Source: a virus
Virus record (IMG/VR): IMGVR_UViG_3300036886_000103
Coordinates: 1-41,398 of that record
Length of the DNA stretch: 41,398 nt
Reading direction: 5' to 3' (one strand)
Part shown: positions 1 through 41,398 of the stretch, piece after piece
Layout: the number at the start of each line of letters is the position of its first letter
Position numbering within the stretch: the stretch's first letter is position 1
Translations under genes and position numbers: made by a program
The notes under the pieces: generated by a model
What the model was told of the DNA's origin: nothing
Databases searched by the model: none
The model's input: the letters and a program-made list of their open reading frames with translations, nothing else

Positions 1-215
1 TTTTTCACTAATTTGCCAGGAGCTTTCAGTATCATAATCTCAACATTATCACTTGGTCTAAAAGTTTCCCAGTGTTTCATATCAGGAATATCATTCATAT
101 CGTGATTTTCAGAATAACTACCATAAGCCCAAGTTGTAGATAAACTATTACCATTAGGAAATGTTAAATGAATAGCGTTGTGTTGCCAATTATTAAATGC
201 TTTTTCTTTTTTCAT
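1..215 (-). CDS. Hypothetical phage protein, N-terminal part (cut by window start)
   Basis: Reading leftward from the ATG at 215-213 there is an open frame of 71 codons that runs off base 1 without a stop. The product begins MKKEKAFNNWQHN and contains LTFPNGNSLSTTWAYGSYSENH, followed by a SDNVEIMIL segment. From memory this resembles a small uncharacterised phage family with a TFPNG...YGSYSENH core and a C-terminal D-VIGY element. That C-terminal element is exactly what is found in the broken frame at the other end of the window (41321-41398), so this is probably the N-terminal part of that gene. The start overlaps the stop of the preceding 29-codon gene as ATGA. Function unknown. Confidence 0.7.
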   Translation of the reverse strand, partial: MKKEKAFNNWQHNAIHLTFPNGNSLSTTWAYGSYSENHDMNDIPDMKHWETFRPSDNVEIMILKAPGKLVK

Positions 216-301
216 ACTTTTTTCTTTGAATTTCTAATTTTCTTCAACTCCTTAAACTTTGTAATACCAGCGACTTTGATAAAGTTTTTAACGGTTATCA
301 T
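212..301 (-). CDS. Small basic protein, 29 aa
   Basis: The ORF starts at the ATG 301-299, sitting one base after the stop of the larger upstream gene (TAA-T-ATG, the junction used throughout this genome), and ends in a TGA that overlaps the next start as ATGA. The product, beginning MITVKNFIKVAGITKFKELK, is short, lysine-rich and probably helical. No family is recognised. The two canonical junctions are the main reason to believe it is translated. Confidence 0.5.
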   Translation of the reverse strand: MITVKNFIKVAGITKFKELKKIRNSKKKV

Positions 302-302
302 A

Positions 303-1043
303 TTAAAATGGAATATCCTCCGGTTTAACATTTTCGTTTAATATTTGTTGCGGTTGCTCAACTTCTACTTTACTTAATCTATCAACAATAGCTGACGCTT
401 GATTTATTTCAAGATCGTTTAGACTAGTTATATTATATGCTTTGTAAATATCTTCTTTTGTTTTTCCTTTAAGAGGAAGTAAAGCTAAAATCTTTTTTAA
501 TTGAAAGTCCGTTGCTAATACTTTTACTTTAGGTTTTATTGTTACAGGACTACCATTTGTTACTGGTGTTATCCCGTCCATTTCTTCAACAGGAGTTGCC
601 TTATATCCAGCCAGTACCACTACCCACGATAATACTTGACGCAAGGCTTTTGCTCCTGATCTGGTCTGTGCCATACTTTTAATCGCATATAATGGTTTAT
701 TCTTCCAGTTACCCTCATCTGTCATACATAAGCCCTCGGCCCCGCCTACCTCTCGGCCTTGACTATCAATAACAACGGACTTTGACTCAAACCCCTCAAC
801 CCCTCCGTATTCAACGTGTTGGGTTTCAACTGTCTTGACTGTCATTCCATAAAATTTAGCTACTGTCTGCCATGCTTCAAAACATAAATAATCATTACCC
901 TGTATTTTGACAGACCAACCATTTTGCTTTACAACTTTTATAAGAGCTTCTGCAGCCCTTTTTCCGTCTTGTAACAACTTGGCCGGAGAGGCGATAAGTG
1001 ATACTCCTTGTCCTTTTGGTTTGACTATTTGTTGGTTTTCCAT
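303..1043 (-). CDS. Phage recombination / ssDNA-type protein with an SSB-like C-terminal tip
   Basis: A 246-aa product from the ATG 1043-1041; an upstream ATG at 1088 would overlap the previous gene by 41 bp, whereas the chosen start follows its stop by 4 bp. The central conserved part (AEGLCMTDEGNWKNKP, SMAQTRSGAKALRQVLSW, VVLAGYKATPVEEM) belongs to a phage family I remember beside recombination genes; its biochemical role is not something I can name securely. A linker rich in charged residues leads to the last six residues PEDIPF, which match the acidic D-D-I-P-F tip of bacterial single-stranded-DNA-binding proteins. Genes upstream in the same operon are a coiled-coil protein and a replication protein, which fits a DNA-metabolism role such as ssDNA binding or annealing. 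Confidence 0.6.
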   Translation of the reverse strand: MENQQIVKPKGQGVSLIASPAKLLQDGKRAAEALIKVVKQNGWSVKIQGNDYLCFEAWQTVAKFYGMTVKTVETQHVEYGGVEGFESKSVVIDSQGREVGGAEGLCMTDEGNWKNKPLYAIKSMAQTRSGAKALRQVLSWVVVLAGYKATPVEEMDGITPVTNGSPVTIKPKVKVLATDFQLKKILALLPLKGKTKEDIYKAYNITSLNDLEINQASAIVDRLSKVEVEQPQQILNENVKPEDIPF

Positions 1044-1047
1044 ATTT

Positions 1048-1953
1048 TTATTTAACACTGACGGCTTGAAAAATTCTAATTCCGTCAATTTGTCTTATAC
1101 CTGATTTTATTCCCTGATTTATTTTCTTACTATCCGGACTACAAAATGCTCTTGGTATTTTTTTCTCATCAATCACTTCCCATGTCCAGCGTTTAAAAAT
1201 ACCCTTAACTTTAAGCTCTGCCTCTTTTCTTGCTTTCTCAATTTCCGCTAATCTCTTTAATTCCATTTCCCGTCTTTCCTCGTCTAACTTTTTCTTTTCT
1301 TCCTCGGCGTCTCTTTTCATTCTTTCTACTTCAAGCTTTTCTCTTTCCAGTTTCTCTTTCTCAAGTCTTTGCTTTTCTGCCTCTTCCCTTATTTTTCTTT
1401 GTTCAGTTTCGTTAAGACGCTTACTTTCAATTTCTTTTGCTAATCTTTCCTCTTCAAGTTTTCTCAATCTATCTTGTTCTACTTTTAATTTCTTTTCTTC
1501 TTCTTCTCTTTTTAATTTCTCAATTCTTTCCCTCTCTAATCTTTCTTCTTCCAATTTTATCAACCTTTCTCTTTCCTCTGCCATTGCTTTTTCTTCTAAT
1601 TCCCTCTTTATTTTCTCTTGTTCCTGATCGTAGGACAGTATCTTTGACTTGACTAAATTTTGAGCTTCAAGTAATGGGATAGCTGTTGATTTAAATAAGG
1701 CGTTGACTTCCGAGATAAAATTGCCAACCGGAACTGTTATCTCTCTTCGCTTGGCTTCTAAATTCTGGATAGTCAATAAACATTCTTTCTTTAACATATC
1801 GGCTATCTGTTTGTCTTCAATCTTTTTAATCTCTAAAGCCTTTGCCTTACTGACTAATGAATTACCTATAAGAGCAAATGTTTTAGCGTCTTTTTCCGCT
1901 TTTATAATACTAACCATTGTTCCTATTTTGTCCTGATCTATTTTGTCGTTCAT
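1048..1953 (-). CDS. Long coiled-coil phage protein of the recombination module
   Basis: A 301-aa product. Residues about 1-110 form a mixed helical N-terminal region, residues about 110-245 are an uninterrupted Glu/Lys/Arg-rich coiled coil, and the last 50 residues are a compact conserved domain (WTWEVIDEKKIPRAFCSPD, then GIKSGIRQIDGIRIFQ). In other phages this C-terminal domain usually lies next to recombination or annealing proteins, as here. It could be a scaffold for recombination complexes, but that is inference. The gene has its own sigma70-type promoter with a palindrome at the transcription start. The pyrimidine-rich opposite strand gives several long meaningless frames here. Confidence 0.65.
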   Translation of the reverse strand: MNDKIDQDKIGTMVSIIKAEKDAKTFALIGNSLVSKAKALEIKKIEDKQIADMLKKECLLTIQNLEAKRREITVPVGNFISEVNALFKSTAIPLLEAQNLVKSKILSYDQEQEKIKRELEEKAMAEERERLIKLEEERLERERIEKLKREEEEKKLKVEQDRLRKLEEERLAKEIESKRLNETEQRKIREEAEKQRLEKEKLEREKLEVERMKRDAEEEKKKLDEERREMELKRLAEIEKARKEAELKVKGIFKRWTWEVIDEKKIPRAFCSPDSKKINQGIKSGIRQIDGIRIFQAVSVK

Positions 1954-1968
1954 AATGTTTAATAATTG

Positions 1969-1980
1969 ATAACTAGTTAT
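1969..1980. promoter_or_regulatory. 12-bp perfect palindrome at the transcription start (probable operator)
   Basis: ATAACTAGTTAT is a perfect palindrome immediately downstream of the TATTAT box, covering the predicted start of transcription of the 1953 gene. A repressor bound here would block initiation; candidate repressors are the phage's own XRE (35412-35684) or RHH (40520-40699) proteins. Confidence 0.45.
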
Positions 1981-2009
1981 ATAATAATATAATATATTTC
2001 ACTTGTCAA
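1981..2009 (-). promoter_or_regulatory. Sigma70-type promoter for the coiled-coil/recombination genes
   Basis: On the minus strand TTGACA (2009-2004) is followed after exactly 17 bp by TATTAT (1986-1981). Predicted transcription starts near 1974, about 20 nt before the ATG at 1953. The -35 box lies inside the 3' end of a possible 22-aa ORF. Confidence 0.65.
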
Positions 2010-2067
2010 TAGGATAATTTTCTCTAATAATCGCTGTGTCGGTGATGATTGGGTGGTATTCGGTCAT
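1999..2067 (-). CDS. Possible 22-aa peptide
   Basis: The ATG at 2067-2065 overlaps the stop of the replication gene as ATGA, the standard coupled junction here. The frame gives MTEYHPIITDTAIIRENY plus four residues and ends TGA at 2001-1999. Its end contains the -35 box of the next promoter. It may be only a by-product of that junction; nothing about function can be said. Confidence 0.3.
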   Translation of the reverse strand: MTEYHPIITDTAIIRENYPIDK

Positions 2068-2537
2068 AGTGGTATATCTTCAGGATTAACTCTCTCATTC
2101 ATTTTGTCTTTATTCTCTTTCTTATTCTTATTGTAATTCTTATTCTTATTCTTAGGGGTGTATAGAGGGGTGGTAACAGGGGTGTACAAGTTAGCCTCAT
2201 ACCATGTTCTTACATCCGGCGATAATTCTTCAATTAGCTTTAATTTAGCATTTTCATTATCTTTACCTATATATTTCTCATATTTCCAAGCGTTCTTCAA
2301 AAAAACGAAGTCTTCAAAAAATAAAATACTTCTGTTGATTTTCTTTTTGATTTGGGTTATTTCGGGAACGGTTAGTCCGGTAGATAAAGAAGTAACCATA
2401 TCGGGGCATTCATAGAAATGAATTACATTAACAAATTCATTAGTAAAATAGAAGACGAACAATAGTTTTTCTTTAGGTGTTAGTTTTATAAAAAAACTGT
2501 CCCGCCAAATTTTAGTTTGTAGTTGTCGTGCTTTCAT
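2064..2537 (-). CDS. Phage replication protein, winged-helix N-terminus, SSB-like C-terminal tip
   Basis: A 157-aa product. Residues 1-80 (KARQLQTKIWRDSFFIKLTP, then KEKLLFVFYFTNEFVN) match the N-terminal winged-helix domain common to phage replisome-organiser/DnaD-like initiator proteins. A lysine/asparagine-rich linker (about 125-150) then leads to PEDIPL at residues 152-157, nearly identical to the tip of the protein encoded two genes downstream and to the SSB C-terminal tip. The protein probably binds the phage origin and helps recruit host replication proteins; no helicase or polymerase is encoded nearby. It is shorter than typical two-domain initiators, as the second DnaD-type domain is not evident. 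Confidence 0.6.
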   Translation of the reverse strand: MKARQLQTKIWRDSFFIKLTPKEKLLFVFYFTNEFVNVIHFYECPDMVTSLSTGLTVPEITQIKKKINRSILFFEDFVFLKNAWKYEKYIGKDNENAKLKLIEELSPDVRTWYEANLYTPVTTPLYTPKNKNKNYNKNKKENKDKMNERVNPEDIPL

Positions 2538-2553
2538 ATAATTTAATTTAATT

Positions 2554-2826
2554 TTAGTAATCTATTTTTTTTCGTTCATCATCTTCTCTTATCCACATAG
2601 CAAGATCATCAATTTCTAAACCAAATTCTAAATAAGCATCCAATAATTCTTGATAGTGTTTTTTATCGGTATTCTCAAGCGGAAATTTTTTATCAAATTG
2701 AGTTACACGCCAAGAGAGTTTTTGGATATCACGAAGTACATTACGCAATTTTTCTAAGTATTTATATCTATCAATGTCTGAAGTTAATTTATTGAAAGCC
2801 TCTTTTTGATAGTCAAGATTTATCAT
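2554..2826 (-). CDS. Hypothetical helical protein, 90 aa
   Basis: First gene of the leftward operon, starting at the ATG 2826 behind an AT-only leader of repeated AATTAAATTA. The product (MINLDYQKEAFNKLTSDIDR...) is acidic, Tyr/Trp-containing and predicted all-helical, with no motif I recognise. It precedes the replication gene by 16 bp. Possibly an early host-takeover or regulatory protein, but no function is assignable. Confidence 0.55.
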   Translation of the reverse strand: MINLDYQKEAFNKLTSDIDRYKYLEKLRNVLRDIQKLSWRVTQFDKKFPLENTDKKHYQELLDAYLEFGLEIDDLAMWIREDDERKKIDY

Positions 2827-2980
2827 TTTAATTTAATTTAATTTCTAACTACTATCCATCATTCCCTCTAACTTAGGGACAAGCCGAATAGTAAACTACC
2901 AACTTAGCCCCTAAATTAAAAGCAACGATAATTAAATTCTAAACCTTATTTATCCATAATGCAACAGTAAATTTTATTGT
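2827..2980. other. Gene-free part of the divergent control region
   Basis: No ORF with a plausible start is seen. The minus strand shows TTAGGG/CCCTAA arms around 2875-2920 enclosing about 30 nt, and the bases just before the 2826 start are only A and T. It could be a leader of the leftward operon or part of a replication origin; the sequence does not decide. Confidence 0.3.
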
Positions 2981-3168
2981 CTTAAAAAGCCTTCATAGTG
3001 GGTCAAGTTTTCATTTGGGAGCTAAGTGCGTAAATTACCACTACTACAAAGGCTTTGACTCTTTCGAGGAATAGGCTCTGGTTCAATTTGCCGCACCGTC
3101 GCTTTTCGTCTTTGAACGCCAAGATTTTTATTTAAAGGCATTCCAGTACAAAACAATTATTTAAGAGC
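2981..3168 (-). ncRNA. Candidate structured RNA between divergent promoters
   Basis: The 2827-3256 stretch has no credible gene. Its minus strand, downstream of a TTGACA-17-TACATT promoter, can fold into a large hairpin: an 8-bp perfect outer stem (AAGGCTTT 3048-3055 in plus orientation with AAAGCCTT 2985-2992) and a 6-bp inner stem (3037-3042 with 2995-3000), ending in five U residues on the minus strand. A second stem, GTTCAA/TTGAAC, lies upstream. An RNA of roughly 185 nt would result; alternatively this is a structured leader or origin element. Confidence 0.35.
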
Positions 3169-3175
3169 TAATATA

Positions 3176-3204
3176 AATGTAATGGTATTTTTTCCTCTTG
3201 TCAA
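3176..3204 (-). promoter_or_regulatory. Leftward early promoter
   Basis: On the minus strand TTGACA (3204-3199) is followed after 17 bp by TACATT (3181-3176). Its -35 overlaps that of the rightward promoter (CTTGTCAAG is shared), so the two compete or can be controlled together. Confidence 0.45.
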
Positions 3205-3226
3205 GGGGTATTTTTTCTTGTATAAT
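3198..3226 (+). promoter_or_regulatory. Rightward promoter at the head of the late block
   Basis: TTGTCA (3198-3203), a 17-bp spacer, then a perfect TATAAT (3221-3226). Predicted start about 3233, 24 nt upstream of the ATG at 3257. One of the few promoters here with a good -35 box. Confidence 0.7.
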
Positions 3227-3256
3227 TTACTTATTACTATTTTATTTAAATAAACT

Positions 3257-3436
3257 ATGTTCCGTGGAACGTACGCAAATAAAGGTAAAGGCTGTGGCAA
3301 GGGCAGTGGCGGACACAAGGAAGGCTCAAAGAAAGATATGAAGGAAGATAAGAAGCTAATGAAAAAGCATGGCATGAAGTCCATGAAGGAATGGGAAGGA
3401 TCAAAGTTTGACAAGAAGCACGATAAAAAGAAATAG
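3257..3436 (+). CDS. Small highly basic protein, 59 aa
   Basis: Starts at the ATG 3257 and ends in TAG at 3434-3436, one of three TAG stops noted. About a third of residues are lysine, with a Gly-rich N-terminal part (NKGKGCGKGSGGHKEG) and a KKHGMKSMKEWEG segment. It resembles the next gene in composition and in a -W-(E/D)...K-rich tail, so the two may be diverged duplicates. A nucleic-acid-binding role is an obvious guess, unsupported by a recognised domain. Confidence 0.6.
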   Translation: MFRGTYANKGKGCGKGSGGHKEGSKKDMKEDKKLMKKHGMKSMKEWEGSKFDKKHDKKK

Positions 3437-3444
3437 TGTATAAT
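3437..3444 (+). promoter_or_regulatory. -10 promoter placed for leaderless transcription of the 3451 gene
   Basis: TG-TATAAT with the hexamer at 3439-3444; exactly 6 bp separate it from the ATG at 3451, so the A of ATG is the expected +1. No -35 at the normal distance. Confidence 0.6.
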
Positions 3445-3450
3445 ATAACT

Positions 3451-3666
3451 ATGACACACAAATTCTTAGGTGGTTTTCCAAACGGTAAAAGGTCACCTCT
3501 TAACCATGGGCTACAAGAAGTTAAGGGTAAGGGTGGTGGGGGAAGTAAAAAACAAAAAGCACCAGGTCACAAAGCAATGTGGGATTGGATGGACAAAGCG
3601 GAAGGTAGGAAAGATAGCTCTTGGGAAAATAAAGAAAAGGAAGCTAAAAGACAAGGATATAAATAA
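3451..3666 (+). CDS. Small basic protein, 71 aa
   Basis: The ATG at 3451 is preferred over an in-frame GTG at 3436 because the GTG reading would translate the -10 box itself. The product has a Gly/Lys-rich middle (VKGKGGGGSKKQKAPGHK) and a Trp-containing basic C-terminus (MWDWMDKAEGRKDSS). Like its upstream neighbour it is strongly basic and lacks a recognised fold; the pair precedes the chaperonin genes. Possibly DNA- or virion-associated. Confidence 0.6.
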   Translation: MTHKFLGGFPNGKRSPLNHGLQEVKGKGGGGSKKQKAPGHKAMWDWMDKAEGRKDSSWENKEKEAKRQGYK

Positions 3667-3668
3667 TC

Positions 3669-3677
3669 TGTTATAAT
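3669..3677 (+). promoter_or_regulatory. Extended -10 promoter for leaderless GroES gene
   Basis: TGT-TATAAT (hexamer 3672-3677), then 6 bp, then ATG at 3684. Start codon coincides with the predicted transcription start. Confidence 0.6.
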
Positions 3678-3683
3678 TAGTCT

Positions 3684-3992
3684 ATGTCGAACCAACCTAT
3701 GGTCAAATTCAAACCAGCTCCAGGAATAATAATCGCTCAACAAATAGAGGACTCCAATAAAAATACAATAACAATAACTTCAAAGAGCGACTCACACTTA
3801 AACAAAGGTAAGGTAATTGCTATGGGTGGTGACTTAACTACTCCTATGGGGAACATCATCAAGGCCAATAAGTATTGTAAGGTTGGCGATATCATTTACT
3901 TCTTAAGTTACGAAGGAAATTACGACAATACTACGATAAACGGTAAAAAATATTTTGCAATTAAGTTTGAAGATATGAGGTTTTCAATATGA
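3684..3992 (+). CDS. groES: GroES-like co-chaperonin (Cpn10)
   Basis: A 102-aa product, the usual Cpn10 length. It follows the family pattern: N-terminal P-x-x-G-I-I (PAPGIIIAQQIE), a flexible polar stretch at residues about 22-38 where the mobile loop lies (TITITSK is the likely GroEL-binding segment), then KGKVIAMGGD, KVGDIIYFLSY and GKKYFAIKFEDM near the end. It would cap the chaperonin encoded two genes downstream during ATP-driven folding. Sequence is very divergent from bacterial GroES, as phage co-chaperonins often are. It has its own leaderless promoter and its stop overlaps the next start as ATGA. Confidence 0.8.
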   Translation: MSNQPMVKFKPAPGIIIAQQIEDSNKNTITITSKSDSHLNKGKVIAMGGDLTTPMGNIIKANKYCKVGDIIYFLSYEGNYDNTTINGKKYFAIKFEDMRFSI

Positions 3993-4144
3993 AAATAACA
4001 TTCAAAACTAAAATCGTAGCGGAAGTAAAAAACAAAAAGAAAGCTACTATTATGGGAGTATCCAAACTTTTAGCAGAAGGAAAAATGAAAATAGAAACTC
4101 CTATATTTTTTGATGAACCAACTATAATTTTAACTGAAAAATAA
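3989..4144 (+). CDS. Small protein between groES and groEL, 51 aa
   Basis: Too short for many gene callers, but it begins by ATGA overlap with groES and ends TAA one base before the groEL ATG (TAA-T-ATG), so the three genes form a tight coupled unit. The product (MKITFKTKIVAEVKNKKKAT, then IMGVSKLLAEGKMKIETPIF) is basic at the N-terminus and hydrophobic/acidic at the C-terminus. No family recognised; position suggests a chaperonin accessory, by inference only. Confidence 0.55.
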   Translation: MKITFKTKIVAEVKNKKKATIMGVSKLLAEGKMKIETPIFFDEPTIILTEK

Positions 4145-4145
4145 T

Positions 4146-5741
4146 ATGGTTAAAACAAAAGTCATCTTTGGCAAAGAAGCCAAAGCAAAAATAATGGAAG
4201 GCGTTAACATAATGGCTGATGCGGTTTCAAACACGCTGGGGCCAAGAGGGTTGAACACTGGTTACGTCAAAGCAATTCCTAGTGGAGAAGTTTATGCTAG
4301 GGAAATAAACCACGATGGGGTTAGTACGGCACGGGCGATTGACTTAAAAGATGAGGCGGCAAACTTTTCCGCACAAATACTAAAAGAGGCTGCTCAAAAA
4401 CAATGCGATGTTGTAGGAGATGGGACAACATGTGTAGTCATCTTGGCTCGTTCTATTCTTGAGGAATGTATGCAAATGGTTAGTACCGGTGTAAACCCAA
4501 TGGCGCTACGCAAGGGTTTGGAGGACGGCTCTAGTCGTCTAATTAAACGCTTGGAGAAGTTGTCAACACCACTCAAAACTTACGAGGAGATGGTGCATAT
4601 TGCAACCATTTCAGCCGAGGACGCCTACTTAGGCAAGTTAGTCGCTGATACGCTTAAGAAAGTAGGTAGTGATGGAGTGGTTGACGTAGAGGAGAGCAAA
4701 GGCGCTGAAACGACTGTTGACTACCAACAAGGTATGCAAATAGACAAAGGCTACATTCATCAACTCTTTATTACAAACCCTGAACGGATGGAGGCGGTGT
4801 TTGAGTCCCCCCAAATTCTAATAACCGATAAGTCAATTACCTCGCTTGTCCCCCTAACTAACTTACTTAACGCATTGACTAAAGACGATATTAGACGTCC
4901 AATTGTCATTATCTCGCCCGACATCTCAGGCGAGGCCCTGCCTCTTTTAATTCAAAACAAACTCAAAGGACAACTTATTAGTCTATGTATCAAAGCGCCT
5001 TCGTTTGGGTTGGATCAAAAGAATATCCTACAAGACATAGCAATATTGACTGGAGCTAAGTTTATCACTGAGGACGCTGGACATCGCTTTGAGGACGTAA
5101 CAACTGACGATCTTGGCGAGGCCGCCTATGTTACTTCAACTAAAGATGAAACTATCATATCAGGCGGGTATGGTGATAAAACTAAACTTAAAACACGGAT
5201 AGAGCAAATAAGACGAGAGCTTGAGGAGGAGGGAAGCGACTTTGACAAGGAAAGATTAAAGGCACGTTTAGGCAAACTATCAAGTGGTATTAGTGTTATT
5301 AGTGTAGGAGGGGCAACTGAGGTTGAGATGAAAGAGCGGAGAGAGAGAGTGATAGACGCTGTGTCAGCCCTGAGGAGCGCTATGAGTAAGGGAATTGTAG
5401 CGGGTGGGGAGGTAATGTTTTTGGAGATAAGAAATTCTTTAGGTAAAAGTGTTACTGATAGGATACTTTTTAATGCCTTAGCCAAGCCTTTCAAAAAACT
5501 AGTTGAGAACGCTGGATATGATGGAGGAGAACTTATAGCAAGGCGTGAGTATAGTAAACGAGCTTATCAGGAAAATACTGGTTTTGACGTTACTGACGGT
5601 AAATTCAAGGACATGATAAAGTCCGGTATTGTTGATCCAACTGAGGTACTGATAGAGGCTATTAAAAACGCTGTTAGTGTTTCCATACAATTGGTAAGTA
5701 CTGGAGTTATTATAGTTCCTGAAGTTATTGAAAAGAAATGA
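4146..5741 (+). CDS. groEL: GroEL-type chaperonin (Cpn60)
   Basis: 531 aa, full length for Cpn60 with all three domains. Equatorial/ATP motifs are present: LGPRG 31-35, HDGVS with Asp57 (E. coli Asp52), VGDGTT 90-95 with Asp92 (Asp87), Asp404 in RVIDAV (Asp398) and the GIVAGGE loop 416-422 (one Gly of GGG replaced by Glu). The apical region (about 180-370) keeps hydrophobic substrate-binding positions. The C-terminal GGM tail is absent; the protein stops at PEVIEKK. At the inter-ring contact, E. coli R452/E461/S463/V464 align with K450/D459/G461/E462, so the salt bridge may persist while the neighbours differ. It lies between groES and the packaging genes and probably folds a virion protein such as capsid or portal. 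Confidence 0.96.
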   Translation: MVKTKVIFGKEAKAKIMEGVNIMADAVSNTLGPRGLNTGYVKAIPSGEVYAREINHDGVSTARAIDLKDEAANFSAQILKEAAQKQCDVVGDGTTCVVILARSILEECMQMVSTGVNPMALRKGLEDGSSRLIKRLEKLSTPLKTYEEMVHIATISAEDAYLGKLVADTLKKVGSDGVVDVEESKGAETTVDYQQGMQIDKGYIHQLFITNPERMEAVFESPQILITDKSITSLVPLTNLLNALTKDDIRRPIVIISPDISGEALPLLIQNKLKGQLISLCIKAPSFGLDQKNILQDIAILTGAKFITEDAGHRFEDVTTDDLGEAAYVTSTKDETIISGGYGDKTKLKTRIEQIRRELEEEGSDFDKERLKARLGKLSSGISVISVGGATEVEMKERRERVIDAVSALRSAMSKGIVAGGEVMFLEIRNSLGKSVTDRILFNALAKPFKKLVENAGYDGGELIARREYSKRAYQENTGFDVTDGKFKDMIKSGIVDPTEVLIEAIKNAVSVSIQLVSTGVIIVPEVIEKK

Positions 5742-6052
5742 CACGCTGTTATGTTTGCCGAAAACACCCCGCAACTTACAATTATATTTACGGTTGGTTG
5801 CCTTGTGTTAGTTGCCAAAAGCGAGGCAAGACTTTAAGTAAAGCGGGACAACAACCTGAGATGGTGGGGGCAAGTATTAAAGAGCAAAGGAAACAATATC
5901 TAAAAGACATTTTACCAGCCCACCGCAAAGGAGTTTTGGACAAGGGATTTGTAGAGAGGTACGGAGCTAAGAAAGCCAAGGAGCAAGGGTTTAGCGATAA
6001 GGAAATTAAAAACGCCAAGCACGTTTGGAATGAAGGATATTATAAAGAATAA
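5738..6052 (+). CDS. Zinc-finger-like phage protein, 104 aa
   Basis: Starts by ATGA overlap with the groEL stop. The N-terminus has a CxxC-x15-CxxC zinc ribbon (Cys4, Cys7, Cys23, Cys26), followed by a basic helical C-terminal part (KEQRKQYLKDILPAHRKG...VLDKGFVERYG). Similar small zinc-ribbon proteins sit near phage packaging genes, but I cannot name the family. Possibly nucleic-acid binding. Confidence 0.65.
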   Translation: MTRCYVCRKHPATYNYIYGWLPCVSCQKRGKTLSKAGQQPEMVGASIKEQRKQYLKDILPAHRKGVLDKGFVERYGAKKAKEQGFSDKEIKNAKHVWNEGYYKE

Positions 6053-6053
6053 T

Positions 6054-6362
6054 ATGGACGAGAGAAAAAAAGAAAACTTAGAGGTTAAGTGGCACAAGAA
6101 CGATATCATCCGTCATAAACTTACTGGCCATCCTTTGTTTGTGTTGCACGTTTACTTAAACATCTGTACTTTAGTAGTTGATTTGGTTAGCACTCAACCT
6201 TTGTCCCCAACTTATGCACTATTGCCAAAGTGTTATAATTACTATGCACGGGATGATGACATGAAGTGTGAAGAAAAAGAAAACGAAGTTACAAATTGGC
6301 GCCACGAACCTTATGGAGATCAAGATTGGAACCATCAACCTAACAGTCAACTTGCAGGATAA
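6054..6362 (+). CDS. Hypothetical protein, 102 aa
   Basis: The ATG at 6054 follows the previous stop by one base (TAATATG), so it is chosen over the ATG at 6030. An early segment (VKWHKNDIIRHKLTGHPLFV) looks like an SH3-like small barrel, of the kind that recognises a ligand or peptide, followed by a polar tail with Trp/His. The last 50 bp overlap the start of the next gene. Unrecognised. Confidence 0.5.
   Translation: MDERKKENLEVKWHKNDIIRHKLTGHPLFVLHVYLNICTLVVDLVSTQPLSPTYALLPKCYNYYARDDDMKCEEKENEVTNWRHEPYGDQDWNHQPNSQLAG
6231..6239 (+). promoter_or_regulatory. Internal extended -10 promoter
   Basis: TGT-TATAAT (hexamer 6234-6239) inside the 3' part of the 6054 gene; predicted start about 6246. 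It would drive the 6313 gene and the packaging genes behind it. An ATG 4 bp downstream opens only a six-codon frame, so it is not leaderless for a real gene. Confidence 0.4.
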
Positions 6363-6600
6363 GAAAGATATCCCTGAAGTTATCAAGACTGTAACTGAGA
6401 GCTTTAAGAACGCAACACCCTTAGATATTGACGGAGTAGGAGTAGCACATCGTCCATCAGCTCGTGAACTTGAAAGACGAAAACGAACACCTGAACAAAA
6501 GGCCGGAGATGAGGAAGTTAAAAAAAGCTTAGACCAAATACCAGAACTTTTAAAACAAAAAAAACTGTTACAAGATAACGAAGTTAGCGGAATACTATAA
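6313..6600 (+). CDS. Hypothetical protein, 95 aa
   Basis: Begins at ATG 6313 (MEIKIGTINLTVNLQ); a GTG at 6268 would add 15 mostly lysine residues and deepen the overlap with the previous gene. A beta-rich start is followed by a charged helical region (ARELERRKRTPEQKAGDEEV). The stop shares its last A with the next ATG (TAATG). No family recognised; likely a packaging-region accessory protein. Confidence 0.5.
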   Translation: MEIKIGTINLTVNLQDKKDIPEVIKTVTESFKNATPLDIDGVGVAHRPSARELERRKRTPEQKAGDEEVKKSLDQIPELLKQKKLLQDNEVSGIL

Positions 6601-6950
6601 TGGAAGATAAATTTAAAGAGAGAGTAAAATATTTTCAAGAGTTGTTTGGGTTGGGTAATTGGAATATAAGTGTTTTTTTTAAAGGTAAAGATTTTGAACA
6701 TAACGCCCAAACAAAAGCTGATCCCCGATATTACGAGTCAACAATAATAATTCAAGAAATTACGTTGGAATTTGAAAAGAAATGGGACTTAATAATAGTT
6801 CACGAAATGATACACATAGTAATGAGCTTATTGGATTTTTACACTGATAACATGACTAAAGAAGGAATGAACGAATTACTAAGTGTGGCAAGGGAAAATA
6901 GCGTTAGCCAGTTAGCTAATATTATGATACGGTTGATAAATAAGAAATAA
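6600..6950 (+). CDS. Putative zinc metallopeptidase-like protein (HExxH)
   Basis: A 116-aa product. After a beta-strand region (NWNISVFFKGK; YYESTIIIQEITLEFEKK), residues 65-75 read IIVHEMIHIV: His68, Glu69 and His72 form the HExxH zinc-binding and catalytic motif, embedded in a hydrophobic helix as in SprT-like and related small metallopeptidases. A C-terminal helix (MNELLSVARENSV) could supply the third ligand. Starts with a 1-bp overlap (TAATG). Similar proteins occur near terminase genes in other phages; the substrate is unknown. Prohead maturation is one possibility. Confidence 0.65.
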   Translation: MEDKFKERVKYFQELFGLGNWNISVFFKGKDFEHNAQTKADPRYYESTIIIQEITLEFEKKWDLIIVHEMIHIVMSLLDFYTDNMTKEGMNELLSVARENSVSQLANIMIRLINKK

Positions 6951-6952
6951 AT

Positions 6953-7516
6953 ATGGAAAACCAATCCCCCACCACAATCCCCCAAGCTAATTCTCCAATA
7001 GGGGATAGCATAATTAAGGCTGTTGATAGCCCCAAAACCACTTCTCTAACTGTAAAGCAAAGAAAATGGATAGATAAGTATATAGAGCTTGGAAACGCAA
7101 CGGAGGCAGCCATGCAAGTATATGATTGTAAAGATAGGGATAGTGCAAGAGCAATTGGGGCTGAAAACTTATCAAAACTTATTATAGCTGAATTGATGGA
7201 AGAGAAAGGACTCACAGATATAAAATTAATTAATAAGTTAAATGAAGGATTAGATGCAACAAGAGTAATATCAGCTGTCAAAGGAACAAGTGCCAATGGT
7301 GGAACAACTGATTTTATTGATGTCCCTGATTTCATGTCAAGACATAAGTATTTAGAAACGGCATTTAAACTTAAAAAGCGGTTGGAGAATAAAGATAACG
7401 GACAAACACTGGTTGACGCCAAAGTTATAATATTTAACATAAATGGAAACAATAAACCTAACGGATCTATTTCATCCCCAATCGAAACAATTGAAAGCAT
7501 TAGAGATGCTGTTTGA
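6953..7516 (+). CDS. terS: Terminase small subunit
   Basis: A 187-aa product directly upstream of the large terminase. Residues about 32-90 show the helix-turn-helix signature of small terminases: LTVKQRKWIDKYIELGNATE, AAMQVYD, then RAIGAENLSKLIIAELM. The middle (DFIDVPDFMSRHKYLETAFK) is the oligomerisation-type region. It recognises the packaging site and regulates the large subunit. The C-terminal 24 residues are encoded in DNA that also encodes the start of the large subunit in another frame (74-bp overlap), an unusually long overlap. Confidence 0.8.
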   Translation: MENQSPTTIPQANSPIGDSIIKAVDSPKTTSLTVKQRKWIDKYIELGNATEAAMQVYDCKDRDSARAIGAENLSKLIIAELMEEKGLTDIKLINKLNEGLDATRVISAVKGTSANGGTTDFIDVPDFMSRHKYLETAFKLKKRLENKDNGQTLVDAKVIIFNINGNNKPNGSISSPIETIESIRDAV

Positions 7517-8885
7517 TTTACGTTGTAAATACTTTCTTTATGGTGGGGCAATGGCCGGTGGAAAGTCTTACTTACTTAGGTGGGCGGCACTCTCTTATTT
7601 AATATACATCTATGGAAAGACTGGAATAAAAAATGTACCTGTTGGACTTTTTAGTGAGGATTATCCAACACTTAAAGATAGACAAATAAATAGGATAGAG
7701 AGAGAATTTCCACGTTGGTTGGGCGAACTTAAGGATAGTAAGATTGATGGACTAGCTTTTCACATGAGGCCTCAATACGGCGGTGGGCGTATTCTACTTC
7801 GTAATTTAGACGATCCATCAAAGTATATGAGTACTGAGTTTGCGGGGGAGTTTGTTGATGAACTGACGAGAGATGACGAGCAAACATTTCAAGACTTAAG
7901 AAACCGTCTACGATATCCTGGTGTAGAGGAAGTTAAATTCATGGGAGCAAGTAACCCTGGAGGAATAGGACACGGATACGTTAAGAAGTTCTTTATAAAC
8001 AAAACTACCAACGATCCTGAACAAGATAGATTTTTCTTTCTACAAGCCAACGTCTATGACAATAAATTCATCTCTCCAAACTACGTTAAACAACTTGAGT
8101 CCCTGCCACCTCAACAACGCAAGGCCTACCTTGAGGGATCATGGGATATCTTTGCTGGTCAATTCTTTGAGGAGTGGAAGAGCGAGTACCATGTAATAAA
8201 CCCCTTCATCCCCAACCCCGTCAAGACTGTGATAGTAGGTGGTATGGACTGGGGTAGCGCTAAGCCATTTGCTTTCCATTTGTCTACTGTTGATAAGGTC
8301 TTTCAAGGCGAGGACTCGTTCTTTAGGGTTAAGACTTTCTTTGAGATGTACGGCACACAAAAGCGTCCTGAAGAGTGGAGCGAGGATATAAGGACTAAGC
8401 TAAGAGTCTACAACTTTACCATGAATGATATCCTATGGGTACGAGCTGATCCTTCAATATTTAACAAACTAAACGACATGAGTAAAAGCATAAGGGATCA
8501 ATTTGTAGACGCCGACGAGAGGTGGCGTTTCATGAAACCCGCCAACAACGATAGGGAGCAAGGATGGCAGGTAATGAGGCAATGGTTATCTCTAGCACCT
8601 GATGGCCTACCTTACTGGCAAGTAACGTCAAATTGTAGGAACTTGATACGTACTTTGCCTGAGTTAATACATGATGAGCTACATGTTGAAGACGTTGATA
8701 GTGAGGGAGAGGATCATAATTCCGACGCAATGCGCTACCAATTCAAACACCTCAAATGGATAGACGCCAAGTTTGGGGCCGTCAAGGAGAACCAAATAGA
8801 TAAGAGGCCTGAAACGGGCTTCTTTGTAAACAAGAATGACGAGGGGGCTGAAATACTTTTAAACTTAAACAAATTCACACGTTAG
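7443..8885 (+). CDS. terL: Terminase large subunit (packaging ATPase/nuclease)
   Basis: 480 aa. N-terminal ATPase: Q-type motif HPQSKQLKAL (11-20), Walker A GGAMAGGKS (34-42), Walker B FAGEFVDEL with Glu140 as catalytic acid, and coupling motif MGASNPGG (167-174). C-terminal RNase-H-like nuclease: Asp269 in GGMDWGSAKP, Asp336 in VRADPS and Asp428 in DHNSDAMR. It translocates DNA into the prohead and cuts it. The ATG at 7443 lies inside terS; later starts would remove the Q motif, so the overlap appears genuine. Ends in TAG. Confidence 0.95.
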   Translation: METINLTDLFHPQSKQLKALEMLFDLRCKYFLYGGAMAGGKSYLLRWAALSYLIYIYGKTGIKNVPVGLFSEDYPTLKDRQINRIEREFPRWLGELKDSKIDGLAFHMRPQYGGGRILLRNLDDPSKYMSTEFAGEFVDELTRDDEQTFQDLRNRLRYPGVEEVKFMGASNPGGIGHGYVKKFFINKTTNDPEQDRFFFLQANVYDNKFISPNYVKQLESLPPQQRKAYLEGSWDIFAGQFFEEWKSEYHVINPFIPNPVKTVIVGGMDWGSAKPFAFHLSTVDKVFQGEDSFFRVKTFFEMYGTQKRPEEWSEDIRTKLRVYNFTMNDILWVRADPSIFNKLNDMSKSIRDQFVDADERWRFMKPANNDREQGWQVMRQWLSLAPDGLPYWQVTSNCRNLIRTLPELIHDELHVEDVDSEGEDHNSDAMRYQFKHLKWIDAKFGAVKENQIDKRPETGFFVNKNDEGAEILLNLNKFTR

Positions 8886-8891
8886 CCTATT

Positions 8892-8900
8892 TGATATCAT
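8892..8900 (+). promoter_or_regulatory. Extended -10 promoter, leaderless 8907 gene
   Basis: TGA-TATCAT (hexamer 8895-8900), 6 bp, ATG at 8907; predicted +1 is the A of the start codon. Confidence 0.5.
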
Positions 8901-8906
8901 TTAGAT

Positions 8907-9353
8907 ATGCAAGTAACCATAAGACTTAAACCTGCCGAGCTTTTAGTACACACTGTGTCAGTTAGAAGAGTAAACCAAATGGATATTTACTTGTTCCGGT
9001 GTTATAAGTGTGGAACTGCGGTAGCTCAATTCAAGGGTGAGATTGTGAGGATTGAGCCAGGACTACTTCCAAGCGATGACGTACCTGTAGTCAGTCAATG
9101 TTTTCGTTGTAAGGAGTACTACAGCTTCCAAACCACGACAGTTAAAAAAGATAGGATAGAATTAAGATTAGCTAATAATATAGATAGCCATTTTACTACT
9201 TTTCGTTGTGTCCTTTGCCGAATGCAGCTATTAGAATATAACTCTAAATTTGTTAAGTCGTTACCAGAATGGAAGAGTGAGGTATTGCCTTATAAGTTTG
9301 ATTGCTCTGGGAAAGAATGCAACCAAAAATATGTTCTTAAAGACGTCATATAA
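8907..9353 (+). CDS. Double zinc-ribbon protein, 148 aa
   Basis: Contains two four-cysteine clusters: CYKC (32, 35) with CFRC (65, 68), and CVLC (101, 104) with C133/C138. Each pair of CxxC-type knuckles is separated by about 30 residues with beta-strand character, typical of tandem zinc ribbons. Lies between large terminase and portal, and is likely a packaging or head accessory protein that binds nucleic acid or protein. No named family. Confidence 0.65.
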   Translation: MQVTIRLKPAELLVHTVSVRRVNQMDIYLFRCYKCGTAVAQFKGEIVRIEPGLLPSDDVPVVSQCFRCKEYYSFQTTTVKKDRIELRLANNIDSHFTTFRCVLCRMQLLEYNSKFVKSLPEWKSEVLPYKFDCSGKECNQKYVLKDVI

Positions 9354-9354
9354 A

Positions 9355-9363
9355 TGTTATAAT
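9355..9363 (+). promoter_or_regulatory. Extended -10 promoter of the portal gene
   Basis: TGT-TATAAT (hexamer 9358-9363), starting two bases after the previous stop codon. Transcription from about 9370 would run straight into the hairpin below. Confidence 0.55.
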
Positions 9364-9370
9364 TATAGAA

Positions 9371-9404
9371 AGCACATAGCTATTTAAAGCGTGTGCTATT
9401 TTTA
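9371..9404 (+). terminator. Promoter-proximal hairpin with T-tract, portal leader
   Basis: AGCACA (9371-9376) pairs with TGTGCT (9392-9397), followed by ATTTTTA and then the ATG at 9407. The 5' arm contains the ACATA motif shared by four such leaders. It could act as an attenuator, as a terminator for upstream transcripts, or as a 5' stabilising element. Confidence 0.5.
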
Positions 9405-9406
9405 TT

Positions 9407-11446
9407 ATGGTAGAAAATTTAATGGTCGGGGCCTTCACTGAACGTAACCCCGAACGAATATCCTCTAAGGAAGGCGTCGCTACATTTCCTGTTGATCCGC
9501 TTGAACTTAAGATTGAGGATGATGAGTTGGTGCGCATTGTAGACCAGCATAGTGACGACTACGAGCTATTTTATGAGAACAAGTACGACCTATTCGCAAG
9601 GCGCAAGAAGAATGAAATATACTACTTTGGACGACAGGTAATGCAGAAGGAGAAGGAGCGACTACTCAAGGACTATGAGTCAAAGTATATGGATAACGTT
9701 CTATATGAGATAGGTGGTTCGCTTAAACCTCTCCTTATGACACGTTTACCTGATCTTATAGTTCTGCCAGGTAACGATAGTGACGAGGCAATGCTCACCT
9801 CTCAAGAGATAAGTAAAGCGGTAGACACGCAAATTAAAGATAGACAAAATAGACGGGTGCTAGGACTAGCGATTAAACACTTACCTGTCTACTTCACGGC
9901 AGTTATCAAGGTTAGATGGGATCCAGAGATTGATGACTACATATTTGAGAACATCCACCCCGACCTTATTGAGTGCGACTACACCTCAACGACTAAAGAC
10001 GCTGACTCCATGAGTTACGTGTCTCAAATTTGTCCATGGACTGTTGAGCAAGTTATGTTGAAGTTCCCCAAGAAGAAAGAAGAGTTTATTAGAGAGTTAC
10101 AAAAGGACGGACTTGCGGTAGACCCTGACGACCTGCCTAACTCACTACTTGCAACCACTATCAATGTGCGAGAGGTGTGGTTTGACGAGTACCAAAGTAA
10201 AAGCGACACTGAGGTTGAGAAGATATCGGGCTTACTTTGGAAGTACAAGGACTGTATCTTGGGTAAGATGAAGAACCCAAACTTTGACTATGAGGGTGAG
10301 AAGAGATACTTTAGTTATGATCCTCAGATCAAGGACAAAAGGGCATTAAACGAACAAGAGTTAAACTATGTACTTATGACCGGCCAACTGCCTCAAGGAG
10401 TCTCCGAGGAGCAGGTCTATCACAACTACTTTAGACATCCACGTAAACCTTATTACTTCATGGGCTACGACCAGTGGGGCAAACAACCGTATGATGAGAC
10501 CTCATGGATAGAGCAGAACTTAGGCAACCAAAAAGCGATAGATAAGCGAGGCAAACAACTAGAGGAGACGCTTGATAAGAGAGGACACCACGTATTTAGC
10601 AAGGAGTCAGGACTTACACCAGCTGACGTTGAGGAGCTTGACTTAAACGACCCAGATGAGGACTTAGTGGTAGATGGGGACGTAAATAGGACTCACGCTT
10701 TTATGGCACCAGAACGTCCTGCTAAGCAGGAGTTTGACGAGATGACTAACCTTAGAAATAGAATGTACGCTATCTCTCACAGTAACGCTATACGTGGACA
10801 AATACAAACAAGTGTGGCGACAACCAACCAAATAGCTAGAGAGGGCGACTTCACCTCAGCTGATGATATGGCTGAGGATACGATAAACGACGCTGCCCAA
10901 TGGATGGCTGACTGGGCTATGCAGTTCATCAAGCTCCGCTACACAGAAGACCATTTCAGGGATATTCTGGGAGTGGCCGGTGAGGCAGTCTACATCAAGC
11001 TCAACCGCAACATGGTAGGCGACGGGATGATAGTCAAGATAAAAGCCTCAGGCACTGATAAGTTAAGAGCGCAGAACAACGCACTTGAAATGGCGAAAAT
11101 GCAAATGACCGACCCTTATACGTTCTTTGTTGATATGGGATTATCTGATCCAGAGGGACGCACAGAGAAGTTGATACTAGCCAAGATGTCCCCGCAAGCT
11201 TACCTACAAAAGATAATCAAAGGAATAAACACAAGTGAGGCATTAGCTAAGGCCTTAATGGAACAAGAGCAAGTACCGCCTCCAGGCACTCCACAACAGC
11301 CAGGAGTACCACCAACTATGCCAGGAGCACAACCACCAATGGCAGGAGGACAGGCAGGGCCAGCAGCACCTCAAGCTCCAACTGTAACTAATACCGCCCA
11401 AGTTCCGACTGCCCCGCCAATAAACCCACCTCAGCCGATAATGTAA
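9407..11446 (+). CDS. Portal protein
   Basis: 679 aa, within the size range of podovirus-type portals. Between terminase and scaffold/capsid, it has the expected helical clip/stem/wing composition: an early segment with YYFGRQVM and SLKPLLMTRLPDL, a central VYFTAVIKVRWDPEIDDY / ENIHPDLIECD region, and a long helical C-terminal part (NDAAQWMADWAMQFIKLR). The last 60 residues are a disordered Pro/Gln/Ala-rich tail (PPPGTPQQPG...PINPPQPIM). It forms the dodecameric vertex through which DNA enters and leaves. An ATG 4 codons downstream (MVGAF) is an alternative start. Confidence 0.85.
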   Translation: MVENLMVGAFTERNPERISSKEGVATFPVDPLELKIEDDELVRIVDQHSDDYELFYENKYDLFARRKKNEIYYFGRQVMQKEKERLLKDYESKYMDNVLYEIGGSLKPLLMTRLPDLIVLPGNDSDEAMLTSQEISKAVDTQIKDRQNRRVLGLAIKHLPVYFTAVIKVRWDPEIDDYIFENIHPDLIECDYTSTTKDADSMSYVSQICPWTVEQVMLKFPKKKEEFIRELQKDGLAVDPDDLPNSLLATTINVREVWFDEYQSKSDTEVEKISGLLWKYKDCILGKMKNPNFDYEGEKRYFSYDPQIKDKRALNEQELNYVLMTGQLPQGVSEEQVYHNYFRHPRKPYYFMGYDQWGKQPYDETSWIEQNLGNQKAIDKRGKQLEETLDKRGHHVFSKESGLTPADVEELDLNDPDEDLVVDGDVNRTHAFMAPERPAKQEFDEMTNLRNRMYAISHSNAIRGQIQTSVATTNQIAREGDFTSADDMAEDTINDAAQWMADWAMQFIKLRYTEDHFRDILGVAGEAVYIKLNRNMVGDGMIVKIKASGTDKLRAQNNALEMAKMQMTDPYTFFVDMGLSDPEGRTEKLILAKMSPQAYLQKIIKGINTSEALAKALMEQEQVPPPGTPQQPGVPPTMPGAQPPMAGGQAGPAAPQAPTVTNTAQVPTAPPINPPQPIM

Positions 11447-11457
11447 AATAGGTATTG

Positions 11458-11466
11458 TGATAGAAT
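11458..11466 (+). promoter_or_regulatory. Extended -10 promoter, leaderless scaffold gene
   Basis: TGA-TAGAAT (hexamer 11461-11466), 6 bp (ATATAT), ATG at 11473. Confidence 0.5.
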
Positions 11467-11472
11467 ATATAT

Positions 11473-12456
11473 ATGCCAGACGAAAAACCATTAGAAAAAA
11501 TAGACAAGATAGTTGAAAAGACTAACACCGATGACAAATTCATTGCCAAACGTGATACAAGTAAAACACTACGACAGATAGCCTACGAGTCCAAAGAGCG
11601 AGTTAATAAAGCCAAAGAGGAGATAGTTAAAGAGCAGGATAAGATACCCGACACCAAGCCTGTTGTTAAAAAAGAAGAGAAGAAGGTTGAAAAGAAAGAG
11701 GAAAAGAAACCGGAGGCTCCAGTTATTGATGTAGAAAAGATAAAAGAAGAAGCTAGAAAAGTAGGCGAAGATAATGCTAAGAAAGAATTTGAAGCCAAGA
11801 CCAAAGAGATAATGGACAAAAAGGTAAGTGATGAACAAAAACAAAAAGAAGCTGATGAACTTATTGACATTTGGACTAAAGAGAAACGTATTCCTAAAGA
11901 CTACAAAGAGATAGTAACTGAAACCCACCGCTTAGCGGAGGTTAAAATGAAACAGGTACTTAGAGAGCGTGATGAGAAAGTTAAAGCCGAAACTGACGCC
12001 AGAGCCAAAGAGGTAGAGGACAAGAAAACCACCGAACAAAAGACCTATCAAGCGAGGGTGGACGCTATTAACAGTAAAGTAAAAAATGAGATGAATGAAC
12101 TCTATGAGGGTAAGTTCTTGAAGAAACCACCTGAAAAGTATGACGAAGGCGACAGCACTCAAAAGGAAACTGATGAGTTGATGAAGTTTGGAATAGACTT
12201 AAATGTTAAGCGAACGAAGGAAGGTTTGCCTCCTATAGACTCTATATCAAAGATTTACTTCATGCACTACAAGCCCTACGTTGAGGCACAAGGTAAGACG
12301 AAGTCTAAACAACCAGCAGGTCTTGATGCTCCAATTTCAGGTGCGAGGTCAACAGAGGATAAGGGCGAGAACAAAGGTTATCTATATAAACGTGACCACA
12401 ATAAAAGCTATAGACAAATTTTACAAGAGAACTTAAATCGTCAAAAGAAAGTATAA
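11473..12456 (+). CDS. Scaffolding-like protein
   Basis: 327 aa, almost entirely Lys/Glu/Asp-rich helix (about residues 30-240 coiled coil with KKEEKKVEKKEEKKPE-type runs) and a short globular C-terminal region ending GYLYKRDHNKSYRQIL. Position between portal and major capsid, extreme charge and coiled coil match phage scaffolding proteins, which guide prohead assembly through a basic C-terminal helix; the end here is basic (NLNRQKKV). Individual scaffold families are not sequence-conserved, so the call leans on position. Confidence 0.7.
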   Translation: MPDEKPLEKIDKIVEKTNTDDKFIAKRDTSKTLRQIAYESKERVNKAKEEIVKEQDKIPDTKPVVKKEEKKVEKKEEKKPEAPVIDVEKIKEEARKVGEDNAKKEFEAKTKEIMDKKVSDEQKQKEADELIDIWTKEKRIPKDYKEIVTETHRLAEVKMKQVLRERDEKVKAETDARAKEVEDKKTTEQKTYQARVDAINSKVKNEMNELYEGKFLKKPPEKYDEGDSTQKETDELMKFGIDLNVKRTKEGLPPIDSISKIYFMHYKPYVEAQGKTKSKQPAGLDAPISGARSTEDKGENKGYLYKRDHNKSYRQILQENLNRQKKV

Positions 12457-12463
12457 ATATCTA

Positions 12464-12492
12464 TTGACAAATGGTTTTAGCGGCATTATACT
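12464..12492 (+). promoter_or_regulatory. Strong sigma70-type promoter of the major capsid gene
   Basis: TTGACA (12464-12469), exactly 17 bp, TATACT (12487-12492). It is the only late structural promoter here with a consensus -35, as expected for the most abundant virion protein. Confidence 0.75.
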
Positions 12493-12507
12493 TTAACTAA
12501 TTAACGG

Positions 12508-12534
12508 ACATACCGGCAGAGATGCCGGTTTTTT
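12508..12534 (+). terminator. Promoter-proximal hairpin with T-tract, capsid leader
   Basis: ACATA motif at 12508-12512, then a 7-bp stem ACCGGCA/TGCCGGT (12512-12518, 12523-12529) with a GAGA loop and a run of six T. It has the form of an intrinsic terminator but lies downstream of the promoter and 22 bp before the capsid ATG. Confidence 0.6.
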
Positions 12535-12556
12535 AGTGGTCTAATTTATAAATTAT

Positions 12557-13711
12557 ATGAAAAACAAACTTTCAGGACTAACTTTTCATGTTTTGCTTCC
12601 TCGTTTCTATGACGGTATTCAAAATACCAACAGGGTAGACGGTACTACTCAAAGACAACTTTACACAAAAGTTGTGGATCAAATTTTAAATTCTCCGACA
12701 TACTACTCAAGACTTGTCTCACAAGGAGAACCCTTTGAAGGAAAAACAGAAGATATTACTTACGATGTGTTAGCTGATACTCAAGGACAGTATTTTACAT
12801 CTCTTGAGACTCTAAATTCCTCAGCCGTCAACACGACTGCAACAGGTAGCTATGCACACACTGCATTTACTCAACCGGTAGTTTCTATAATGCTTGAGTC
12901 ATTTGCCAACGTCGGTTCACTTGGAATAATTAACATTGATACGTTCAAGTATGAAAAGGCTGCTGCTCAAGCTCTACAAAGTTTGGGTAGTGCGATTTAC
13001 GGAACGGGTGCTGCTAATCAACCTTTAGGGTTGACAGCTATAATTGATGATGGATCAAACGTAGCAACAATCGGTGGACTTTCAAGAGCGACTTATACGA
13101 CATTAGTTTCCGTGTTAACAGCTTTCTCTGGAGGAAAATTAACTCTTGGAACGATAGCGACAGAATATGATTCATGTATTGCCTCAGGTATGGAACATGA
13201 AACTCCAAACATTGGAGTAGTTTCAAAGTCAACTTGGTCATTATACGAACAATTATTGACTCCAAACGTCAGAGCGACTTATAACGAAGTAGGTTATGAC
13301 AAGGTAAGAATTAGAAGCAAATTTGGTGAAAGAAATTCAGCTGAACTTAGAAATGCTGCTGGATTTAATGCACTTTCTTACCGAGATATGCACGTCATGA
13401 GAGATGACTTTTCAACCGCTCAGATGTTCTGGATGATAAATGAATTCTATATCGGTTGGAAAGGACGAACAGAAATTCCATCAGAATATCAAGATGTTTT
13501 AGAGAAAGTAAACTTTGGTACGATGGAAGCCTATGAAGGCACAGGAGCAGAAGCACTAGATATGCCATCAGAATTTAACGGATGGTTCTACCAGAAGCCA
13601 TTAACAATTCCCGATCAGGCTGGTAGGATTGCAAGATTTTATGTGATCGGACAAACAATACCGCATTCATTCCGACGCCATGCAAAGGGCACAGGAATTA
13701 CCGGTGTCTAA
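12557..13711 (+). CDS. Major capsid protein
   Basis: 384 aa, the normal size for an HK97-fold capsid subunit, directly after the scaffold and behind the strongest promoter. An extended N-terminal arm (about 1-60) is followed by alternating beta and helix with segments typical of the P and A domains (LESFANVGSLG, KYEKAAAQALQSLGSAI, TPNIGVVSKSTWSLYEQLL, FSTAQMFWMINEFYIGWKG). I cannot assign a named subfamily. Likely a substrate of the phage chaperonin, by analogy with other phages. Confidence 0.75.
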   Translation: MKNKLSGLTFHVLLPRFYDGIQNTNRVDGTTQRQLYTKVVDQILNSPTYYSRLVSQGEPFEGKTEDITYDVLADTQGQYFTSLETLNSSAVNTTATGSYAHTAFTQPVVSIMLESFANVGSLGIINIDTFKYEKAAAQALQSLGSAIYGTGAANQPLGLTAIIDDGSNVATIGGLSRATYTTLVSVLTAFSGGKLTLGTIATEYDSCIASGMEHETPNIGVVSKSTWSLYEQLLTPNVRATYNEVGYDKVRIRSKFGERNSAELRNAAGFNALSYRDMHVMRDDFSTAQMFWMINEFYIGWKGRTEIPSEYQDVLEKVNFGTMEAYEGTGAEALDMPSEFNGWFYQKPLTIPDQAGRIARFYVIGQTIPHSFRRHAKGTGITGV

Positions 13712-13722
13712 ATTATAAAAAT

Positions 13723-14463
13723 ATGGCAAACATAACAGGAGTAGGATTAATTTCAGGAGTAGATTTATATACATCAGAAACAACCCCAACTCATCCACTT
13801 GGAGCATTGTTATTTGGAATAAACGGCAAGGCATTTAGATATGTTCAAGCTGGAACGACTGCTTTAGTTGTAGGAAACGTCCTTCAAGGCCCAACAGTTG
13901 ATACACAATTTGATGATATGACACCAGGCACTTGTGCTGCAGGATTTGATGCTCAAGGTCAGGGTGTTCAAGTAGTAATTGGAACAACGACAGTTACAGC
14001 AAATATGTTTTCAGGAGCGTCACTAGCAGTGTCAGTTACTCCAGGACTTGGAGAAGAGTATACAGTTCAAGGACACACGACAGGAACCAGTGGAGGAACA
14101 TTGACCTTTTATCTAGATCGCAAAATTAGAACAGGTTGGACTTCAGCAACGAGAGTTACTTTAAGAAATTTATGGAATGGTGTTGTACAAGCTCCCGCAA
14201 CGACTTTAACCAATGCGGTAGCCGGAGTGGCAATCTATGCTCTCCCCGCCTCAACTTACGGTTGGATTCAGACTAAAGGATTATGTGCTGCACTAAATGA
14301 TGGATCAACAGCAGTAGTTGGATCTGACGTCGGCGCTCCAGGAACAGTAGCCGGAGCATTCGGAGTCAACGTAGCCGGATCAGGAAAGTCAAACAGCGTA
14401 GGAAGAATATTAAGAGCAAACGCATCAGGAAAAACAGTTCAAGTTTATTTAGACTTGGACTAA
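13723..14463 (+). CDS. Capsid decoration / minor head protein
   Basis: 246 aa, rich in Gly/Thr/Val/Ala and predicted all-beta. It follows the capsid gene by 11 bp and contains features common to head decoration or stabilisation proteins: a proline/threonine N-terminus (TSETTPTHPLGALLFG) and a middle with GEEYTVQGHTTG. Probably incorporated on the capsid surface; could instead be a head-fibre base. Confidence 0.5.
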   Translation: MANITGVGLISGVDLYTSETTPTHPLGALLFGINGKAFRYVQAGTTALVVGNVLQGPTVDTQFDDMTPGTCAAGFDAQGQGVQVVIGTTTVTANMFSGASLAVSVTPGLGEEYTVQGHTTGTSGGTLTFYLDRKIRTGWTSATRVTLRNLWNGVVQAPATTLTNAVAGVAIYALPASTYGWIQTKGLCAALNDGSTAVVGSDVGAPGTVAGAFGVNVAGSGKSNSVGRILRANASGKTVQVYLDLD

Positions 14464-14477
14464 TTAACTAAAATATT

Positions 14478-14954
14478 ATGGCTATAGACGTTTTAAAGAA
14501 CTTCGTACCAGGTATTAGGGAGAATGGAATAGTGACTGACGCAAACGTAACTTTAACAGGAACAGTTACTATGCCTACCTCACAAGCTTTAACCTCACCA
14601 GTTGTTACATCAGGCGCAACGGCGACCACAGGACAATTTAGATCATCTGTTGCAACGGTTTTAAATGGTACAGCGGGTACGGTATCTATTGACCCTACTT
14701 TGGGTTCGGTATTCACAATACTAGCTGGAACAATAACGGCTTTACAGGTTAATGCTGCCTCAGCCCCAGTGGGATCTGAAGTTGCTTTAGTTGTAACTAC
14801 AGTAGGAACGGCTAATGGAACTGTTACTTTCAATACTAATTTTAAGTCAACAGGAACTTTGGTAGTCGGTACAGTTACTGCCAAAGTATGGACAGTCAAC
14901 TTCTATGGCGATGGAACGAATCTAAATGAGACAGGGCGAACTACGGCAATGTGA
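14478..14954 (+). CDS. Beta-rich head-fibre-like protein
   Basis: 158 aa; a short helical start (MAIDVLKNFVPGIRENG) leads into Thr/Val/Gly-rich beta repeats (TLTGTVTMPTSQ, ITALQVNAASAPVGSE, VALVVTTVGTANGT) and a C-terminal KVWTVNFYGDGTN element seen in phage structural proteins that measure random or blank signals along a fibre shaft. Likely virion surface protein next to the capsid and decoration genes. Confidence 0.5.
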   Translation: MAIDVLKNFVPGIRENGIVTDANVTLTGTVTMPTSQALTSPVVTSGATATTGQFRSSVATVLNGTAGTVSIDPTLGSVFTILAGTITALQVNAASAPVGSEVALVVTTVGTANGTVTFNTNFKSTGTLVVGTVTAKVWTVNFYGDGTNLNETGRTTAM

Positions 14955-14966
14955 TTATAAATTTAA

Positions 14967-15245
14967 TTTAATACTACGACTTATAATTATATCGTTGGGA
15001 CAACCCCCACACAAGTCTACACAGGTATTGTAAAAAAAGCGATCATTCAAGTAAACGCTGCCTTAACTGGTAATATCATCGTTATAGACGGTACCTCAGG
15101 AACAGCTGCTAACGTAGCAATAATCACCAACCCGACGGTCGGATCAAGATATGAATATTATGGACTTCAAAATGGACTTCGTGTTATTGCCTCAACTACC
15201 TGTGATGTCACAGTAGCCGCCGACCTCTCAAGACAGGGAACATAA
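14967..15245 (+). pseudogene. Beta-rich structural ORF with no usual start codon
   Basis: An open frame of 92 codons plus TAA (15243-15245) is clearly coding in character (YNYIVGTTPTQVYTGIVKKA, then VIDGTSGTAANVAI, GSRYEYYGLQNGLRVI) and resembles the small beta-rich virion proteins beside it. Yet no ATG, GTG, TTG or CTG occurs in frame; the first possible codons after the in-frame TAA at 14964 are TTT AAT ACT ACG. The preceding gene is in the same frame but separated by TGA, TAA and TAA. Either the start is near-cognate (ACG 14976, ATC 14991), or a start was lost by mutation or assembly error: its upstream AATTTAATTTAAT matches the AT-rich leaders that precede ATG elsewhere. Confidence 0.55.
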
Positions 15246-15255
15246 TTAGCCTTTT

Positions 15256-15264
15256 TGTTATACT
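15256..15264 (+). promoter_or_regulatory. Extended -10 promoter, leaderless glycosyltransferase gene
   Basis: TGT-TATACT (hexamer 15259-15264), 6 bp, ATG at 15271. Confidence 0.55.
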
Positions 15265-15270
15265 TACATA

Positions 15271-16080
15271 ATGAAGAAACCTATTGTTGCCTTTACTTTT
15301 GCATCAGATCCAAAAAATATTGAATATCTGCGTAAAATGGTAAATTCTCTCCGCAAGTTTCATAGTGAAGAAGAACTGCCTTTAATTACTTATGGTTCAG
15401 ATGTTATAAAGACACTTCGTGATGAAAACCCCCTCAATAATAAAAGATTATCTCCTTTGATTACAAGAAACCTTATCAAGGAATACGACACAGTGCTACA
15501 CCTTGACGCAGACCAGATAATAACGGGAAGCTTGGATCGTTTAATAAAAATGAAAGATTATGACGCAGCTGGCCCTTATAACTTAAACAGGATAGATCCT
15601 AAGAGATATGGTGTGGTCAAGGTTTGGGATATAGAGCCAAAGGACTATTTCAATCTTGGGACTTTTGCGGTTAGAAGCGAAGAGTTTGCCGAGCATTGGT
15701 GGAGTCTTTGCAACTCATATCACATAAATAACTACCAGTATCACGAGCAGGATATATTTAACATAGTCGCCCATTTTGGCAACTACAAGGTAGTACGTCT
15801 TGACGAATGGGACGCAAAAGAGAACTATGGGGCCTTCTACGGGTTATCCTCAAAAGGTGAAGGGTTGAGAATGAAAGTAGTCGGGAACGAACTTATTTTA
15901 CCTAAGGCTGATGATGGCTACCCTTTACACGATATGGTAATCAAGATAATTCACTTTGCCGGAGGAGATAGTGCGGTTGATAAATTTAACTATAAAATTT
16001 TCTATAACGATGAAGTTAATAAATATTTAGATAACCTTATTGATGGAAAAAAAGAAATTAAAAATAATTTGGAACAGTAA
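15271..16080 (+). CDS. GT-A fold glycosyltransferase (GT8-like)
   Basis: 269 aa. N-terminal Rossmann-like strand (PIVAFTFASDPKN) and the metal/nucleotide-sugar motif DAD in LHLDADQIITGSL (79-81) are typical of GT-A enzymes such as glycogenin-like GT8; the acceptor half has YFNLGTFAVR, YHEQDIFNIVAHFG and a late IKIIHFAGG in which the His corresponds to the C-terminal metal ligand of these families. It would transfer a sugar from a nucleotide donor to an unknown acceptor. Being in the virion-protein block, a phage surface protein is a likely acceptor. It overlaps the second glycosyltransferase by 38 bp. Confidence 0.8.
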   Translation: MKKPIVAFTFASDPKNIEYLRKMVNSLRKFHSEEELPLITYGSDVIKTLRDENPLNNKRLSPLITRNLIKEYDTVLHLDADQIITGSLDRLIKMKDYDAAGPYNLNRIDPKRYGVVKVWDIEPKDYFNLGTFAVRSEEFAEHWWSLCNSYHINNYQYHEQDIFNIVAHFGNYKVVRLDEWDAKENYGAFYGLSSKGEGLRMKVVGNELILPKADDGYPLHDMVIKIIHFAGGDSAVDKFNYKIFYNDEVNKYLDNLIDGKKEIKNNLEQ

Positions 16081-17200
16081 CGCTCCCCATACTACAAGCG
16101 GATACGGTACGCAAATGGGACTACTCCTACCTCTTATCAAGAAGGAAGGGTATCCTGTCGCCTGTATCTGCTACTGGGGACTTGACGGGGGTAAGATTGA
16201 GATAGAGGGCATACCTTACTACTCTAAGTTAAACCACCTATTTGCCTCAGACGTCCTGAACTATCACACCCAAACCTTCAAAGCTGACGTAACCATGACG
16301 CTTCATGATATTTGGATACTTGATGAAAACCATTTGGCGACTCTTAAACATTTCATTCCTTGGGTGCCTATTGATATGGATCCCATACCTGAGAAGGTAC
16401 TCTCAAAACTTTACTATGCCTACCGAATACTCACTCATTCAAAGTTTGGGCTTAAGGCACTAAACAAGGCGGGGTTTAACGCAACCTATATTCCTTTGTC
16501 GGTAGATACGACAATTTTCAAGCCCATTGAAAGAAAAGGACTTCGTAAGGAGTTGGGTTTTCCAGAGGATGTATTCTTATTTGGGATGATAGCTGCCAAC
16601 AACGACGATCCCCCACGTAAGGCTTTTCAGGAGTGCATGGATGCTTTTGTGATGTTTAACAAAAAGCACCCGAAGAGTGGAATGTACTTTCATACAAGTA
16701 TTGCCAAGGCTGCAGGGTTTAACATACTTGAGTATTCAAAGTTCTTGGGGATAGCCGGTAAAATATGGTTCTTTGACGACTTCACGACAGCCTATAAGAC
16801 CGATAGAGCTTTTATGAACAAAATTTACAATACCTTTGACGTTCTTTTAAGTCCTTCCAAAAGCGAGGGGTTTGGAGTGCCGATAATTGAGGCTGCTGCT
16901 GCGGGAGTACCTGCAATTGTAAATAATTATTCAAGTATGCCAGAACTTGTTATCCCTCACGTAACAGGCGAAGTGTGTGACATCTTAGGCAAAGTGTACA
17001 CAAAGATAGGCTCCTACTGGATGACTCCCGACCCGAAAAGTATTTATGAGAAAATGGAAGCTTTATTTGAGGCAGACAGGGTAAAGATGGGAGAGAGAGC
17101 GAGGGAGTTTGTTGTTGAGAACTACGACACAACAAAAGTATTTGATAAGCATTGGAAACCGTACCTAGCCTTGTTAGAAAGTGAAATTTATAATAAATAG
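16043..17200 (+). CDS. GT-B fold glycosyltransferase (GT4-like)
   Basis: 385 aa from the ATG 16043 (an adjacent TTG at 16040 is less likely). The GT4-type donor site is clear: SPSKSEGFGVPIIEAAAAG around residues 269-287 with the E-x7-E motif, followed by PAIVNNYSSMPELV. The N-terminal half has NSNAPHTTSGYGTQMG, the acceptor-side loop. Together with the overlapping GT-A gene it forms a two-enzyme glycosylation cassette, transcribed with head and tail genes, suggesting successive sugar additions to a virion or host surface component. Confidence 0.85.
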   Translation: MEKKKLKIIWNSNAPHTTSGYGTQMGLLLPLIKKEGYPVACICYWGLDGGKIEIEGIPYYSKLNHLFASDVLNYHTQTFKADVTMTLHDIWILDENHLATLKHFIPWVPIDMDPIPEKVLSKLYYAYRILTHSKFGLKALNKAGFNATYIPLSVDTTIFKPIERKGLRKELGFPEDVFLFGMIAANNDDPPRKAFQECMDAFVMFNKKHPKSGMYFHTSIAKAAGFNILEYSKFLGIAGKIWFFDDFTTAYKTDRAFMNKIYNTFDVLLSPSKSEGFGVPIIEAAAAGVPAIVNNYSSMPELVIPHVTGEVCDILGKVYTKIGSYWMTPDPKSIYEKMEALFEADRVKMGERAREFVVENYDTTKVFDKHWKPYLALLESEIYNK

Positions 17201-17206
17201 GAGATA

Positions 17207-17215
17207 TGTTATCAT
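17207..17215 (+). promoter_or_regulatory. Extended -10 promoter upstream of 17239
   Basis: TGT-TATCAT (hexamer 17210-17215); predicted start about 17222, giving a 17-nt A/T-rich leader before the ATG at 17239. Confidence 0.4.
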
Positions 17216-17238
17216 TAGATATTAGCAATTAAATAATT

Positions 17239-17484
17239 ATGGACAAAACAAACAATAAACCTAATTTGGATCAGTTGATAAGTGTTACTTTAAGTAAGCG
17301 TCAATGGACGGTAATTTACAACGTCTTGACCAATGTCAAGTACGGGTTAGGTGACGCAAGATGGGTACTTGAGATTTGCGATAAGATTGAGCCAAACGTG
17401 GCAATGGCACCCCGACCACCTGACGCTCCTCTTCCTCCTGAGAAACCTAAAGAAGGTGTAGTTATAACTAAAAAAATAAACTAA
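17239..17484 (+). CDS. Hypothetical protein, 81 aa
   Basis: Helical N-terminus (SVTLSKRQWTVIYNVLTNVK), then a Pro-rich linker (APRPPDAPLPPEKPKE) and a short charged end. The stop shares a base with the next start (TAATG). It opens a five-gene run of small, tightly overlapping genes. Unrecognised. Confidence 0.55.
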   Translation: MDKTNNKPNLDQLISVTLSKRQWTVIYNVLTNVKYGLGDARWVLEICDKIEPNVAMAPRPPDAPLPPEKPKEGVVITKKIN

Positions 17485-18074
17485 TGGTTGCACTAACCGA
17501 AGAGGCAGTAAAGAGAGAACAGGCGATGGAAATGACAAGACGTGAAATGCAAAGGAAAAGACTTGATACCATGCGTCTTTACAACCCCCTAGACCATAAC
17601 TTTGTCTATAAGTATGACGGGTATAACCACTTCGTACCAGCCAAGGCCTCAAAGGATGAGCCACGCTACCTAGCCCGTCATTACTTCAAAAAGATAGCCG
17701 AGTACATGATCGGACTTCAACAACAGGCAACAGGGGCTGAACTCCTTAAACTCCGAGAAAAACAATTTGGTAAGTCGTTTTTGGACAAGTACGAAGAAAA
17801 CCAAGAGGTATGGAACAAAGTACCGAAACTTGACGATCCTGAACTCTTGAAGCAAATTTACAGTACGGTAGTATTAGGCTTGGTTGAAGAGTACGGTATG
17901 GAGTTACCGGCTGAGCTACCAGCAGAGTCAACTCACAAAATGGACTTGAGGTCACTAACTGACAAGATATTTGACGAAACAGAAAAGAAGATAAGCGAAA
18001 CGCCAGTCAAACCTACCGAGCAAAAATATCCTATTAACAAAGGCAAATTAGCACAGGAGGTAACAAATGAGTGA
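17484..18074 (+). CDS. Hypothetical protein, 196 aa
   Basis: Starts in a 1-bp overlap with the previous stop. N-terminal basic helix (EEAVKREQAMEMTRREMQRK), a YNPLDHNFVYKYDGYNHFVP segment that looks like a short conserved docking motif seen in phage head-region proteins, then a helical region and a polar tail. I do not recognise a named family. Probably a virion assembly or structural accessory protein. Confidence 0.55.
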   Translation: MVALTEEAVKREQAMEMTRREMQRKRLDTMRLYNPLDHNFVYKYDGYNHFVPAKASKDEPRYLARHYFKKIAEYMIGLQQQATGAELLKLREKQFGKSFLDKYEENQEVWNKVPKLDDPELLKQIYSTVVLGLVEEYGMELPAELPAESTHKMDLRSLTDKIFDETEKKISETPVKPTEQKYPINKGKLAQEVTNE

Positions 18075-18297
18075 GTCTATTAGAAAGAGAGCATCAGTAA
18101 TACTTGATATTTACATTGCCGGAGGACAGTGGGATTATGTATTTGAACAGTTAAACAAGGAAGGAAAACCAACAGGGCCTCAACAGATAAAATTGATACT
18201 TCTTCTTTGTAAAAAGGTTGAAGAGTTAGAGCAAAAGGTTGAGTTATTATCTACGCCAAAGGAGGCTACAAATGTCACGCCTACCACAGTCGCCTGA
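18067..18297 (+). CDS. Hypothetical helical protein, 76 aa
   Basis: Overlaps the preceding stop by 8 bp and, unusually for this genome, has a textbook ribosome-binding site: AGGAGG at 18055-18060, 6 bp before the ATG. Product is helical (SIRKRASVILDIYIAGGQWD) with a coiled C-terminal segment (LCKKVEELEQKVELLS). Unknown. Confidence 0.55.
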   Translation: MSESIRKRASVILDIYIAGGQWDYVFEQLNKEGKPTGPQQIKLILLLCKKVEELEQKVELLSTPKEATNVTPTTVA

Positions 18298-18541
18298 TAT
18301 CACACCTACATATCTCTACAACCCTACCAAAGCCGATTTTAAGTGCCTAATGGCAGGTGAACAAAACGTCCAACATGAATACGTCATTCCCTCACGTCAG
18401 ATAGTCTCATTCCCCAAGTACATAGCCGATCACGTAGCTAAACACTTAGCTCAAGAGATAGCTACCGAAACTGAGGGTGGACTGGCTTATGAATACAAGT
18501 ACAAGGCGGCAATGGATAAAATTATCGTAACTAACCTATGA
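18272..18541 (+). CDS. Hypothetical protein, 89 aa
   Basis: Start set at ATG 18272 by a perfect AGGAGG (18260-18265) six bases upstream; a longer frame from 18239 ignores it. Product starts MSRLPQSPDITPTYLYNPTK and contains EYVIPSRQIVSFPKYIADHV, a motif of small phage structural proteins that sit with the 196-aa partner. Ends by ATGA overlap with the next gene. Unknown function. Confidence 0.6.
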   Translation: MSRLPQSPDITPTYLYNPTKADFKCLMAGEQNVQHEYVIPSRQIVSFPKYIADHVAKHLAQEIATETEGGLAYEYKYKAAMDKIIVTNL

Positions 18542-19059
18542 CAAACTTAGAACAAATTAGAGTAAAAGTAGAAGATTTACAAGCTCTATTTTCTGTATTT
18601 ATGAAAGATATGGGTAACTTAGAGGTACAAAAACGGGTACTTGATGAGCAGGAGAGAAATAACCGCATATTTGAAAAGGAACTTGAGAATAGAGAAAAGA
18701 AACTAGACACAGAAAAGGAAGCTCTTAAGTCCGAAAAGGAGTTTGTAAAAGAGGCCAATAGCAAGATACTGGCTCGTGAGTTAGCAATGGAAGAGGACAA
18801 ACAATACTTAAAAGACATTGAGATAGCCAAAGAGGACTGGGAACACCGTAAACAGGAAGCTTTGACACAAGAGCGGATAGTTGAGGATAAGTTAAAAAAA
18901 CTTGAACAATACAAAGAAAAGGAGAAAGAGTTAGAGGAGAAGGAAAGCTTGATCGCCAAGCGTGAGGCGGTTGATATTGAACGTAAAAAACTACTTGATA
19001 TTAGGGAGGAGAGGATAAGGATTAGAGAGGCAAGGCTACATATAGAACAGCAGGAATGA
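18538..19059 (+). CDS. Coiled-coil protein, 173 aa
   Basis: Nearly the whole protein (residues 15-170) is a Glu/Lys-rich heptad pattern without Pro or Gly breaks, so it should form a long coiled coil of about 23 nm. Translation is coupled to the upstream gene (ATGA). Possible virion fibre stalk or assembly factor; no domain recognised. Confidence 0.6.
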   Translation: MTNLEQIRVKVEDLQALFSVFMKDMGNLEVQKRVLDEQERNNRIFEKELENREKKLDTEKEALKSEKEFVKEANSKILARELAMEEDKQYLKDIEIAKEDWEHRKQEALTQERIVEDKLKKLEQYKEKEKELEEKESLIAKREAVDIERKKLLDIREERIRIREARLHIEQQE

Positions 19060-19065
19060 TATAAT
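19057..19065 (+). promoter_or_regulatory. Extended -10 promoter, near-leaderless 19071 gene
   Basis: TGA-TATAAT (hexamer 19060-19065) overlapping the TGA stop of the previous gene; 5 bp to the ATG at 19071. Confidence 0.55.
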
Positions 19066-19070
19066 TTAAT

Positions 19071-19583
19071 ATGGCAACTTTTGGTTATCAGACGATAGGA
19101 ACTCAAGGTTCAAATTGGTGTGGTGATATTTTGGGAACTAAATTTATTGGTGCGTCTGGGATAGCCAATAGTATTACTGCCTATCTTAGTGTTTTTGCTA
19201 CAGACAGAAAATTCAAATTCGCAATCTATAAGACCAGTGATAATTCTTTAGTTGGACAAACAGAGGAAGGTACAGGAGTTAGTGGAGTTGGGTGGCAAAC
19301 CCTCAACTTTACAACAGAAGTAAAAATTTCTTCAATTGAATATGCTCTTGTAGTTTGGGCGCAATTTATAAGTAGTACGAGCGATGTTACGCTTTATTAT
19401 GATTTTAGTCCACCACCTCAAGGTACAAGTTTTTATGGAAATAATTATAATTATTATTCTTTAAATGGTAATTATCCTAACCCTTGGAGCCCAACTGTAT
19501 CTAATGAGCTATACTCTATCTACTGTACTTATACATCAATAGCAACAGGAGTTTTACTTTCCCTAAAACTTCCCTATGCTTAA
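19071..19583 (+). CDS. Beta-sandwich virion protein, 170 aa
   Basis: Composition and strand pattern (FGYQTIGTQGSNW, SITAYLSVFATDRKFKFAIY, TSDVTLYYDFSPPP) suggest a jelly-roll/carbohydrate-binding-like fold with aromatic residues on a tip loop (NNYNYYSLNGNYPNPW). Found among fibre genes with its own promoter; likely a receptor-binding or decoration component. No family named with confidence. Confidence 0.5.
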   Translation: MATFGYQTIGTQGSNWCGDILGTKFIGASGIANSITAYLSVFATDRKFKFAIYKTSDNSLVGQTEEGTGVSGVGWQTLNFTTEVKISSIEYALVVWAQFISSTSDVTLYYDFSPPPQGTSFYGNNYNYYSLNGNYPNPWSPTVSNELYSIYCTYTSIATGVLLSLKLPYA

Positions 19584-19584
19584 A

Positions 19585-19593
19585 TGATATAAT
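19585..19593 (+). promoter_or_regulatory. Extended -10 promoter of the 19639 fibre gene
   Basis: TGA-TATAAT (hexamer 19588-19593), followed by the ACATA-hairpin leader. Confidence 0.55.
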
Positions 19594-19607
19594 ATAACTA
19601 TTAAGGA

Positions 19608-19638
19608 ACATATCCTACCGCAGAGGTAGGTTTTTTTT
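19608..19638 (+). terminator. Promoter-proximal hairpin with T-tract, fibre leader
   Basis: ACATA (19608-19612), stem CCTACC/GGTAGG (19614-19619, 19625-19630), loop GCAGA, then eight T that run directly into the ATG at 19639. Confidence 0.55.
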
Positions 19639-20799
19639 ATGGTAAATCCAGCACCAAGAGATCCGAATTACGTACCTACAGTCTTACTTGACGATTCAGT
19701 CTCAAGTACGGCAATACCAGCAACGGGAATTGCTTTATCTGGAATTGAGGCACAGGCTGTAGCTATAGTTGACGCCTCAGGAAACCAGATAACTACTTTT
19801 GGCGGAGGACAACAGTACACAGATGGCGGAACTCCCCCTACTCACCCTATCGCACCTACTCTCAATTTTGATAATGGTGGTACTTGGCAACACGTGTCCT
19901 CAGCAAACCCACTTCCGGTAACGGGAGGCAATGGAACGGTTGCGGTATCTGGGACTGTACCTATCTCTGGGACAGTAACTAGTACGCCAGGCAATTCAAC
20001 GGGTGGAACTTTAGACCTTCTTAAAAATGGAACAGTGGCTATATCAGGCACAGTTCCTATATCTGGTACAGTGACAACGACAATGGGTAATATCACAGGT
20101 GGGACTATAAACCAAGTCCAGAATGCAGGTACAATTCAAAATATTTTAGGTGGAACTATAGCTCATGTTACTAATGTTGATGGTGGGACTATTGCTATAT
20201 CAGGAACTCCGAACATAAACATAGCAAGTTCAGGTCTTACTGCCCTAACTACAGCAACTGGAGTAAGAGATGCAAATACACTTCGGGTAACTGTTGCAAC
20301 TAATGATTTAGTTCCTATCTCAGGTACAGTTGGAGTATCTGGGACGGTACCCATATCTGGTACGATAGCCTCGGTTACTAACCTTGTAGGAGGAACAATA
20401 GGAGTACTTACTAGCGGTTCGGTAGTAGTCACAAATGGTACAGTAAAATTAGATGGTAGAGCTTCAAGAAATATCTTGTCTTTTGGAACTACGTTTGGTG
20501 GAACTGCAGCTGGGTACGGAACTTTAGTTGGTTCTGCTTCGGTTGGTTCAGGCACTTCACTTTGGGTTAATGACGTTTCGATTGTTAATAACTCAGGAAC
20601 TTTAACTGCAGCAGTTGGATTTGGTACGGTACTTAATGGGAGTAATATCATTGCTAAAGGCAATTTTGGGCCACAAGGTGGTATTGAAAAACACTTTCCG
20701 TTGGCGGTTAATGCAGGGAGTACTAATGCTGACTTAACTTGCTACATCTCAGCTGCTGGGACTGTAGATTTTAATGTAAGTTATTTCATATCAGCTTAA
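19639..20799 (+). CDS. Repetitive beta-rich tail fibre/appendage protein
   Basis: 386 aa. N-terminal PAPRDPNYVPTVLLDDSVSS resembles attachment segments of phage appendages; residues about 85-260 consist of repeated (V/I)SGTVPISGTV-type strands, a pattern known from phage tail and baseplate-associated proteins, probably a beta-helical or triple-stranded shaft. The C-terminal 115 residues (NILSFGTTFGGTAAGYG onward) form a compact beta domain. Likely trimeric fibre shaft. Confidence 0.6.
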   Translation: MVNPAPRDPNYVPTVLLDDSVSSTAIPATGIALSGIEAQAVAIVDASGNQITTFGGGQQYTDGGTPPTHPIAPTLNFDNGGTWQHVSSANPLPVTGGNGTVAVSGTVPISGTVTSTPGNSTGGTLDLLKNGTVAISGTVPISGTVTTTMGNITGGTINQVQNAGTIQNILGGTIAHVTNVDGGTIAISGTPNINIASSGLTALTTATGVRDANTLRVTVATNDLVPISGTVGVSGTVPISGTIASVTNLVGGTIGVLTSGSVVVTNGTVKLDGRASRNILSFGTTFGGTAAGYGTLVGSASVGSGTSLWVNDVSIVNNSGTLTAAVGFGTVLNGSNIIAKGNFGPQGGIEKHFPLAVNAGSTNADLTCYISAAGTVDFNVSYFISA

Positions 20800-20800
20800 T

Positions 20801-21646
20801 ATGAGTAATATCGCTGTACTAGTTGTGGCGGGTGGTGGTGGTGGTGGTGATGGTGTTAATTTTGCGAATAATGGTGGTGGTGGTGGTGCTGGAGGGTTAA
20901 TTTATAATGCTTCATTTACTGTTACGGCTCAAGCATATACGGTTACAATCGGAGGAGGTGGTGCAAGAAATACTAATGGAGTTAATTCTGTATTTTCTAC
21001 TTTAACTGCTGTTGGTGGTGGGGCAGGTGGGTTTGCAAGTAATGGAAGTGTAGGTGGTTCAGGTGGTGGAGGAGCAGGTGTTGGAGGTTATACTGGAGCG
21101 GCAGGAACAAGTGGACAAGGTTATGCCGGAGCAAATGGTGGAGTTTATGCCAACGGAGGAGGAGGTGGTGGTGGTGCTTCGCAAGTAGGAAATACAAATG
21201 GTGGTGATTTAGGTGGTGGTGGGGTTTCTAATTCTATTACTGGTTCTGCAGTAGTTTATGCTGGTGGAGGTTCGGGAGGTAATGATGCTGCAAGATTAGC
21301 TGGTGGAGCTGGTGGGGGAGGAACTGGAGCTGTTTATACTGATGTATCAGGTGGTGGAGCTGGTACTGCAAATTTAGGAGGAGGCGGTGGAGGTGGAGCT
21401 TCACGAACTACTCCAAATAATGTACCTGGAGGAGTAGGTGGTTCAGGTGTAGTAATCATAAGTTATGTAACACTTAACTTTGGAGTTTGTACTTCAGACG
21501 GAGTATTAAATGTAGATTATACAACAGGTATAAGTGGTTTAAATACAGTTTTTACATGGTTAACAACTGGTAATCATACTTTTACTGTAATTTTAGCTAC
21601 TAGTGGAGTTAAACCGTTAAGGACTTTACTTGGGGTGGGATATTGA
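20801..21646 (+). CDS. Glycine-rich fibre/adhesin protein
   Basis: 281 aa starting one base after the previous stop (TAATATG). The first 225 residues follow the glycine-rich phage fibre pattern (VLVVAGGGGGG..., AGGLIYNASFTVTAQAYTV, VTIGGGGA), which in other phages forms polyglycine-II sandwich tips that bind receptors. The last 55 residues form a separate beta domain (GVCTSDGVLNVDYTTG...NHTFTVIL). Probably the host-recognition tip associated with the upstream shaft protein. Confidence 0.65.
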   Translation: MSNIAVLVVAGGGGGGDGVNFANNGGGGGAGGLIYNASFTVTAQAYTVTIGGGGARNTNGVNSVFSTLTAVGGGAGGFASNGSVGGSGGGGAGVGGYTGAAGTSGQGYAGANGGVYANGGGGGGGASQVGNTNGGDLGGGGVSNSITGSAVVYAGGGSGGNDAARLAGGAGGGGTGAVYTDVSGGGAGTANLGGGGGGGASRTTPNNVPGGVGGSGVVIISYVTLNFGVCTSDGVLNVDYTTGISGLNTVFTWLTTGNHTFTVILATSGVKPLRTLLGVGY

Positions 21647-21652
21647 TAATTA

Positions 21653-21661
21653 TGCTATAAT
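21653..21661 (+). promoter_or_regulatory. Extended -10 promoter, leaderless 21668 gene
   Basis: TGC-TATAAT (hexamer 21656-21661), 6 bp, ATG at 21668. Confidence 0.6.
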
Positions 21662-21667
21662 TAACTC

Positions 21668-21868
21668 ATGTTAACTGTCAACATAGACTTCATTAAATCT
21701 GATACGAGTGATAAAAGCAACGTAGATTTTGTTAAGTCTAAAGACGTTAAGGAACTACCAGTCGTTCCAGTTGACGTTGTTCAGCCAGTCTTGGCAACAG
21801 GCGTTAAAGCAACGGTAGATGACGTTATTGGAGCATTACAAGAGTTAAATTTAGTTACACAAAAATAA
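21668..21868 (+). CDS. Small structural-type protein, 66 aa
   Basis: Acidic N-terminal half with Val/Pro linker (KELPVVPVDVVQPVLATG) and a C-terminal helix ATVDDVIGALQELNLVTQK of a kind found at the end of phage head-fibre and trimerising proteins. Leaderless promoter upstream; TAATATG junction to the adaptor gene downstream. Function unknown. Confidence 0.5.
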   Translation: MLTVNIDFIKSDTSDKSNVDFVKSKDVKELPVVPVDVVQPVLATGVKATVDDVIGALQELNLVTQK

Positions 21869-21869
21869 T

Positions 21870-22844
21870 ATGCGCATAACTTATGATAATCTTAAGGCTC
21901 AACACCTTAGAAATATAAATTTAGTTGGTAGTATAGACACTAATATCATAGCCGATTTTAATATGAATTTAGGCAACAGATATCAGTTGGCTTTAGCCGT
22001 ACTTCGTGACTACAAAACAGTCAAGCCTTACTCTATCTCAACTGCCAACAACACCCAGATATACGCTTTTCCGCCTGGATTGGTTACTATTGAGGGAGGA
22101 TATATCACGATAGGAGCGGTTAACTATCCTCTACGTCCCATTCTTTCAAGGTGGAACATTGAGCAGTTAAATGCTATCCAAATTCAAGCCTCAGCTATTC
22201 CCCAGTTTTTCTTTGTTGAACAGGACTCTTTTCAGATATGGCCCATTCCTCAGGATGTTTACACAGGGAAGATTTACTATCACTTTAGAGATAGAAATTT
22301 ATCAGTAGCTGACTTCTCAACTGGAACTATAACTTTAACCAATGGCTCGGCTATCGTGACTAACAGTTCGGCAGTATTTACTCCAGCGATGGTTGGCAGG
22401 TGGTTGACGGTGACCGACACAACAGTACCAGGACAAGGATATTGGTACAGGATAACAGGGTATACAGACGCTTCAAACTTAACTCTTGGTACAAGTAACG
22501 GCCAACCTGTCTTATGGAATAACGCCACGGCAACACCAGCGACCTACGTGATAGGAGAGACACCTGAGTTACCGGAGGAACTACATTCTATTTTAGCGTG
22601 GGGAACGGCCTCAGACTTTTATGGTGGAATGAGAAAAGACCCCGCCAACCAGATAATGTATGACAACTTGTTCTGGACGGGGAACGCCAAAAACGACCAG
22701 AGAGCATTAGGTAAAAGCCAGAACTTAGGAGGGTTGATTGGGGCGATAGACCGCTATGCTGATCGTGATGATAGGCATTTAATTAAGAGAAGACCAAAAT
22801 TGAATCCGTTACAATATAAAGTTTTTGCAACTACATTAAGTTAA
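21870..22844 (+). CDS. Head-tail adaptor / tail tube A-like protein
   Basis: 324 aa. An N-terminal helical half (LGNRYQLALAVLRDYKTVKP) and beta region (NTQIYAFPPGLVTIEGGYI...YPLRPILSRWNIEQLNAIQI), then a central beta insert, and a C-terminal helical element PELPEELHSILAWGTASDFYGG typical of phage adaptor proteins (Pro-rich entry then a helix). It precedes the large beta-rich tail protein exactly as tail tube A precedes tail tube B in short-tailed phages. It would dock below the portal. Confidence 0.6.
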   Translation: MRITYDNLKAQHLRNINLVGSIDTNIIADFNMNLGNRYQLALAVLRDYKTVKPYSISTANNTQIYAFPPGLVTIEGGYITIGAVNYPLRPILSRWNIEQLNAIQIQASAIPQFFFVEQDSFQIWPIPQDVYTGKIYYHFRDRNLSVADFSTGTITLTNGSAIVTNSSAVFTPAMVGRWLTVTDTTVPGQGYWYRITGYTDASNLTLGTSNGQPVLWNNATATPATYVIGETPELPEELHSILAWGTASDFYGGMRKDPANQIMYDNLFWTGNAKNDQRALGKSQNLGGLIGAIDRYADRDDRHLIKRRPKLNPLQYKVFATTLS

Positions 22845-22846
22845 AA

Positions 22847-22855
22847 TGCTATAAT
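22847..22855 (+). promoter_or_regulatory. Extended -10 promoter, leaderless nozzle gene
   Basis: TGC-TATAAT (hexamer 22850-22855), 6 bp, ATG at 22862. Confidence 0.6.
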
Positions 22856-22861
22856 TAACTT

Positions 22862-25800
22862 ATGGCAAATACTCCTTTCCAACAAAAACGCTTCCAAGGA
22901 ATTGCGGATTATACTAAAGAAAGTGCTAATGGACAAATTGAAAGTACCGTCTATTTTTGCCGAGCTGTTAATTACCGTGACGACCCGTCAGCCATTACCC
23001 TACTTCCTGCCTCAGTCAAAGAGTCAGGATCAAACGTCACCGACTTAATTAAGTGGGGTGAACTTGTACCCGTCACCCTTAACTCTTACTTTTATGGAAA
23101 TGTAGGTAATATCTATCAACGGACTTCGGCTGCCTCTTGGAGCAACCTACACACGGCCCCAGTTTCACACGGCAATGGAATGGCCTATTTTACGGGTGAC
23201 GACTACCTCTATTACACAACCGATAAGTCCTTTGGACGCTATGGGCCTATGCAAAACTCACCAGCTTTTACTGATGACTACTTGAAGTCTTTAGGAGGAG
23301 TGGCACAAAACACCAATTCACTATCGGTACTTGCCGCCTCCTCAATGTACGCAACCGCTGCTGATTCAGCCTCTCTTTCTGTTACCGGAAACTTAACACT
23401 GGAAACTTATTTCAAAGCTACAACTCTTCCGACAGTCGGAAATTCAATGACTTTAATTGGAAAGTGGGACGAGTCAGGAGCAACAAGGTCTTACAAACTT
23501 GACCTTTACGGAGTGTCGGGGTACTTTGGTGACGGTTCAGATGGGGCTTTGGTAATATCAACTAATACGACAGAAGCGCCTATAGATAGCGCCTGTAGTG
23601 GAACAGCTGGTACTCAAAGCTTGACCGCAACTAACGTATCATTTGCCGCCGGACAGGTTATTCTAATTCACCAGACACAAGGATCAAACGCTGGACAATA
23701 TGAGCGAAATAAGATCCAAGGATATACGGCGGGGACAATAACACTGGATACTCCGCTTATTGGATCTTATACAACCGGCGCACAGGTTAGAGTGTTAAAA
23801 CAATATACAAACGTAACAATAAATAGTGCTAAAACTTATACCGCTAAGGCTTGGAATGGGACAGTGGGAGGCATATTGGCTTTCTTGGCTTCAGGTACAG
23901 TAACTGTGACAGGTTTAATTGATGCTACAGGTAAGGGTTTTAGAGGTGGAATAGAAAATATAGGTCTTTACGGAAATGGATATTGTGGAGAAGGAACTGT
24001 AGGTGCATCTTATCAGTGGCCTCATTCAAACGGAAATGGAGGAGGAGGAGGAGACAACAATATAGTATCAACCGGTGGAGCAGGGGGAGGAAATGCAAAT
24101 GCTGCCTTAGATATTCATCTTGGGAATTATATTATTAGAGGAGGTCTGGCAAGTGGATCAAATGATCTAACAACAATGACATTTGGTGGTGGTGGTGGAG
24201 GTGCAGGAAATAGCGTTAATTTCCCACAAACAGGTGCTATTGGTGGAACTGGTGGAGGAATTATTTTTATTTCTGGAGTTACTGTAACAATAACAGGAAG
24301 TATTGTATCAAATGGAAACAATGGAGGATCTGATAGTTATTCATATTATGGGGGTTCTGGAGCTGGAGGATCAATTCTTATTAAGACTCAGGTTGCGACT
24401 TTAGGAACAAGTTTAATTTTATCAAATGGAGGATCGGCTCAAGGAACAGGAGATAAATCAGGAGGAGCTGGTTCAGTAGGACGAATAGCTATTAATTATC
24501 TCACTTCCTATACAGGTACTACCAATCCCACTCTAAATCCTATTCTTGATAATACTTTAGTCACAACAACGACAATTCAAGCACGTTTAGGTATTTCAAA
24601 TGACGGTACTAACTTTGAATACCTGACACAAAACCTTAACAACTTGACTACGGCAACGTGGAATAGGTTAAGTGTTACGTGGTTAGCCGCCTCGTCCCTT
24701 GCGACCTTTTACCTCAACGCAGTGGCATTAGGTACCTCAACAGGGACTAAGACTGCCATTCACGACAATGCCTCGCTTCTTTACGTAGGAGCCAACAAGA
24801 CGTCAGTTGCCGCCAATTTCTTTAACGGACTAATTGACGACATACGAATATGGAACAATGTTCAAACGGCAACGCAAATAACAACTAACCTTAATCAGTA
24901 CATAAACGTGGCGTCCTCTGGCCTACAGGCTTACTATCACTTAGACAACGCCTTGACTGACGCAACCTCAAATGCCAACACGCTTACTGGAGTCAACACG
25001 CCTACTTTCTCAGTTGACGTGCCTTTTCCAGCCTATACGACACGCTTAGATATTGACGCTCAAAGCACCAATACTGGACAGACTTATACACTTTTAACTT
25101 CAATATCTGAAGCAGCAGCTGATAAACTGTCCTTCACCCCAGTTAACGACCCTCAGGCCTCGGTTGGTTTCTACGTAGATACCAAAGGTACAGGCAACTT
25201 TACCGTTACAGTTCACGACAACCAGAATAAAGTGATTGCGACCTCAACTGTCTTAACTGCCAACATTCCCACAGCTGGGTTTGTGGAGTTCTTCTTTACC
25301 CCTTGGAGAATAATCACAGGCAAAAGTTACCACATACACCTTACAGTCTCAACGGGCACTTCGAAGGTTGTAACAGGTACAACTGCCGACTTTTCAACTG
25401 CCGAGTATAAGACCTTCTTCGGGTGGTTAGTCACTGACACCCAGTTTCATCCAGCAGTCCAGTTTCAGTATCAGCCTTTGGGGGGAGTGTTAACTGGAGC
25501 GATGATATATGGAAATGAACGGTACTTAGCAGTGTGGGATGGAGCTAATTACAGTCCTAATTTTATCGCCTTTCCTCCTGCGTGGCACGTCAGGTGCTTC
25601 GGGTTTTGGAGAGAGTTTCTAGCTATAGGTATGTGGCGGGGAGGCAACATCTATGACTTTTCAATGGGGCGTATCTACTTCTGGGACGGAATAGGTCAGA
25701 CTTACAACTTCTTTATTGACGTACCAGATGGGCCTATAAACGCCATGTTTGGGGTGGATACTGACCTTTTCTTCTTTGCTGGGTGGAGGGGACAGTTACT

Positions 25801-26494
25801 TGACTATCAGGGAGGATATTTCTACAATACCGGAAACACCCAGTCAGCTAAGCTTAAAAGGATGCCTTTAATTGCCCCAGGCGACTATACGGAAGTCAAC
25901 CCAGGAGCTATCAATATGTGGCGTGGGCTCCTACACTTTGGGCTGTTTGCCAATTCTAATTCAACGACAATGCAACGTGGAGTTTACTCATTTGGAACCT
26001 TGAACCAATACTACCCATCAACTTTGTCTTATGATTACGTAGTTTCTACAGGCAGTAGAAGTAACACCGTAACTATTGGCTGTGTCTATCCTGTAGGGCA
26101 GTCCCTTATTGTAGGTTGGCAGGATGGGATAGCCTACGGAGCTGATATGGTAAACTTTGGCAACGCTCCTGCCCCATCTGGCGAGATACAGCTTCTAATT
26201 CAAGATGACGGCTCGCTTTATTCTCAGAAGGAAAACTTTGTAGTGAGAGCCGACTTCATGCCTCTTAAGACTGGAGAGAGCGTTGACGTCAAGTACAATG
26301 TAGACCGAAGCGGTTGGATAACTTCAACCCTAGATACAACAGTAGGAGACATTTTCACTAAGCAGACAATAGGAACAGGTAGAAGCCGTGAAGTTCAAAT
26401 CGGTGTAGATATTTACGCTACAGGGCTTACTAGTCCTACTTTACTTAGCATAGCAGGACAACATGATACTGGAAGTTCTGAAACGGCTTTTTAA
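22862..26494 (+). CDS. Large tail nozzle-like protein with split LamG domain and Gly-rich insertion
   Basis: 1210 aa, the largest gene. Residues 1-150 (FQQKRFQGIADYTKESANGQ; VYFCRAVNYRDDPSAI; GNIYQRTSAASWS) match the beginning of beta-propeller nozzle proteins (tail tube B type). A LamG/jelly-roll domain starts near 170 (LTLETYFKATTLP) and resumes near 567, ending near 680 (FNGLIDDIRIWNNVQT); about 345 residues are inserted between, including a Gly-rich beta-helical stretch (about 390-536). Residues 720-1190 form a further beta-propeller-like region (RYLAVWDGANYSP, REFLAIGMWRGG, DLFFFAGWRGQ). No tape measure is present, so this is read as the tail hub/nozzle of a short tail carrying adhesion domains. 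Confidence 0.6.
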   Translation: MANTPFQQKRFQGIADYTKESANGQIESTVYFCRAVNYRDDPSAITLLPASVKESGSNVTDLIKWGELVPVTLNSYFYGNVGNIYQRTSAASWSNLHTAPVSHGNGMAYFTGDDYLYYTTDKSFGRYGPMQNSPAFTDDYLKSLGGVAQNTNSLSVLAASSMYATAADSASLSVTGNLTLETYFKATTLPTVGNSMTLIGKWDESGATRSYKLDLYGVSGYFGDGSDGALVISTNTTEAPIDSACSGTAGTQSLTATNVSFAAGQVILIHQTQGSNAGQYERNKIQGYTAGTITLDTPLIGSYTTGAQVRVLKQYTNVTINSAKTYTAKAWNGTVGGILAFLASGTVTVTGLIDATGKGFRGGIENIGLYGNGYCGEGTVGASYQWPHSNGNGGGGGDNNIVSTGGAGGGNANAALDIHLGNYIIRGGLASGSNDLTTMTFGGGGGGAGNSVNFPQTGAIGGTGGGIIFISGVTVTITGSIVSNGNNGGSDSYSYYGGSGAGGSILIKTQVATLGTSLILSNGGSAQGTGDKSGGAGSVGRIAINYLTSYTGTTNPTLNPILDNTLVTTTTIQARLGISNDGTNFEYLTQNLNNLTTATWNRLSVTWLAASSLATFYLNAVALGTSTGTKTAIHDNASLLYVGANKTSVAANFFNGLIDDIRIWNNVQTATQITTNLNQYINVASSGLQAYYHLDNALTDATSNANTLTGVNTPTFSVDVPFPAYTTRLDIDAQSTNTGQTYTLLTSISEAAADKLSFTPVNDPQASVGFYVDTKGTGNFTVTVHDNQNKVIATSTVLTANIPTAGFVEFFFTPWRIITGKSYHIHLTVSTGTSKVVTGTTADFSTAEYKTFFGWLVTDTQFHPAVQFQYQPLGGVLTGAMIYGNERYLAVWDGANYSPNFIAFPPAWHVRCFGFWREFLAIGMWRGGNIYDFSMGRIYFWDGIGQTYNFFIDVPDGPINAMFGVDTDLFFFAGWRGQLLDYQGGYFYNTGNTQSAKLKRMPLIAPGDYTEVNPGAINMWRGLLHFGLFANSNSTTMQRGVYSFGTLNQYYPSTLSYDYVVSTGSRSNTVTIGCVYPVGQSLIVGWQDGIAYGADMVNFGNAPAPSGEIQLLIQDDGSLYSQKENFVVRADFMPLKTGESVDVKYNVDRSGWITSTLDTTVGDIFTKQTIGTGRSREVQIGVDIYATGLTSPTLLSIAGQHDTGSSETAF

Positions 26495-26495
26495 T

Positions 26496-27074
26496 ATGGA
26501 CAAAACCGACAACAAAGACACACAACCCGTTGATACAACCCAACCCGACAATAAAATAGGCAGTCCTATTCCTATCATAAGTCAGCAAAACATAGCCCCT
26601 GGGGCAATTAAACAACGACACCTAGTCCCCAGTCCTACCCAAAAAGGGGATATGTATTATGGTAGTAATGGAGGGTTTGCTAACTTACCTGTGGGAACTT
26701 CAGGACAGGTTTTGACAATATTAAATGGAGTACCGGTATGGGGTGGATCAACTGGTAGTAATACTAATGGCTCTTATACTAAATTTGCCAATGGAACTCT
26801 AATTCAATGGGGAGCGCCCTCCTACGGGGCATCAGGCGGTGGCCCTTGGGGAACTTCACCTTATTGTAAAGGCTTTACAATAACTTACCCTATTTCTTTT
26901 CTAGCCGTTCCTTATACAGTAGCCCAAGCCGAAGAGACCTCAGCGGCAACATTTTCTTGGATAGGATATTTAACTAGTAAGACTGTATCAGGGTGCAATG
27001 GGTATATATTCAATAACGTAACAATCGGAGCAAATACAACAGTATCTTGGATAGCCGTTGGAAAATGGAAATAA
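26496..27074 (+). CDS. Tail fibre protein with C-terminal receptor-binding domain
   Basis: 192 aa, started at the ATG in the TAATATG junction rather than the ATG at 26463. Acidic/polar N-terminus, a fibre motif (GDMYYGSNGGFANLPVG, then SGQVLTILNGVPVWGG) and a C-terminal domain beginning YTKFANGTLIQWG with ITYPISFLAVPYTV and closing VSWIAVGKW, the pattern of gp53-like receptor-binding tips. Likely recognises the host surface. Confidence 0.75.
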   Translation: MDKTDNKDTQPVDTTQPDNKIGSPIPIISQQNIAPGAIKQRHLVPSPTQKGDMYYGSNGGFANLPVGTSGQVLTILNGVPVWGGSTGSNTNGSYTKFANGTLIQWGAPSYGASGGGPWGTSPYCKGFTITYPISFLAVPYTVAQAEETSAATFSWIGYLTSKTVSGCNGYIFNNVTIGANTTVSWIAVGKWK

Positions 27075-27077
27075 AAG

Positions 27078-27086
27078 TGTTATAAT
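27078..27086 (+). promoter_or_regulatory. Extended -10 promoter of the 27145 gene
   Basis: TGT-TATAAT (hexamer 27081-27086), followed by the ACATA-hairpin leader. Confidence 0.55.
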
Positions 27087-27097
27087 TAACCTAAGGC

Positions 27098-27126
27098 ACA
27101 TAGCCACCTGAAAGAGTGGCTTTTTT
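27098..27126 (+). terminator. Promoter-proximal hairpin with T-tract, ejection-gene leader
   Basis: ACATA (27098-27102), stem AGCCAC/GTGGCT (27102-27107, 27116-27121), 8-nt loop, six T, then an A/T-only stretch and the ATG at 27145. Confidence 0.55.
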
Positions 27127-27144
27127 ATTAGTTTAATTTATAAT

Positions 27145-27963
27145 ATGGCAGATCCCTCAACAGATTTTGGTAACTCGGTAGCTAGTAGTGCAGTAGATAC
27201 AGGTAAGACAGCGATAAATTCGTTCAACCCTAATGCTACAGCTACTAGTCAACAGAACAATACTGGTAACCTTTTTAACACCCAACAGAACCAGACTAAC
27301 GACTATATAGGCCAGTATTCAAAAGCAGTAGCAAATAACCCGACAGTCACTTCACTTTACAACAAAGGTAATGAAATGTTTAACGTTCCTCAGTTAGCCC
27401 AACAGGCGACTAACCTTAATAACCAAATGACAGGTGCGGTACCTTCAGGTTACGCAGGAGCAAGAGGGTTTGATATTTCAAATACCGACGTTCAGAACGG
27501 GATTGCTCAGAGAACAGCCTACCTACAACCTCAAGCCAATGCGGCTAATGCCAACTACAACTCGGCTGCAGGCTTAGCCTCTCAGTATGTAACCGCAGGA
27601 CAAGCTCAAAATCAACAGAATTTACTCCCTATTCAGGCAGAGCAACAGAACCTTTTACAGCAACAGGCGGCACAAGCAACGGGTTGGAATAACGCCGCAC
27701 AAAGCGAATTTCAAGCCTTAGTTTCAAAAATGAACGCTGGTGTGACTTTAAGTCAGGCGGAGCTAGATAGAGCAAATATTTTAGCCTCTCAAGAGACGTC
27801 TTATCTTAATCAGATAACGGCTTCTCAGGCTACTGTAAATGTTGCTAAGATTGGCGCTCAATTCCAAAAAGTAGACAAAGGGCAAAATTTAGTCAATACT
27901 TTAGGACAGACTATTTTAAACCCGTCTATGACAAATACCACGGGTGTACAAACCTATGGCTAA
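27145..27963 (+). CDS. Internal virion / ejection-type protein, Gln/Asn-rich
   Basis: 272 aa, extremely rich in Gln, Asn, Ala and Thr with long helical stretches (NNAAQSEFQALVSKMNAG, AELDRANILASQETSYL) and no Cys. Such composition, together with a place after the tail genes and before a large similar protein, is typical of internal core or ejection proteins of short-tailed phages that leave the head with the DNA. The stop is overlapped by the next gene (8 bp). Confidence 0.55.
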   Translation: MADPSTDFGNSVASSAVDTGKTAINSFNPNATATSQQNNTGNLFNTQQNQTNDYIGQYSKAVANNPTVTSLYNKGNEMFNVPQLAQQATNLNNQMTGAVPSGYAGARGFDISNTDVQNGIAQRTAYLQPQANAANANYNSAAGLASQYVTAGQAQNQQNLLPIQAEQQNLLQQQAAQATGWNNAAQSEFQALVSKMNAGVTLSQAELDRANILASQETSYLNQITASQATVNVAKIGAQFQKVDKGQNLVNTLGQTILNPSMTNTTGVQTYG

Positions 27964-28453
27964 TGAATTTGTAGACGAAAAACTATTACAAGAAATGTCT
28001 GGGGCTTCTTCATCAAATACAAATGACATGACTGATCCTAAGTTGTTGGACGAAATTTTTAGTGGTAGTAAACAGTCTATAAATCCTAATATTGATAATG
28101 CTAAAAAATATGTAGGAAATCAGGACGCTAACGATTCTTATGCTGGATGGTGCCAAAAATTTACTGATGATATATTAAATACTCCACAGGAACAACGACA
28201 ATCATCAGCTCTAAATACTTTTCAGAATAACCCAAATTCAGTTAATGATCCAAGTCTTAAGGGGATTCAACCAGGGGACTTAGTTTATTTTGACGCAGCT
28301 CAATCTAATCAAGGAGATGGTCATGTTGGATTTTATGAAGGTAATGGAAAATTTATCTCTGCTACAGATAATGGGATTGTTGATAATAAAAATATCAATG
28401 AATGGAATCAGCAAAATAACCAGTCAGTTCTAGGCTATATTCCAAAACGTTAA
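27956..28453 (+). CDS. Virion-associated CHAP/NlpC-type peptidoglycan hydrolase
   Basis: 165 aa. The N-terminus carries two copies of a DxKLLxE motif (DEKLLQEMSG at 7-16 and DPKLLDEIFSG at 27-37), perhaps a virion-docking repeat. The catalytic domain has Cys66 in YAGWCQKFTDD, GDLVYFDAA, and His123 in GDGHVGFYEG: the Cys-His arrangement of CHAP/NlpC-P60 amidases and endopeptidases. Encoded between ejection-type proteins, it probably opens the cell wall locally at infection rather than causing lysis. Overlaps the preceding gene by 8 bp. Confidence 0.75.
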   Translation: MANEFVDEKLLQEMSGASSSNTNDMTDPKLLDEIFSGSKQSINPNIDNAKKYVGNQDANDSYAGWCQKFTDDILNTPQEQRQSSALNTFQNNPNSVNDPSLKGIQPGDLVYFDAAQSNQGDGHVGFYEGNGKFISATDNGIVDNKNINEWNQQNNQSVLGYIPKR

Positions 28454-28456
28454 AAA

Positions 28457-28465
28457 TGATATAAT
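28457..28465 (+). promoter_or_regulatory. Extended -10 promoter, leaderless 28472 gene
   Basis: TGA-TATAAT (hexamer 28460-28465), 6 bp, ATG at 28472. Confidence 0.6.
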
Positions 28466-28471
28466 TAACTT

Positions 28472-30649
28472 ATGCCACCAACACTAACTCAAAATCAGAA
28501 TAATCCTTTTGTCAATTTTGTTACAGATTTAGTTAAAAAAACTAAAGGTTCTGTAAGTGATATTGTTAATTCCATAGCTAAATCAGGGAGTGTTCCTAAT
28601 TATCTATCTGATGTAGCTATAAAAAATGTTGTTAAACCAATTTATCAAAGTGCAAAGGCTAATTTTGACGCTATTTCTGGTCAGCAACCTGGAGAGACAA
28701 CACAACAATATAATGAACGTCAAATGAGAGGACAGGAAGGAACATTTGCTCTTAGTACAATGGCTGCAATCCCAGGGCCAAACGGTATTATAGGGCCAAG
28801 TCCAGAAGGAGAAGTGGCTACACCAGTAGAAAGTAAAGTAGCTCCAACTATACCAAAAACAGAAATTCCAACCACTTTAGAAGTAAAACCACCAGTAAAA
28901 GAAATTCCCAAAGTAGCGGAACAAGTAAACAATCTTCCAGTAATAGACAATCGTCCAACTATAGATTCTCCAATCTTAGATAAAAATGGTGTTCCTTTCA
29001 AAACACCAGTCAATCAATATGCGACACCTGACGCTAATCCTTTAACAGGGAAAGATGTTAGTGGTAGTACAGGATTACCACCTATAGAAGAAAAACCACC
29101 TTCTAATACTGTTCCAATAACAGGCAAAATACATTCTGAAATTCCAGATAATCCTGTAGATGTCAGTGGAACAAGAGTTAATAAAAATCCTGTTACTCAA
29201 GGCAATCCTGTTATAGTTGATTTAAGAAATGAAGCAAAAAGGAATCCTTATTATCTTGAAGATATGCAAAATTCACAAAAAATAATAGATCAATATGTTC
29301 CTGGTAATACTGCAAAAGAGGTTGAAGCTAATCTAAACCCAAAAATATTGGAAGAATCAAAACGGATTGATAATGTAATGGCTACTCAAGCACCGAAAAC
29401 AAAAGTTACACTTGGTGATATTATTGATGCTAACGAAACAACATTGAAAGAAAAAGGATTAAATCCAATATCTGAGAATGTAAATCCGGAGAGTACTGCC
29501 ACCAATCAACTTATAACTCAGTTTAACAATATAAAGGGTGGTAAAAAAATGCTTCTTTCAACAGAAATAACAGGGCCTGAATTAAGAGAATATATAAGCA
29601 ATGTTGATAAACAATTACAAAATGTTTATAAAATTCAAGAGAGAGGAGGGTCGTTAACTCCTCCTCAAACAGCTATGCTTACAATGAGACGAACTTTAAG
29701 TGAGCAACTAAAAACTATGTACCCTGATATTAGTGATGCACTTGATCGCCAAAGCGGTATGATAACAGCTAGACCATCGGTAGCTAATGCTGCGGGAGCT
29801 GAGGAAACTGCAACTATAAAAACTGCAAATGCTCCTAAACCTAATGCTTGGCAAAGATTTAAAAATCAATCTTTACCTGCGGTAGGATTAGAATTAGGAG
29901 GAGCTGGAGTAGCAGCGGGAGGTTTATATGCAGGAAGTCAGGCTATAGCAGGCGGGGCTTTTGATAAGCAAACTTCAACAACATCAACTGATACATCTAA
30001 ATTACCTGATAGATATACTTTCAAAGACCCTATAAAATCAGGTTTAGTTGTAGGCCCACAAGATCAGGCAAATCAACTTGCGGCTCTTGATAAAAAAATA
30101 GGAGAAGATAAAAAATTATCGCTTACAAGTTTACAAGGGGATCAACAATTGGCAATAGATACCGCACAGCAAGCTGCCCTTCAAAAAAAATTTGATGCAC
30201 AAACTCCAGTATTAGATCAATGGAAAAAAACTTACACCATACAATTAGGAGTTAATAAAGCAGTAAAATTAACAAATAACGCTCCTCCTAATCCTGCACA
30301 ATTTATTAAATGGTATGACGACGTGAGAAAAGGAAAAGATAAACAATACTCTCAATTAACAGGAGTATTGAATTGGCTTGAAAAAAATCGTGGAGCTGAC
30401 TTTTCAAAGGTAAAAACTAAAGACGCTTTACTTGGAGCTTTAGATAGTGAAATGGAGAATGTTAAAAGTGAACAGGATGCTGCCGAAGAACAGTATACCG
30501 GAGGATCACAGCAAACACTTACTCCACCATCAAATCTACCTATTATTAAACCTCAAGTTCAACCATCAAACCTACCTACTATTGGAACACCCAGTCATTT
30601 AAATTTTAATTTTGGTAGTGCTGGACAAGGATTACCTGCAATTCAATAA
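28472..30649 (+). CDS. Large internal / ejection-type protein
   Basis: 725 aa. N-terminal helical region (NFVTDLVKKTKGSVSDIVNS), a long Pro/Lys/Thr/Val-rich disordered part (about 110-270), helical middle (ELREYISNVDKQLQNVYKIQ), one hydrophobic Gly/Ala segment (about 470-492: VGLELGGAGVAAGGLYAG) that may insert into a membrane, and a charged C-terminal part with Pro-rich end. This matches ejected proteins that form the trans-envelope conduit of podoviruses. No catalytic motif is visible. Confidence 0.5.
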   Translation: MPPTLTQNQNNPFVNFVTDLVKKTKGSVSDIVNSIAKSGSVPNYLSDVAIKNVVKPIYQSAKANFDAISGQQPGETTQQYNERQMRGQEGTFALSTMAAIPGPNGIIGPSPEGEVATPVESKVAPTIPKTEIPTTLEVKPPVKEIPKVAEQVNNLPVIDNRPTIDSPILDKNGVPFKTPVNQYATPDANPLTGKDVSGSTGLPPIEEKPPSNTVPITGKIHSEIPDNPVDVSGTRVNKNPVTQGNPVIVDLRNEAKRNPYYLEDMQNSQKIIDQYVPGNTAKEVEANLNPKILEESKRIDNVMATQAPKTKVTLGDIIDANETTLKEKGLNPISENVNPESTATNQLITQFNNIKGGKKMLLSTEITGPELREYISNVDKQLQNVYKIQERGGSLTPPQTAMLTMRRTLSEQLKTMYPDISDALDRQSGMITARPSVANAAGAEETATIKTANAPKPNAWQRFKNQSLPAVGLELGGAGVAAGGLYAGSQAIAGGAFDKQTSTTSTDTSKLPDRYTFKDPIKSGLVVGPQDQANQLAALDKKIGEDKKLSLTSLQGDQQLAIDTAQQAALQKKFDAQTPVLDQWKKTYTIQLGVNKAVKLTNNAPPNPAQFIKWYDDVRKGKDKQYSQLTGVLNWLEKNRGADFSKVKTKDALLGALDSEMENVKSEQDAAEEQYTGGSQQTLTPPSNLPIIKPQVQPSNLPTIGTPSHLNFNFGSAGQGLPAIQ

Positions 30650-30769
30650 TTATTTAGAACGTGCAAATAAACGATCAAGAAAGAAAAGGACTATAACTCC
30701 TCCAATAACAAAAGGCAGATAATTTAGAGAGATATAAAACATTCCTGTAATTACGTCCATTATACTCAT
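30650..30769 (-). CDS. Antisense-oriented single-span membrane peptide, 39 aa
   Basis: Lies on the minus strand within the late plus-strand block, beginning at the ATG 30769-30767 and ending TAA at 30652-30650, directly after the stop of the ejection protein. Product starts MSIMDVITGMFYISLNYL, continues with a strongly hydrophobic span (PFVIGGVIVLFFL) and ends in a basic tail (DRLFARSK), so the C-terminus should face the cytoplasm. It has its own promoter with a consensus -35. A small phage moron, for instance superinfection exclusion, is possible; function unproven. Confidence 0.6.
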   Translation of the reverse strand: MSIMDVITGMFYISLNYLPFVIGGVIVLFFLDRLFARSK

Positions 30770-30777
30770 ATACTTTA

Positions 30778-30806
30778 ACAATATACTTCTTTTTACACCT
30801 TGTCAA
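30778..30806 (-). promoter_or_regulatory. Promoter of the antisense membrane peptide
   Basis: Minus strand: TTGACA (30806-30801), 17-bp spacer, TATTGT (30783-30778), then 8 bp to the ATG at 30769. It overlaps nothing but the late promoter region of the 30830 gene. Confidence 0.6.
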
Positions 30807-30813
30807 CTGAATA

Positions 30814-30822
30814 TGATATAAT
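30814..30822 (+). promoter_or_regulatory. Extended -10 promoter, near-leaderless 30830 gene
   Basis: TGA-TATAAT (hexamer 30817-30822), 7 bp, ATG at 30830. Reading from an upstream TTG at 30800 would translate this promoter, so the ATG is the start. Confidence 0.55.
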
Positions 30823-30829
30823 TTCATAT

Positions 30830-31249
30830 ATGAACCCCTCACTAATGAGTAGTTTAACCCAAGGTATGCAGGCTGGAAATAGCCCTATGAATCAAGTTAC
30901 ACCTGGTGCACCCAACTTTCAACCAGGCCTACAGTCTCCACAATCAGCTCCTATGCCCAACAAAACCTTTCATCTTGAAGCCGCCTTAAAAAGACGTGGA
31001 ATGCAGATGCCAGCCTCTCTACAAGGAGGCGCACCCCCAGCCCCACCTATGCCTACCGATCCCTCACAAGCTCAAGGACAGCCACAACCAGCACAACCTG
31101 CCCCAGTAGAACCTGCAACACCTTTAAGCGAGGTGGAATTGATAATCAAGGCATTGACAAAACACTTGGATCACCGTGGTAAACTCGAAGCCAAAATCTT
31201 AGAAGCAGCGCTTCCTAAAGATCAAACACCTATTAGTAGTCCACAATAA
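30830..31249 (+). CDS. Pro/Gln-rich hypothetical protein, 139 aa
   Basis: Low-complexity, Pro/Gln/Met/Ala-rich (SLTQGMQAGNSPMNQ; PPAPPMPTDPSQAQGQ) with one helical segment near the C-terminus (SEVELIIKALTKHLDHRGKL). Composition resembles the disordered C-terminus of the portal and some internal virion proteins. Ends with a tandem TAATAA before the HNH gene. Unknown function. Confidence 0.5.
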   Translation: MNPSLMSSLTQGMQAGNSPMNQVTPGAPNFQPGLQSPQSAPMPNKTFHLEAALKRRGMQMPASLQGGAPPAPPMPTDPSQAQGQPQPAQPAPVEPATPLSEVELIIKALTKHLDHRGKLEAKILEAALPKDQTPISSPQ

Positions 31250-31253
31250 TAAT

Positions 31254-31946
31254 ATGCCCACAGGAGTATATATAAGAACTATTAAAGTACAAAAAGTAGA
31301 AGTTTCTTGTCTTTTTTGTAGTAAGAAGAGAATGGTTTATCAATGTGTATTAAATCAAGGTTTTGGTAAATTTTGCAATCGTTCTTGTTCTGCTAAATTC
31401 TACGTTTCACATCTCCATAACAAAGTCGTTTGGGAAAAAATAAGTAAAGCTAAAATGGGCGTAAAATTATCTGAATACCATAAAGAGAGAATGAGATTAA
31501 GCAAAAAAATGCATGGAAAAATACCATGGAATAAAGGATTAAAAGCAACAGAAGATAAAAGAATTAAACATTCAACTGATAAGGCTCATGAAGCAATAAG
31601 AGGTACTATTGCTTGGAACAAAGGAGTTAAAATGCCTCAAATTAGTGGCGAAAAAAGCCATCTTTGGAAAGGTGGAATAACCTCAGAAAGACAAAAAATA
31701 TATCACTCTATAGAATATAAACTTTGGAGAGAGGCAGTATTTATAAGAGATAATTATACTTGTGTTAAATGTTTATCAAGAGGTGGAAAACTTCAAGCCG
31801 ATCATATTAAACCATCGGCATATTTTCCTGAATTAAAATTCGCCATAGATAACGGCCAAACATTATGTAAAGATTGTCATTACTTAAAGACTTGGAGAGT
31901 AGATATTTTATTTAGATATCCAAATTATAAATTTCAACAACAGTAA
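31254..31946 (+). CDS. HNH homing endonuclease with NUMOD-type repeats
   Basis: 230 aa. N-terminal zinc-finger-like CLFC...CNRSC; a DNA-binding region with NUMOD3-type motifs (KIPWNKGLK, TIAWNKGVK, SHLWKGG); and a C-terminal HNH nuclease (CVKCLSRGGKLQADHIKP, then NGQTLCKDCH). These free-standing enzymes nick DNA and promote their own spread between related phages. Higher A/T than its neighbours and insertion between structural and lysis genes suggest a recent arrival. Confidence 0.9.
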   Translation: MPTGVYIRTIKVQKVEVSCLFCSKKRMVYQCVLNQGFGKFCNRSCSAKFYVSHLHNKVVWEKISKAKMGVKLSEYHKERMRLSKKMHGKIPWNKGLKATEDKRIKHSTDKAHEAIRGTIAWNKGVKMPQISGEKSHLWKGGITSERQKIYHSIEYKLWREAVFIRDNYTCVKCLSRGGKLQADHIKPSAYFPELKFAIDNGQTLCKDCHYLKTWRVDILFRYPNYKFQQQ

Positions 31947-31947
31947 T

Positions 31948-32766
31948 ATGGCTACCATCGTAGGGAACGATATTTCAGAATTTCAGAACAACACTAATTG
32001 GGACACTTACAAGAACAATACCAATTTCGTAATTATTCGTGCTACAGTCGGTACAGCTCGAGTGGACAAAAACTTCGTTTCCAATAGAACAGAAGCTCGT
32101 GCTCGTGGTATTCCTTTAGGTTTTTATCACTACGCTTATCCTCAATACAACACACCTGAAGCAGAAGCTGATTATGTACGAAGCGTAATGGGCGACATCA
32201 GAGATGGAGAACTTATTGCTTTAGACTATGAAGAAAGTTGGAGCGGAAACGTGGTTGACTTTTGTAAACGCTTTTTAGACAAACTCTCATCATCACTCAA
32301 CGGGTATAAACCTTTAATATACTTAAATCAATCGTTAATTAAAGGATATGACTGGACGCCGGTAGTAAATGGCGGATATGGTCTTTGGGTAGCCGCTTAT
32401 ACTTATGATCCAAATAAAAACAACTTTGTTACAGGGGCTTGGAAGTTTGCCGCTATGCAACAATGGACGTCAAGTCAGCAAGTACCAGGACTAGTTGGAA
32501 ACGTAGATGGTGACGTCTTTTTTGGCGATGTAGCAACTTTTAAGAAATATGGTTATCATTCACCAGTTGTAGTACCGCCGGACGACCCATGTGCCAATGT
32601 TAAACAGCAATTAGACGTTGCTAATCAAGGCTTGGCAAAAGCTAAAGCTGACTTGGTGGCTCTCCAAACTTTAACGACAAAGCAATTAGCAGACAAAGAT
32701 AAGCTCTGCTTACAAAAAATATCAGACATGAAACAGAAAATAACAACTTATGTCAACGGTCTATGA
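31948..32766 (+). CDS. GH25 lysozyme endolysin
   Basis: 272 aa. Glycoside hydrolase family 25 features: NDISEFQNN near the start (Asp8), GFYHYAYP (58-65), LIALDYEES with the catalytic D-x-E (Asp93, Glu95), and AAMQQWTSSQ near the end of the barrel (about 200). It cleaves the glycan backbone of peptidoglycan. The last 55 residues form a coiled coil/linker (QQLDVANQGLAKAKADLVAL) that may mediate oligomerisation or cell-wall binding. First gene of the lysis cassette, coupled to the HNH gene by TAATATG. Confidence 0.92.
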   Translation: MATIVGNDISEFQNNTNWDTYKNNTNFVIIRATVGTARVDKNFVSNRTEARARGIPLGFYHYAYPQYNTPEAEADYVRSVMGDIRDGELIALDYEESWSGNVVDFCKRFLDKLSSSLNGYKPLIYLNQSLIKGYDWTPVVNGGYGLWVAAYTYDPNKNNFVTGAWKFAAMQQWTSSQQVPGLVGNVDGDVFFGDVATFKKYGYHSPVVVPPDDPCANVKQQLDVANQGLAKAKADLVALQTLTTKQLADKDKLCLQKISDMKQKITTYVNGL

Positions 32767-32902
32767 AAGAATTTACAAAAAGTTGGATAATATAGAACGC
32801 AAAGCCGTTAAAGTCGCTGAAAAAAGGATAAGACATGAGAGGATATAGGAACTCTTAAGAGGTAAAGGTTTCTTTGAGCGAGTTAGACTATTAATGAAAT
32901 AA
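32750..32902 (+). pseudogene. Small basic ORF interrupted by an in-frame TAG
   Basis: From an ATG inside the endolysin 3' end, the frame encodes MSTVYERIYKKLDNIERKAV plus 12 more residues up to TAG at 32846-32848, then continues in the same frame for 17 codons (ELLRGKGFFERVRLLMK) to a TAA that forms the standard TAATATG junction with the next gene. Continuity of frame, charge pattern and junction argue that this is one gene of about 50 codons disrupted by a nonsense change, an assembly error, or a suppressed amber. Basic amphipathic helices; function unknown. Confidence 0.5.
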
Positions 32903-32903
32903 T

Positions 32904-33344
32904 ATGAGAAATAAAGACAATGCAGTCAATGCAGTCAATGCAGTCAATGCAGTCAATGCGGCTAATGCGGCCGCAGTTTCTTTAGCTAATACAACGGCTC
33001 AAAAAGCTGCTGACCTAGCGTCTATTGCTGTTAAAACAGCTTCTGATTTAGCAGCCAAAACAGCCGATACAACCAGACAAATAACAGAAACAGTAGCAAT
33101 AGTCAGCAACAATGTTGAGTGGATGAAAAAATCACTTGAAGGTATTGAACTCAGTCTTTCAGAAATGAGCAAAGCGTTTGTAACAGGAGCTCAACACGAA
33201 GAAGTTTTAAGAGTACAAAAAGACCACGAGGAAAGGTTGCGGAAAATAGAAGACAATATGTATAAGTGGTTAGGAGTAATTGCAACGATTACTTCTATTT
33301 TAACGATAGGTGGAGGACTTATATTAAAATTATTTACAAAATAA
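32904..33344 (+). CDS. Membrane-anchored coiled-coil lysis protein (XhlA-like)
   Basis: 146 aa. N-terminal NAV/NAA repeats, a long heptad-like Ala/Thr region (QKAADLASIAVKTASDLAAK), a second coiled coil (HEEVLRVQKDHEERLRKIED) and one C-terminal membrane span (WLGVIATITSILTIGGGLIL) with a basic end. This layout matches XhlA/haemolysin-type phage lysis accessories found beside holins and endolysins. Inference by architecture. Confidence 0.6.
   Translation: MRNKDNAVNAVNAVNAVNAANAAAVSLANTTAQKAADLASIAVKTASDLAAKTADTTRQITETVAIVSNNVEWMKKSLEGIELSLSEMSKAFVTGAQHEEVLRVQKDHEERLRKIEDNMYKWLGVIATITSILTIGGGLILKLFTK
32919..32972 (+). repeat. 9-bp tandem repeat coding Asn-Ala-Val
   Basis: Four identical AATGCAGTC units (32919-32954) followed by two degenerate ones (AATGCGGCT, AATGCGGCC), encoding NAV x4 and NAA x2. 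Being in-frame 9-mers, slippage changes only the length of the N-terminal coil. Confidence 0.85.
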
Positions 33345-33346
33345 AT

Positions 33347-33427
33347 ATGATATCAATCATCTTGCTACTTCTCGGTTTTCCATTAGGATTTGTTATTTTG
33401 TTTTGGATATTACGAAAATTATTATAA
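33347..33427 (+). CDS. 26-aa single-span membrane peptide
   Basis: Begins two bases after the preceding TAA. Nearly all residues are hydrophobic (MISIILLLLGFPLGFVILFW) with a basic end (ILRKLL). Sits in the lysis cassette between the XhlA-like protein and the holin-like genes; it could be a small holin or lysis modulator. Confidence 0.55.
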   Translation: MISIILLLLGFPLGFVILFWILRKLL

Positions 33428-33457
33428 ATTAACTTAAAAAGGGGTGCTTAATAAAAT

Positions 33458-33655
33458 ATGATTACGATTTCTACAATTTTAATGATAGTGTTGGCAGTTA
33501 TAGTTTTGGTTATTTTGTTTCAGATATTAAATTTAATAGCGGCAAAGTTGGGACTTGACGCAGTATGGGTTAGAATTGGATATTTGATTTTACTTTTGGT
33601 AGCCGTTATTTGGGCATTTGGATTGTTTGGAGTTACACAACCGTTAATTAAATAA
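33458..33655 (+). CDS. Holin-like membrane protein, 65 aa
   Basis: Two membrane spans (residues about 5-29 and 39-60) joined by a short loop AAKLGLDAVWVRIG, and a short C-terminal tail. Size, topology and position after the endolysin fit a small holin. A weak AGGGGTG lies 11 bp upstream of the ATG. Confidence 0.6.
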   Translation: MITISTILMIVLAVIVLVILFQILNLIAAKLGLDAVWVRIGYLILLLVAVIWAFGLFGVTQPLIK

Positions 33656-33656
33656 T

Positions 33657-33908
33657 ATGGAACCACCTATAGTGAAAAGCGAACCTTTTACGCTGAACAA
33701 ATTTGATTGGGCTAAAATATTCAAAGACTCGTTATATTTCTTTCTCGTTCCTTTGGGTTTTTACATTACAGCGGTGTTGGGTGTTATCCAACAACAAGGA
33801 CACTTGATAAGCTTAAAGGATTTTGAGCCATCTAATATTACAATAATTGTGATAGTCGCTTGGCTCTTGAACCAGTTGTTAAGCGTTATTAGAAAATATG
33901 TCGCTTGA
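33657..33908 (+). CDS. Second holin-like membrane protein, 83 aa
   Basis: TAATATG junction. A polar N-terminus (PPIVKSEPFTLNKFDW), a span at about 27-45 (LYFFLVPLGFYITAVLGV), a loop, and a second span at about 60-77 (NITIIVIVAWLLNQLL) with a basic end. Phages often pair a holin with a second small membrane protein; which of the two is the holin cannot be told. Overlaps the next gene by 11 bp. Confidence 0.6.
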   Translation: MEPPIVKSEPFTLNKFDWAKIFKDSLYFFLVPLGFYITAVLGVIQQQGHLISLKDFEPSNITIIVIVAWLLNQLLSVIRKYVA

Positions 33909-34101
33909 AACTCTTAAACCGCCTGAAGACAGAAAGCTTGTTATGGTGGCAAAATGCACCGATTGTAACTGGTATTCATCTTTACCGACCACGACTTTTA
34001 GATTGACTAATGATATGGCATTGTTCAAAGATTATGTCCAAGCACATGAAGAAAGATACGGTCATAAAGTAAATGTTAGCACAGGCCCACCTAACCTATG
34101 A
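33898..34101 (+). CDS. CCHH zinc-finger-like protein, 67 aa
   Basis: Cys20-x2-Cys23 (KCTDCNWYS) and His50-x5-His56 (AHEERYGH) form a classical C2H2-type spacing around a short helix (DMALFKDYVQAHEER). Unusual in a lysis cassette; the WYSSLPTT segment looks like the zinc-finger hairpin. Stop overlaps the next ATG (ATGA). Function unknown. Confidence 0.6.
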   Translation: MSLETLKPPEDRKLVMVAKCTDCNWYSSLPTTTFRLTNDMALFKDYVQAHEERYGHKVNVSTGPPNL

Positions 34102-34259
34102 ACGAGAAACTACGTCCAGAAAGTCAATCGGTTTATAAAATAAAAGATACCGTTCAATCGTGTGATAAGGGTTGTCATAAAGAACGTTCCATAGCCAATT
34201 CTCCAAACCACCTCAAGCATTGGAAAACTATCTTCAAATGGAAACCTAAAACCCCTTAA
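34098..34259 (+). CDS. Small Cys/His protein, 53 aa, last plus-strand gene
   Basis: Coupled to the previous gene by ATGA. Contains SCDKGCHKERS and HLKHWKTIFKWK, so Cys-x3-Cys followed by His-x2-His could again bind zinc, making two consecutive small zinc-finger-like genes. The last 14 bp overlap the 3' end of the convergent minus-strand gene. Confidence 0.5.
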   Translation: MNEKLRPESQSVYKIKDTVQSCDKGCHKERSIANSPNHLKHWKTIFKWKPKTP

Positions 34260-34443
34260 ACTTAAATAGACTCTTTTTATTAGCCTTCCATGTACATTCT
34301 TTTGAACAATATTTCTGATATCGCTTTTGGGCGGTATTCCATTTCATCTTTTTTAATTCTTTGCATATTGAACAGATAGCCATTTGAGGCGGATGAAGTA
34401 GGTCGGCAACAAATCCTTTAATCTTTGGCGGAATTACACGCAT
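34246..34443 (-). CDS. Zinc-finger protein, 65 aa
   Basis: Cys24-x2-Cys27 and Cys46-x3-Cys50 (ICSICKELKKMKW; KYCSKECTWK) form a zinc knuckle of the type found in NUMOD/HNH-associated and phage early proteins. It is the last gene of the leftward block and overlaps the NinG-like gene start region by 26 bp. No catalytic motif. Confidence 0.6.
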   Translation of the reverse strand: MRVIPPKIKGFVADLLHPPQMAICSICKELKKMKWNTAQKRYQKYCSKECTWKANKKSLFKFKGF

Positions 34444-34987
34444 ATTTTTTTATCACTTCTAACGCTTTTAATCTTACCCAAGCGGACGGGGCATCAACTT
34501 TGCTTAATTTGTACAACCTATTATATTCTTCCACCCCATACTTATTGATGACATAATTAGTAAGTATCTCCGGTGAAGGATGAAAACCTTGATCGTGATT
34601 GTAATTGTGATGTTGGCATTGAGTGTGTACATTGCTTTCTTCCCAGCGGGTTAGTTTACGTCCCCGTTTAATAAGATGAGAGGCTTGAAGATAGCTTTTA
34701 CATTTAGGGTCGGGGGTTACACAACGACCATCTCGCCTTTTAATGAAAGTAGCAAAAACATCATCGGCTTTCTTGACAAGTTTAGGAAGTGGTATCATTA
34801 GTACCCTTTTACTCTTAACGGCCTTTCTATGCCCTACTTTCTTGAGCAATTTAGGTGTTTTCTTTATAGTTGAGTTGTATCCGTAATCTTTGAAGTTCCT
34901 AACCGCTTTAACTTTCTTTACTGGCTTCGGGAACCCAATAGGTTTCATTTGGTTTATCAAAGCGTCAGTTAATGGACTGTCTATCAT
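34418..34987 (-). CDS. ninG: NinG/Rap-like recombination nuclease
   Basis: 189 aa. The C-terminal two-thirds match the lambda NinG (Rap) pattern: FIKRRDGRCVTPDPKC (81-96), ASHLIKRGRKLTRWEESNVH (102-121), TQCQHHNYNHDQG (122-134), YVINKYGVEEYNRLYKL. Cys/His/Asn residues here form an HNH-like metal site; lambda Rap resolves Holliday junctions and D-loops. The first 75 residues are a basic extension. It may serve in phage recombination with the early-region proteins at 303-2537. Confidence 0.8.
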   Translation of the reverse strand: MIDSPLTDALINQMKPIGFPKPVKKVKAVRNFKDYGYNSTIKKTPKLLKKVGHRKAVKSKRVLMIPLPKLVKKADDVFATFIKRRDGRCVTPDPKCKSYLQASHLIKRGRKLTRWEESNVHTQCQHHNYNHDQGFHPSPEILTNYVINKYGVEEYNRLYKLSKVDAPSAWVRLKALEVIKKYACNSAKD

Positions 34988-35003
34988 AATTTTTAAGAAC
35001 TAA

Positions 35004-35060
35004 TTGAGAGGGGTAGGATAGGCACTCCAATTACGTTATTCGCCAATAACCCCCTCTCAA
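35004..35060 (-). promoter_or_regulatory. Structured 5' leader of the NinG-like gene
   Basis: On the minus strand a 10-bp perfect stem TTGAGAGGGG/CCCCTCTCAA (35060-35051 with 35013-35004) encloses a second perfect hairpin GTTATT-GGCG-AATAAC (35050-35035) and a 21-nt single-stranded part. It lies in the roughly 90-nt leader between the promoter at 35092 and the ATG at 34987. Could be a cis-regulatory RNA or protein-binding site. Confidence 0.5.
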
Positions 35061-35067
35061 TCAATCC

Positions 35068-35307
35068 TCAAACCCGCAATAATAAAATTATACCAACTAC
35101 TACCAACAATCCTACCATAAAAGACCAGAAGTTATTTCTTAAAAGGGAAAGGGTAAGGCGGAAATAGTTGAGGGGGGTGAAAATATCCCTCGTATTGTAT
35201 ATAGGCGTTGTCCCATTATTCATATAGGGATAGTATTTAACGGTGTTCTCCGCTATAAATTCATTCATAACCTTACTACATTTTTTACAACCACAAACGG
35301 TTATCAT
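35068..35307 (-). CDS. Membrane-anchored Cys-motif protein, 79 aa
   Basis: N-terminal CGCKKC (Cys5, 7, 10) suggests metal or redox chemistry; a middle Tyr/Asn-rich soluble part; C-terminal membrane span at about 58-78 (FWSFMVGLLVVVGIILLL). The N-terminal domain would sit on one face of the membrane. Unrecognised family. Confidence 0.55.
   Translation of the reverse strand: MITVCGCKKCSKVMNEFIAENTVKYYPYMNNGTTPIYNTRDIFTPLNYFRLTLSLLRNNFWSFMVGLLVVVGIILLLRV
35087..35095 (-). promoter_or_regulatory. Extended -10 promoter before the structured leader
   Basis: Minus strand TGG-TATAAT with the hexamer at 35092-35087, inside the 3' end of the 35307 gene; predicted start about 35080. No -35. Confidence 0.5.
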
Positions 35308-35314
35308 ATATTTT

Positions 35315-35407
35315 TTATCTTCTAAATTTTTCTTTCCATTTCATTTGTAACCATATACCGCTTATTACCGCTAAAATAATCCAAATTATTTTAAAGAATA
35401 TGTTCAT
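35315..35407 (-). CDS. 30-aa single-span membrane peptide
   Basis: Follows the XRE gene by 4 bp. MNIFFKIIWIILAVISGIWL forms one membrane span, with a basic tail (QMKWKEKFRR) predicted cytoplasmic. One of at least five such peptides interspersed through the leftward block. Confidence 0.55.
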   Translation of the reverse strand: MNIFFKIIWIILAVISGIWLQMKWKEKFRR

Positions 35408-35411
35408 AATA

Positions 35412-35684
35412 TTATTTAGAACTTAACTTTGGAACTTTTAACTGGGTATTTATAAATATTTGTAAATCTGAAAGGCATTGATTATAACCATAATTTATAT
35501 AATTGCTTATATCTGGCTGTTCCTCTAAATCAATAATAAGTTCTATCACTTTATAAGGAGCTTCTGACTTTCCGCTTTCCCAACCTGATACCGCTACATG
35601 AGATACTCCAAATCGTTTACCAAATTGTTCTTGGCTTTCATGTAAGGACATTCTTAAAATTTTTATCTTTTCTGGTATTGACAT
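35412..35684 (-). CDS. XRE-family helix-turn-helix regulator
   Basis: 90 aa. The N-terminal 60 residues are a Cro/CI-type HTH: KIKILRMSLHESQEQFGKRF, GVSHVAVSGWESGKSEAPYK. The C-terminal part (IDLEEQPDISNYINYGYNQ) may dimerise. Only clear HTH repressor of the window; with the RHH protein it probably sets early/late timing. Immediately upstream is a 31-bp sequence repeated elsewhere in the block. Confidence 0.88.
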   Translation of the reverse strand: MSIPEKIKILRMSLHESQEQFGKRFGVSHVAVSGWESGKSEAPYKVIELIIDLEEQPDISNYINYGYNQCLSDLQIFINTQLKVPKLSSK

Positions 35685-35715
35685 ATTATCTTAAGCTCCT
35701 AAATTAACTAATAAT
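35685..35715 (-). repeat. 31-bp direct repeat, copy 1
   Basis: An identical 31-bp sequence (minus strand beginning ATTATTAGTTAATTTAGGAG) occurs here, ending at the XRE start codon, and at 37038-37068. It contains a GGAG that could be a weak ribosome-binding site and a TTAGTTAA element. Confidence 0.8.
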
Positions 35716-35745
35716 CCTCTGACATTTAAGTCAAAGGGCTAAAAA

Positions 35746-36054
35746 CTAAATCTCCACATTATAAACTCCTGATTTCAAACTATAATCTGCGGTGTTTTGT
35801 TTTGCTGACATTGAAATTCCACCTGCTTGATTAGTAGCCGAATAATACCAAGGATAAACTGGACGAGTTGGATAAACTGGATATTCTCTTATAATATAAG
35901 GACTATTCCAATTATTTATCGTTGTATGTGTTTCCAGCGTAAATTCTTTCCAATCCTCTGGTAATAACTTCTTAAGAGTAGCTATTAACTTTGAAACCTT
36001 AATATTTTCTTCAATCTTTACCGTCTTATTTGTTGTATCTAATTGTATTTTCAT
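35746..36054 (-). CDS. Conserved phage hypothetical, 102 aa
   Basis: N-terminus MKIQLDTTNKTVKIEENIKV plus SKLIATLKKLLPEDWKEF is a pattern I remember from many phage early proteins (strand-strand-helix), followed by a Tyr/Pro-rich middle (PVYPTRPVYPWYYS) and a Gly/Ser tail. Function unknown. Confidence 0.6.
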   Translation of the reverse strand: MKIQLDTTNKTVKIEENIKVSKLIATLKKLLPEDWKEFTLETHTTINNWNSPYIIREYPVYPTRPVYPWYYSATNQAGGISMSAKQNTADYSLKSGVYNVEI

Positions 36055-36057
36055 TTG

Positions 36058-36099
36058 TTATTTCACCCCCTTCAAAAAACTTTTTATACTGGCTCTCAT
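36058..36099 (-). pseudogene. Remnant of a duplicated C-terminus
   Basis: The ATG overlaps the upstream TGA (ATGA) and 13 codons (MRASIKSFLKGVK) match the end of the 37940-38362 protein (DQMRASIKNYKKGL). In that gene the same DNA is read in frame; here the upstream gene enters one frame off and stops. Looks like a recombination scar, though it may still be translated. Confidence 0.35.
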
Positions 36100-36518
36100 T
36101 TGGTCAACAATCCTTCTTTTAACTTTTTAATATCTTTGGCGGGAATTTCTAAAGTAATTGTATAGGTTTTGTCTAATTTTTCAGTTGCCGTTGTCTGATA
36201 TTTACAAACTAATTTATGAAAAAATTGTTCTAATTCCATTCTAATTGTTTGAGCGATTACAGATTTTATAAATTTCTTTACTCCGACTGGGTTTGTAACC
36301 CACGGAAAACCCTGATTATTATTTTCTAATACGAATTTTTTTGTAAATTCTAATTCCCAATTTTCGTGTTTTTCTATTTTATTTTCTTTTAATTTTTTCA
36401 TATACTTTTTATGGTCGTGTCTTTTATTACAGATTTTACAATAGGGCGGAATATCAGTCGGTCCTAAATCAATCGTTTCATTATAGTTAATTGGTTTTCC
36501 TTCTTTTAATGGTTTCAT
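36096..36518 (-). CDS. Hypothetical CxxC protein, 140 aa (paralogue of 37940-38362)
   Basis: Contains CKICNKRHDH (zinc-knuckle-like), then NWELEFTKKFVLENNNQG and a helical C-terminus (ETIRMELEQFF-type). Shares the order CxxC - W..(E/D)F.K.F...N - helix with the 37940 protein, so the two are probably duplicates. Unknown function. Confidence 0.55.
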   Translation of the reverse strand: MKPLKEGKPINYNETIDLGPTDIPPYCKICNKRHDHKKYMKKLKENKIEKHENWELEFTKKFVLENNNQGFPWVTNPVGVKKFIKSVIAQTIRMELEQFFHKLVCKYQTTATEKLDKTYTITLEIPAKDIKKLKEGLLTK

Positions 36519-36520
36519 AT

Positions 36521-36700
36521 TTATATAATTTCTTTTTCTTTCTTCGGCAACTTCCCTTCCAGCTCCTCAATTAAAGATAGGATTTGTTGGGTGTAGAATT
36601 TCTTAATATTTAATTCCCCGAATGTCTTATCTCCTTGTCCAACAAGAAACTGTCCAAACTTCTTATCAAACTTTTTATTTATTTCTTCTATTGTTTTCAT
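36521..36700 (-). CDS. Small hypothetical, 59 aa (paralogue of 38468-38743)
   Basis: Follows the coding pattern MKTIEEINKKFDKKFGQF, then a segment FYTQQILSLIEELEGK that is identical to one in the 38468 protein. At DNA level this portion is also nearly identical. TAA two bases before the next ATG. Function unknown. Confidence 0.55.
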   Translation of the reverse strand: MKTIEEINKKFDKKFGQFLVGQGDKTFGELNIKKFYTQQILSLIEELEGKLPKKEKEII

Positions 36701-36702
36701 AT

Positions 36703-36828
36703 TTATTTTCTAAAACTTAATGCTAATATCATTGTTGGAAGAATTACAAACCAATATTGCCAACTAAACCAATGAAACCCAACTATTCCCATTGATATAC
36801 CTAACCAAAAACCAAAAAGATATTTCAT
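36703..36828 (-). CDS. 41-aa membrane peptide
   Basis: Starts by ATGA overlap with the preceding gene. Aromatic and hydrophobic (FGFWLGISMGIVGFHWFSW; FVILPTMILAL) with a basic end (SFRK): one or two tight membrane spans. Part of the series of small membrane peptides in this block. Confidence 0.55.
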   Translation of the reverse strand: MKYLFGFWLGISMGIVGFHWFSWQYWFVILPTMILALSFRK

Positions 36829-37007
36829 ATTATTTCTTGTATATAATTATTGTTTAACCAAAACATAAAACCATCAAGAGTTATTTCTTGATGACCGCCA
36901 TAGCGACTTGCTCGTTCATTCCATTCGTTAAGTTCTTTTTTATATTCTTGATATAAAATTAAAATTTCTTTTCTTATATTTATTTCTTTTATCTTTGATA
37001 TTGACAT
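36825..37007 (-). CDS. Small hypothetical, 60 aa
   Basis: Begins MSISKIKEINIRKEILILYQ; the first ten residues and 36 bp of DNA around the start codon are repeated at the 38743 start. Rest is helical with a Trp-containing tail. Possibly a domain-swapped relative of the 38468 protein. Unknown. Confidence 0.5.
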   Translation of the reverse strand: MSISKIKEINIRKEILILYQEYKKELNEWNERASRYGGHQEITLDGFMFWLNNNYIQEII

Positions 37008-37013
37008 ATTTAT
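36978..37013 (-). repeat. 36-bp direct repeat spanning a start codon (second copy 38714-38749)
   Basis: Identical 36-bp sequence covers the first nine codons and the upstream ATAAAT of both the 37007 and 38743 genes, evidence of segmental duplication or recombination at gene starts. Confidence 0.8.
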
Positions 37014-37037
37014 ATCTATACTAACTATTAAGAACTT

Positions 37038-37068
37038 ATTATCTTAAGCTCCTAAATTAACTAATAAT
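37038..37068 (-). repeat. 31-bp direct repeat, copy 2
   Basis: Identical to 35685-35715; here it lies between the stop of the methyltransferase-like gene (37069) and the 37007 start. Confidence 0.8.
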
Positions 37069-37623
37069 TTATAACCATTCTATTTGCGGTTTTCCTTTAT
37101 AACCAATTTCCCATACAAACCAAGCAAAAGCCATTGTGCTATTCCAAGGTTTTCCATTCTCATCTAAAGGCGAACCATTACGAAGCGGGTTTTGCCTTGC
37201 TTTGAAAACATAAACAGTTTGGAGTGGACTATTTTCCATAAAAGTTGCCCTCTTTTTTCCTTCAAGGGCTTGTAATTTTCCAAAAAGTATAACCTTTTTC
37301 TCTACCATTGATAAAGCATGCTCAGCAAATTCTTGAAATAAATTAAAAGGCGGATTTGTAATAATTGTTGCCACAGGTAAATGTGAAGTTAAAAAATTAC
37401 TTGATTTCTTATTAGGACCGTATCCTCTATAAACCAAATCACTTGCGATACAACCCTTAATAAGTTTTGCTATCGCACCATCTCCACAAGCAGGTTCCCA
37501 ACAAGGATAAATAATTTCTTCAACTGCTAAAATAGCCTTTGTACTTTCGGTAGGAGTAGCATAAAAATCATTATCAACCCTATCTCTTATTACACTCATT
37601 CCCGCTATTGAATGTCCTTTCAT
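37069..37623 (-). CDS. Adenine-specific DNA methyltransferase-like protein
   Basis: 184 aa. SAM-binding motif I EPACGDGAIA (43-52) and catalytic motif IV NPPF (90-93) mark an N6-adenine methyltransferase. FYATPTESTKAIL (20-32) is a usual phage-MTase N-terminus. No separate target-recognition domain is visible and no cognate nuclease is seen, so it is an orphan enzyme, perhaps protecting phage DNA from host restriction or marking it. Confidence 0.8.
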   Translation of the reverse strand: MKGHSIAGMSVIRDRVDNDFYATPTESTKAILAVEEIIYPCWEPACGDGAIAKLIKGCIASDLVYRGYGPNKKSSNFLTSHLPVATIITNPPFNLFQEFAEHALSMVEKKVILFGKLQALEGKKRATFMENSPLQTVYVFKARQNPLRNGSPLDENGKPWNSTMAFAWFVWEIGYKGKPQIEWL

Positions 37624-37641
37624 AGTTTCTTCAAATAACTT

Positions 37642-37854
37642 TTAATTATTCAAATCCATTGTTTTGGTATAACAACCTCTACAAACTATTTTGCCATCTC
37701 TTCTTTCTTCCATTTCTTCAGGGGAAAAGTCCGCTTTACAAACTTCACATCTTCTATCTCCGACCTCAAAACCGCAACGGCTACAATTATTTCCACAATC
37801 ATCATCAGGATTAACTCCCTGTAAAGGTCTAAAACAATCGCAAGATATGTCCAT
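37642..37854 (-). CDS. Multi-zinc-knuckle protein, 70 aa
   Basis: Start chosen at 37854, two bases after the TAA of the membrane peptide; a longer frame from 37911 reads through that peptide. Nine cysteines: C5, C7, C20, C24, C27, C36, C39, C58, C61, giving at least two CxxC-CxxC pairs (CSRCGFEVGDRRCEVC; CRGC) as in rubredoxin-like zinc ribbons. Likely binds zinc; partner unknown. Confidence 0.6.
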   Translation of the reverse strand: MDISCDCFRPLQGVNPDDDCGNNCSRCGFEVGDRRCEVCKADFSPEEMEERRDGKIVCRGCYTKTMDLNN

Positions 37855-37856
37855 AT

Positions 37857-37943
37857 TTATTTTATTAAAATTGTAACTAAAATCGCTATCAATAACCCCC
37901 ACGTAATCCAAAAACCCATTTCTATTGAAAAATGTATTTTCAT
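37857..37943 (-). CDS. 28-aa single-span membrane peptide
   Basis: Overlaps the preceding stop as ATGA and ends two bases before the next start. MKIHFSIEMGFWITWGLLIA plus ILVTILIK is one membrane span. Confidence 0.55.
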   Translation of the reverse strand: MKIHFSIEMGFWITWGLLIAILVTILIK

Positions 37944-38362
37944 AATCCCTTTTTATAATTTTTAATACTGGCTCTCATTTGGTCAATGGCTTCATTCCAA
38001 TTTAATATTTCTCTTTGAATTGCTACTTCTTCATAAACATTATGATGACTATTTGTGTAAATTCTTTTCTTTGGAATACATTTAATTATTTCTTTTGTTT
38101 GTTTTTTTAATAAGCGGGAAATAAAGTATATCATTGCTGTTGGACCGAAATCTGCTTTGAAACATAATTCCCCCTTCCATTTATCATTTTCTTCAATACA
38201 AAATTCTTTTACAAAATCATCCTTCCAAGTTTTTGCTTTTGTATTATCCTCTTGATGATATTCTTTACAGTTCCTACATTTTCCAATCATATCGGGAGAA
38301 TATGTTGTACAAGACAACTTCTTATTTTCGTAAAATGATTTTGTTTTGTTATAAGTGTTCAT
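37940..38362 (-). CDS. Hypothetical CxxC protein, 140 aa
   Basis: Start at 38362 (MNTYNKTKSFYENKK) is set by ATGA overlap with the membrane peptide; the longer frame from 38431 reads through that peptide. Contains GKCRNCKEYHQEDN and TWKDDFVKEFCIEEND, paralleling the 36096 protein, and ends AIDQMRASIKNYKKGL. Zinc-knuckle plus helical protein of unknown role. Confidence 0.6.
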   Translation of the reverse strand: MNTYNKTKSFYENKKLSCTTYSPDMIGKCRNCKEYHQEDNTKAKTWKDDFVKEFCIEENDKWKGELCFKADFGPTAMIYFISRLLKKQTKEIIKCIPKKRIYTNSHHNVYEEVAIQREILNWNEAIDQMRASIKNYKKGL

Positions 38363-38466
38363 AATTTCATTTTTAATAAAAAATATACACCAAGAGAACC
38401 AAAAATTATAACCGTACTTATCATCCACCAAAAAGCAATTTTTTCGTATCTTTTAGCTCCATTCAT
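38359..38466 (-). CDS. 35-aa single-span membrane peptide
   Basis: Starts one base after a TAG stop (TAG-T-ATG) and ends by ATGA overlap. Basic N-terminus (MNGAKRYEKIAF), then span WWMISTVIIFGSLGVYFLL and KMKL. Confidence 0.55.
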   Translation of the reverse strand: MNGAKRYEKIAFWWMISTVIIFGSLGVYFLLKMKL

Positions 38467-38467
38467 A

Positions 38468-38743
38468 CTATTTTAAATAACTTCTAATAATAACTCTTTG
38501 TTGTTTTCTAAAATCATTTCTTACTTTTCTACTATCATTAAAATAACTTGAACCTTCATCCTCTCCAATAACCTTCCCTTCCAGCTCCTCAATTAAAGAC
38601 AGGATTTGTTGGGTATAGAAAGAAATAACTTCATCTTCGCAAAAATGTTCATCAGGTTCGTGATCTGGACAATTATAAACTCTTAATAAAGGAAATTTCT
38701 TTTTGAACTTTTTATTTATTTCTTTTATCTTTGATATTGACAT
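38468..38743 (-). CDS. Hypothetical, 91 aa (paralogue of 36521-36700)
   Basis: N-terminal MSISKIKEINKKFKKKFPLL, a CPDHEPDEHFCED segment that could bind metal, then FYTQQILSLIEELEGK and a basic tail. N-terminus is shared with 36825-37007 and middle with 36521-36700, so it looks like the complete form of a duplicated, reshuffled module. Ends in TAG. Confidence 0.55.
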   Translation of the reverse strand: MSISKIKEINKKFKKKFPLLRVYNCPDHEPDEHFCEDEVISFYTQQILSLIEELEGKVIGEDEGSSYFNDSRKVRNDFRKQQRVIIRSYLK

Positions 38744-38745
38744 AT

Positions 38746-38928
38746 TTATTTGGCGGTTTTAACTTGTAATACCCACTCTAACGCTTTCTTAAAGCCGACA
38801 TCTTGATTGTAGGCATATTCTGTTAAGGGAGCTGGCCCTTGATAAAGACCTTTAGCCTGAATCTTATCTGGAAAATCTAATATTTTATATTTCTTCAATT
38901 CCGCTTCAATTTGTTTTTGTGTTTTCAT
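38746..38928 (-). CDS. Small hypothetical, 60 aa
   Basis: Two predicted helices flank a QAKGLYQGPAPLTEYAY loop, with a C-terminal FKKALEWVLQ helix. Resembles small phage proteins of unknown function. TAA is separated from the 38743 ATG by two bases; an AGAGGT directly abuts its own ATG. Confidence 0.5.
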   Translation of the reverse strand: MKTQKQIEAELKKYKILDFPDKIQAKGLYQGPAPLTEYAYNQDVGFKKALEWVLQVKTAK

Positions 38929-38945
38929 ACCTCTAATGAACTAAA

Positions 38946-39377
38946 TTATTTAACTGATTTTATACAATCTTTATAAATCTTTTTCCATTGGGCGGGTTTG
39001 AGTTTCTTACTAAATTCCATATCCCGACCTATCCATTTATACCATTCAATCATAAATCCTGTTGGCTTATACCAAAAATTAGGAGCTATTCCCCCCTCTG
39101 CCCATTCTTTATTACCATATTTTTTAAGTAATCTTTTTTGTAATCTTTTCCCATTCATAGCACACCAATCGCAATTATCCTGTCCACACCAACAAAAATG
39201 GTGCATCATAAAAGTATCATTTTCAAAATCCACTCCATAGCCAAACTCGCCACCTAAACCAAACCCAGTTTCTAACTTTAATTTTTTTGAAAGGAACTCC
39301 GTTAAATTAACCAAATCATTATCAATATTGGTAGAAGCCGTTGGTGGAAAAACTATAACCAATTTTTCTTTTTTCAT
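38946..39377 (-). CDS. Cysteine-cluster phage protein, 143 aa
   Basis: Central MMHHFCWCGQDNCDWCA (57-73) clusters two His and Cys62, 64, 69, 72, a probable zinc site; flanked by an N-terminal GLGGEFGYGVDFEND strand region and a C-terminal NFWYKPTGFMIEWYKWIGRD segment. I remember the cluster-plus-FWYKP arrangement from uncharacterised phage and metagenomic proteins. Unknown role. Confidence 0.6.
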   Translation of the reverse strand: MKKEKLVIVFPPTASTNIDNDLVNLTEFLSKKLKLETGFGLGGEFGYGVDFENDTFMMHHFCWCGQDNCDWCAMNGKRLQKRLLKKYGNKEWAEGGIAPNFWYKPTGFMIEWYKWIGRDMEFSKKLKPAQWKKIYKDCIKSVK

Positions 39378-39406
39378 AATCTTTACTGCGGATATACCGC
39401 TAACTT

Positions 39407-40243
39407 TTAACTAAATAAATCTTTCTCCAAATATTCCCCTAAATACATTCCTTTTTTACCAAATACTTTGGCTTTTCCTTTTACAAAAACTATCATCACA
39501 CCAAGTTTTAGGAAATTAAAAAACCAATGCTTTATAGGCAATCCTAAAACTACTTTTACGGCCCAATATGAAGTCGCCCCGACCTGATCCCCGACCTGAT
39601 CCCAGACCTGACCCCAGACCTGATCCCCGACCTGACCCCCGACCTGATCCCAGACCTGACCCCAGACCTGACCCCAGACCTGACCCCTGACCTGATCCCC
39701 GACCTGACCCCAGACCTGACCCCAGACCTGACCCCCGACCTGATCCCTGACCTGACCCCAGACCTTTTTAGGTATTTTTTTCTTAATGTCTATAAGGCGA
39801 GGTAATTTAGTCGCCTGATAAGGATTGTATTTTTCAATCGGTTGTTTTTTGAATTTATTTATTTTGTCTTGAAAAATTAAGAGTAGAGGATTAACCTTTT
39901 TGGCTAAATTATGGAATTTGGGTTCAAGTAACTTATCCCATTCATTAGGAACTTTCTTTAACCATTTGGCTAACTTTACATCAGTATTAAAGTTCTTTTT
40001 AACGGACTTTTCCACTAACTTTTGAGCTTTATTTTCGTCTATCTCATCCAGTATCTCTTGAGCCACTTGGTCGTAGTGGACTTGTCTTACTTCCTTTTCC
40101 CACCATAGATACTCAAATTTTCTAAACTTATCCCCGTCTATTTTTAACTGACTTTCAGCGTCTGAATGAGAATTAGTATTACCATAGACTGCTTTCTTAT
40201 TGTTAGCGAAAAAGGCGACTCCTTCACACATAATTTTAAGCAA
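39407..40243 (-). CDS. Protein with 15 tandem [W/R/G][G/D]QV tetrapeptides
   Basis: 278 aa (ATG at 40231, MCEGVAFF, is an alternative start). Residues 1-140 are helical and charged ([31 protein letters not shown]); residues 162-221 consist of 15 exact tetrapeptide repeats in which the first position is Trp, Arg or Gly, the second Gly or Asp, and the last two always Gln-Val; residues 225-278 form a hydrophobic beta-rich end ([16 protein letters not shown]). The repeat pattern implies a regular beta-solenoid or amphipathic helix presenting variable residues on one face. I recall W-x-Q-V repeats in uncharacterised proteins (DUF6745-like), without known activity. Confidence 0.65.
39581..39760 (-). 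repeat. 15 x 12-bp tandem repeat within a gene
   Basis: Fifteen consecutive 12-mers of coding-strand form NGGG(G/A)TCAGGTC, with N being T, A or G. Only base 1 and base 5 vary, and both change the amino acid; none of the other ten bases, including all wobble positions, changes in any unit. Confidence 0.9.
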
Positions 40244-40255
40244 TGCTTTTAACTT

Positions 40256-40330
40256 TTAATAACGACTATCTATATTCCACACAATTACTAACGCCATTAC
40301 TAAATAAAATATAGTCCAGTACTCAATCAT
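40256..40330 (-). CDS. 24-aa single-span membrane peptide
   Basis: Starts by ATGA overlap with the preceding gene. MIEYWTIFYLVMALVIVWN forms one span, followed by IDSRY. Smallest of the series. Confidence 0.5.
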   Translation of the reverse strand: MIEYWTIFYLVMALVIVWNIDSRY

Positions 40331-40512
40331 TTTTTAGCGGACTTAACTTGTAAATCCATATATTCTGGGTTTTTCATTCTTTTACCTAACCATATAACAA
40401 ACTCTGCGTTTACCATCAAGGCCGCCCCTCTTTCCTTACACTTACCTTTAGGAAACCATTTATCTATAAGTTCTTCTAATTTATCCCGTTCTGGAAAACT
40501 ATATGTGGTCAT
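40327..40512 (-). CDS. Small hypothetical, 61 aa
   Basis: Amphipathic helices with a KWFPKGKCKERGAALMVNAE segment that is typical of small phage early proteins; no named family. Between the RHH regulator and the membrane peptide, coupled to the latter. Confidence 0.5.
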   Translation of the reverse strand: MTTYSFPERDKLEELIDKWFPKGKCKERGAALMVNAEFVIWLGKRMKNPEYMDLQVKSAKK

Positions 40513-40519
40513 ATCTATT

Positions 40520-40699
40520 TTAGTGAACTAATCTATTTCTAACTTGTCTCACGCTTCCGGTTAAGTAATCATTAAGTATTTGCCGGAGTATCTTGGACTT
40601 TGACACTTGCCTAACCTTTGACAACTTACAAATGTACTTGTATTGGTCTTTGGAAATGATAAGTGAAATTATTACGTGATCTTTATCTTTTAAGCTCAT
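40520..40699 (-). CDS. Ribbon-helix-helix (CopG/Arc-like) regulator, 59 aa
   Basis: ATG 40699 is chosen over 40720 since it lies 6 bp after a TATACT box and avoids overlapping the previous gene. The product has the RHH pattern: strand HVIISLIISKDQ, helix YKYICKLSKVRQ, turn VSKS and second helix KILRQILNDYL, with a basic C-terminus. It would bind DNA as a dimer of strands in the major groove. The inverted repeat just upstream (40723-40738) is a likely autoregulatory operator. Confidence 0.7.
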   Translation of the reverse strand: MSLKDKDHVIISLIISKDQYKYICKLSKVRQVSKSKILRQILNDYLTGSVRQVRNRLVH

Positions 40700-40703
40700 A
40701 TAT

Positions 40704-41324
40704 TTAGTATATAACTTCATTATGTCCTAAATAGGACAAATTGTTATAAGCGCTCCAACTTGTAAAGCTATTTCCATGACTTTTATATAGTCCATAAGCA
40801 AAGTCGGTTGACTTAAAGCAATCGTTAGCGTCCTCAAGTGTAATAGCCCCACTTCTTATATGAATGTCATTTATTTGCCAAAGTCCATGATCGTAAGTAC
40901 CGTTGCTATTTCGTCCACCAGTGCGACTACAATCAAAGTGTTTAGTCCAATTCCAAGCGTTCTCACTTTTGGCAATTCTTATAGCAATCGAGTAGTCCCA
41001 GTCTTTACTTGAAATATAATCCGCTATGGTCTGATCCGTTGTCATTGTTTTTAACTTAGGTGTTGCCGTTGGAGATGGCAAAATTTGACGTTCCTTGCCG
41101 TTGTCCTTGCGTGGAACACTTGTTGGTAGTGGTTCTATGCTCCTTGAATTCTCATACATATAAACACGCTTAAAAGGTGATCGAAGTAATATCGGACTTT
41201 GAAACGAAAAGTATTTACCAAACTTATACGCTCCGTACATAAGAGCCAATATGAAGAAAGCCATTATGAGAACTTTAGTAACATCGTTTGTATGGTTTGT
41301 ACTATCTTTAAGATATTTTTTCAT
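40704..41324 (-). CDS. Membrane-anchored lysozyme / lytic transglycosylase-like protein
   Basis: 206 aa from ATG 41324, which overlaps the stop of the previous gene as ATGA (41354 is an alternative). Residues 17-32 are a membrane anchor (VLIMAFFILALMYGAY), 60-95 a Pro/Ser-rich linker, and 97-206 a lysozyme-superfamily domain: Glu121 in AKSENAWNW is the catalytic acid, GLWQIN (147-152) the signature, DCFKSTDFAYGLYKSHG the following helix, and WSAYN the end. It would act on the outside of the membrane. Its place in the early strand, not with the lysis genes, suggests entry, wall remodelling or exclusion of other phages rather than lysis. Confidence 0.75.
   Translation of the reverse strand: MKKYLKDSTNHTNDVTKVLIMAFFILALMYGAYKFGKYFSFQSPILLRSPFKRVYMYENSRSIEPLPTSVPRKDNGKERQILPSPTATPKLKTMTTDQTIADYISSKDWDYSIAIRIAKSENAWNWTKHFDCSRTGGRNSNGTYDHGLWQINDIHIRSGAITLEDANDCFKSTDFAYGLYKSHGNSFTSWSAYNNLSYLGHNEVIY
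40706..40711 (-). promoter_or_regulatory. -10 box for a leaderless RHH gene
   Basis: Minus-strand TATACT (40711-40706), 6 bp, ATG at 40699. The -35 region falls inside the 40723-40738 inverted repeat. Confidence 0.45.
40723..40738. promoter_or_regulatory. Perfect inverted repeat, probable RHH operator
   Basis: TGTCCTA-AA-TAGGACA: two 7-bp half sites with a 2-bp centre, inside the 3' end of the lysozyme-like gene and overlapping the -35 position of the RHH gene promoter. Typical geometry for RHH autorepression. Confidence 0.55.
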
Positions 41325-41398
41325 TTTGATAACATTTTTACAATTTCTAACCATTGTTTCATATTAAGATAGCCGATAACACTATCATCACATTTATA
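41321..41398 (-). CDS. C-terminal part of the gene broken by the window ends
   Basis: Open from the right edge: the frame reads YKCDDSVIGYLNMKQWLEIV plus KMLSK, ending in a TGA that overlaps the 41324 start. The DDSVIGYL element is the expected C-terminus of the family to which the 1-215 fragment belongs, so the two are likely one gene of about 97 residues. The left fragment ends with two bases of an unfinished codon while this one starts on a codon boundary. Confidence 0.6.
   Translation of the reverse strand, partial: YKCDDSVIGYLNMKQWLEIVKMLSK

Follow-up and report, generated by a model that had tools for sequence, protein, structure and literature searches.

Why two different early proteins of one phage should end like a bacterial SSB is the question raised by this locus. 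The C-terminal peptide of bacterial SSB, which has the form DDDIPF in E. coli, docks the partner proteins of SSB. The locus lies at the left end of a record from an uncultured phage (IMGVR_UViG_3300036886_000103); the window is the whole stretch analyzed, 41,398 bp in length. On the minus strand, the early operon consists, 5' to 3', of a 90-aa ORF (2554-2826), gene C (2064-2537, 157 aa, stop at 2064-2066), gene B (1048-1953, 301 aa), and gene A (303-1043, 246 aa, stop at 303-305). The window lacks a direct terminal repeat, the ORF at its end continues for just a few codons into the opposite end, and the record is possibly incomplete.

Read directly in translation, the proteins encoded by genes A and C end in QQILNENVKPEDIPF and ENKDKMNERVNPEDIPL, respectively. 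This confirms the PEDIPF and PEDIPL ends reported in an earlier note on this DNA, and the likeness is longer than was noted. The tail of A (NENVKPEDIPF, 306-338 on the minus strand, tip PEDIPF at 306-323) and the tail of C (NERVNPEDIPL, 2067-2099 on the minus strand, tip PEDIPL at 2067-2084) share the pattern NE-x-V-x-PEDIP-[F/L], with 8 of 11 residues identical. Both have an acidic-I-P-hydrophobic sequence at the extreme C-terminus; the last residue is Phe on A only, and gene C ends in Leu instead. The charged linker that had been described before both tips is present in C, where it is K/N-rich and roughly 25 residues long, but A fits that description only loosely. The coiled-coil-like protein of gene B ends in AVSVK and carries no tip. 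Composition-based estimates for the approximately 100 window ORFs of at least 60 aa put the chance per ORF at about 5e-8 for PEDIP[F/L]; for a loose SSB-type tip it is 3.6e-5, and only A and C match that looser pattern. By sequence, the two tails are SSB-type docking tips and not products of chance. Their DNA is identical at 25 of 36 nucleotides. Because 8 of 11 residues are shared while the codons are mostly different, the tails do not come from a recent DNA duplication, and they are either old copies or have converged.

Gene A matches phrog_19042 (E 2.6e-14), for which the function is unknown, and weakly matches phrog_9721, a "single strand DNA binding protein" family (E 0.03). On this weak evidence, the protein may be of the ssDNA-binding or annealing type. 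A Pfam search of gene A gave no match and no recognised OB/SSB domain, comparisons with PDB sequences and phage records gave none either, and the single-sequence AlphaFold model (pLDDT 38) was too low in confidence to use. Alignment with L333 and L250 indicates that the C-terminal helical region of A (about residues 176-225) is common to its phage homologue. Gene B has a weak match to phrog_10477 ("exonuclease," E 3e-4). Gene C matches phrog_25711 (5e-5), phrog_6251 ("replisome organizer DnaA-like," 1e-4), and phrog_1701 ("DnaD-like helicase loader," 0.03); it has the conserved N-terminal domain of the replisome organizer/DnaD-like type but no DnaD-like C-terminal domain. Gene C had no Pfam match either, and the bacterial SSB domain (PF00436) was absent from both A and C. 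Because A is weakly similar to ssDNA-binding/annealing-type proteins, an SSB tip on A is less surprising than one on C.

The suggestion that the phage has no helicase or polymerase of its own held up for this possibly incomplete contig: none of the 24 window proteins compared with PHROGs, some of them also with Pfam, matched such a family. Elsewhere in the window, a GroES-like protein (3684-3992, identified by eye) and GroEL (4146-5741, Cpn60, E 1.4e-57) adjoin the packaging genes, and relatives L003 and L004 apparently also encode GroES-like/GroEL proteins beside their packaging genes. A 278-aa protein with a long tandem repeat (39407-40243) had no match in a family search.

The earlier note had staked its reading on homologues keeping the tip at the extreme C-terminus, and those examined do not keep it. 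The SSB-type tip is absent from all of the roughly 29 C relatives examined, comprising the 23 with a readable C-terminus among 24 found in IMG/VR, L251-L253, and three named-phage relatives. The sole informative relative of A (L333) retains the two-part layout of A and ends in ENLGEEK, with no tip. This absence argues against an ancestral, family-wide function of the tip, not against its recent acquisition. Several relatives of C have an extra DnaD-like C-terminal region, including L251 (phrog_1701 over residues 3-255) and L265, which is 42% identical to C with similarity limited to the N-terminal domain. Several short relatives also lack that region, and 9 of the 23 IMG/VR relatives are about as short as C (157-178 aa) and tipless. 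A frameshift is not an obvious cause of the short C-terminus, and such an origin of the C tail was rejected, since no trace of a lost domain lies in the intergenic DNA that follows C. On the contigs of C relatives that were examined, the only convincing tip-bearing proteins were in G445 (an SSB ending in IDPDDLPF) and G453 (ending in INPEDIPF).

Single-sequence searches of IMG/VR with A, B, and C found no close relatives, and a further IMG/VR scan for relatives of A returned only the contig already known. Direct searches of the terminase relatives L002-L006 found no homologue of A or C. Phage G002, whose terminase is 58% identical to that of the window, likewise has no A or C homologue. Its ssDNA-binding protein (phrog_8542, 1192, 1607) ends in LNERVDPSEIPF, and the tail NERVDPSEIPF is almost the NERVNPEDIPL of C; no homologue of this protein was found in the window. 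Another relative, phage G003, encodes a 126-aa protein (L004:2884-3264, minus strand) with a zinc-ribbon-like CPKCG stretch and the end INEEPPF, another possible SSB-like tip. The best reading of these comparisons is that the tips on A and C are not inherited family features and that an SSB-type docking tip was acquired convergently.

Tails in the form of Patescibacteria SSBs provide a hint at the host. In 84,980 bacterial and archaeal genomes scanned for proteins ending in NPEDIPF, at least 118 records matched. Among the matches listed, and counting by record titles, a taxon is given for 96 of 118, in every case one of the Patescibacteria (Nomura-, Kaiser-, Campbell-, and Roizmanbacteria, Elulimicrobium, and others), and for the other 22 none is given. 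An SSB signature is present in 99 of the 118 ORFs listed, which are overwhelmingly chromosomal SSBs ending in YPEEEINPEDIPF. Chromosomal Patescibacteria proteins with the NPEDIPF end and no SSB signature were also seen (L168, L137, L236, L145, and L242), of which L168 resembles by eye the small subunit of exonuclease VII. SSB tails differ within Patescibacteria: those of Roizmanbacteria and similar lineages end in E-x-VNP[ED]DIPF, and those of the G017 relatives end in PINLDDIPF or PIDLSEIPF. The ERVNPEDIPL of C is nearest to the VNPEDIPF form of Roizmanbacteria-type SSBs. Lineage-specific SSB tails of this kind (L303-L331, L247-L249) might help to assign phages to hosts. Evidence from outside the tails is thin: Patescibacteria genomes contain distant C relatives (L251 at 1e-18), and a relative of the window terminase was found in just one of 379 Patescibacteria genomes. 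That the host is probably a member of the Patescibacteria (CPR) follows chiefly from the tail match. The earlier proposal that the phage copies the SSB docking peptide of its host gains from the match to the Patescibacteria SSB tail, which is not a chance resemblance, and loses from the tipless homologues.

The reading we favor, with a probability of roughly 55%, is that A and C, early DNA-metabolism proteins of a probable Patescibacteria phage, each acquired a docking tail of the host SSB form ([I/V]NPEDIPF) that would recruit host SSB partners; which host is infected, that the tails dock and on what, and what the phage gains are inferences. The N-terminal domains of A and C would bind phage DNA, and the acidic, hydrophobic-ended tails would draw in the usual docking partners of host SSB. 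Candidate partners include the primase DnaG, RecG, RecO, RecJ or RecQ-type proteins, and, in genomes that have it, PriA. Of 322 Patescibacteria genomes sampled, only 117 have a PriA over the curated cut-off, and the three whose SSB tails (VNP[ED]DIPF) are most like that of C (the Roizmanbacteria genome G007, G175, and G207) do not. Because PriA falls below the cut-off in most sampled genomes, PriA or a helicase loader cannot be assumed to be the target. In SSB-interacting proteins, the terminal Phe of the tip is buried in a pocket, a basic lip holds its carboxylate, and a basic ridge receives the acidic residues (PMC10164576, PMC5872125). Removal of the terminal Phe from the E. coli tip abolishes binding (PMC10164576). 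The Leu that ends C at this position is a weakness of the docking reading, and the lack of conservation among relatives also counts against it.

Another account, less probable than the favored one but a serious contender, is that A in effect serves the phage as its SSB or annealing protein, with the usual SSB tail, and that the tail of C came from within the phage, either from A or from an SSB gene since lost. In that case, the match to the host would mean only that a phage SSB had adapted, rather than that a tail had been copied for another role. Among 2.9 million viral contigs (IMG/VR) scanned for proteins ending in PEDIPF, at least 119 stretches matched, and the matches listed include at least 88 distinct proteins of at least 60 aa, many of them canonical SSBs. 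Fifty-five others among the matches listed were scanned; ssDNA-binding and RecT/Bet-type annealing proteins predominated among those annotated, next to one RusA-like, one Mu Gam-like, and one baseplate protein and two HNH proteins. The predominance of ssDNA-binding proteins among the viral matches listed supports this account, as do the tip on a RecT protein (L034), the weak similarity of A to an ssDNA-binding PHROG, the resemblance between the A and C tails, and the NERVDPSEIPF end of the SSB in a relative phage. However, A has no recognised OB/SSB domain and no Pfam match, its homologue L333 has no tip, and the tip on C is left unexplained. In support of the favored reading, SSB-type tips recur on non-SSB phage proteins (RecT, Mu Gam-like, RusA-like, and a clade of primase-helicases). 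ENVKPEDIPF, as on A, terminates an unrelated 193-aa phage protein in L125.

The tails could instead act inside the phage: the C tail might bind an SSB-tail site of another phage protein, such as A, or the A tail might regulate DNA binding by A itself. This we consider improbable. The C-terminal domain of Sak from Staphylococcus phage 80alpha works via the SSB tail (PMC11846896), HK620 Sak4 requires the last six residues of SSB (PMC5928155), and the core of A is followed by a C-terminal helical region, all of which would fit; however, A gives no sign of a tail-binding pocket, and the match to the host SSB consensus extends beyond the core tip (NPEDIP), which host partners explain better. That the tails are functionless resemblance, by chance or in decay, is very improbable despite the tipless homologues, the Leu of C, and the similarly short relatives, since so rare an end occurs twice in one operon with synonymous codon differences.

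If the favored reading of host-form docking tails is correct, phages graft the docking peptide of a host hub onto non-SSB replication proteins, a phage with no recognised helicase or polymerase of its own has a route to start replication, and the SSB tail becomes a sequence cue by which uncultured phages can be linked to their hosts, Patescibacteria for example. A bolder and more tentative extension, which we think doubtful, is that C is a replisome organizer turned recruiter, in which a host-lineage SSB tail replaces the helicase-loader domain and calls host SSB partners directly to start replication; together with the primase-helicases described below, SSB-tail grafting would then be a general means by which phages exploit the replication machinery of their hosts.

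To judge by sequence, an SSB-type docking tail, with a putative docking function, sits here on non-SSB phage proteins. Like the C-terminal peptides of bacterial SSBs (DDDIPF in E. coli; YPEEEINPEDIPF and EDVNP[ED]DIPF in Patescibacteria), the tails of A and C have acidic residues, Ile-Pro, and a hydrophobic last residue; unlike bacterial SSBs, A and C have no recognised SSB OB domain, and the last residue of C is Leu. Phage ssDNA-binding proteins of HK620 (SSB ending in NDYPPF, PMC5928155) and G002 (NERVDPSEIPF) carry the same type of tail and also belong to phage DNA metabolism, but the G002 protein has no counterpart in the window. The annealing proteins 80alpha Sak and HK620 Sak4 act on the SSB tail, whereas A and C carry it. 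Phage replisome organizers and DnaD-like helicase loaders (phrog_6251, phrog_1701, phrog_25711) share the N-terminal domain of C, which differs in having no DnaD-like C-terminal domain and in bearing a tip seen in no relative examined.

A parallel in kind is provided by TOPRIM primase-helicases of Tenacibaculum, Cellulophaga, and Flavobacterium phages, which are likewise non-SSB replication proteins and have at their extreme C-terminus an SSB-like tip in which x-P-F follows acidic residues. The protein of Tenacibaculum phage JQ ends in SEDDVPF, and JQ-like proteins end in DEVPF (Cellulophaga phi10:1), SDVPF (Flavobacterium sniff9-2 and snork6-1), KEIPF (elemoC), and DDFPF (vB_RanS_PJN03). The tip is present in all six JQ-like proteins examined, from Bacteroidota phages and vB_RanS_PJN03 (L007:3243-5045, L377, L378, L380, L381, and L384), and in none of three relatives from Vibrio, Pseudomonas, and Escherichia phages. 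We found no published description of such tips on phage primase-helicases in the open-licence papers searched. These proteins are unrelated to A and C, and they suggest that SSB-like tips occur on phage replication proteins more widely. By sequence comparison, their tip persists across deep divergence and is kept by distant relatives, in contrast to the tips of A and C.

Follow-up and report, generated by a model that had tools for sequence, protein, structure and literature searches.

A GroES-GroEL pair of probable Microgenomates ancestry shared by related tailed phages of ~40 kb

The window analyzed here, i.e., the whole 41,398-nucleotide stretch of DNA (positions 1 to 41,398 of IMG/VR virus record IMGVR_UViG_3300036886_000103), encodes a GroES and a GroEL protein upstream of its terminase genes. 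On balance, we favor the reading that these form a functional Group I chaperonin pair, derived from Microgenomates, that has become fixed across one family of tailed phages (~40 kb), where it would serve as a private folding cage for virion proteins.

RESULTS

Chaperonin genes and their setting

The tailed-phage setting is apparent from the TerS, TerL, MCP, tail, endolysin, and NinG genes of the window. The genes on which the argument turns are the following:

3684 to 3992, plus strand: GroES (Cpn10), 102 aa; identified by Pfam/PHROG, family alignments, and AlphaFold with Foldseek
3989 to 4144, plus strand: 51-aa open reading frame (ORF), its ATG overlapping the GroES stop; tblastn homologue in L329
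4146 to 5741, plus strand: GroEL (Cpn60), Group I, 531 aa; identified by Pfam/PHROG, residues, and trees; probably CPR-derived
5738 to 6052, plus strand: CxxC protein, 104 aa, four Cys in two CxxC motifs; overlaps the GroEL stop; alignment of 17
6953 to 7516, plus strand: terminase small subunit (TerS); PF03592 (1.7e-10), PHROG 51
7443 to 8885, plus strand: terminase large subunit (TerL); PF04466, PHROG 979; anchor of the family survey
9407 to 11446, plus strand: portal protein; identified by position and 26% identity (E 1e-54) to the annotated portal of MW202566 (L163)
12557 to 13711, plus strand: major capsid protein (MCP), a candidate client; PHROG 9953, major head protein (4e-23)

The initial annotation had placed GroES, a 51-codon ORF, and GroEL in this order upstream of the terminase genes and had described the Cpn60 as catalytically intact, and both statements were borne out. 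GroES passes the curated cutoff of Cpn10 (PF00166; E 3.4e-7) and matches PHROG 3188 (co-chaperonin GroES; 9.6e-10), while GroEL matches PF00118 (1.4e-57) and PHROG 5725 (2e-122). The latter has the GDGTT motif and the catalytic residues D57, D92, and D404, aligned with D52, D87, and D398 of E. coli, that mark a Group I Cpn60, and these aspartates are invariant in all 21 GroELs of the phage family. The AlphaFold model of GroES matches Cpn10 structures in Foldseek (best 1wnr, E 7e-5), with T4 gp31 also among the matches; its mobile-loop segment (residues 26 to 35) has low model confidence, leaving the loop unresolved. A Cpn10 gene adjacent to groEL, with a matching predicted fold and an apparently flexible loop, is what would be expected of a cognate lid, and the presence of a phage GroEL beside it sets the arrangement apart from the lid-only type of T4 gp31.

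Two short Lys/Gly-rich ORFs lie just upstream of GroES, one at 3257 to 3436, for which no family match was found, and one ending at 3666. In the structural region, a glycosyltransferase gene (16040 to 17200; PHROG 2170, E 6e-31) is 51% identical to its copy in a Microgenomatia prophage. A search of the window for an exact terminal repeat of at least 10 bases found none.

A phage family carrying the pair

Phage GroELs are uncommon, as the initial annotation had stated, with a tblastn match in 224 of 50,697 phage records. Its further suggestion that the pair is unusual for a genome of about 41 kb has to be given up, since a whole family of ~40-kb IMG/VR phages and the 38,956-bp GenBank genome MW202566 carry it as well. 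GroEL scans of IMG/VR recovered relatives of 41 to 58% identity on contigs of up to ~44 kb, many of which have the order GroES, GroEL, CxxC gene, small genes, TerS, TerL, homologue of the gene at 8907, and portal in common. In a second survey, anchored on TerL and thus independent of GroEL, loci with at least about 4 kb of upstream sequence were considered. At a TerL identity of at least about 50%, GroEL was found in 12 of 13 loci (L310 to L313, L315, L320 to L322, L326, L331, L333, and L357; negative, L330), although several of these are repeat recoveries of one virus from separate samples, leaving about 9 of 10 as distinct cases. In this survey, GroES and GroEL occur together upstream of TerL. 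At lower identity, GroEL was found in 0 of 15 loci. This split by TerL identity indicates that GroEL entered, or was retained in, one part of the TerL tree, and this phage architecture does not appear to require GroEL in general, since L330 and the 15 lower-identity relatives do without it.

Among more distant TerL relatives, we observed lone GroES-like genes, with no GroEL in the stretch covered, in L359 (6142 to 6528), L347 (1897 to 2163), L354 (5890 to 6141), L358 (5087 to 5359), L368 (9954 to 10226), and L377 (10087 to 10356), as if the lid alone were supplied.

The groEL gene is open and full-length in 16 core family members. For one GroEL pair of 86% identity (L002/L040), dN/dS is 0.054, compared to 0.21 for the corresponding GroES genes, both values being rough as dS (~2 for GroEL) is near saturation. 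GroEL thus appears to be under purifying selection, with constraint clear in this pair. These data bear on a reading in which GroES is the key product, adapting host GroEL to a large capsid protein in the manner of T4 gp31, with the phage GroEL as an accessory. The six distant relatives with a GroES-like gene and no GroEL, along with the match of the GroES model to gp31, would fit such a role; against it, the near family retains a GroEL with intact catalysis and the signature of selection, and we regard the reading as rather unlikely. In the groEL of one family member (L357, 4013 to 5597), an in-frame TAG occurs close to the start (IM*RAVAS), possibly a sequencing error, the sign of a broken gene, or a case of stop-codon readthrough.

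Small genes next to the pair

The presence of a coupled 51-codon gene between GroES and GroEL is as originally described, but its role as a conserved chaperonin linker does not hold, since relatives lack it at this place. In most of them, no gene intervenes: the GroEL start falls within the GroES stop or directly at it in L001, L002, L191, and L193, and 1 to 14 nucleotides separate the two genes in L188, L189, and L182. In L181, L312, and L333, unrelated ORFs lie between them, that of L333 encoding an HNH-like protein, as judged by eye. The 51-aa protein had no family match and no direct match in phage records or IMG/VR, and its structure model was of low confidence, too poor for use. The sole homologue found by tblastn (E 4.6e-7; 49% identity in pairwise alignment) is in the phage fragment L329, directly after the homologue of the CxxC gene, and GroEL is absent from the stretch of L329 covered. 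We therefore rejected it as a chaperonin subunit; more probably, these phages have it as a genuine small gene that rearrangement has brought to this place.

In most loci of the family, the gene that directly follows GroEL is the CxxC gene. As a true chaperonin partner, it was likewise rejected: it is also found in TerL relatives with no GroEL in the stretch covered (L330, L339, L341, and L342), and it therefore belongs to the packaging-side module.

Ancestry of the phage GroEL and the likely host

With broad CPR sampling, the phage GroELs form a clade of their own, with long branches, on the Microgenomates side of the tree (support 100/100) and sister to Daviesbacteria-like CPR GroELs (99/96). 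An AU test of the alternative placing the phages outside the Microgenomates clade gave p 0.083, i.e., the alternative was not formally rejected, and the nesting within Microgenomates is for this reason well supported rather than proven. The closest cellular GroELs are those of Ca. Daviesbacteria (45%) and Levybacteria (42%). The length of the branches implies that the gene was acquired long ago, and the phylogenetic check proposed with the initial annotation thus spoke against a recent host copy. The GroEL of one syntenic family member, L194, falls among other Microgenomates, hinting at a second acquisition (fork support of 93, although the fork is drawn open).

Two further lines of evidence link the family to this group: (i) the 487-kb contig of G577, a genome of Microgenomatia (the class to which the Daviesbacteria genome G001 also belongs), has at 463 to 479 kb (G577:C2:463540-479000; L401, L402) a phage-like segment related to the window family by TerL (44%), the glycosyltransferase (51%), and the gene at 15271 (44%); and (ii) contig 28 of G717 (L426, L427), assigned by binning to a Microgenomatia metagenome-assembled genome, looks like a complete phage (34,138 bp, with a direct terminal repeat of 127 bp) and has replication-side genes in common with the window, the matches being the genes at 39407 (68%) and 303 (62%), endolysin (43%), NinG (39%), and TerS (28%). 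The former is most likely an integrated prophage, the same contig bearing its own groEL at 93 kb and, as read by sequence alone, uvrB/uvrA at about 447 to 452 kb; no GroEL was seen in the prophage itself. The latter is weaker evidence, because binning can err. When positions 1 to 40000 of the window were compared with 373 Microgenomatia genomes, the matches were mainly to homologous genes, along with short low-complexity-like ones, and a portal search across 379 Patescibacteria genomes yielded nothing useful. Taking the GroEL ancestry together with G577 and G717, we consider Microgenomates (Patescibacteria/CPR) the likely host of the window phage family. The phage copy would be essential if such hosts lacked a GroEL, but this idea was rejected as a general rule, since 259 of 286 sampled Patescibacteria genomes, as well as the prophage-bearing G577, have their own.

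Derived residues of GroEL and GroES

Positions 234, 237, 259, 263, and 264 make up what we take to be the groove that binds both the client and the GroES loop, and in E. coli GroEL the substitution V264S abolishes binding. Position 264 is V, L, or I in all 130 cellular GroELs compared (52/52 CPR and 78/78 other bacteria), whereas among the 16 core phages seven have Q (the window, L001, L002, L005, L040, L181, and L182) and the remainder other residues. Similarly, S201, present in 127 of the 130 cellular proteins, is replaced by H in the window and seven other core members, and L234 by T in the window and L001. The pair E409/R501, presumably an allosteric salt bridge, is E/R in 128 of 130 cellular GroELs versus 3 of 21 in the phage family, and K/I in the window. 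The GGM tail, whose absence from the window GroEL had already been pointed out and is seen in the alignment, is common though not universal in cells (39/52 CPR and 71/78 other bacteria) and occurs in none of the 21 family members. Past E. coli position 524, the tail measures 3 to 11 residues in all family members but one, compared to roughly 12 to 29 in cells, and shorter tails would enlarge the cavity floor. In GroES, the loop of the window is K-N-T-I-T-I-T, whereas that of E. coli is A-G-G-I-V-L-T, so that of the three hydrophobic positions (I-V-L) the window retains two (I-T-I); loops of family relatives include S-I-V-L-S and T-F-V-V-T. Judged from these alignments, the apical client/lid site, the loss of E409-R501, and the short tail devoid of GGM are derived states of the phage family.

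The loss of the apical site and of the E409-R501 pair in most family members, together with the TAG in the groEL gene of L357, could also be explained by a captured host gene that is drifting toward loss or has taken up another, moonlighting role. We consider this very improbable, as 16 core members are full-length, the ATPase residues are invariant, and dN/dS is about 0.05.

Inter-ring residues

At the positions of E. coli R452, E461, S463, and V464, the window has K, D, G, and E, as the initial annotation had read them, but its proposal that ring pairing is thereby weakened is not supported by comparison with CPR. The 52 CPR GroELs have mostly R-D-G-x, including RDGW (14), RDGK (5), RDGV (4), and RDGE (3), compared to RESV/RESI in 60 of 78 other bacteria. 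D461 and G463 are thus the CPR norm, K452 (6/52 CPR) is a conservative, charge-keeping change, and E464 also occurs in CPR (5/52); because the CPR donor lineage is mostly R-D-G-x, inheritance or conservative substitution accounts for three of the four differences, and a polar or acidic residue at 464 is left as the single consistently phage-like change. On the other hand, close relatives vary more (QDIE, QSVD, YDFS, and YSVD), and the ring interface may still be changed, since several of them lose the basic residue at 452. These residues therefore argue neither for nor against a single ring.

In its strongest form, such a change would have abolished inter-ring contacts, giving a heptamer for which GroES would be optional, as in AR9/OBP or ATP-bound EL. 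Nearly all family members have an acidic or otherwise polar residue 464, and about half of the core has lost the basic residue 452 (to Q, Y, L, V, or N), including the closest relatives L001, L002, L005, and L188. Even so, we consider a single-ring chaperonin unlikely, given that the window itself retains K452 and D461, that D461/G463 is the donor norm, with RDGE itself found in CPR, and that an adjacent GroES has been kept. The precedent is also less direct than the initial annotation had it: with ATP, the double ring of the EL chaperonin comes apart into single rings (PMC7185714), and the AR9 chaperonin is described as single-ring (PMC9598537). Both are, moreover, unrelated to the window GroEL in the tree, where the latter groups with CPR GroELs and EL and AR9 stand on separate, very long branches, their own placement being unsure.

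DISCUSSION

A functional pair with its own lid, which we favor, would operate as follows. The two genes would be expressed just ahead of the packaging/head operon, and the GroEL ring would hydrolyze ATP and take up virion proteins in their unfolded state (the capsid protein, the portal, or tail proteins being the likeliest), to be capped by the phage's own GroES. Because neither the client/lid site of GroEL nor the loop of GroES still matches the host pair, the cage probably uses its own lid and clients, with host GroEL presumably continuing to serve the cell. On the other hand, since the GroES loop retains two of three hydrophobic positions, the phage GroES might dock on host GroEL. A more far-reaching proposal, namely, a fully orthogonal, possibly single-ring cage of Patescibacteria phages, in which the GroEL, taken from CPR and altered by rewiring of its lid/client site, a broken E409-R501 bridge, and shorter tails that enlarge the cavity, would accept its own GroES only and fold virion proteins, seems doubtful to us. 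T4 gp31, which stands in for host GroES in capsid folding, offers a functional parallel to the pair we favor, and the lone GroES genes of distant TerL relatives would fit the same theme.

Complete phage GroES/GroEL pairs are rare in isolates. If the host link is true, the GroEL tree provides a gene-transfer marker tying an uncultured family of ~40-kb phages to Microgenomates. The GroEL apical site and the GroES loop, which have diverged as a pair, offer a testable case of chaperonin-lid coevolution. Phage chaperonins as such are known from jumbo phages, from phages of Flavobacterium, Cellulophaga, and Vibrio, and from environmental phages (PMC8390657); in the literature searched, we found none reported for a Patescibacteria phage and no analysis of MW202566. 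New here are how large the family is, the origin from CPR suggested by the tree, and the altered apical site.

To conclude, the pair can be set against four kinds of known relatives. (i) MW202566, the complete circular genome of Caudoviricetes sp. isolate cthkR962, is of similar size and, like the window, has the genes for GroES (annotated "mhsp60") and GroEL ahead of those for TerL and the portal; TerL, portal, and MCP are homologous, but its proteins are more divergent, with 41% identity to the window in GroEL and 30% in TerL. (ii) The GroELs of Microgenomates (Ca. Daviesbacteria and Levybacteria) have the D461/G463 signature in common with the phage proteins, but, unlike these, they have GGM tails (39/52), V/L/I264, and E409-R501, and the host GroES loop reads GGIVL. 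(iii) EL (gp146), AR9, and OBP likewise encode a Cpn60, but they are jumbo phages; the GroELs of AR9 and EL are far more divergent (23 to 24% identity to the window), and no GroES has been identified for EL, nor does its chaperonin bind E. coli GroES (PMC7185714), whereas the window has an adjacent GroES. (iv) The Flavobacterium phages immuto and elemo and the Cellulophaga phage phi40:1 have adjacent GroES and GroEL genes, as in the window, and phi40:1 has a small gene between them too; these are, however, Bacteroidota phages of 60 to 160 kb, whose GroEL lineages are separate from that of the window in the tree.

What the first reader, a model, noticed from the sequence alone, without database searches (positions are those of the whole stretch)
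9355..27144. Four virion genes share a promoter - ACATA - hairpin - T-tract leader
Upstream of the portal (9355-9404), capsid (12464-12534), fibre (19585-19638) and ejection protein (27078-27126) genes, a promoter is followed within 10-15 bp by ACATA (context roughly AAGG-ACATA), then a 6-7 bp GC-containing stem and 5-8 T, and finally the ATG 3-22 bp later. A terminator located downstream of the promoter and upstream of the gene should stop the gene's own transcription unless it is overcome. The stems differ in sequence while the ACATA and layout are kept, so structure plus motif is being conserved. Options: attenuation with a phage antiterminator reading ACATA, decoy short RNAs, or a 5' cap-like stabiliser for abundant mRNAs.
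Basis: partly seen in the sequence, partly recalled or inferred. Interest (0 to 1): 0.85.

Follow-up and report, generated by a model that had tools for sequence, protein, structure and literature searches.

The report
Hairpin switch before phage virion genes
Several virion genes of this phage, which probably infects a Patescibacterium, carry right after their promoter a tiny RNA hairpin that cannot coexist with a transcription terminator; dozens of related phages keep this design with a loop sequence private to each phage, which suggests an undescribed on/off switch for late genes run by an unidentified loop-reading factor.

Summary
The four leaders are real. In all four, the three bases before ACATA pair with the three after it (AGC/GCT, CGG/CCG, GGA/TCC, GGC/GCC). 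Forming the terminator hairpin destroys the mini-hairpin.

The layout TGN-TATAAT, mini-hairpin, terminator, T-tract, gene recurs in most relatives, before capsid, portal and other late genes. Arms covary: 79 of 98 leaders have the mini-hairpin, against a mean of 33 (maximum 45) when 5' halves are swapped between genomes. The loop is genome-specific (ACATA, ACACA, AATTTA, NNTATA, NTTC types). Elements with different arms share the loop in 68% of pairs within a genome and 23% between genomes (0 of 1000 permutations). The element was not found enriched in Patescibacteria genomes.

Best reading: a late-gene attenuator. A loop-specific factor, probably phage-encoded, holds the mini-hairpin and blocks the terminator, by the logic of ANTAR/EutV or BglG/RAT. 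Conserved structure and mutual exclusivity are supported by sequence and predicted folding. Actual termination, the factor and the ON direction are inferred. No ANTAR or CAT_RBD domain was found; a small Cys-rich protein (5738-6052) is a weak candidate.

The parts
9358..9363 (+). -10 of the portal leader (TGT-TATAAT, extended -10)
   Evidence: sequence; extended -10 enrichment
9371..9381 (+). portal mini-hairpin AGC-ACATA-GCT
9371..9397 (+). portal terminator hairpin (stem starts in arm 1 and takes up the loop; excludes the mini-hairpin), T-tract 9399-9403, ATG 9407
   Evidence: RNAfold
12464..12492 (+). capsid promoter TTGACA-17-TATACT
   Evidence: 11 of 12 matches
12505..12515 (+). capsid mini-hairpin CGG-ACATA-CCG
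12512..12535 (+). capsid terminator ACCGGCA-gaga-TGCCGGT plus T-tract; ATG 12557
19588..19593 (+). -10 of the fibre-like gene leader (TGA-TATAAT)
19604..19616 (+). fibre leader mini-hairpin AGGA-ACATA-TCCT
19614..19638 (+). fibre leader terminator CCTACC-gcaga-GGTAGG plus T8; ATG 19639
27081..27086 (+). -10 of the 27145 gene leader (TGT-TATAAT)
27095..27105 (+). mini-hairpin GGC-ACATA-GCC of the 27145 gene leader
27102..27126 (+). terminator AGCCAC...GTGGCT plus T-tract; ATG 27145
9407..11446 (+). portal protein gene (26% identity to the annotated portal of MW202566)
   Evidence: family in 20 of 20 genomes
12557..13711 (+). major capsid protein gene (phrog_9953, E=4e-23)
19639..20799 (+).
27145..27963 (+).
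5738..6052 (+). candidate trans-acting factor (weak): small basic Cys-rich protein, found by profile in all 13 element-bearing genomes; fold unmatched

Best explanation
Each leader is a transcription attenuator with a two-state RNA switch. RNA polymerase starts 6-8 nt after TATAAT. The first bases transcribed fold into a 3-5 bp hairpin (arm 1, loop, arm 2). About 15-25 nt later the terminator hairpin completes, steals arm 2 (or arm 1 plus loop) and, at the U-tract, stops transcription after about 35-50 nt. The mini-hairpin alone is too weak to resist. A factor that recognises the loop sequence (ACATA in this phage), most likely encoded by the phage, would hold the mini-hairpin, block the base of the terminator stem and let polymerase enter portal, capsid, fibre and 27145 genes. 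These virion genes thereby form one regulon read by a loop-specific antiterminator. Shown by sequence and predicted folding: promoter, mini-hairpin, arm covariation, mutual exclusivity, genome-private loop, recurrence before late genes, no enrichment in the host genomes examined. Inferred: real start sites and termination, the factor, its phage origin, and that binding means ON.
For: Promoter: extended -10 in 71 of 88 elements against 17% of other TATAAT. Arm covariation without preselecting the hairpin: 79 of 98 leaders against mean 33, maximum 45 on swapping 5' halves between genomes; capsid leaders alone 47 of 62 against 12. Other terminator-like hairpins in the same DNA have an arm 1 in about 26% of cases against 67% at promoter-plus-gene sites. 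Exclusivity: hairpin 1 fully lost in the full-leader MFE of 87 of 88 elements, flipping at a median of 1 nt before the T-tract; hairpin 1 median -1.6, full leader -12 kcal/mol (window leaders). Genome-specific loop with differing arms: 68% against 23%, 0 of 1000 permutations (lists). Same late gene families: 27145 family 13 of 19, capsid 13 of 20, portal 9 of 20. Where the terminator uses arm 1 plus loop (window portal, several in G020, one in G002) it still excludes hairpin 1. Tandem copies in L008, L050-L052 and L062 each have their own arm 1, with a genome-type loop in L008 and L062. Host: 3 chance-level hits in 116 genomes; 13 leaders per 500 kb of one MAG, 4 with a chance-level hairpin, against 76 per 776 kb with 60 in phages.
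Against: No transcript, termination or binding data. No known RNA-binding antiterminator domain in the 13 element genomes tested (ANTAR; CAT_RBD). Folding is equilibrium prefix folding. Part of the exclusivity count is expected because the terminator fills most of the leader, and no chance control was run for it. Arm 1 is also somewhat more alike within genomes, so some shared descent of leaders cannot be excluded. Some late-region genes of the same phage (22862, 28472) have leaderless promoters without the switch.
Confidence: 0.62

Rival explanations
1. The switch needs no protein: hairpin 1 forms first and slows terminator completion, so readthrough is set by polymerase speed, pausing, temperature or NTP level (self-contained tuned attenuator).
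For: Hairpin 1 is the predicted fold until about 1 nt before the T-tract; arm 1 equals arm 3, a natural strand-displacement pair.
Against: Does not explain why the loop sequence is private to each phage while arms vary. Hairpin 1 is very weak, median -1.6 kcal/mol.
Confidence: 0.16
2. The loop motif is read by a host factor (NusA/NusG/ribosomal-protein type), the phage loop following the host species.
For: Phages with different loops may infect different hosts; Patescibacteria are very diverse (general knowledge).
Against: No enrichment of such leaders in 116 Patescibacteria genomes or 500 kb of one MAG; but hosts of most contigs are unknown.
Confidence: 0.12
3. The leaders are 5' stabilisers or translation enhancers (hairpin plus U-rich stretch before AUG, as in other abundant phage mRNAs); termination is not involved.
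For: In window portal and fibre the ATG follows the T-tract within 0-3 nt; capsid mRNA must be abundant.
Against: T-tract-to-ATG distance varies widely and some relatives have a Shine-Dalgarno-like sequence far downstream; stabilisers need not exclude one another; tandem hairpin-T-tract units occur.
Confidence: 0.06
4. Terminator close to the promoter as in lambdoid late operons, overcome by a DNA-loaded Q-like protein; hairpin 1 incidental.
For: Short terminated leader and late genes resemble lambdoid pR' (general knowledge; Q is loaded at a sigma-dependent pause needing a DNA element, PMC7171158).
Against: Arms vary but pair, which a DNA site would not need; several separate promoters each carry the unit; second tandem units lack an evident -10.
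Confidence: 0.04

Closest known systems
ANTAR antiterminator RNAs (EutV, NasR, AmiR targets)
   Same: Short-stem mini-hairpins upstream of an intrinsic terminator; loop bases fixed; hairpin overlaps the terminator's 5' part (PMC3369931).
   Different: Here one hairpin with a 5-7 nt A/U-rich loop and no fixed G at loop position 4, not two hexaloop hairpins with A1 and G4; no ANTAR domain found in 13 genomes; phage late genes; loop differs per phage.
BglG/SacY/LicT RAT elements
   Same: Protein-held antiterminator hairpin overlapping and excluding an adjacent terminator (described in PMC3369931).
   Different: RAT is a 29-30 nt element bound by a CAT_RBD protein; here about 11-14 nt with variable arms, and no CAT_RBD found.
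Lambda N / boxB (nut) antitermination
   Same: Phage system; small hairpin with a pentaloop read by a phage protein that differs between phages (general knowledge).
   Different: N is processive over distant terminators and one nut serves an operon; here each terminator has its own hairpin overlapping it. No boxA was searched for.
Lambda Q / short pR' leader termination; Xp10 P7
   Same: Phage-encoded factor that overcomes a terminator (late genes in the case of Q).
   Different: Q is loaded from DNA and P7 binds polymerase; neither relies on a covarying RNA hairpin (general knowledge; PMC7171158, PMC6624301 abstracts).

Membership tests
Terminator/antiterminator RNA switch (attenuator), general kind | two RNA hairpins that cannot coexist, one an intrinsic terminator | tested here: met
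   (predicted folds), covariation
Terminator/antiterminator RNA switch (attenuator), general kind | regulated readthrough | not testable with these tools
   needs RNA data
ANTAR target RNA | two tandem hairpins with hexaloops having A1 and G4 | tested here: not met
   single hairpin at the RNA 5' end; loops of 5-7 nt such as ACATA, AATTTA, ACACA
ANTAR target RNA | ANTAR-domain protein in the genome | tested here: not met
   PF03861 absent at E<=1 in 13 phage records; host not tested
BglG/LicT RAT | CAT_RBD protein and 29-30 nt RAT sequence | tested here: not met
   PF03123 absent at E<=1 in 13 phage records; mini-hairpin spans 11-14 nt; no Rfam match at gathering score in the window
Lambda N/boxB | boxA plus boxB and processive antitermination with an Arg-rich N protein | not tested
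   no search for boxA or N-like peptides was made; every terminator carrying its own hairpin argues against it
Known Rfam RNA family | match at gathering score | tested here: not met
   0 matches in the window

The most novel reading that the evidence does not exclude
A phage-encoded RNA-binding antiterminator of unknown family reads the loop of a minimal hairpin fused to each late-gene terminator, and loop specificity has diverged phage by phage, giving a set of mutually insulated RNA switches in phages linked to Patescibacteria. The conserved Cys-rich protein at 5738-6052 could be that factor.
Probability: 0.5. Interest if true: 0.82.

Novelty: new variant of a known kind. Interest (0 to 1): 0.74.

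Why it matters
How phages of the Patescibacteria time their late genes appears to be undescribed in the literature searched. This finding gives a compact RNA unit of about 45 nt found in dozens of related phages, predicts which genes form the late regulon, and makes testable predictions (arm swaps, loop swaps between phages). If a loop-specific factor exists, these phages supply a natural panel of recognition pairs, useful for understanding RNA-protein specificity and as regulatory parts.

Tried and rejected
First viral pattern scan returned 29 contigs, nearly all without complementary arms or a proper hairpin: chance matches. Rfam: no match. ANTAR and CAT_RBD searches: none. Structure of the 5738-6052 protein: model with pLDDT 86 but pTM 0.49 and no significant fold match in PDB or BFVD. 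Two further pattern scans mainly returned contigs already in hand, plus two 54.8-kb contigs in which my scanner found no credible leader. The idea that the loop pairs with the start-codon region was considered from CAUA/UAUG in this window and dropped because other genomes' loops (TTTC, ACACA) lack such a partner. A DNA operator was rejected because arms vary between copies while staying complementary. Pair counts on alignment A3 are strong but biased, since rows were chosen for pairing; the swap tests are the ones relied on. Literature searches found no description of this element; only open-licence papers are held.

Full report
WHAT THE WINDOW IS. The 41.4-kb window is an IMG/VR virus record, 38% GC, with GroEL, large terminase and major-capsid matches and a GroES-like gene. 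Its capsid matches only two GenBank phages, MW202566 and TM7 phage MG269973 whose host is given as candidate division TM7, at 30-32% identity. The genome collection holds a close relative (79% capsid identity) in a Patescibacteria MAG. The host is therefore probably a Patescibacterium; other bins (Scalindua, Terriglobia, Brocadia) may be mis-binned. The portal identity is supported by 26% identity to the annotated portal of MW202566.

THE OBSERVATION. All four leaders exist as described. What was missed is that ACATA is the loop of a mini-hairpin: AGC-ACATA-GCT, CGG-ACATA-CCG, AGGA-ACATA-TCCT, GGC-ACATA-GCC. Only five such hairpins with enough G/C occur in the whole window and four are these sites. 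In capsid, fibre and 27145 leaders, arm 2 is the 5' foot of the terminator stem. In the portal leader the terminator takes arm 1 plus loop as its 5' side. Either way the two hairpins cannot coexist.

RELATIVES. A profile of 13 capsids gave 80 viral loci and 4 genome loci. Upstream of the capsid most carry promoter, arm 1, A/U-rich loop, arm 2, terminator, T-tract. Nineteen further contigs were taken whole or nearly so and scanned: most hold several copies before different late genes. A more distant group (L094-L102, G022, G023, and MW202566) shows a related layout with a fixed motif, roughly AACGC...AGC, before the terminator instead of variable arms.

STATISTICS. (a) Covariation: in 98 non-redundant TGN-TATAAT leaders with a terminator before an ORF, chosen without regard to hairpin 1, 79 have it; after swapping 5' halves between genomes the mean is 33.3 and the maximum of 300 trials 45.5. 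The capsid-only test agrees, 47 of 62 against 12.3, maximum 18.6. (b) Specificity of place: arm 1 accompanies 67% of terminators that lie between a -10 and a gene, against about 26% of other terminator-like hairpins. (c) Promoters: TGN-TATAAT in 71 of 88 elements against 17% of other TATAAT. (d) Loop: pairs of elements with different arms share at least 4 of 5 loop bases in 68% of within-genome pairs and 23% of between-genome pairs, 0 of 1000 permutations. A noisier set also shows arm-1 similarity within genomes, so partial common descent of leaders is possible. (e) Fold: hairpin 1 is wholly lost in the full-leader MFE in 87 of 88, the flip coming at a median of 1 nt before the T-tract; no chance control was run for this exclusivity count.

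HOSTS. A covariance model of the leader gives 49 matches at E<=1 in phage DNA but only three chance-level hits in 116 Patescibacteria genomes (stricter filters, model tuned to phage loops). In 500 kb of one Patescibacteria MAG, promoter-terminator-ORF arrangements are about four times rarer than in phage DNA and their hairpin-1 rate is at chance.

MECHANISM. The RNA meets the anatomy of a terminator/antiterminator switch. Because the terminator is far more stable (-12 against -1.6 kcal/mol), the predicted default state is OFF, and something must stabilise hairpin 1. Variable but paired arms with a genome-private loop point to a trans-acting factor that reads the loop in a hairpin context. Since the host genomes examined lack the element and loops differ by phage, a phage-encoded factor is the simplest guess. 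In G003 the bases before arm 1 and the loop end share TTC, so recognition may extend 5' of the hairpin. Tandem units before the capsid in three genomes, each with its own arm 1, favour a local rather than processive mechanism.

CANDIDATE FACTOR. Among families found by profile in all 13 element-bearing genomes, the 104-aa protein 5738-6052 is the one that lies outside the virion-gene block; it has CxxC motifs and is mostly basic. It is also present in relatives that lack the clear element, its fold is unmatched, and nothing ties it to RNA. It is a lead, not a result.

COMPARISON. It works like ANTAR/EutV and RAT switches but fails their defining features (two hexaloop hairpins with A1/G4; ANTAR or CAT_RBD protein). 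It shares with lambda boxB a phage-specific hairpin loop but appears local. I file it as a new variant of the attenuator kind.

Noticed in passing
window 3684, 15271, 19071, 21668, 22862, 28472 (+): Several genes have TATAAT or TATACT, mostly preceded by TGN, only 5-6 nt before the ATG, i.e. promoters for leaderless mRNAs; genes of this phage fall into leaderless and attenuated classes.
   Followed up: partly
L094-L102, G022, G023, L048 capsid leaders: The distant clade uses a fixed motif (about AAGAACGC..AAGC) before the terminator instead of variable arms; possibly an older or alternative version of the same control.
   Followed up: partly
L008 9840-10000, L062 9800-9990, L052 9880-10010: Two hairpin-terminator units in tandem between promoter and capsid gene, each with its own arm 1; in L008 and L062 with the genome's own loop type.
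   Followed up: partly
window 39541-39789: A 12-bp tandem repeat (CCCNGACCTGAN), many copies, inside minus-strand ORF 39407-40243.
   Followed up: no
window 36551-36598 and 38573-38620: A 48-bp direct repeat, 96% identical, 2 kb apart in the minus-strand region.
   Followed up: no
window 35659-35687, 36982-37010, 38718-38746: A 29-bp repeat at the 5' ends of three minus-strand ORFs, so three small proteins probably share an N-terminal peptide.
   Followed up: no
window 34418-34987 (-): Weak NinG match (E=1e-4), below the curated cut-off; also weakly matched by the profile of the HNH-containing gene 31254-31946.
   Followed up: no

Follow-up and report, generated by a model that had tools for sequence, protein, structure and literature searches.

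Here we analyse five very short open reading frames (micro-ORFs) on the minus strand of the putatively early block of a viral genome, within a window of 41,398 nucleotides (the window being the whole stretch of DNA analysed). All five, which a first-pass annotation had proposed to encode peptides of 24–41 residues, were found where it had placed them, each with an ATG start and with products of 24, 28, 30, 35 and 41 amino acids (aa). The main features of the locus, and those compared with it, are as follows.

40704–41354, minus strand: SLT/lysozyme-like protein with an N-terminal membrane anchor (SLT_3, E 4.8e-4, below the gathering cut-off)
40256–40330, minus strand: 24-aa single-span peptide, MIEYWTIFYLVMALVIVWNIDSRY (ATG frame and gap-fill test)
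39407–40243, minus strand: protein carrying tandem repeats of 12 nt (4 residues), encoded immediately after the 24-aa peptide
38359–38466, minus strand: 35-aa single-span peptide (ATG frame and gap-fill test)
37857–37943, minus strand: 28-aa single-span peptide (ATG frame, gap-fill test and leader)
37069–37623, minus strand: DNA methyltransferase-like protein in the same gene chain (phrog_799, E 1.8e-52)
36703–36828, minus strand: 41-aa hydrophobic Trp/Phe-rich peptide (ATG frame, gap-fill test and leader)
35412–35684, minus strand: HTH_3 regulator, whose gene precedes that of the 30-aa peptide (Pfam HTH_3, E 9.4e-7, passing the cut-off)
35315–35407, minus strand: 30-aa single-span peptide with the basic C-terminal tail WKEKFRR (frame, gap-fill test and leader)
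35068–35307, minus strand: 79-aa protein, next after the 30-aa peptide, with a Cys near its N terminus and a C-terminal hydrophobic span
33347–33427, plus strand: hydrophobic 26-aa peptide, in the lysis cassette on the late strand
31948–32766: endolysin (phrog_291, E 1.5e-44)
30650–30769, minus strand: 39-aa hydrophobic antisense ORF, isolated in a late-region gap

The early status of the block is suggested by its strand, its location and the genes it holds (HTH, methylase, and weak RHH and NinG-like matches). Promoter-like sites in 30500–41398 are not above shuffles (47 versus 43.4), and a tRNA search found none. The anchored SLT/lysozyme-like gene, which has homologues in three relatives (G027, G023 and G024), stands at the head of the micro-ORF stretch, and the repeat-protein gene starts at either TTG 40243 or ATG 40231. 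The 79-aa protein, for which no Pfam or PHROG match rose above noise, is not a microprotein, yet it adds to the membrane content of the early block.

The junctions are tight. As claimed earlier, most of them are ATGA or TAA-AT-ATG (six of ten flanks): ATGA occurs at the starts of 40256, 37857 and 36703 and at the end of 38359, and TAA-AT-ATG at the ends of 37857 and 36703. The other four flanks have spacings of 1, 4, 7 and 12 nt. The 24-aa ORF overlaps a 61-aa gene (40327–40512) by ATGA, and the repeat-protein gene begins 12 nt further on. ORF 38359 begins 1 nt past a 91-aa gene and runs by an ATGA overlap into a 140-aa Cys-containing gene (37940–38362), which in turn overlaps the start of 37857 by ATGA; 37857 is then joined to 37642–37854 via TAA-AT-ATG. 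The start of 36703 overlaps 36825–37007 by ATGA, and its end leads through TAA-AT-ATG to 36521–36700. ORF 35315 lies 4 nt after the HTH gene, with the 79-aa gene starting 7 nt on.

The best 17-residue Kyte–Doolittle (KD) means are 2.35, 1.42, 2.52, 2.14 and 2.02 for 35315, 36703, 37857, 38359 and 40256, respectively, the span calls being made from hydropathy only. The proposal of one hydrophobic span per peptide thus holds for four of them (KD 2.0–2.5), whereas 36703, the weakest of the five, has one or two weak spans. A basic tail, described as common, is present in three (clear in 35315, FRK in 36703, KMKL in 38359) and missing from 37857 and 40256. Short hydrophobic ORFs as such are not unusual in this AT-rich block, where they are common by composition: in 34246–41398, hydrophobicity at this level is reached by 9 of the 16 minus-strand ATG ORFs of 20–55 aa and by 6 of the 17 on the opposite strand. 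By contrast, the end-to-end fit of the five micro-ORFs into their gaps is unusual.

Six gaps of at least 75 nt lie between the larger early genes, and micro-ORFs fill five of them end to end; other early gaps, of 29–80 nt, have no bridging ORF. When each gap was shuffled in its entirety (5000 shuffles per gap), a filled gap with a hydrophobic product (KD ≥ 1.6) arose in 70, 16, 24, 214 and 1 of the 5000 shuffles. Because TAA-AT-ATG belongs to a recurrent leader, AAATAAATATG, which contains a stop, a second null held constant both the start context and the leader of the following gene, with KD ≥ 1.4 counted as hydrophobic. The fill probabilities of the five gaps were then 0.12, 0.11, 0.31, 0.15 and 0.059, and the probability of at least five of six gaps being filled was 1.3e-4, or 1.4e-7 for filling with a hydrophobic product, values that carry the caveat that the gap boundaries were chosen after the ORFs had been seen. 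Given filled gaps, the probability that all five products are hydrophobic was 3.1e-3. Random fillers of the five gaps were hydrophobic in 10–69% of cases, and the T content of the gaps is 33–44%.

SD motifs are almost absent from the window, occurring in 3% of 30 confident genes, and its leader is A/T-rich. Four of the five micro starts have this leader, with scores above 97% of 1070 non-start ATGs (percentiles include 0.997 for 35315, 0.994 for 36703 and 0.980 for 37857, with only 0.850 for 40256). The fractions of GC-matched controls scoring as high as the five starts were 0.014, 0.049, 0.080, 0.104 and 0.134. Codon models gave no preference for the five frames: a first codon-model caller called one of them (38359) with a negative score (−3.4), and further codon/composition scores for called micro-ORFs were also negative (−5.0, −2.4 and −2.2).

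Two other peptides had been described as similar to the five, a likeness that did not stand. The 39-aa antisense ORF at 30650 lies outside the chain and is uncertain as a gene; it starts at ATG 30769 (a longer frame runs from TTG 30781), its leader score is poor (0.32), and a promoter-like match (TTGACA-17-TATTGT) is present just upstream, such matches overall being not above shuffles. The peptide at 33347 belongs to the lysis cassette, where it comes after the endolysin and a C-terminally hydrophobic 146-aa protein, and its leader, AAATAAATATG, has an excellent score (6.55).

Conservation of the frames in related phages had been named as the test of the proposal, and at sequence level the outcome is negative: against 20 related phage contigs and the window, the five peptides gave self matches only. 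At E ≤ 1, no homologue turned up among 50,697 phage records, and PHROGs and Pfam returned weak hydrophobic matches only (best phrog_5469, E 0.0027, for 35315). However, most of the early block likewise lacks relatives, so that missing homologues do not set the micro-ORFs apart. The block is so divergent that orthologous junctions for comparison scarcely exist. Shared junctions were sought through methylase relatives, which have nearly no other early gene in common with the window, and through terminase or portal relatives, which have the structural block in common and very little of the early one. Scans with single proteins (38946, 21870, 38468 and 36096) by exact 8-mer patterns recovered no relatives; because 21870 is 73% identical in contig L094, its null scan marks the limit of such patterns. 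Paralogy found no footing either: among the seven peptides, sixth and seventh included, 2 of 21 protein pairs had P < 0.05 (36703/37857, 0.02; 33347/30650, 0.043), about as expected from 21 tests, and all 10 DNA pairs of the five micro-ORFs had P ≥ 0.06.

Relatives share the class of hydrophobic gap-fillers, at different junctions, and not the genes themselves. In 51 portal- or terminase-related contigs, 29 of 193 gaps are filled (5.71 expected), 8 of them with hydrophobic products (0.77 expected), and in 80 methylase-carrying contigs the corresponding counts are 21 of 91 (3.60 expected) and 4 (0.65 expected), counts that are not independent, since the related contigs include near-duplicates such as G015 and G016. 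An antisense control on the portal/terminase set had none of its 193 gaps filled. An operon caller found three membrane micro-ORFs in the window (five by hand), four in G002, two each in G001 and G017, one each in G026, G030 and G021, and none in 14 of the 20 relatives, G002 and the window thus having the highest counts. With the neighbouring genes 35068 and 37642 uncalled, 35315 and 37857 escape the callers, so other genomes may also be undercounted. One relative lies within a Patescibacteria MAG and another within a Brocadia MAG; among 379 Patescibacteria-phylum genomes, a strong portal match occurs in that MAG only, with one further marginal match.

Candidate fixed neighbours were also followed through the relatives. 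In G026 and G030 a membrane micro-ORF directly follows an anchored SLT/lysozyme-like gene through an ATGA junction, but the pairing fails in G027, G023 and G024. Recognisable relatives of the GED-motif gene 38468 occur in G002, G015 and G016; only in G002 is there a hydrophobic neighbour, 83 aa long and on the opposite side. Both the window and G026 have a repeat protein next to a membrane micro-ORF, a suggestive arrangement, although the similarity of the two proteins is confined to the repeat.

We regard the five ORFs as genuine early genes, coupled in translation, whose products are membrane microproteins with a single span. That they are real small genes of the early chain and encode membrane-spanning peptides had been suggested by the first-pass annotation, a proposal backed by the gap-fill and leader tests; its further suggestion, that they may remodel the host membrane, block superinfection or modulate host membrane enzymes, found no homology in its favour. 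Computation establishes the frames, their end-to-end fit, the leaders and the hydrophobic spans; expression, insertion into the membrane and function are inferred. Translation would proceed by start/stop coupling or from the A/T-rich SD-less phage leader, and each product would insert once through the cytoplasmic membrane. Each peptide would be a small effector or helper protein whose binding partner is embedded in the membrane. Candidate partners are transporters and secretion or cell-envelope enzymes of the host, and membrane proteins of the phage, for example the anchored SLT-like protein. The set would turn over fast between phages, as expected for host-interaction genes. Their most likely role would be that of fast-evolving early membrane effectors or anchors, and superinfection exclusion would be one example, which the evidence does not favour over others. 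The reading as a whole, of genuine early-operon micro-genes with membrane-inserted products that are fast-turnover, partner-binding helpers or effectors, is in our judgement probable.

Accidental hydrophobic ORFs in AT-rich gaps would account for the equally hydrophobic ORFs on the opposite strand (6 of 17) and for codon scores that do not favour the frames; set against the joint gap-fill probability (1.4e-7) and the leader scores of the micro starts, this is very improbable. It is unlikely, too, that the ORFs are coupling bridges, which in an SD-less phage would pass ribosomes across gaps by termination–reinitiation, with the peptide itself unimportant and its hydrophobicity a by-product of the T-rich gap. 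The two nearly SD-less genomes, the window and G002 (SD 4%), do have the most membrane micro-ORFs, and both the ATGA and TAA-AT-ATG flanks and the hydrophobicity of many random fillers fit such bridges. However, all five products are hydrophobic given filled gaps (P = 3.1e-3), and the gaps of 29–80 nt are left unbridged.

The alternation of micro-ORFs with soluble genes, tightly coupled as in 38359 to 37940 by ATGA, is what would be seen if each peptide were the anchor or channel of an adjacent soluble protein, and PMC6426596 offers phage precedents of a cytoplasmic with a membrane protein (Sbash gp30/gp31 and lambda RexA/RexB). Yet the membrane partners there have four predicted spans and the peptides here one, the similar soluble proteins 36521 and 38468 are flanked oppositely (36703 precedes 36521, 38359 follows 38468), and the motif relatives of 38468 in G015 and G016 have no such neighbour; we regard this pairing as quite unlikely. 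Young proto-genes, that is, recent lineage-specific de novo membrane ORFs from T-rich spacers, part selected and part neutral, would agree with the missing homologues (20 relatives; 50,697 phage records), the absence of paralogy, the T content of the gaps and the transmembrane-domain potential described for yeast (PMC7005711). Five exact fits nevertheless exceed a composition-preserving null, and the general lack of relatives in the early block does not single out the micro-ORFs, which leaves this origin doubtful as an explanation. Being a statement about origin, it can hold alongside the micro-gene reading that we prefer. A broader idea, that gap micro-ORFs in those phages of the family that nearly lack SD motifs both carry ribosomes across gaps by stop–start coupling and supply recruited, fast-changing early membrane effectors, is a speculative one with little probability; if true, operon spacers would give rise to new effectors on the spot, and the T-richness of the gaps would account for the hydrophobic character of the products.

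If the five micro-genes are real, such genes escape usual gene callers (the codon-model caller caught one of five), and filled gaps at about five-fold over chance suggest the same blind spot in relatives. They would be candidate agents by which phages of uncultured hosts take over the host membrane, and would offer a system in which to study the conversion of spacer DNA into membrane peptides.

The five peptides fall in the broad class of phage small membrane proteins, which occurs in other phages. A 2022 study reportedly described small novel genes across global phage genomes. Like phage small proteins (<100 aa), the five are short genes of a kind often left unannotated; they differ in that no family member is detectable for any of them. 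Five single-span peptides in 5 kb look dense, yet the neutral caller counts three here and up to four in a relative. Short hydrophobic spans are a feature shared with small lysis-cassette membrane proteins (holin-like, spanin-like): 33347 lies near the endolysin, while in G002 and G001 genes that we read as lysis genes have spans of 25 and 27 aa beside them. By contrast, the five lie at least 2.5 kb from the endolysin on the opposite strand, amid regulator and methylase genes. Lambda RexA/RexB and Sbash gp30/gp31 (PMC6426596) are two-gene exclusion systems with a soluble gene beside a membrane gene, an arrangement resembling that of the early block; four spans are predicted in RexB and in Sbash gp31, however, for which peptides of 24–41 aa are too short, and no homology was found. 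DUF4747, looked for as the domain of the soluble partner in such systems, was not detected (Pfam, E ≤ 0.1) in the six proteins scanned: 36096, 38946, 39407, 37642, 35412 and 37069. Yeast de novo proto-genes are comparable in being short, lineage-restricted and hydrophobic through composition, thymine-rich intergenic regions having, according to PMC7005711, widespread potential for transmembrane domains; relative to that account, the peptides described here are distinguished by being fitted end to end between genes, four of the five with the genome's own leader.

The window, a 41,398-base virus record from IMG/VR, carries plus-strand phage hallmarks: a large terminase, a major head protein, an endolysin and a phage-encoded GroEL (4146-5741; phrog_5725, E 2e-122), which was matched in 6 of 13 records tested. 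The minus-strand block at 34246-41354, which we infer to be early, encodes an HTH regulator and a methylase, and shows weaker similarity to SLT/lysozyme-like, ribbon-helix-helix and NinG-like proteins. Relatives of the structural genes occur across a broad family of ~40 kb phage contigs; portal alignment recovered 49 contigs from viruses plus 3 genome contigs, of which the third (L153) shares just 22% identity. We examined 20 related contigs, each whole or mostly; terminal repeats of 99-149 bases in seven of them are consistent with circular assemblies.

The first-pass annotation had placed five short single-span membrane peptides in this block, and all five micro-ORFs were found exactly there:

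40256, minus strand, 24 aa (TM24)
38359, minus strand, 35 aa (TM35)
37857, minus strand, 28 aa (TM28)
36703, minus strand, 41 aa (TM41)
35315, minus strand, 30 aa (TM30)

Removing them leaves gaps of 83, 105, 85, 124 and 104 nt; other spacings in the block are ≤61 nt, except for a single empty 80-nt gap.

Table. Junction spacings (nt) in the direction of transcription; negative values are overlaps.
61-aa gene to TM24: -4
TM24 to repeat protein: +12
Repeat protein to 143-aa gene: +29
143-aa gene to 60-aa gene: +17
60-aa gene to 91-aa gene: +2
91-aa gene to TM35: +1
TM35 to 140-aa gene: -4
140-aa gene to TM28: -4
TM28 to 70-aa gene: +2
70-aa gene to methylase: +18
Methylase to second 60-aa gene: +61
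Second 60-aa gene to TM41: -4
TM41 to 59-aa gene: +2
59-aa gene to second 140-aa gene: +2
Second 140-aa gene to 102-aa gene: +41
102-aa gene to HTH gene: +61
HTH gene to TM30: +4
TM30 to 79-aa gene: +7
79-aa gene to NinG-like gene: +80

Gap filling was compared with chance using boundaries chosen post hoc, the ORFs being already known. When entire gaps were shuffled 5000 times with dinucleotides preserved, and the filler needed a span at KD (best 17-residue Kyte-Doolittle mean) ≥1.6, the observed filler type with a span arose in 70, 16, 24, 214 and 1 of 5000 shuffles for the five gaps; the fourth gap's actual filler has a KD of 1.42, under that threshold. The stop codon ending 36703 and 37857 sits inside AAATAAATATG, the leader of several window genes, present in 5 exact copies and, at ≤1 mismatch, in 12 (2.95 expected). 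A second null therefore left 6 bases at the start and 14 at the end of every gap unshuffled. Per-gap fill probabilities increased to 0.06-0.31, the probability of filling at least five of six gaps was 1.3e-4, and that of also obtaining hydrophobic products (KD ≥1.4) was 1.4e-7. Given filled gaps, five hydrophobic products have P = 3.1e-3; hydrophobicity beyond composition is therefore supported, if only moderately.

A start-site weight matrix built from 40 called starts shows an A/T-rich leader and no Shine-Dalgarno (SD) signal. Against 1070 other ATGs the micro-ORF starts lie at percentiles 0.997, 0.994, 0.980, 0.974 and 0.850; GC-matched controls, which are fairer because the gaps are AT-rich, score at least as high in fractions of 0.014, 0.049, 0.080, 0.104 and 0.134. 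The scores are weak singly and jointly point one way. The codon model gave no support for the micro-ORF frames; with hydrophobic frames this short (24-41 codons) that is no great surprise, yet it still counts against them. SD motifs occur in 3% of 30 confident window genes (both strands), the leader being close to AAATAAATATG; their frequency among related phages, 4% to 61%, suggests that the family infects hosts differing in initiation habits.

Conservation of the frames in relatives, proposed earlier as a check, was not borne out: among all ORFs of at least 20 aa in the 20 related contigs and the window, each peptide matched only itself (E ≤ 0.01). This check could hardly have succeeded, because the larger early genes are also nearly without matches in these contigs. 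At E ≤ 0.01, matches outside the window are limited to the SLT-like gene, the NinG-like gene, gene 38468 (E 0.0033) and the repeat protein, which matches only within its repeat; farther left on this strand, genes 303 and 2064 match as well. Relatives of the methylase are numerous but belong to other phages. Three small early genes (36825-37007, 38468-38743 and 36521-36700) are apparently duplicated: 36825 and 38468 both begin with MSISKIKEIN, whose coding pattern as searched was in no viral contig, and 36521 and 38468 match mutually by phmmer (E about 4e-10).

Taken as a class, hydrophobic gap-fillers do turn up again in relatives. They fill 8 of 160 gaps in the 20 relatives (0.32 expected, plain shuffle) and, under the stricter null, 8 of 193 in 51 contigs (0.77 expected) and 4 of 91 in 80 methylase-carrying contigs (0.65 expected); the antisense control filled 0 of 193 and 6 of 91, none hydrophobic. 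Gap-fillers in related contigs include:

G001 2234-2317, adjoining apparent lysis genes
G002 2740-2817, adjoining apparent lysis genes
G002 3579-3740, adjoining apparent lysis genes
G026 9188-9283, among non-structural genes, after an anchored SLT/lysozyme-like gene
G030 7825-7908, likewise among non-structural genes after such a gene

SLT/lysozyme-like proteins with an N-terminal membrane anchor are encoded in the window (40704-41354) and in G026, G027, G023, G024 and G030, in non-structural blocks and separate from the late endolysin.

Two early-block genes contain in-frame 12-nt tandem arrays, at 39577-39765 in the window (gene 39407-40243, minus strand) and 9408-9660 in G026 (L182), with near-identical copies varying at fixed single positions. 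The G026 array has 19 copies of DGG TCG GAG CTT and varies only in the first base (A, G or T, never C), giving Trp, Arg or Gly; in the window the NGG position (T, A, G) varies likewise, together with a neighbouring G/A position. Arrays in which one or two columns vary are also present at other loci examined, for example G001 35042-35190, L034 12464-12638 and L040 1-209. In the late region, 30650-30769 (minus strand) is an isolated antisense hydrophobic ORF flanked by two late genes; a TTGACA-17-TATTGT match lies immediately upstream. At a comparable place G016 encodes, on the minus strand, a protein of 139 aa that has an N-terminal span and looks unrelated.

The five micro-ORFs are real as sequence and very likely real as genes; our best guess is that their products act as host-membrane effectors or anchors. 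Their density in the window looks high but may not be exceptional. Among the papers listed on phage small proteins and microproteins, early membrane proteins of phages with a single span, ribosome profiling of small phage ORFs, and superinfection by small membrane proteins, in literature mostly outside subscription journals, none dealt with a chain of single-span early microproteins. Phage small proteins are an established theme (PMC11323111); de novo membrane peptides arising from T-rich DNA are described in yeast (PMC7005711), and a phage defence pair of a soluble and a membrane protein in Sbash and lambda (PMC6426596). The five micro-ORFs fall within a known kind, the phage small membrane proteins.
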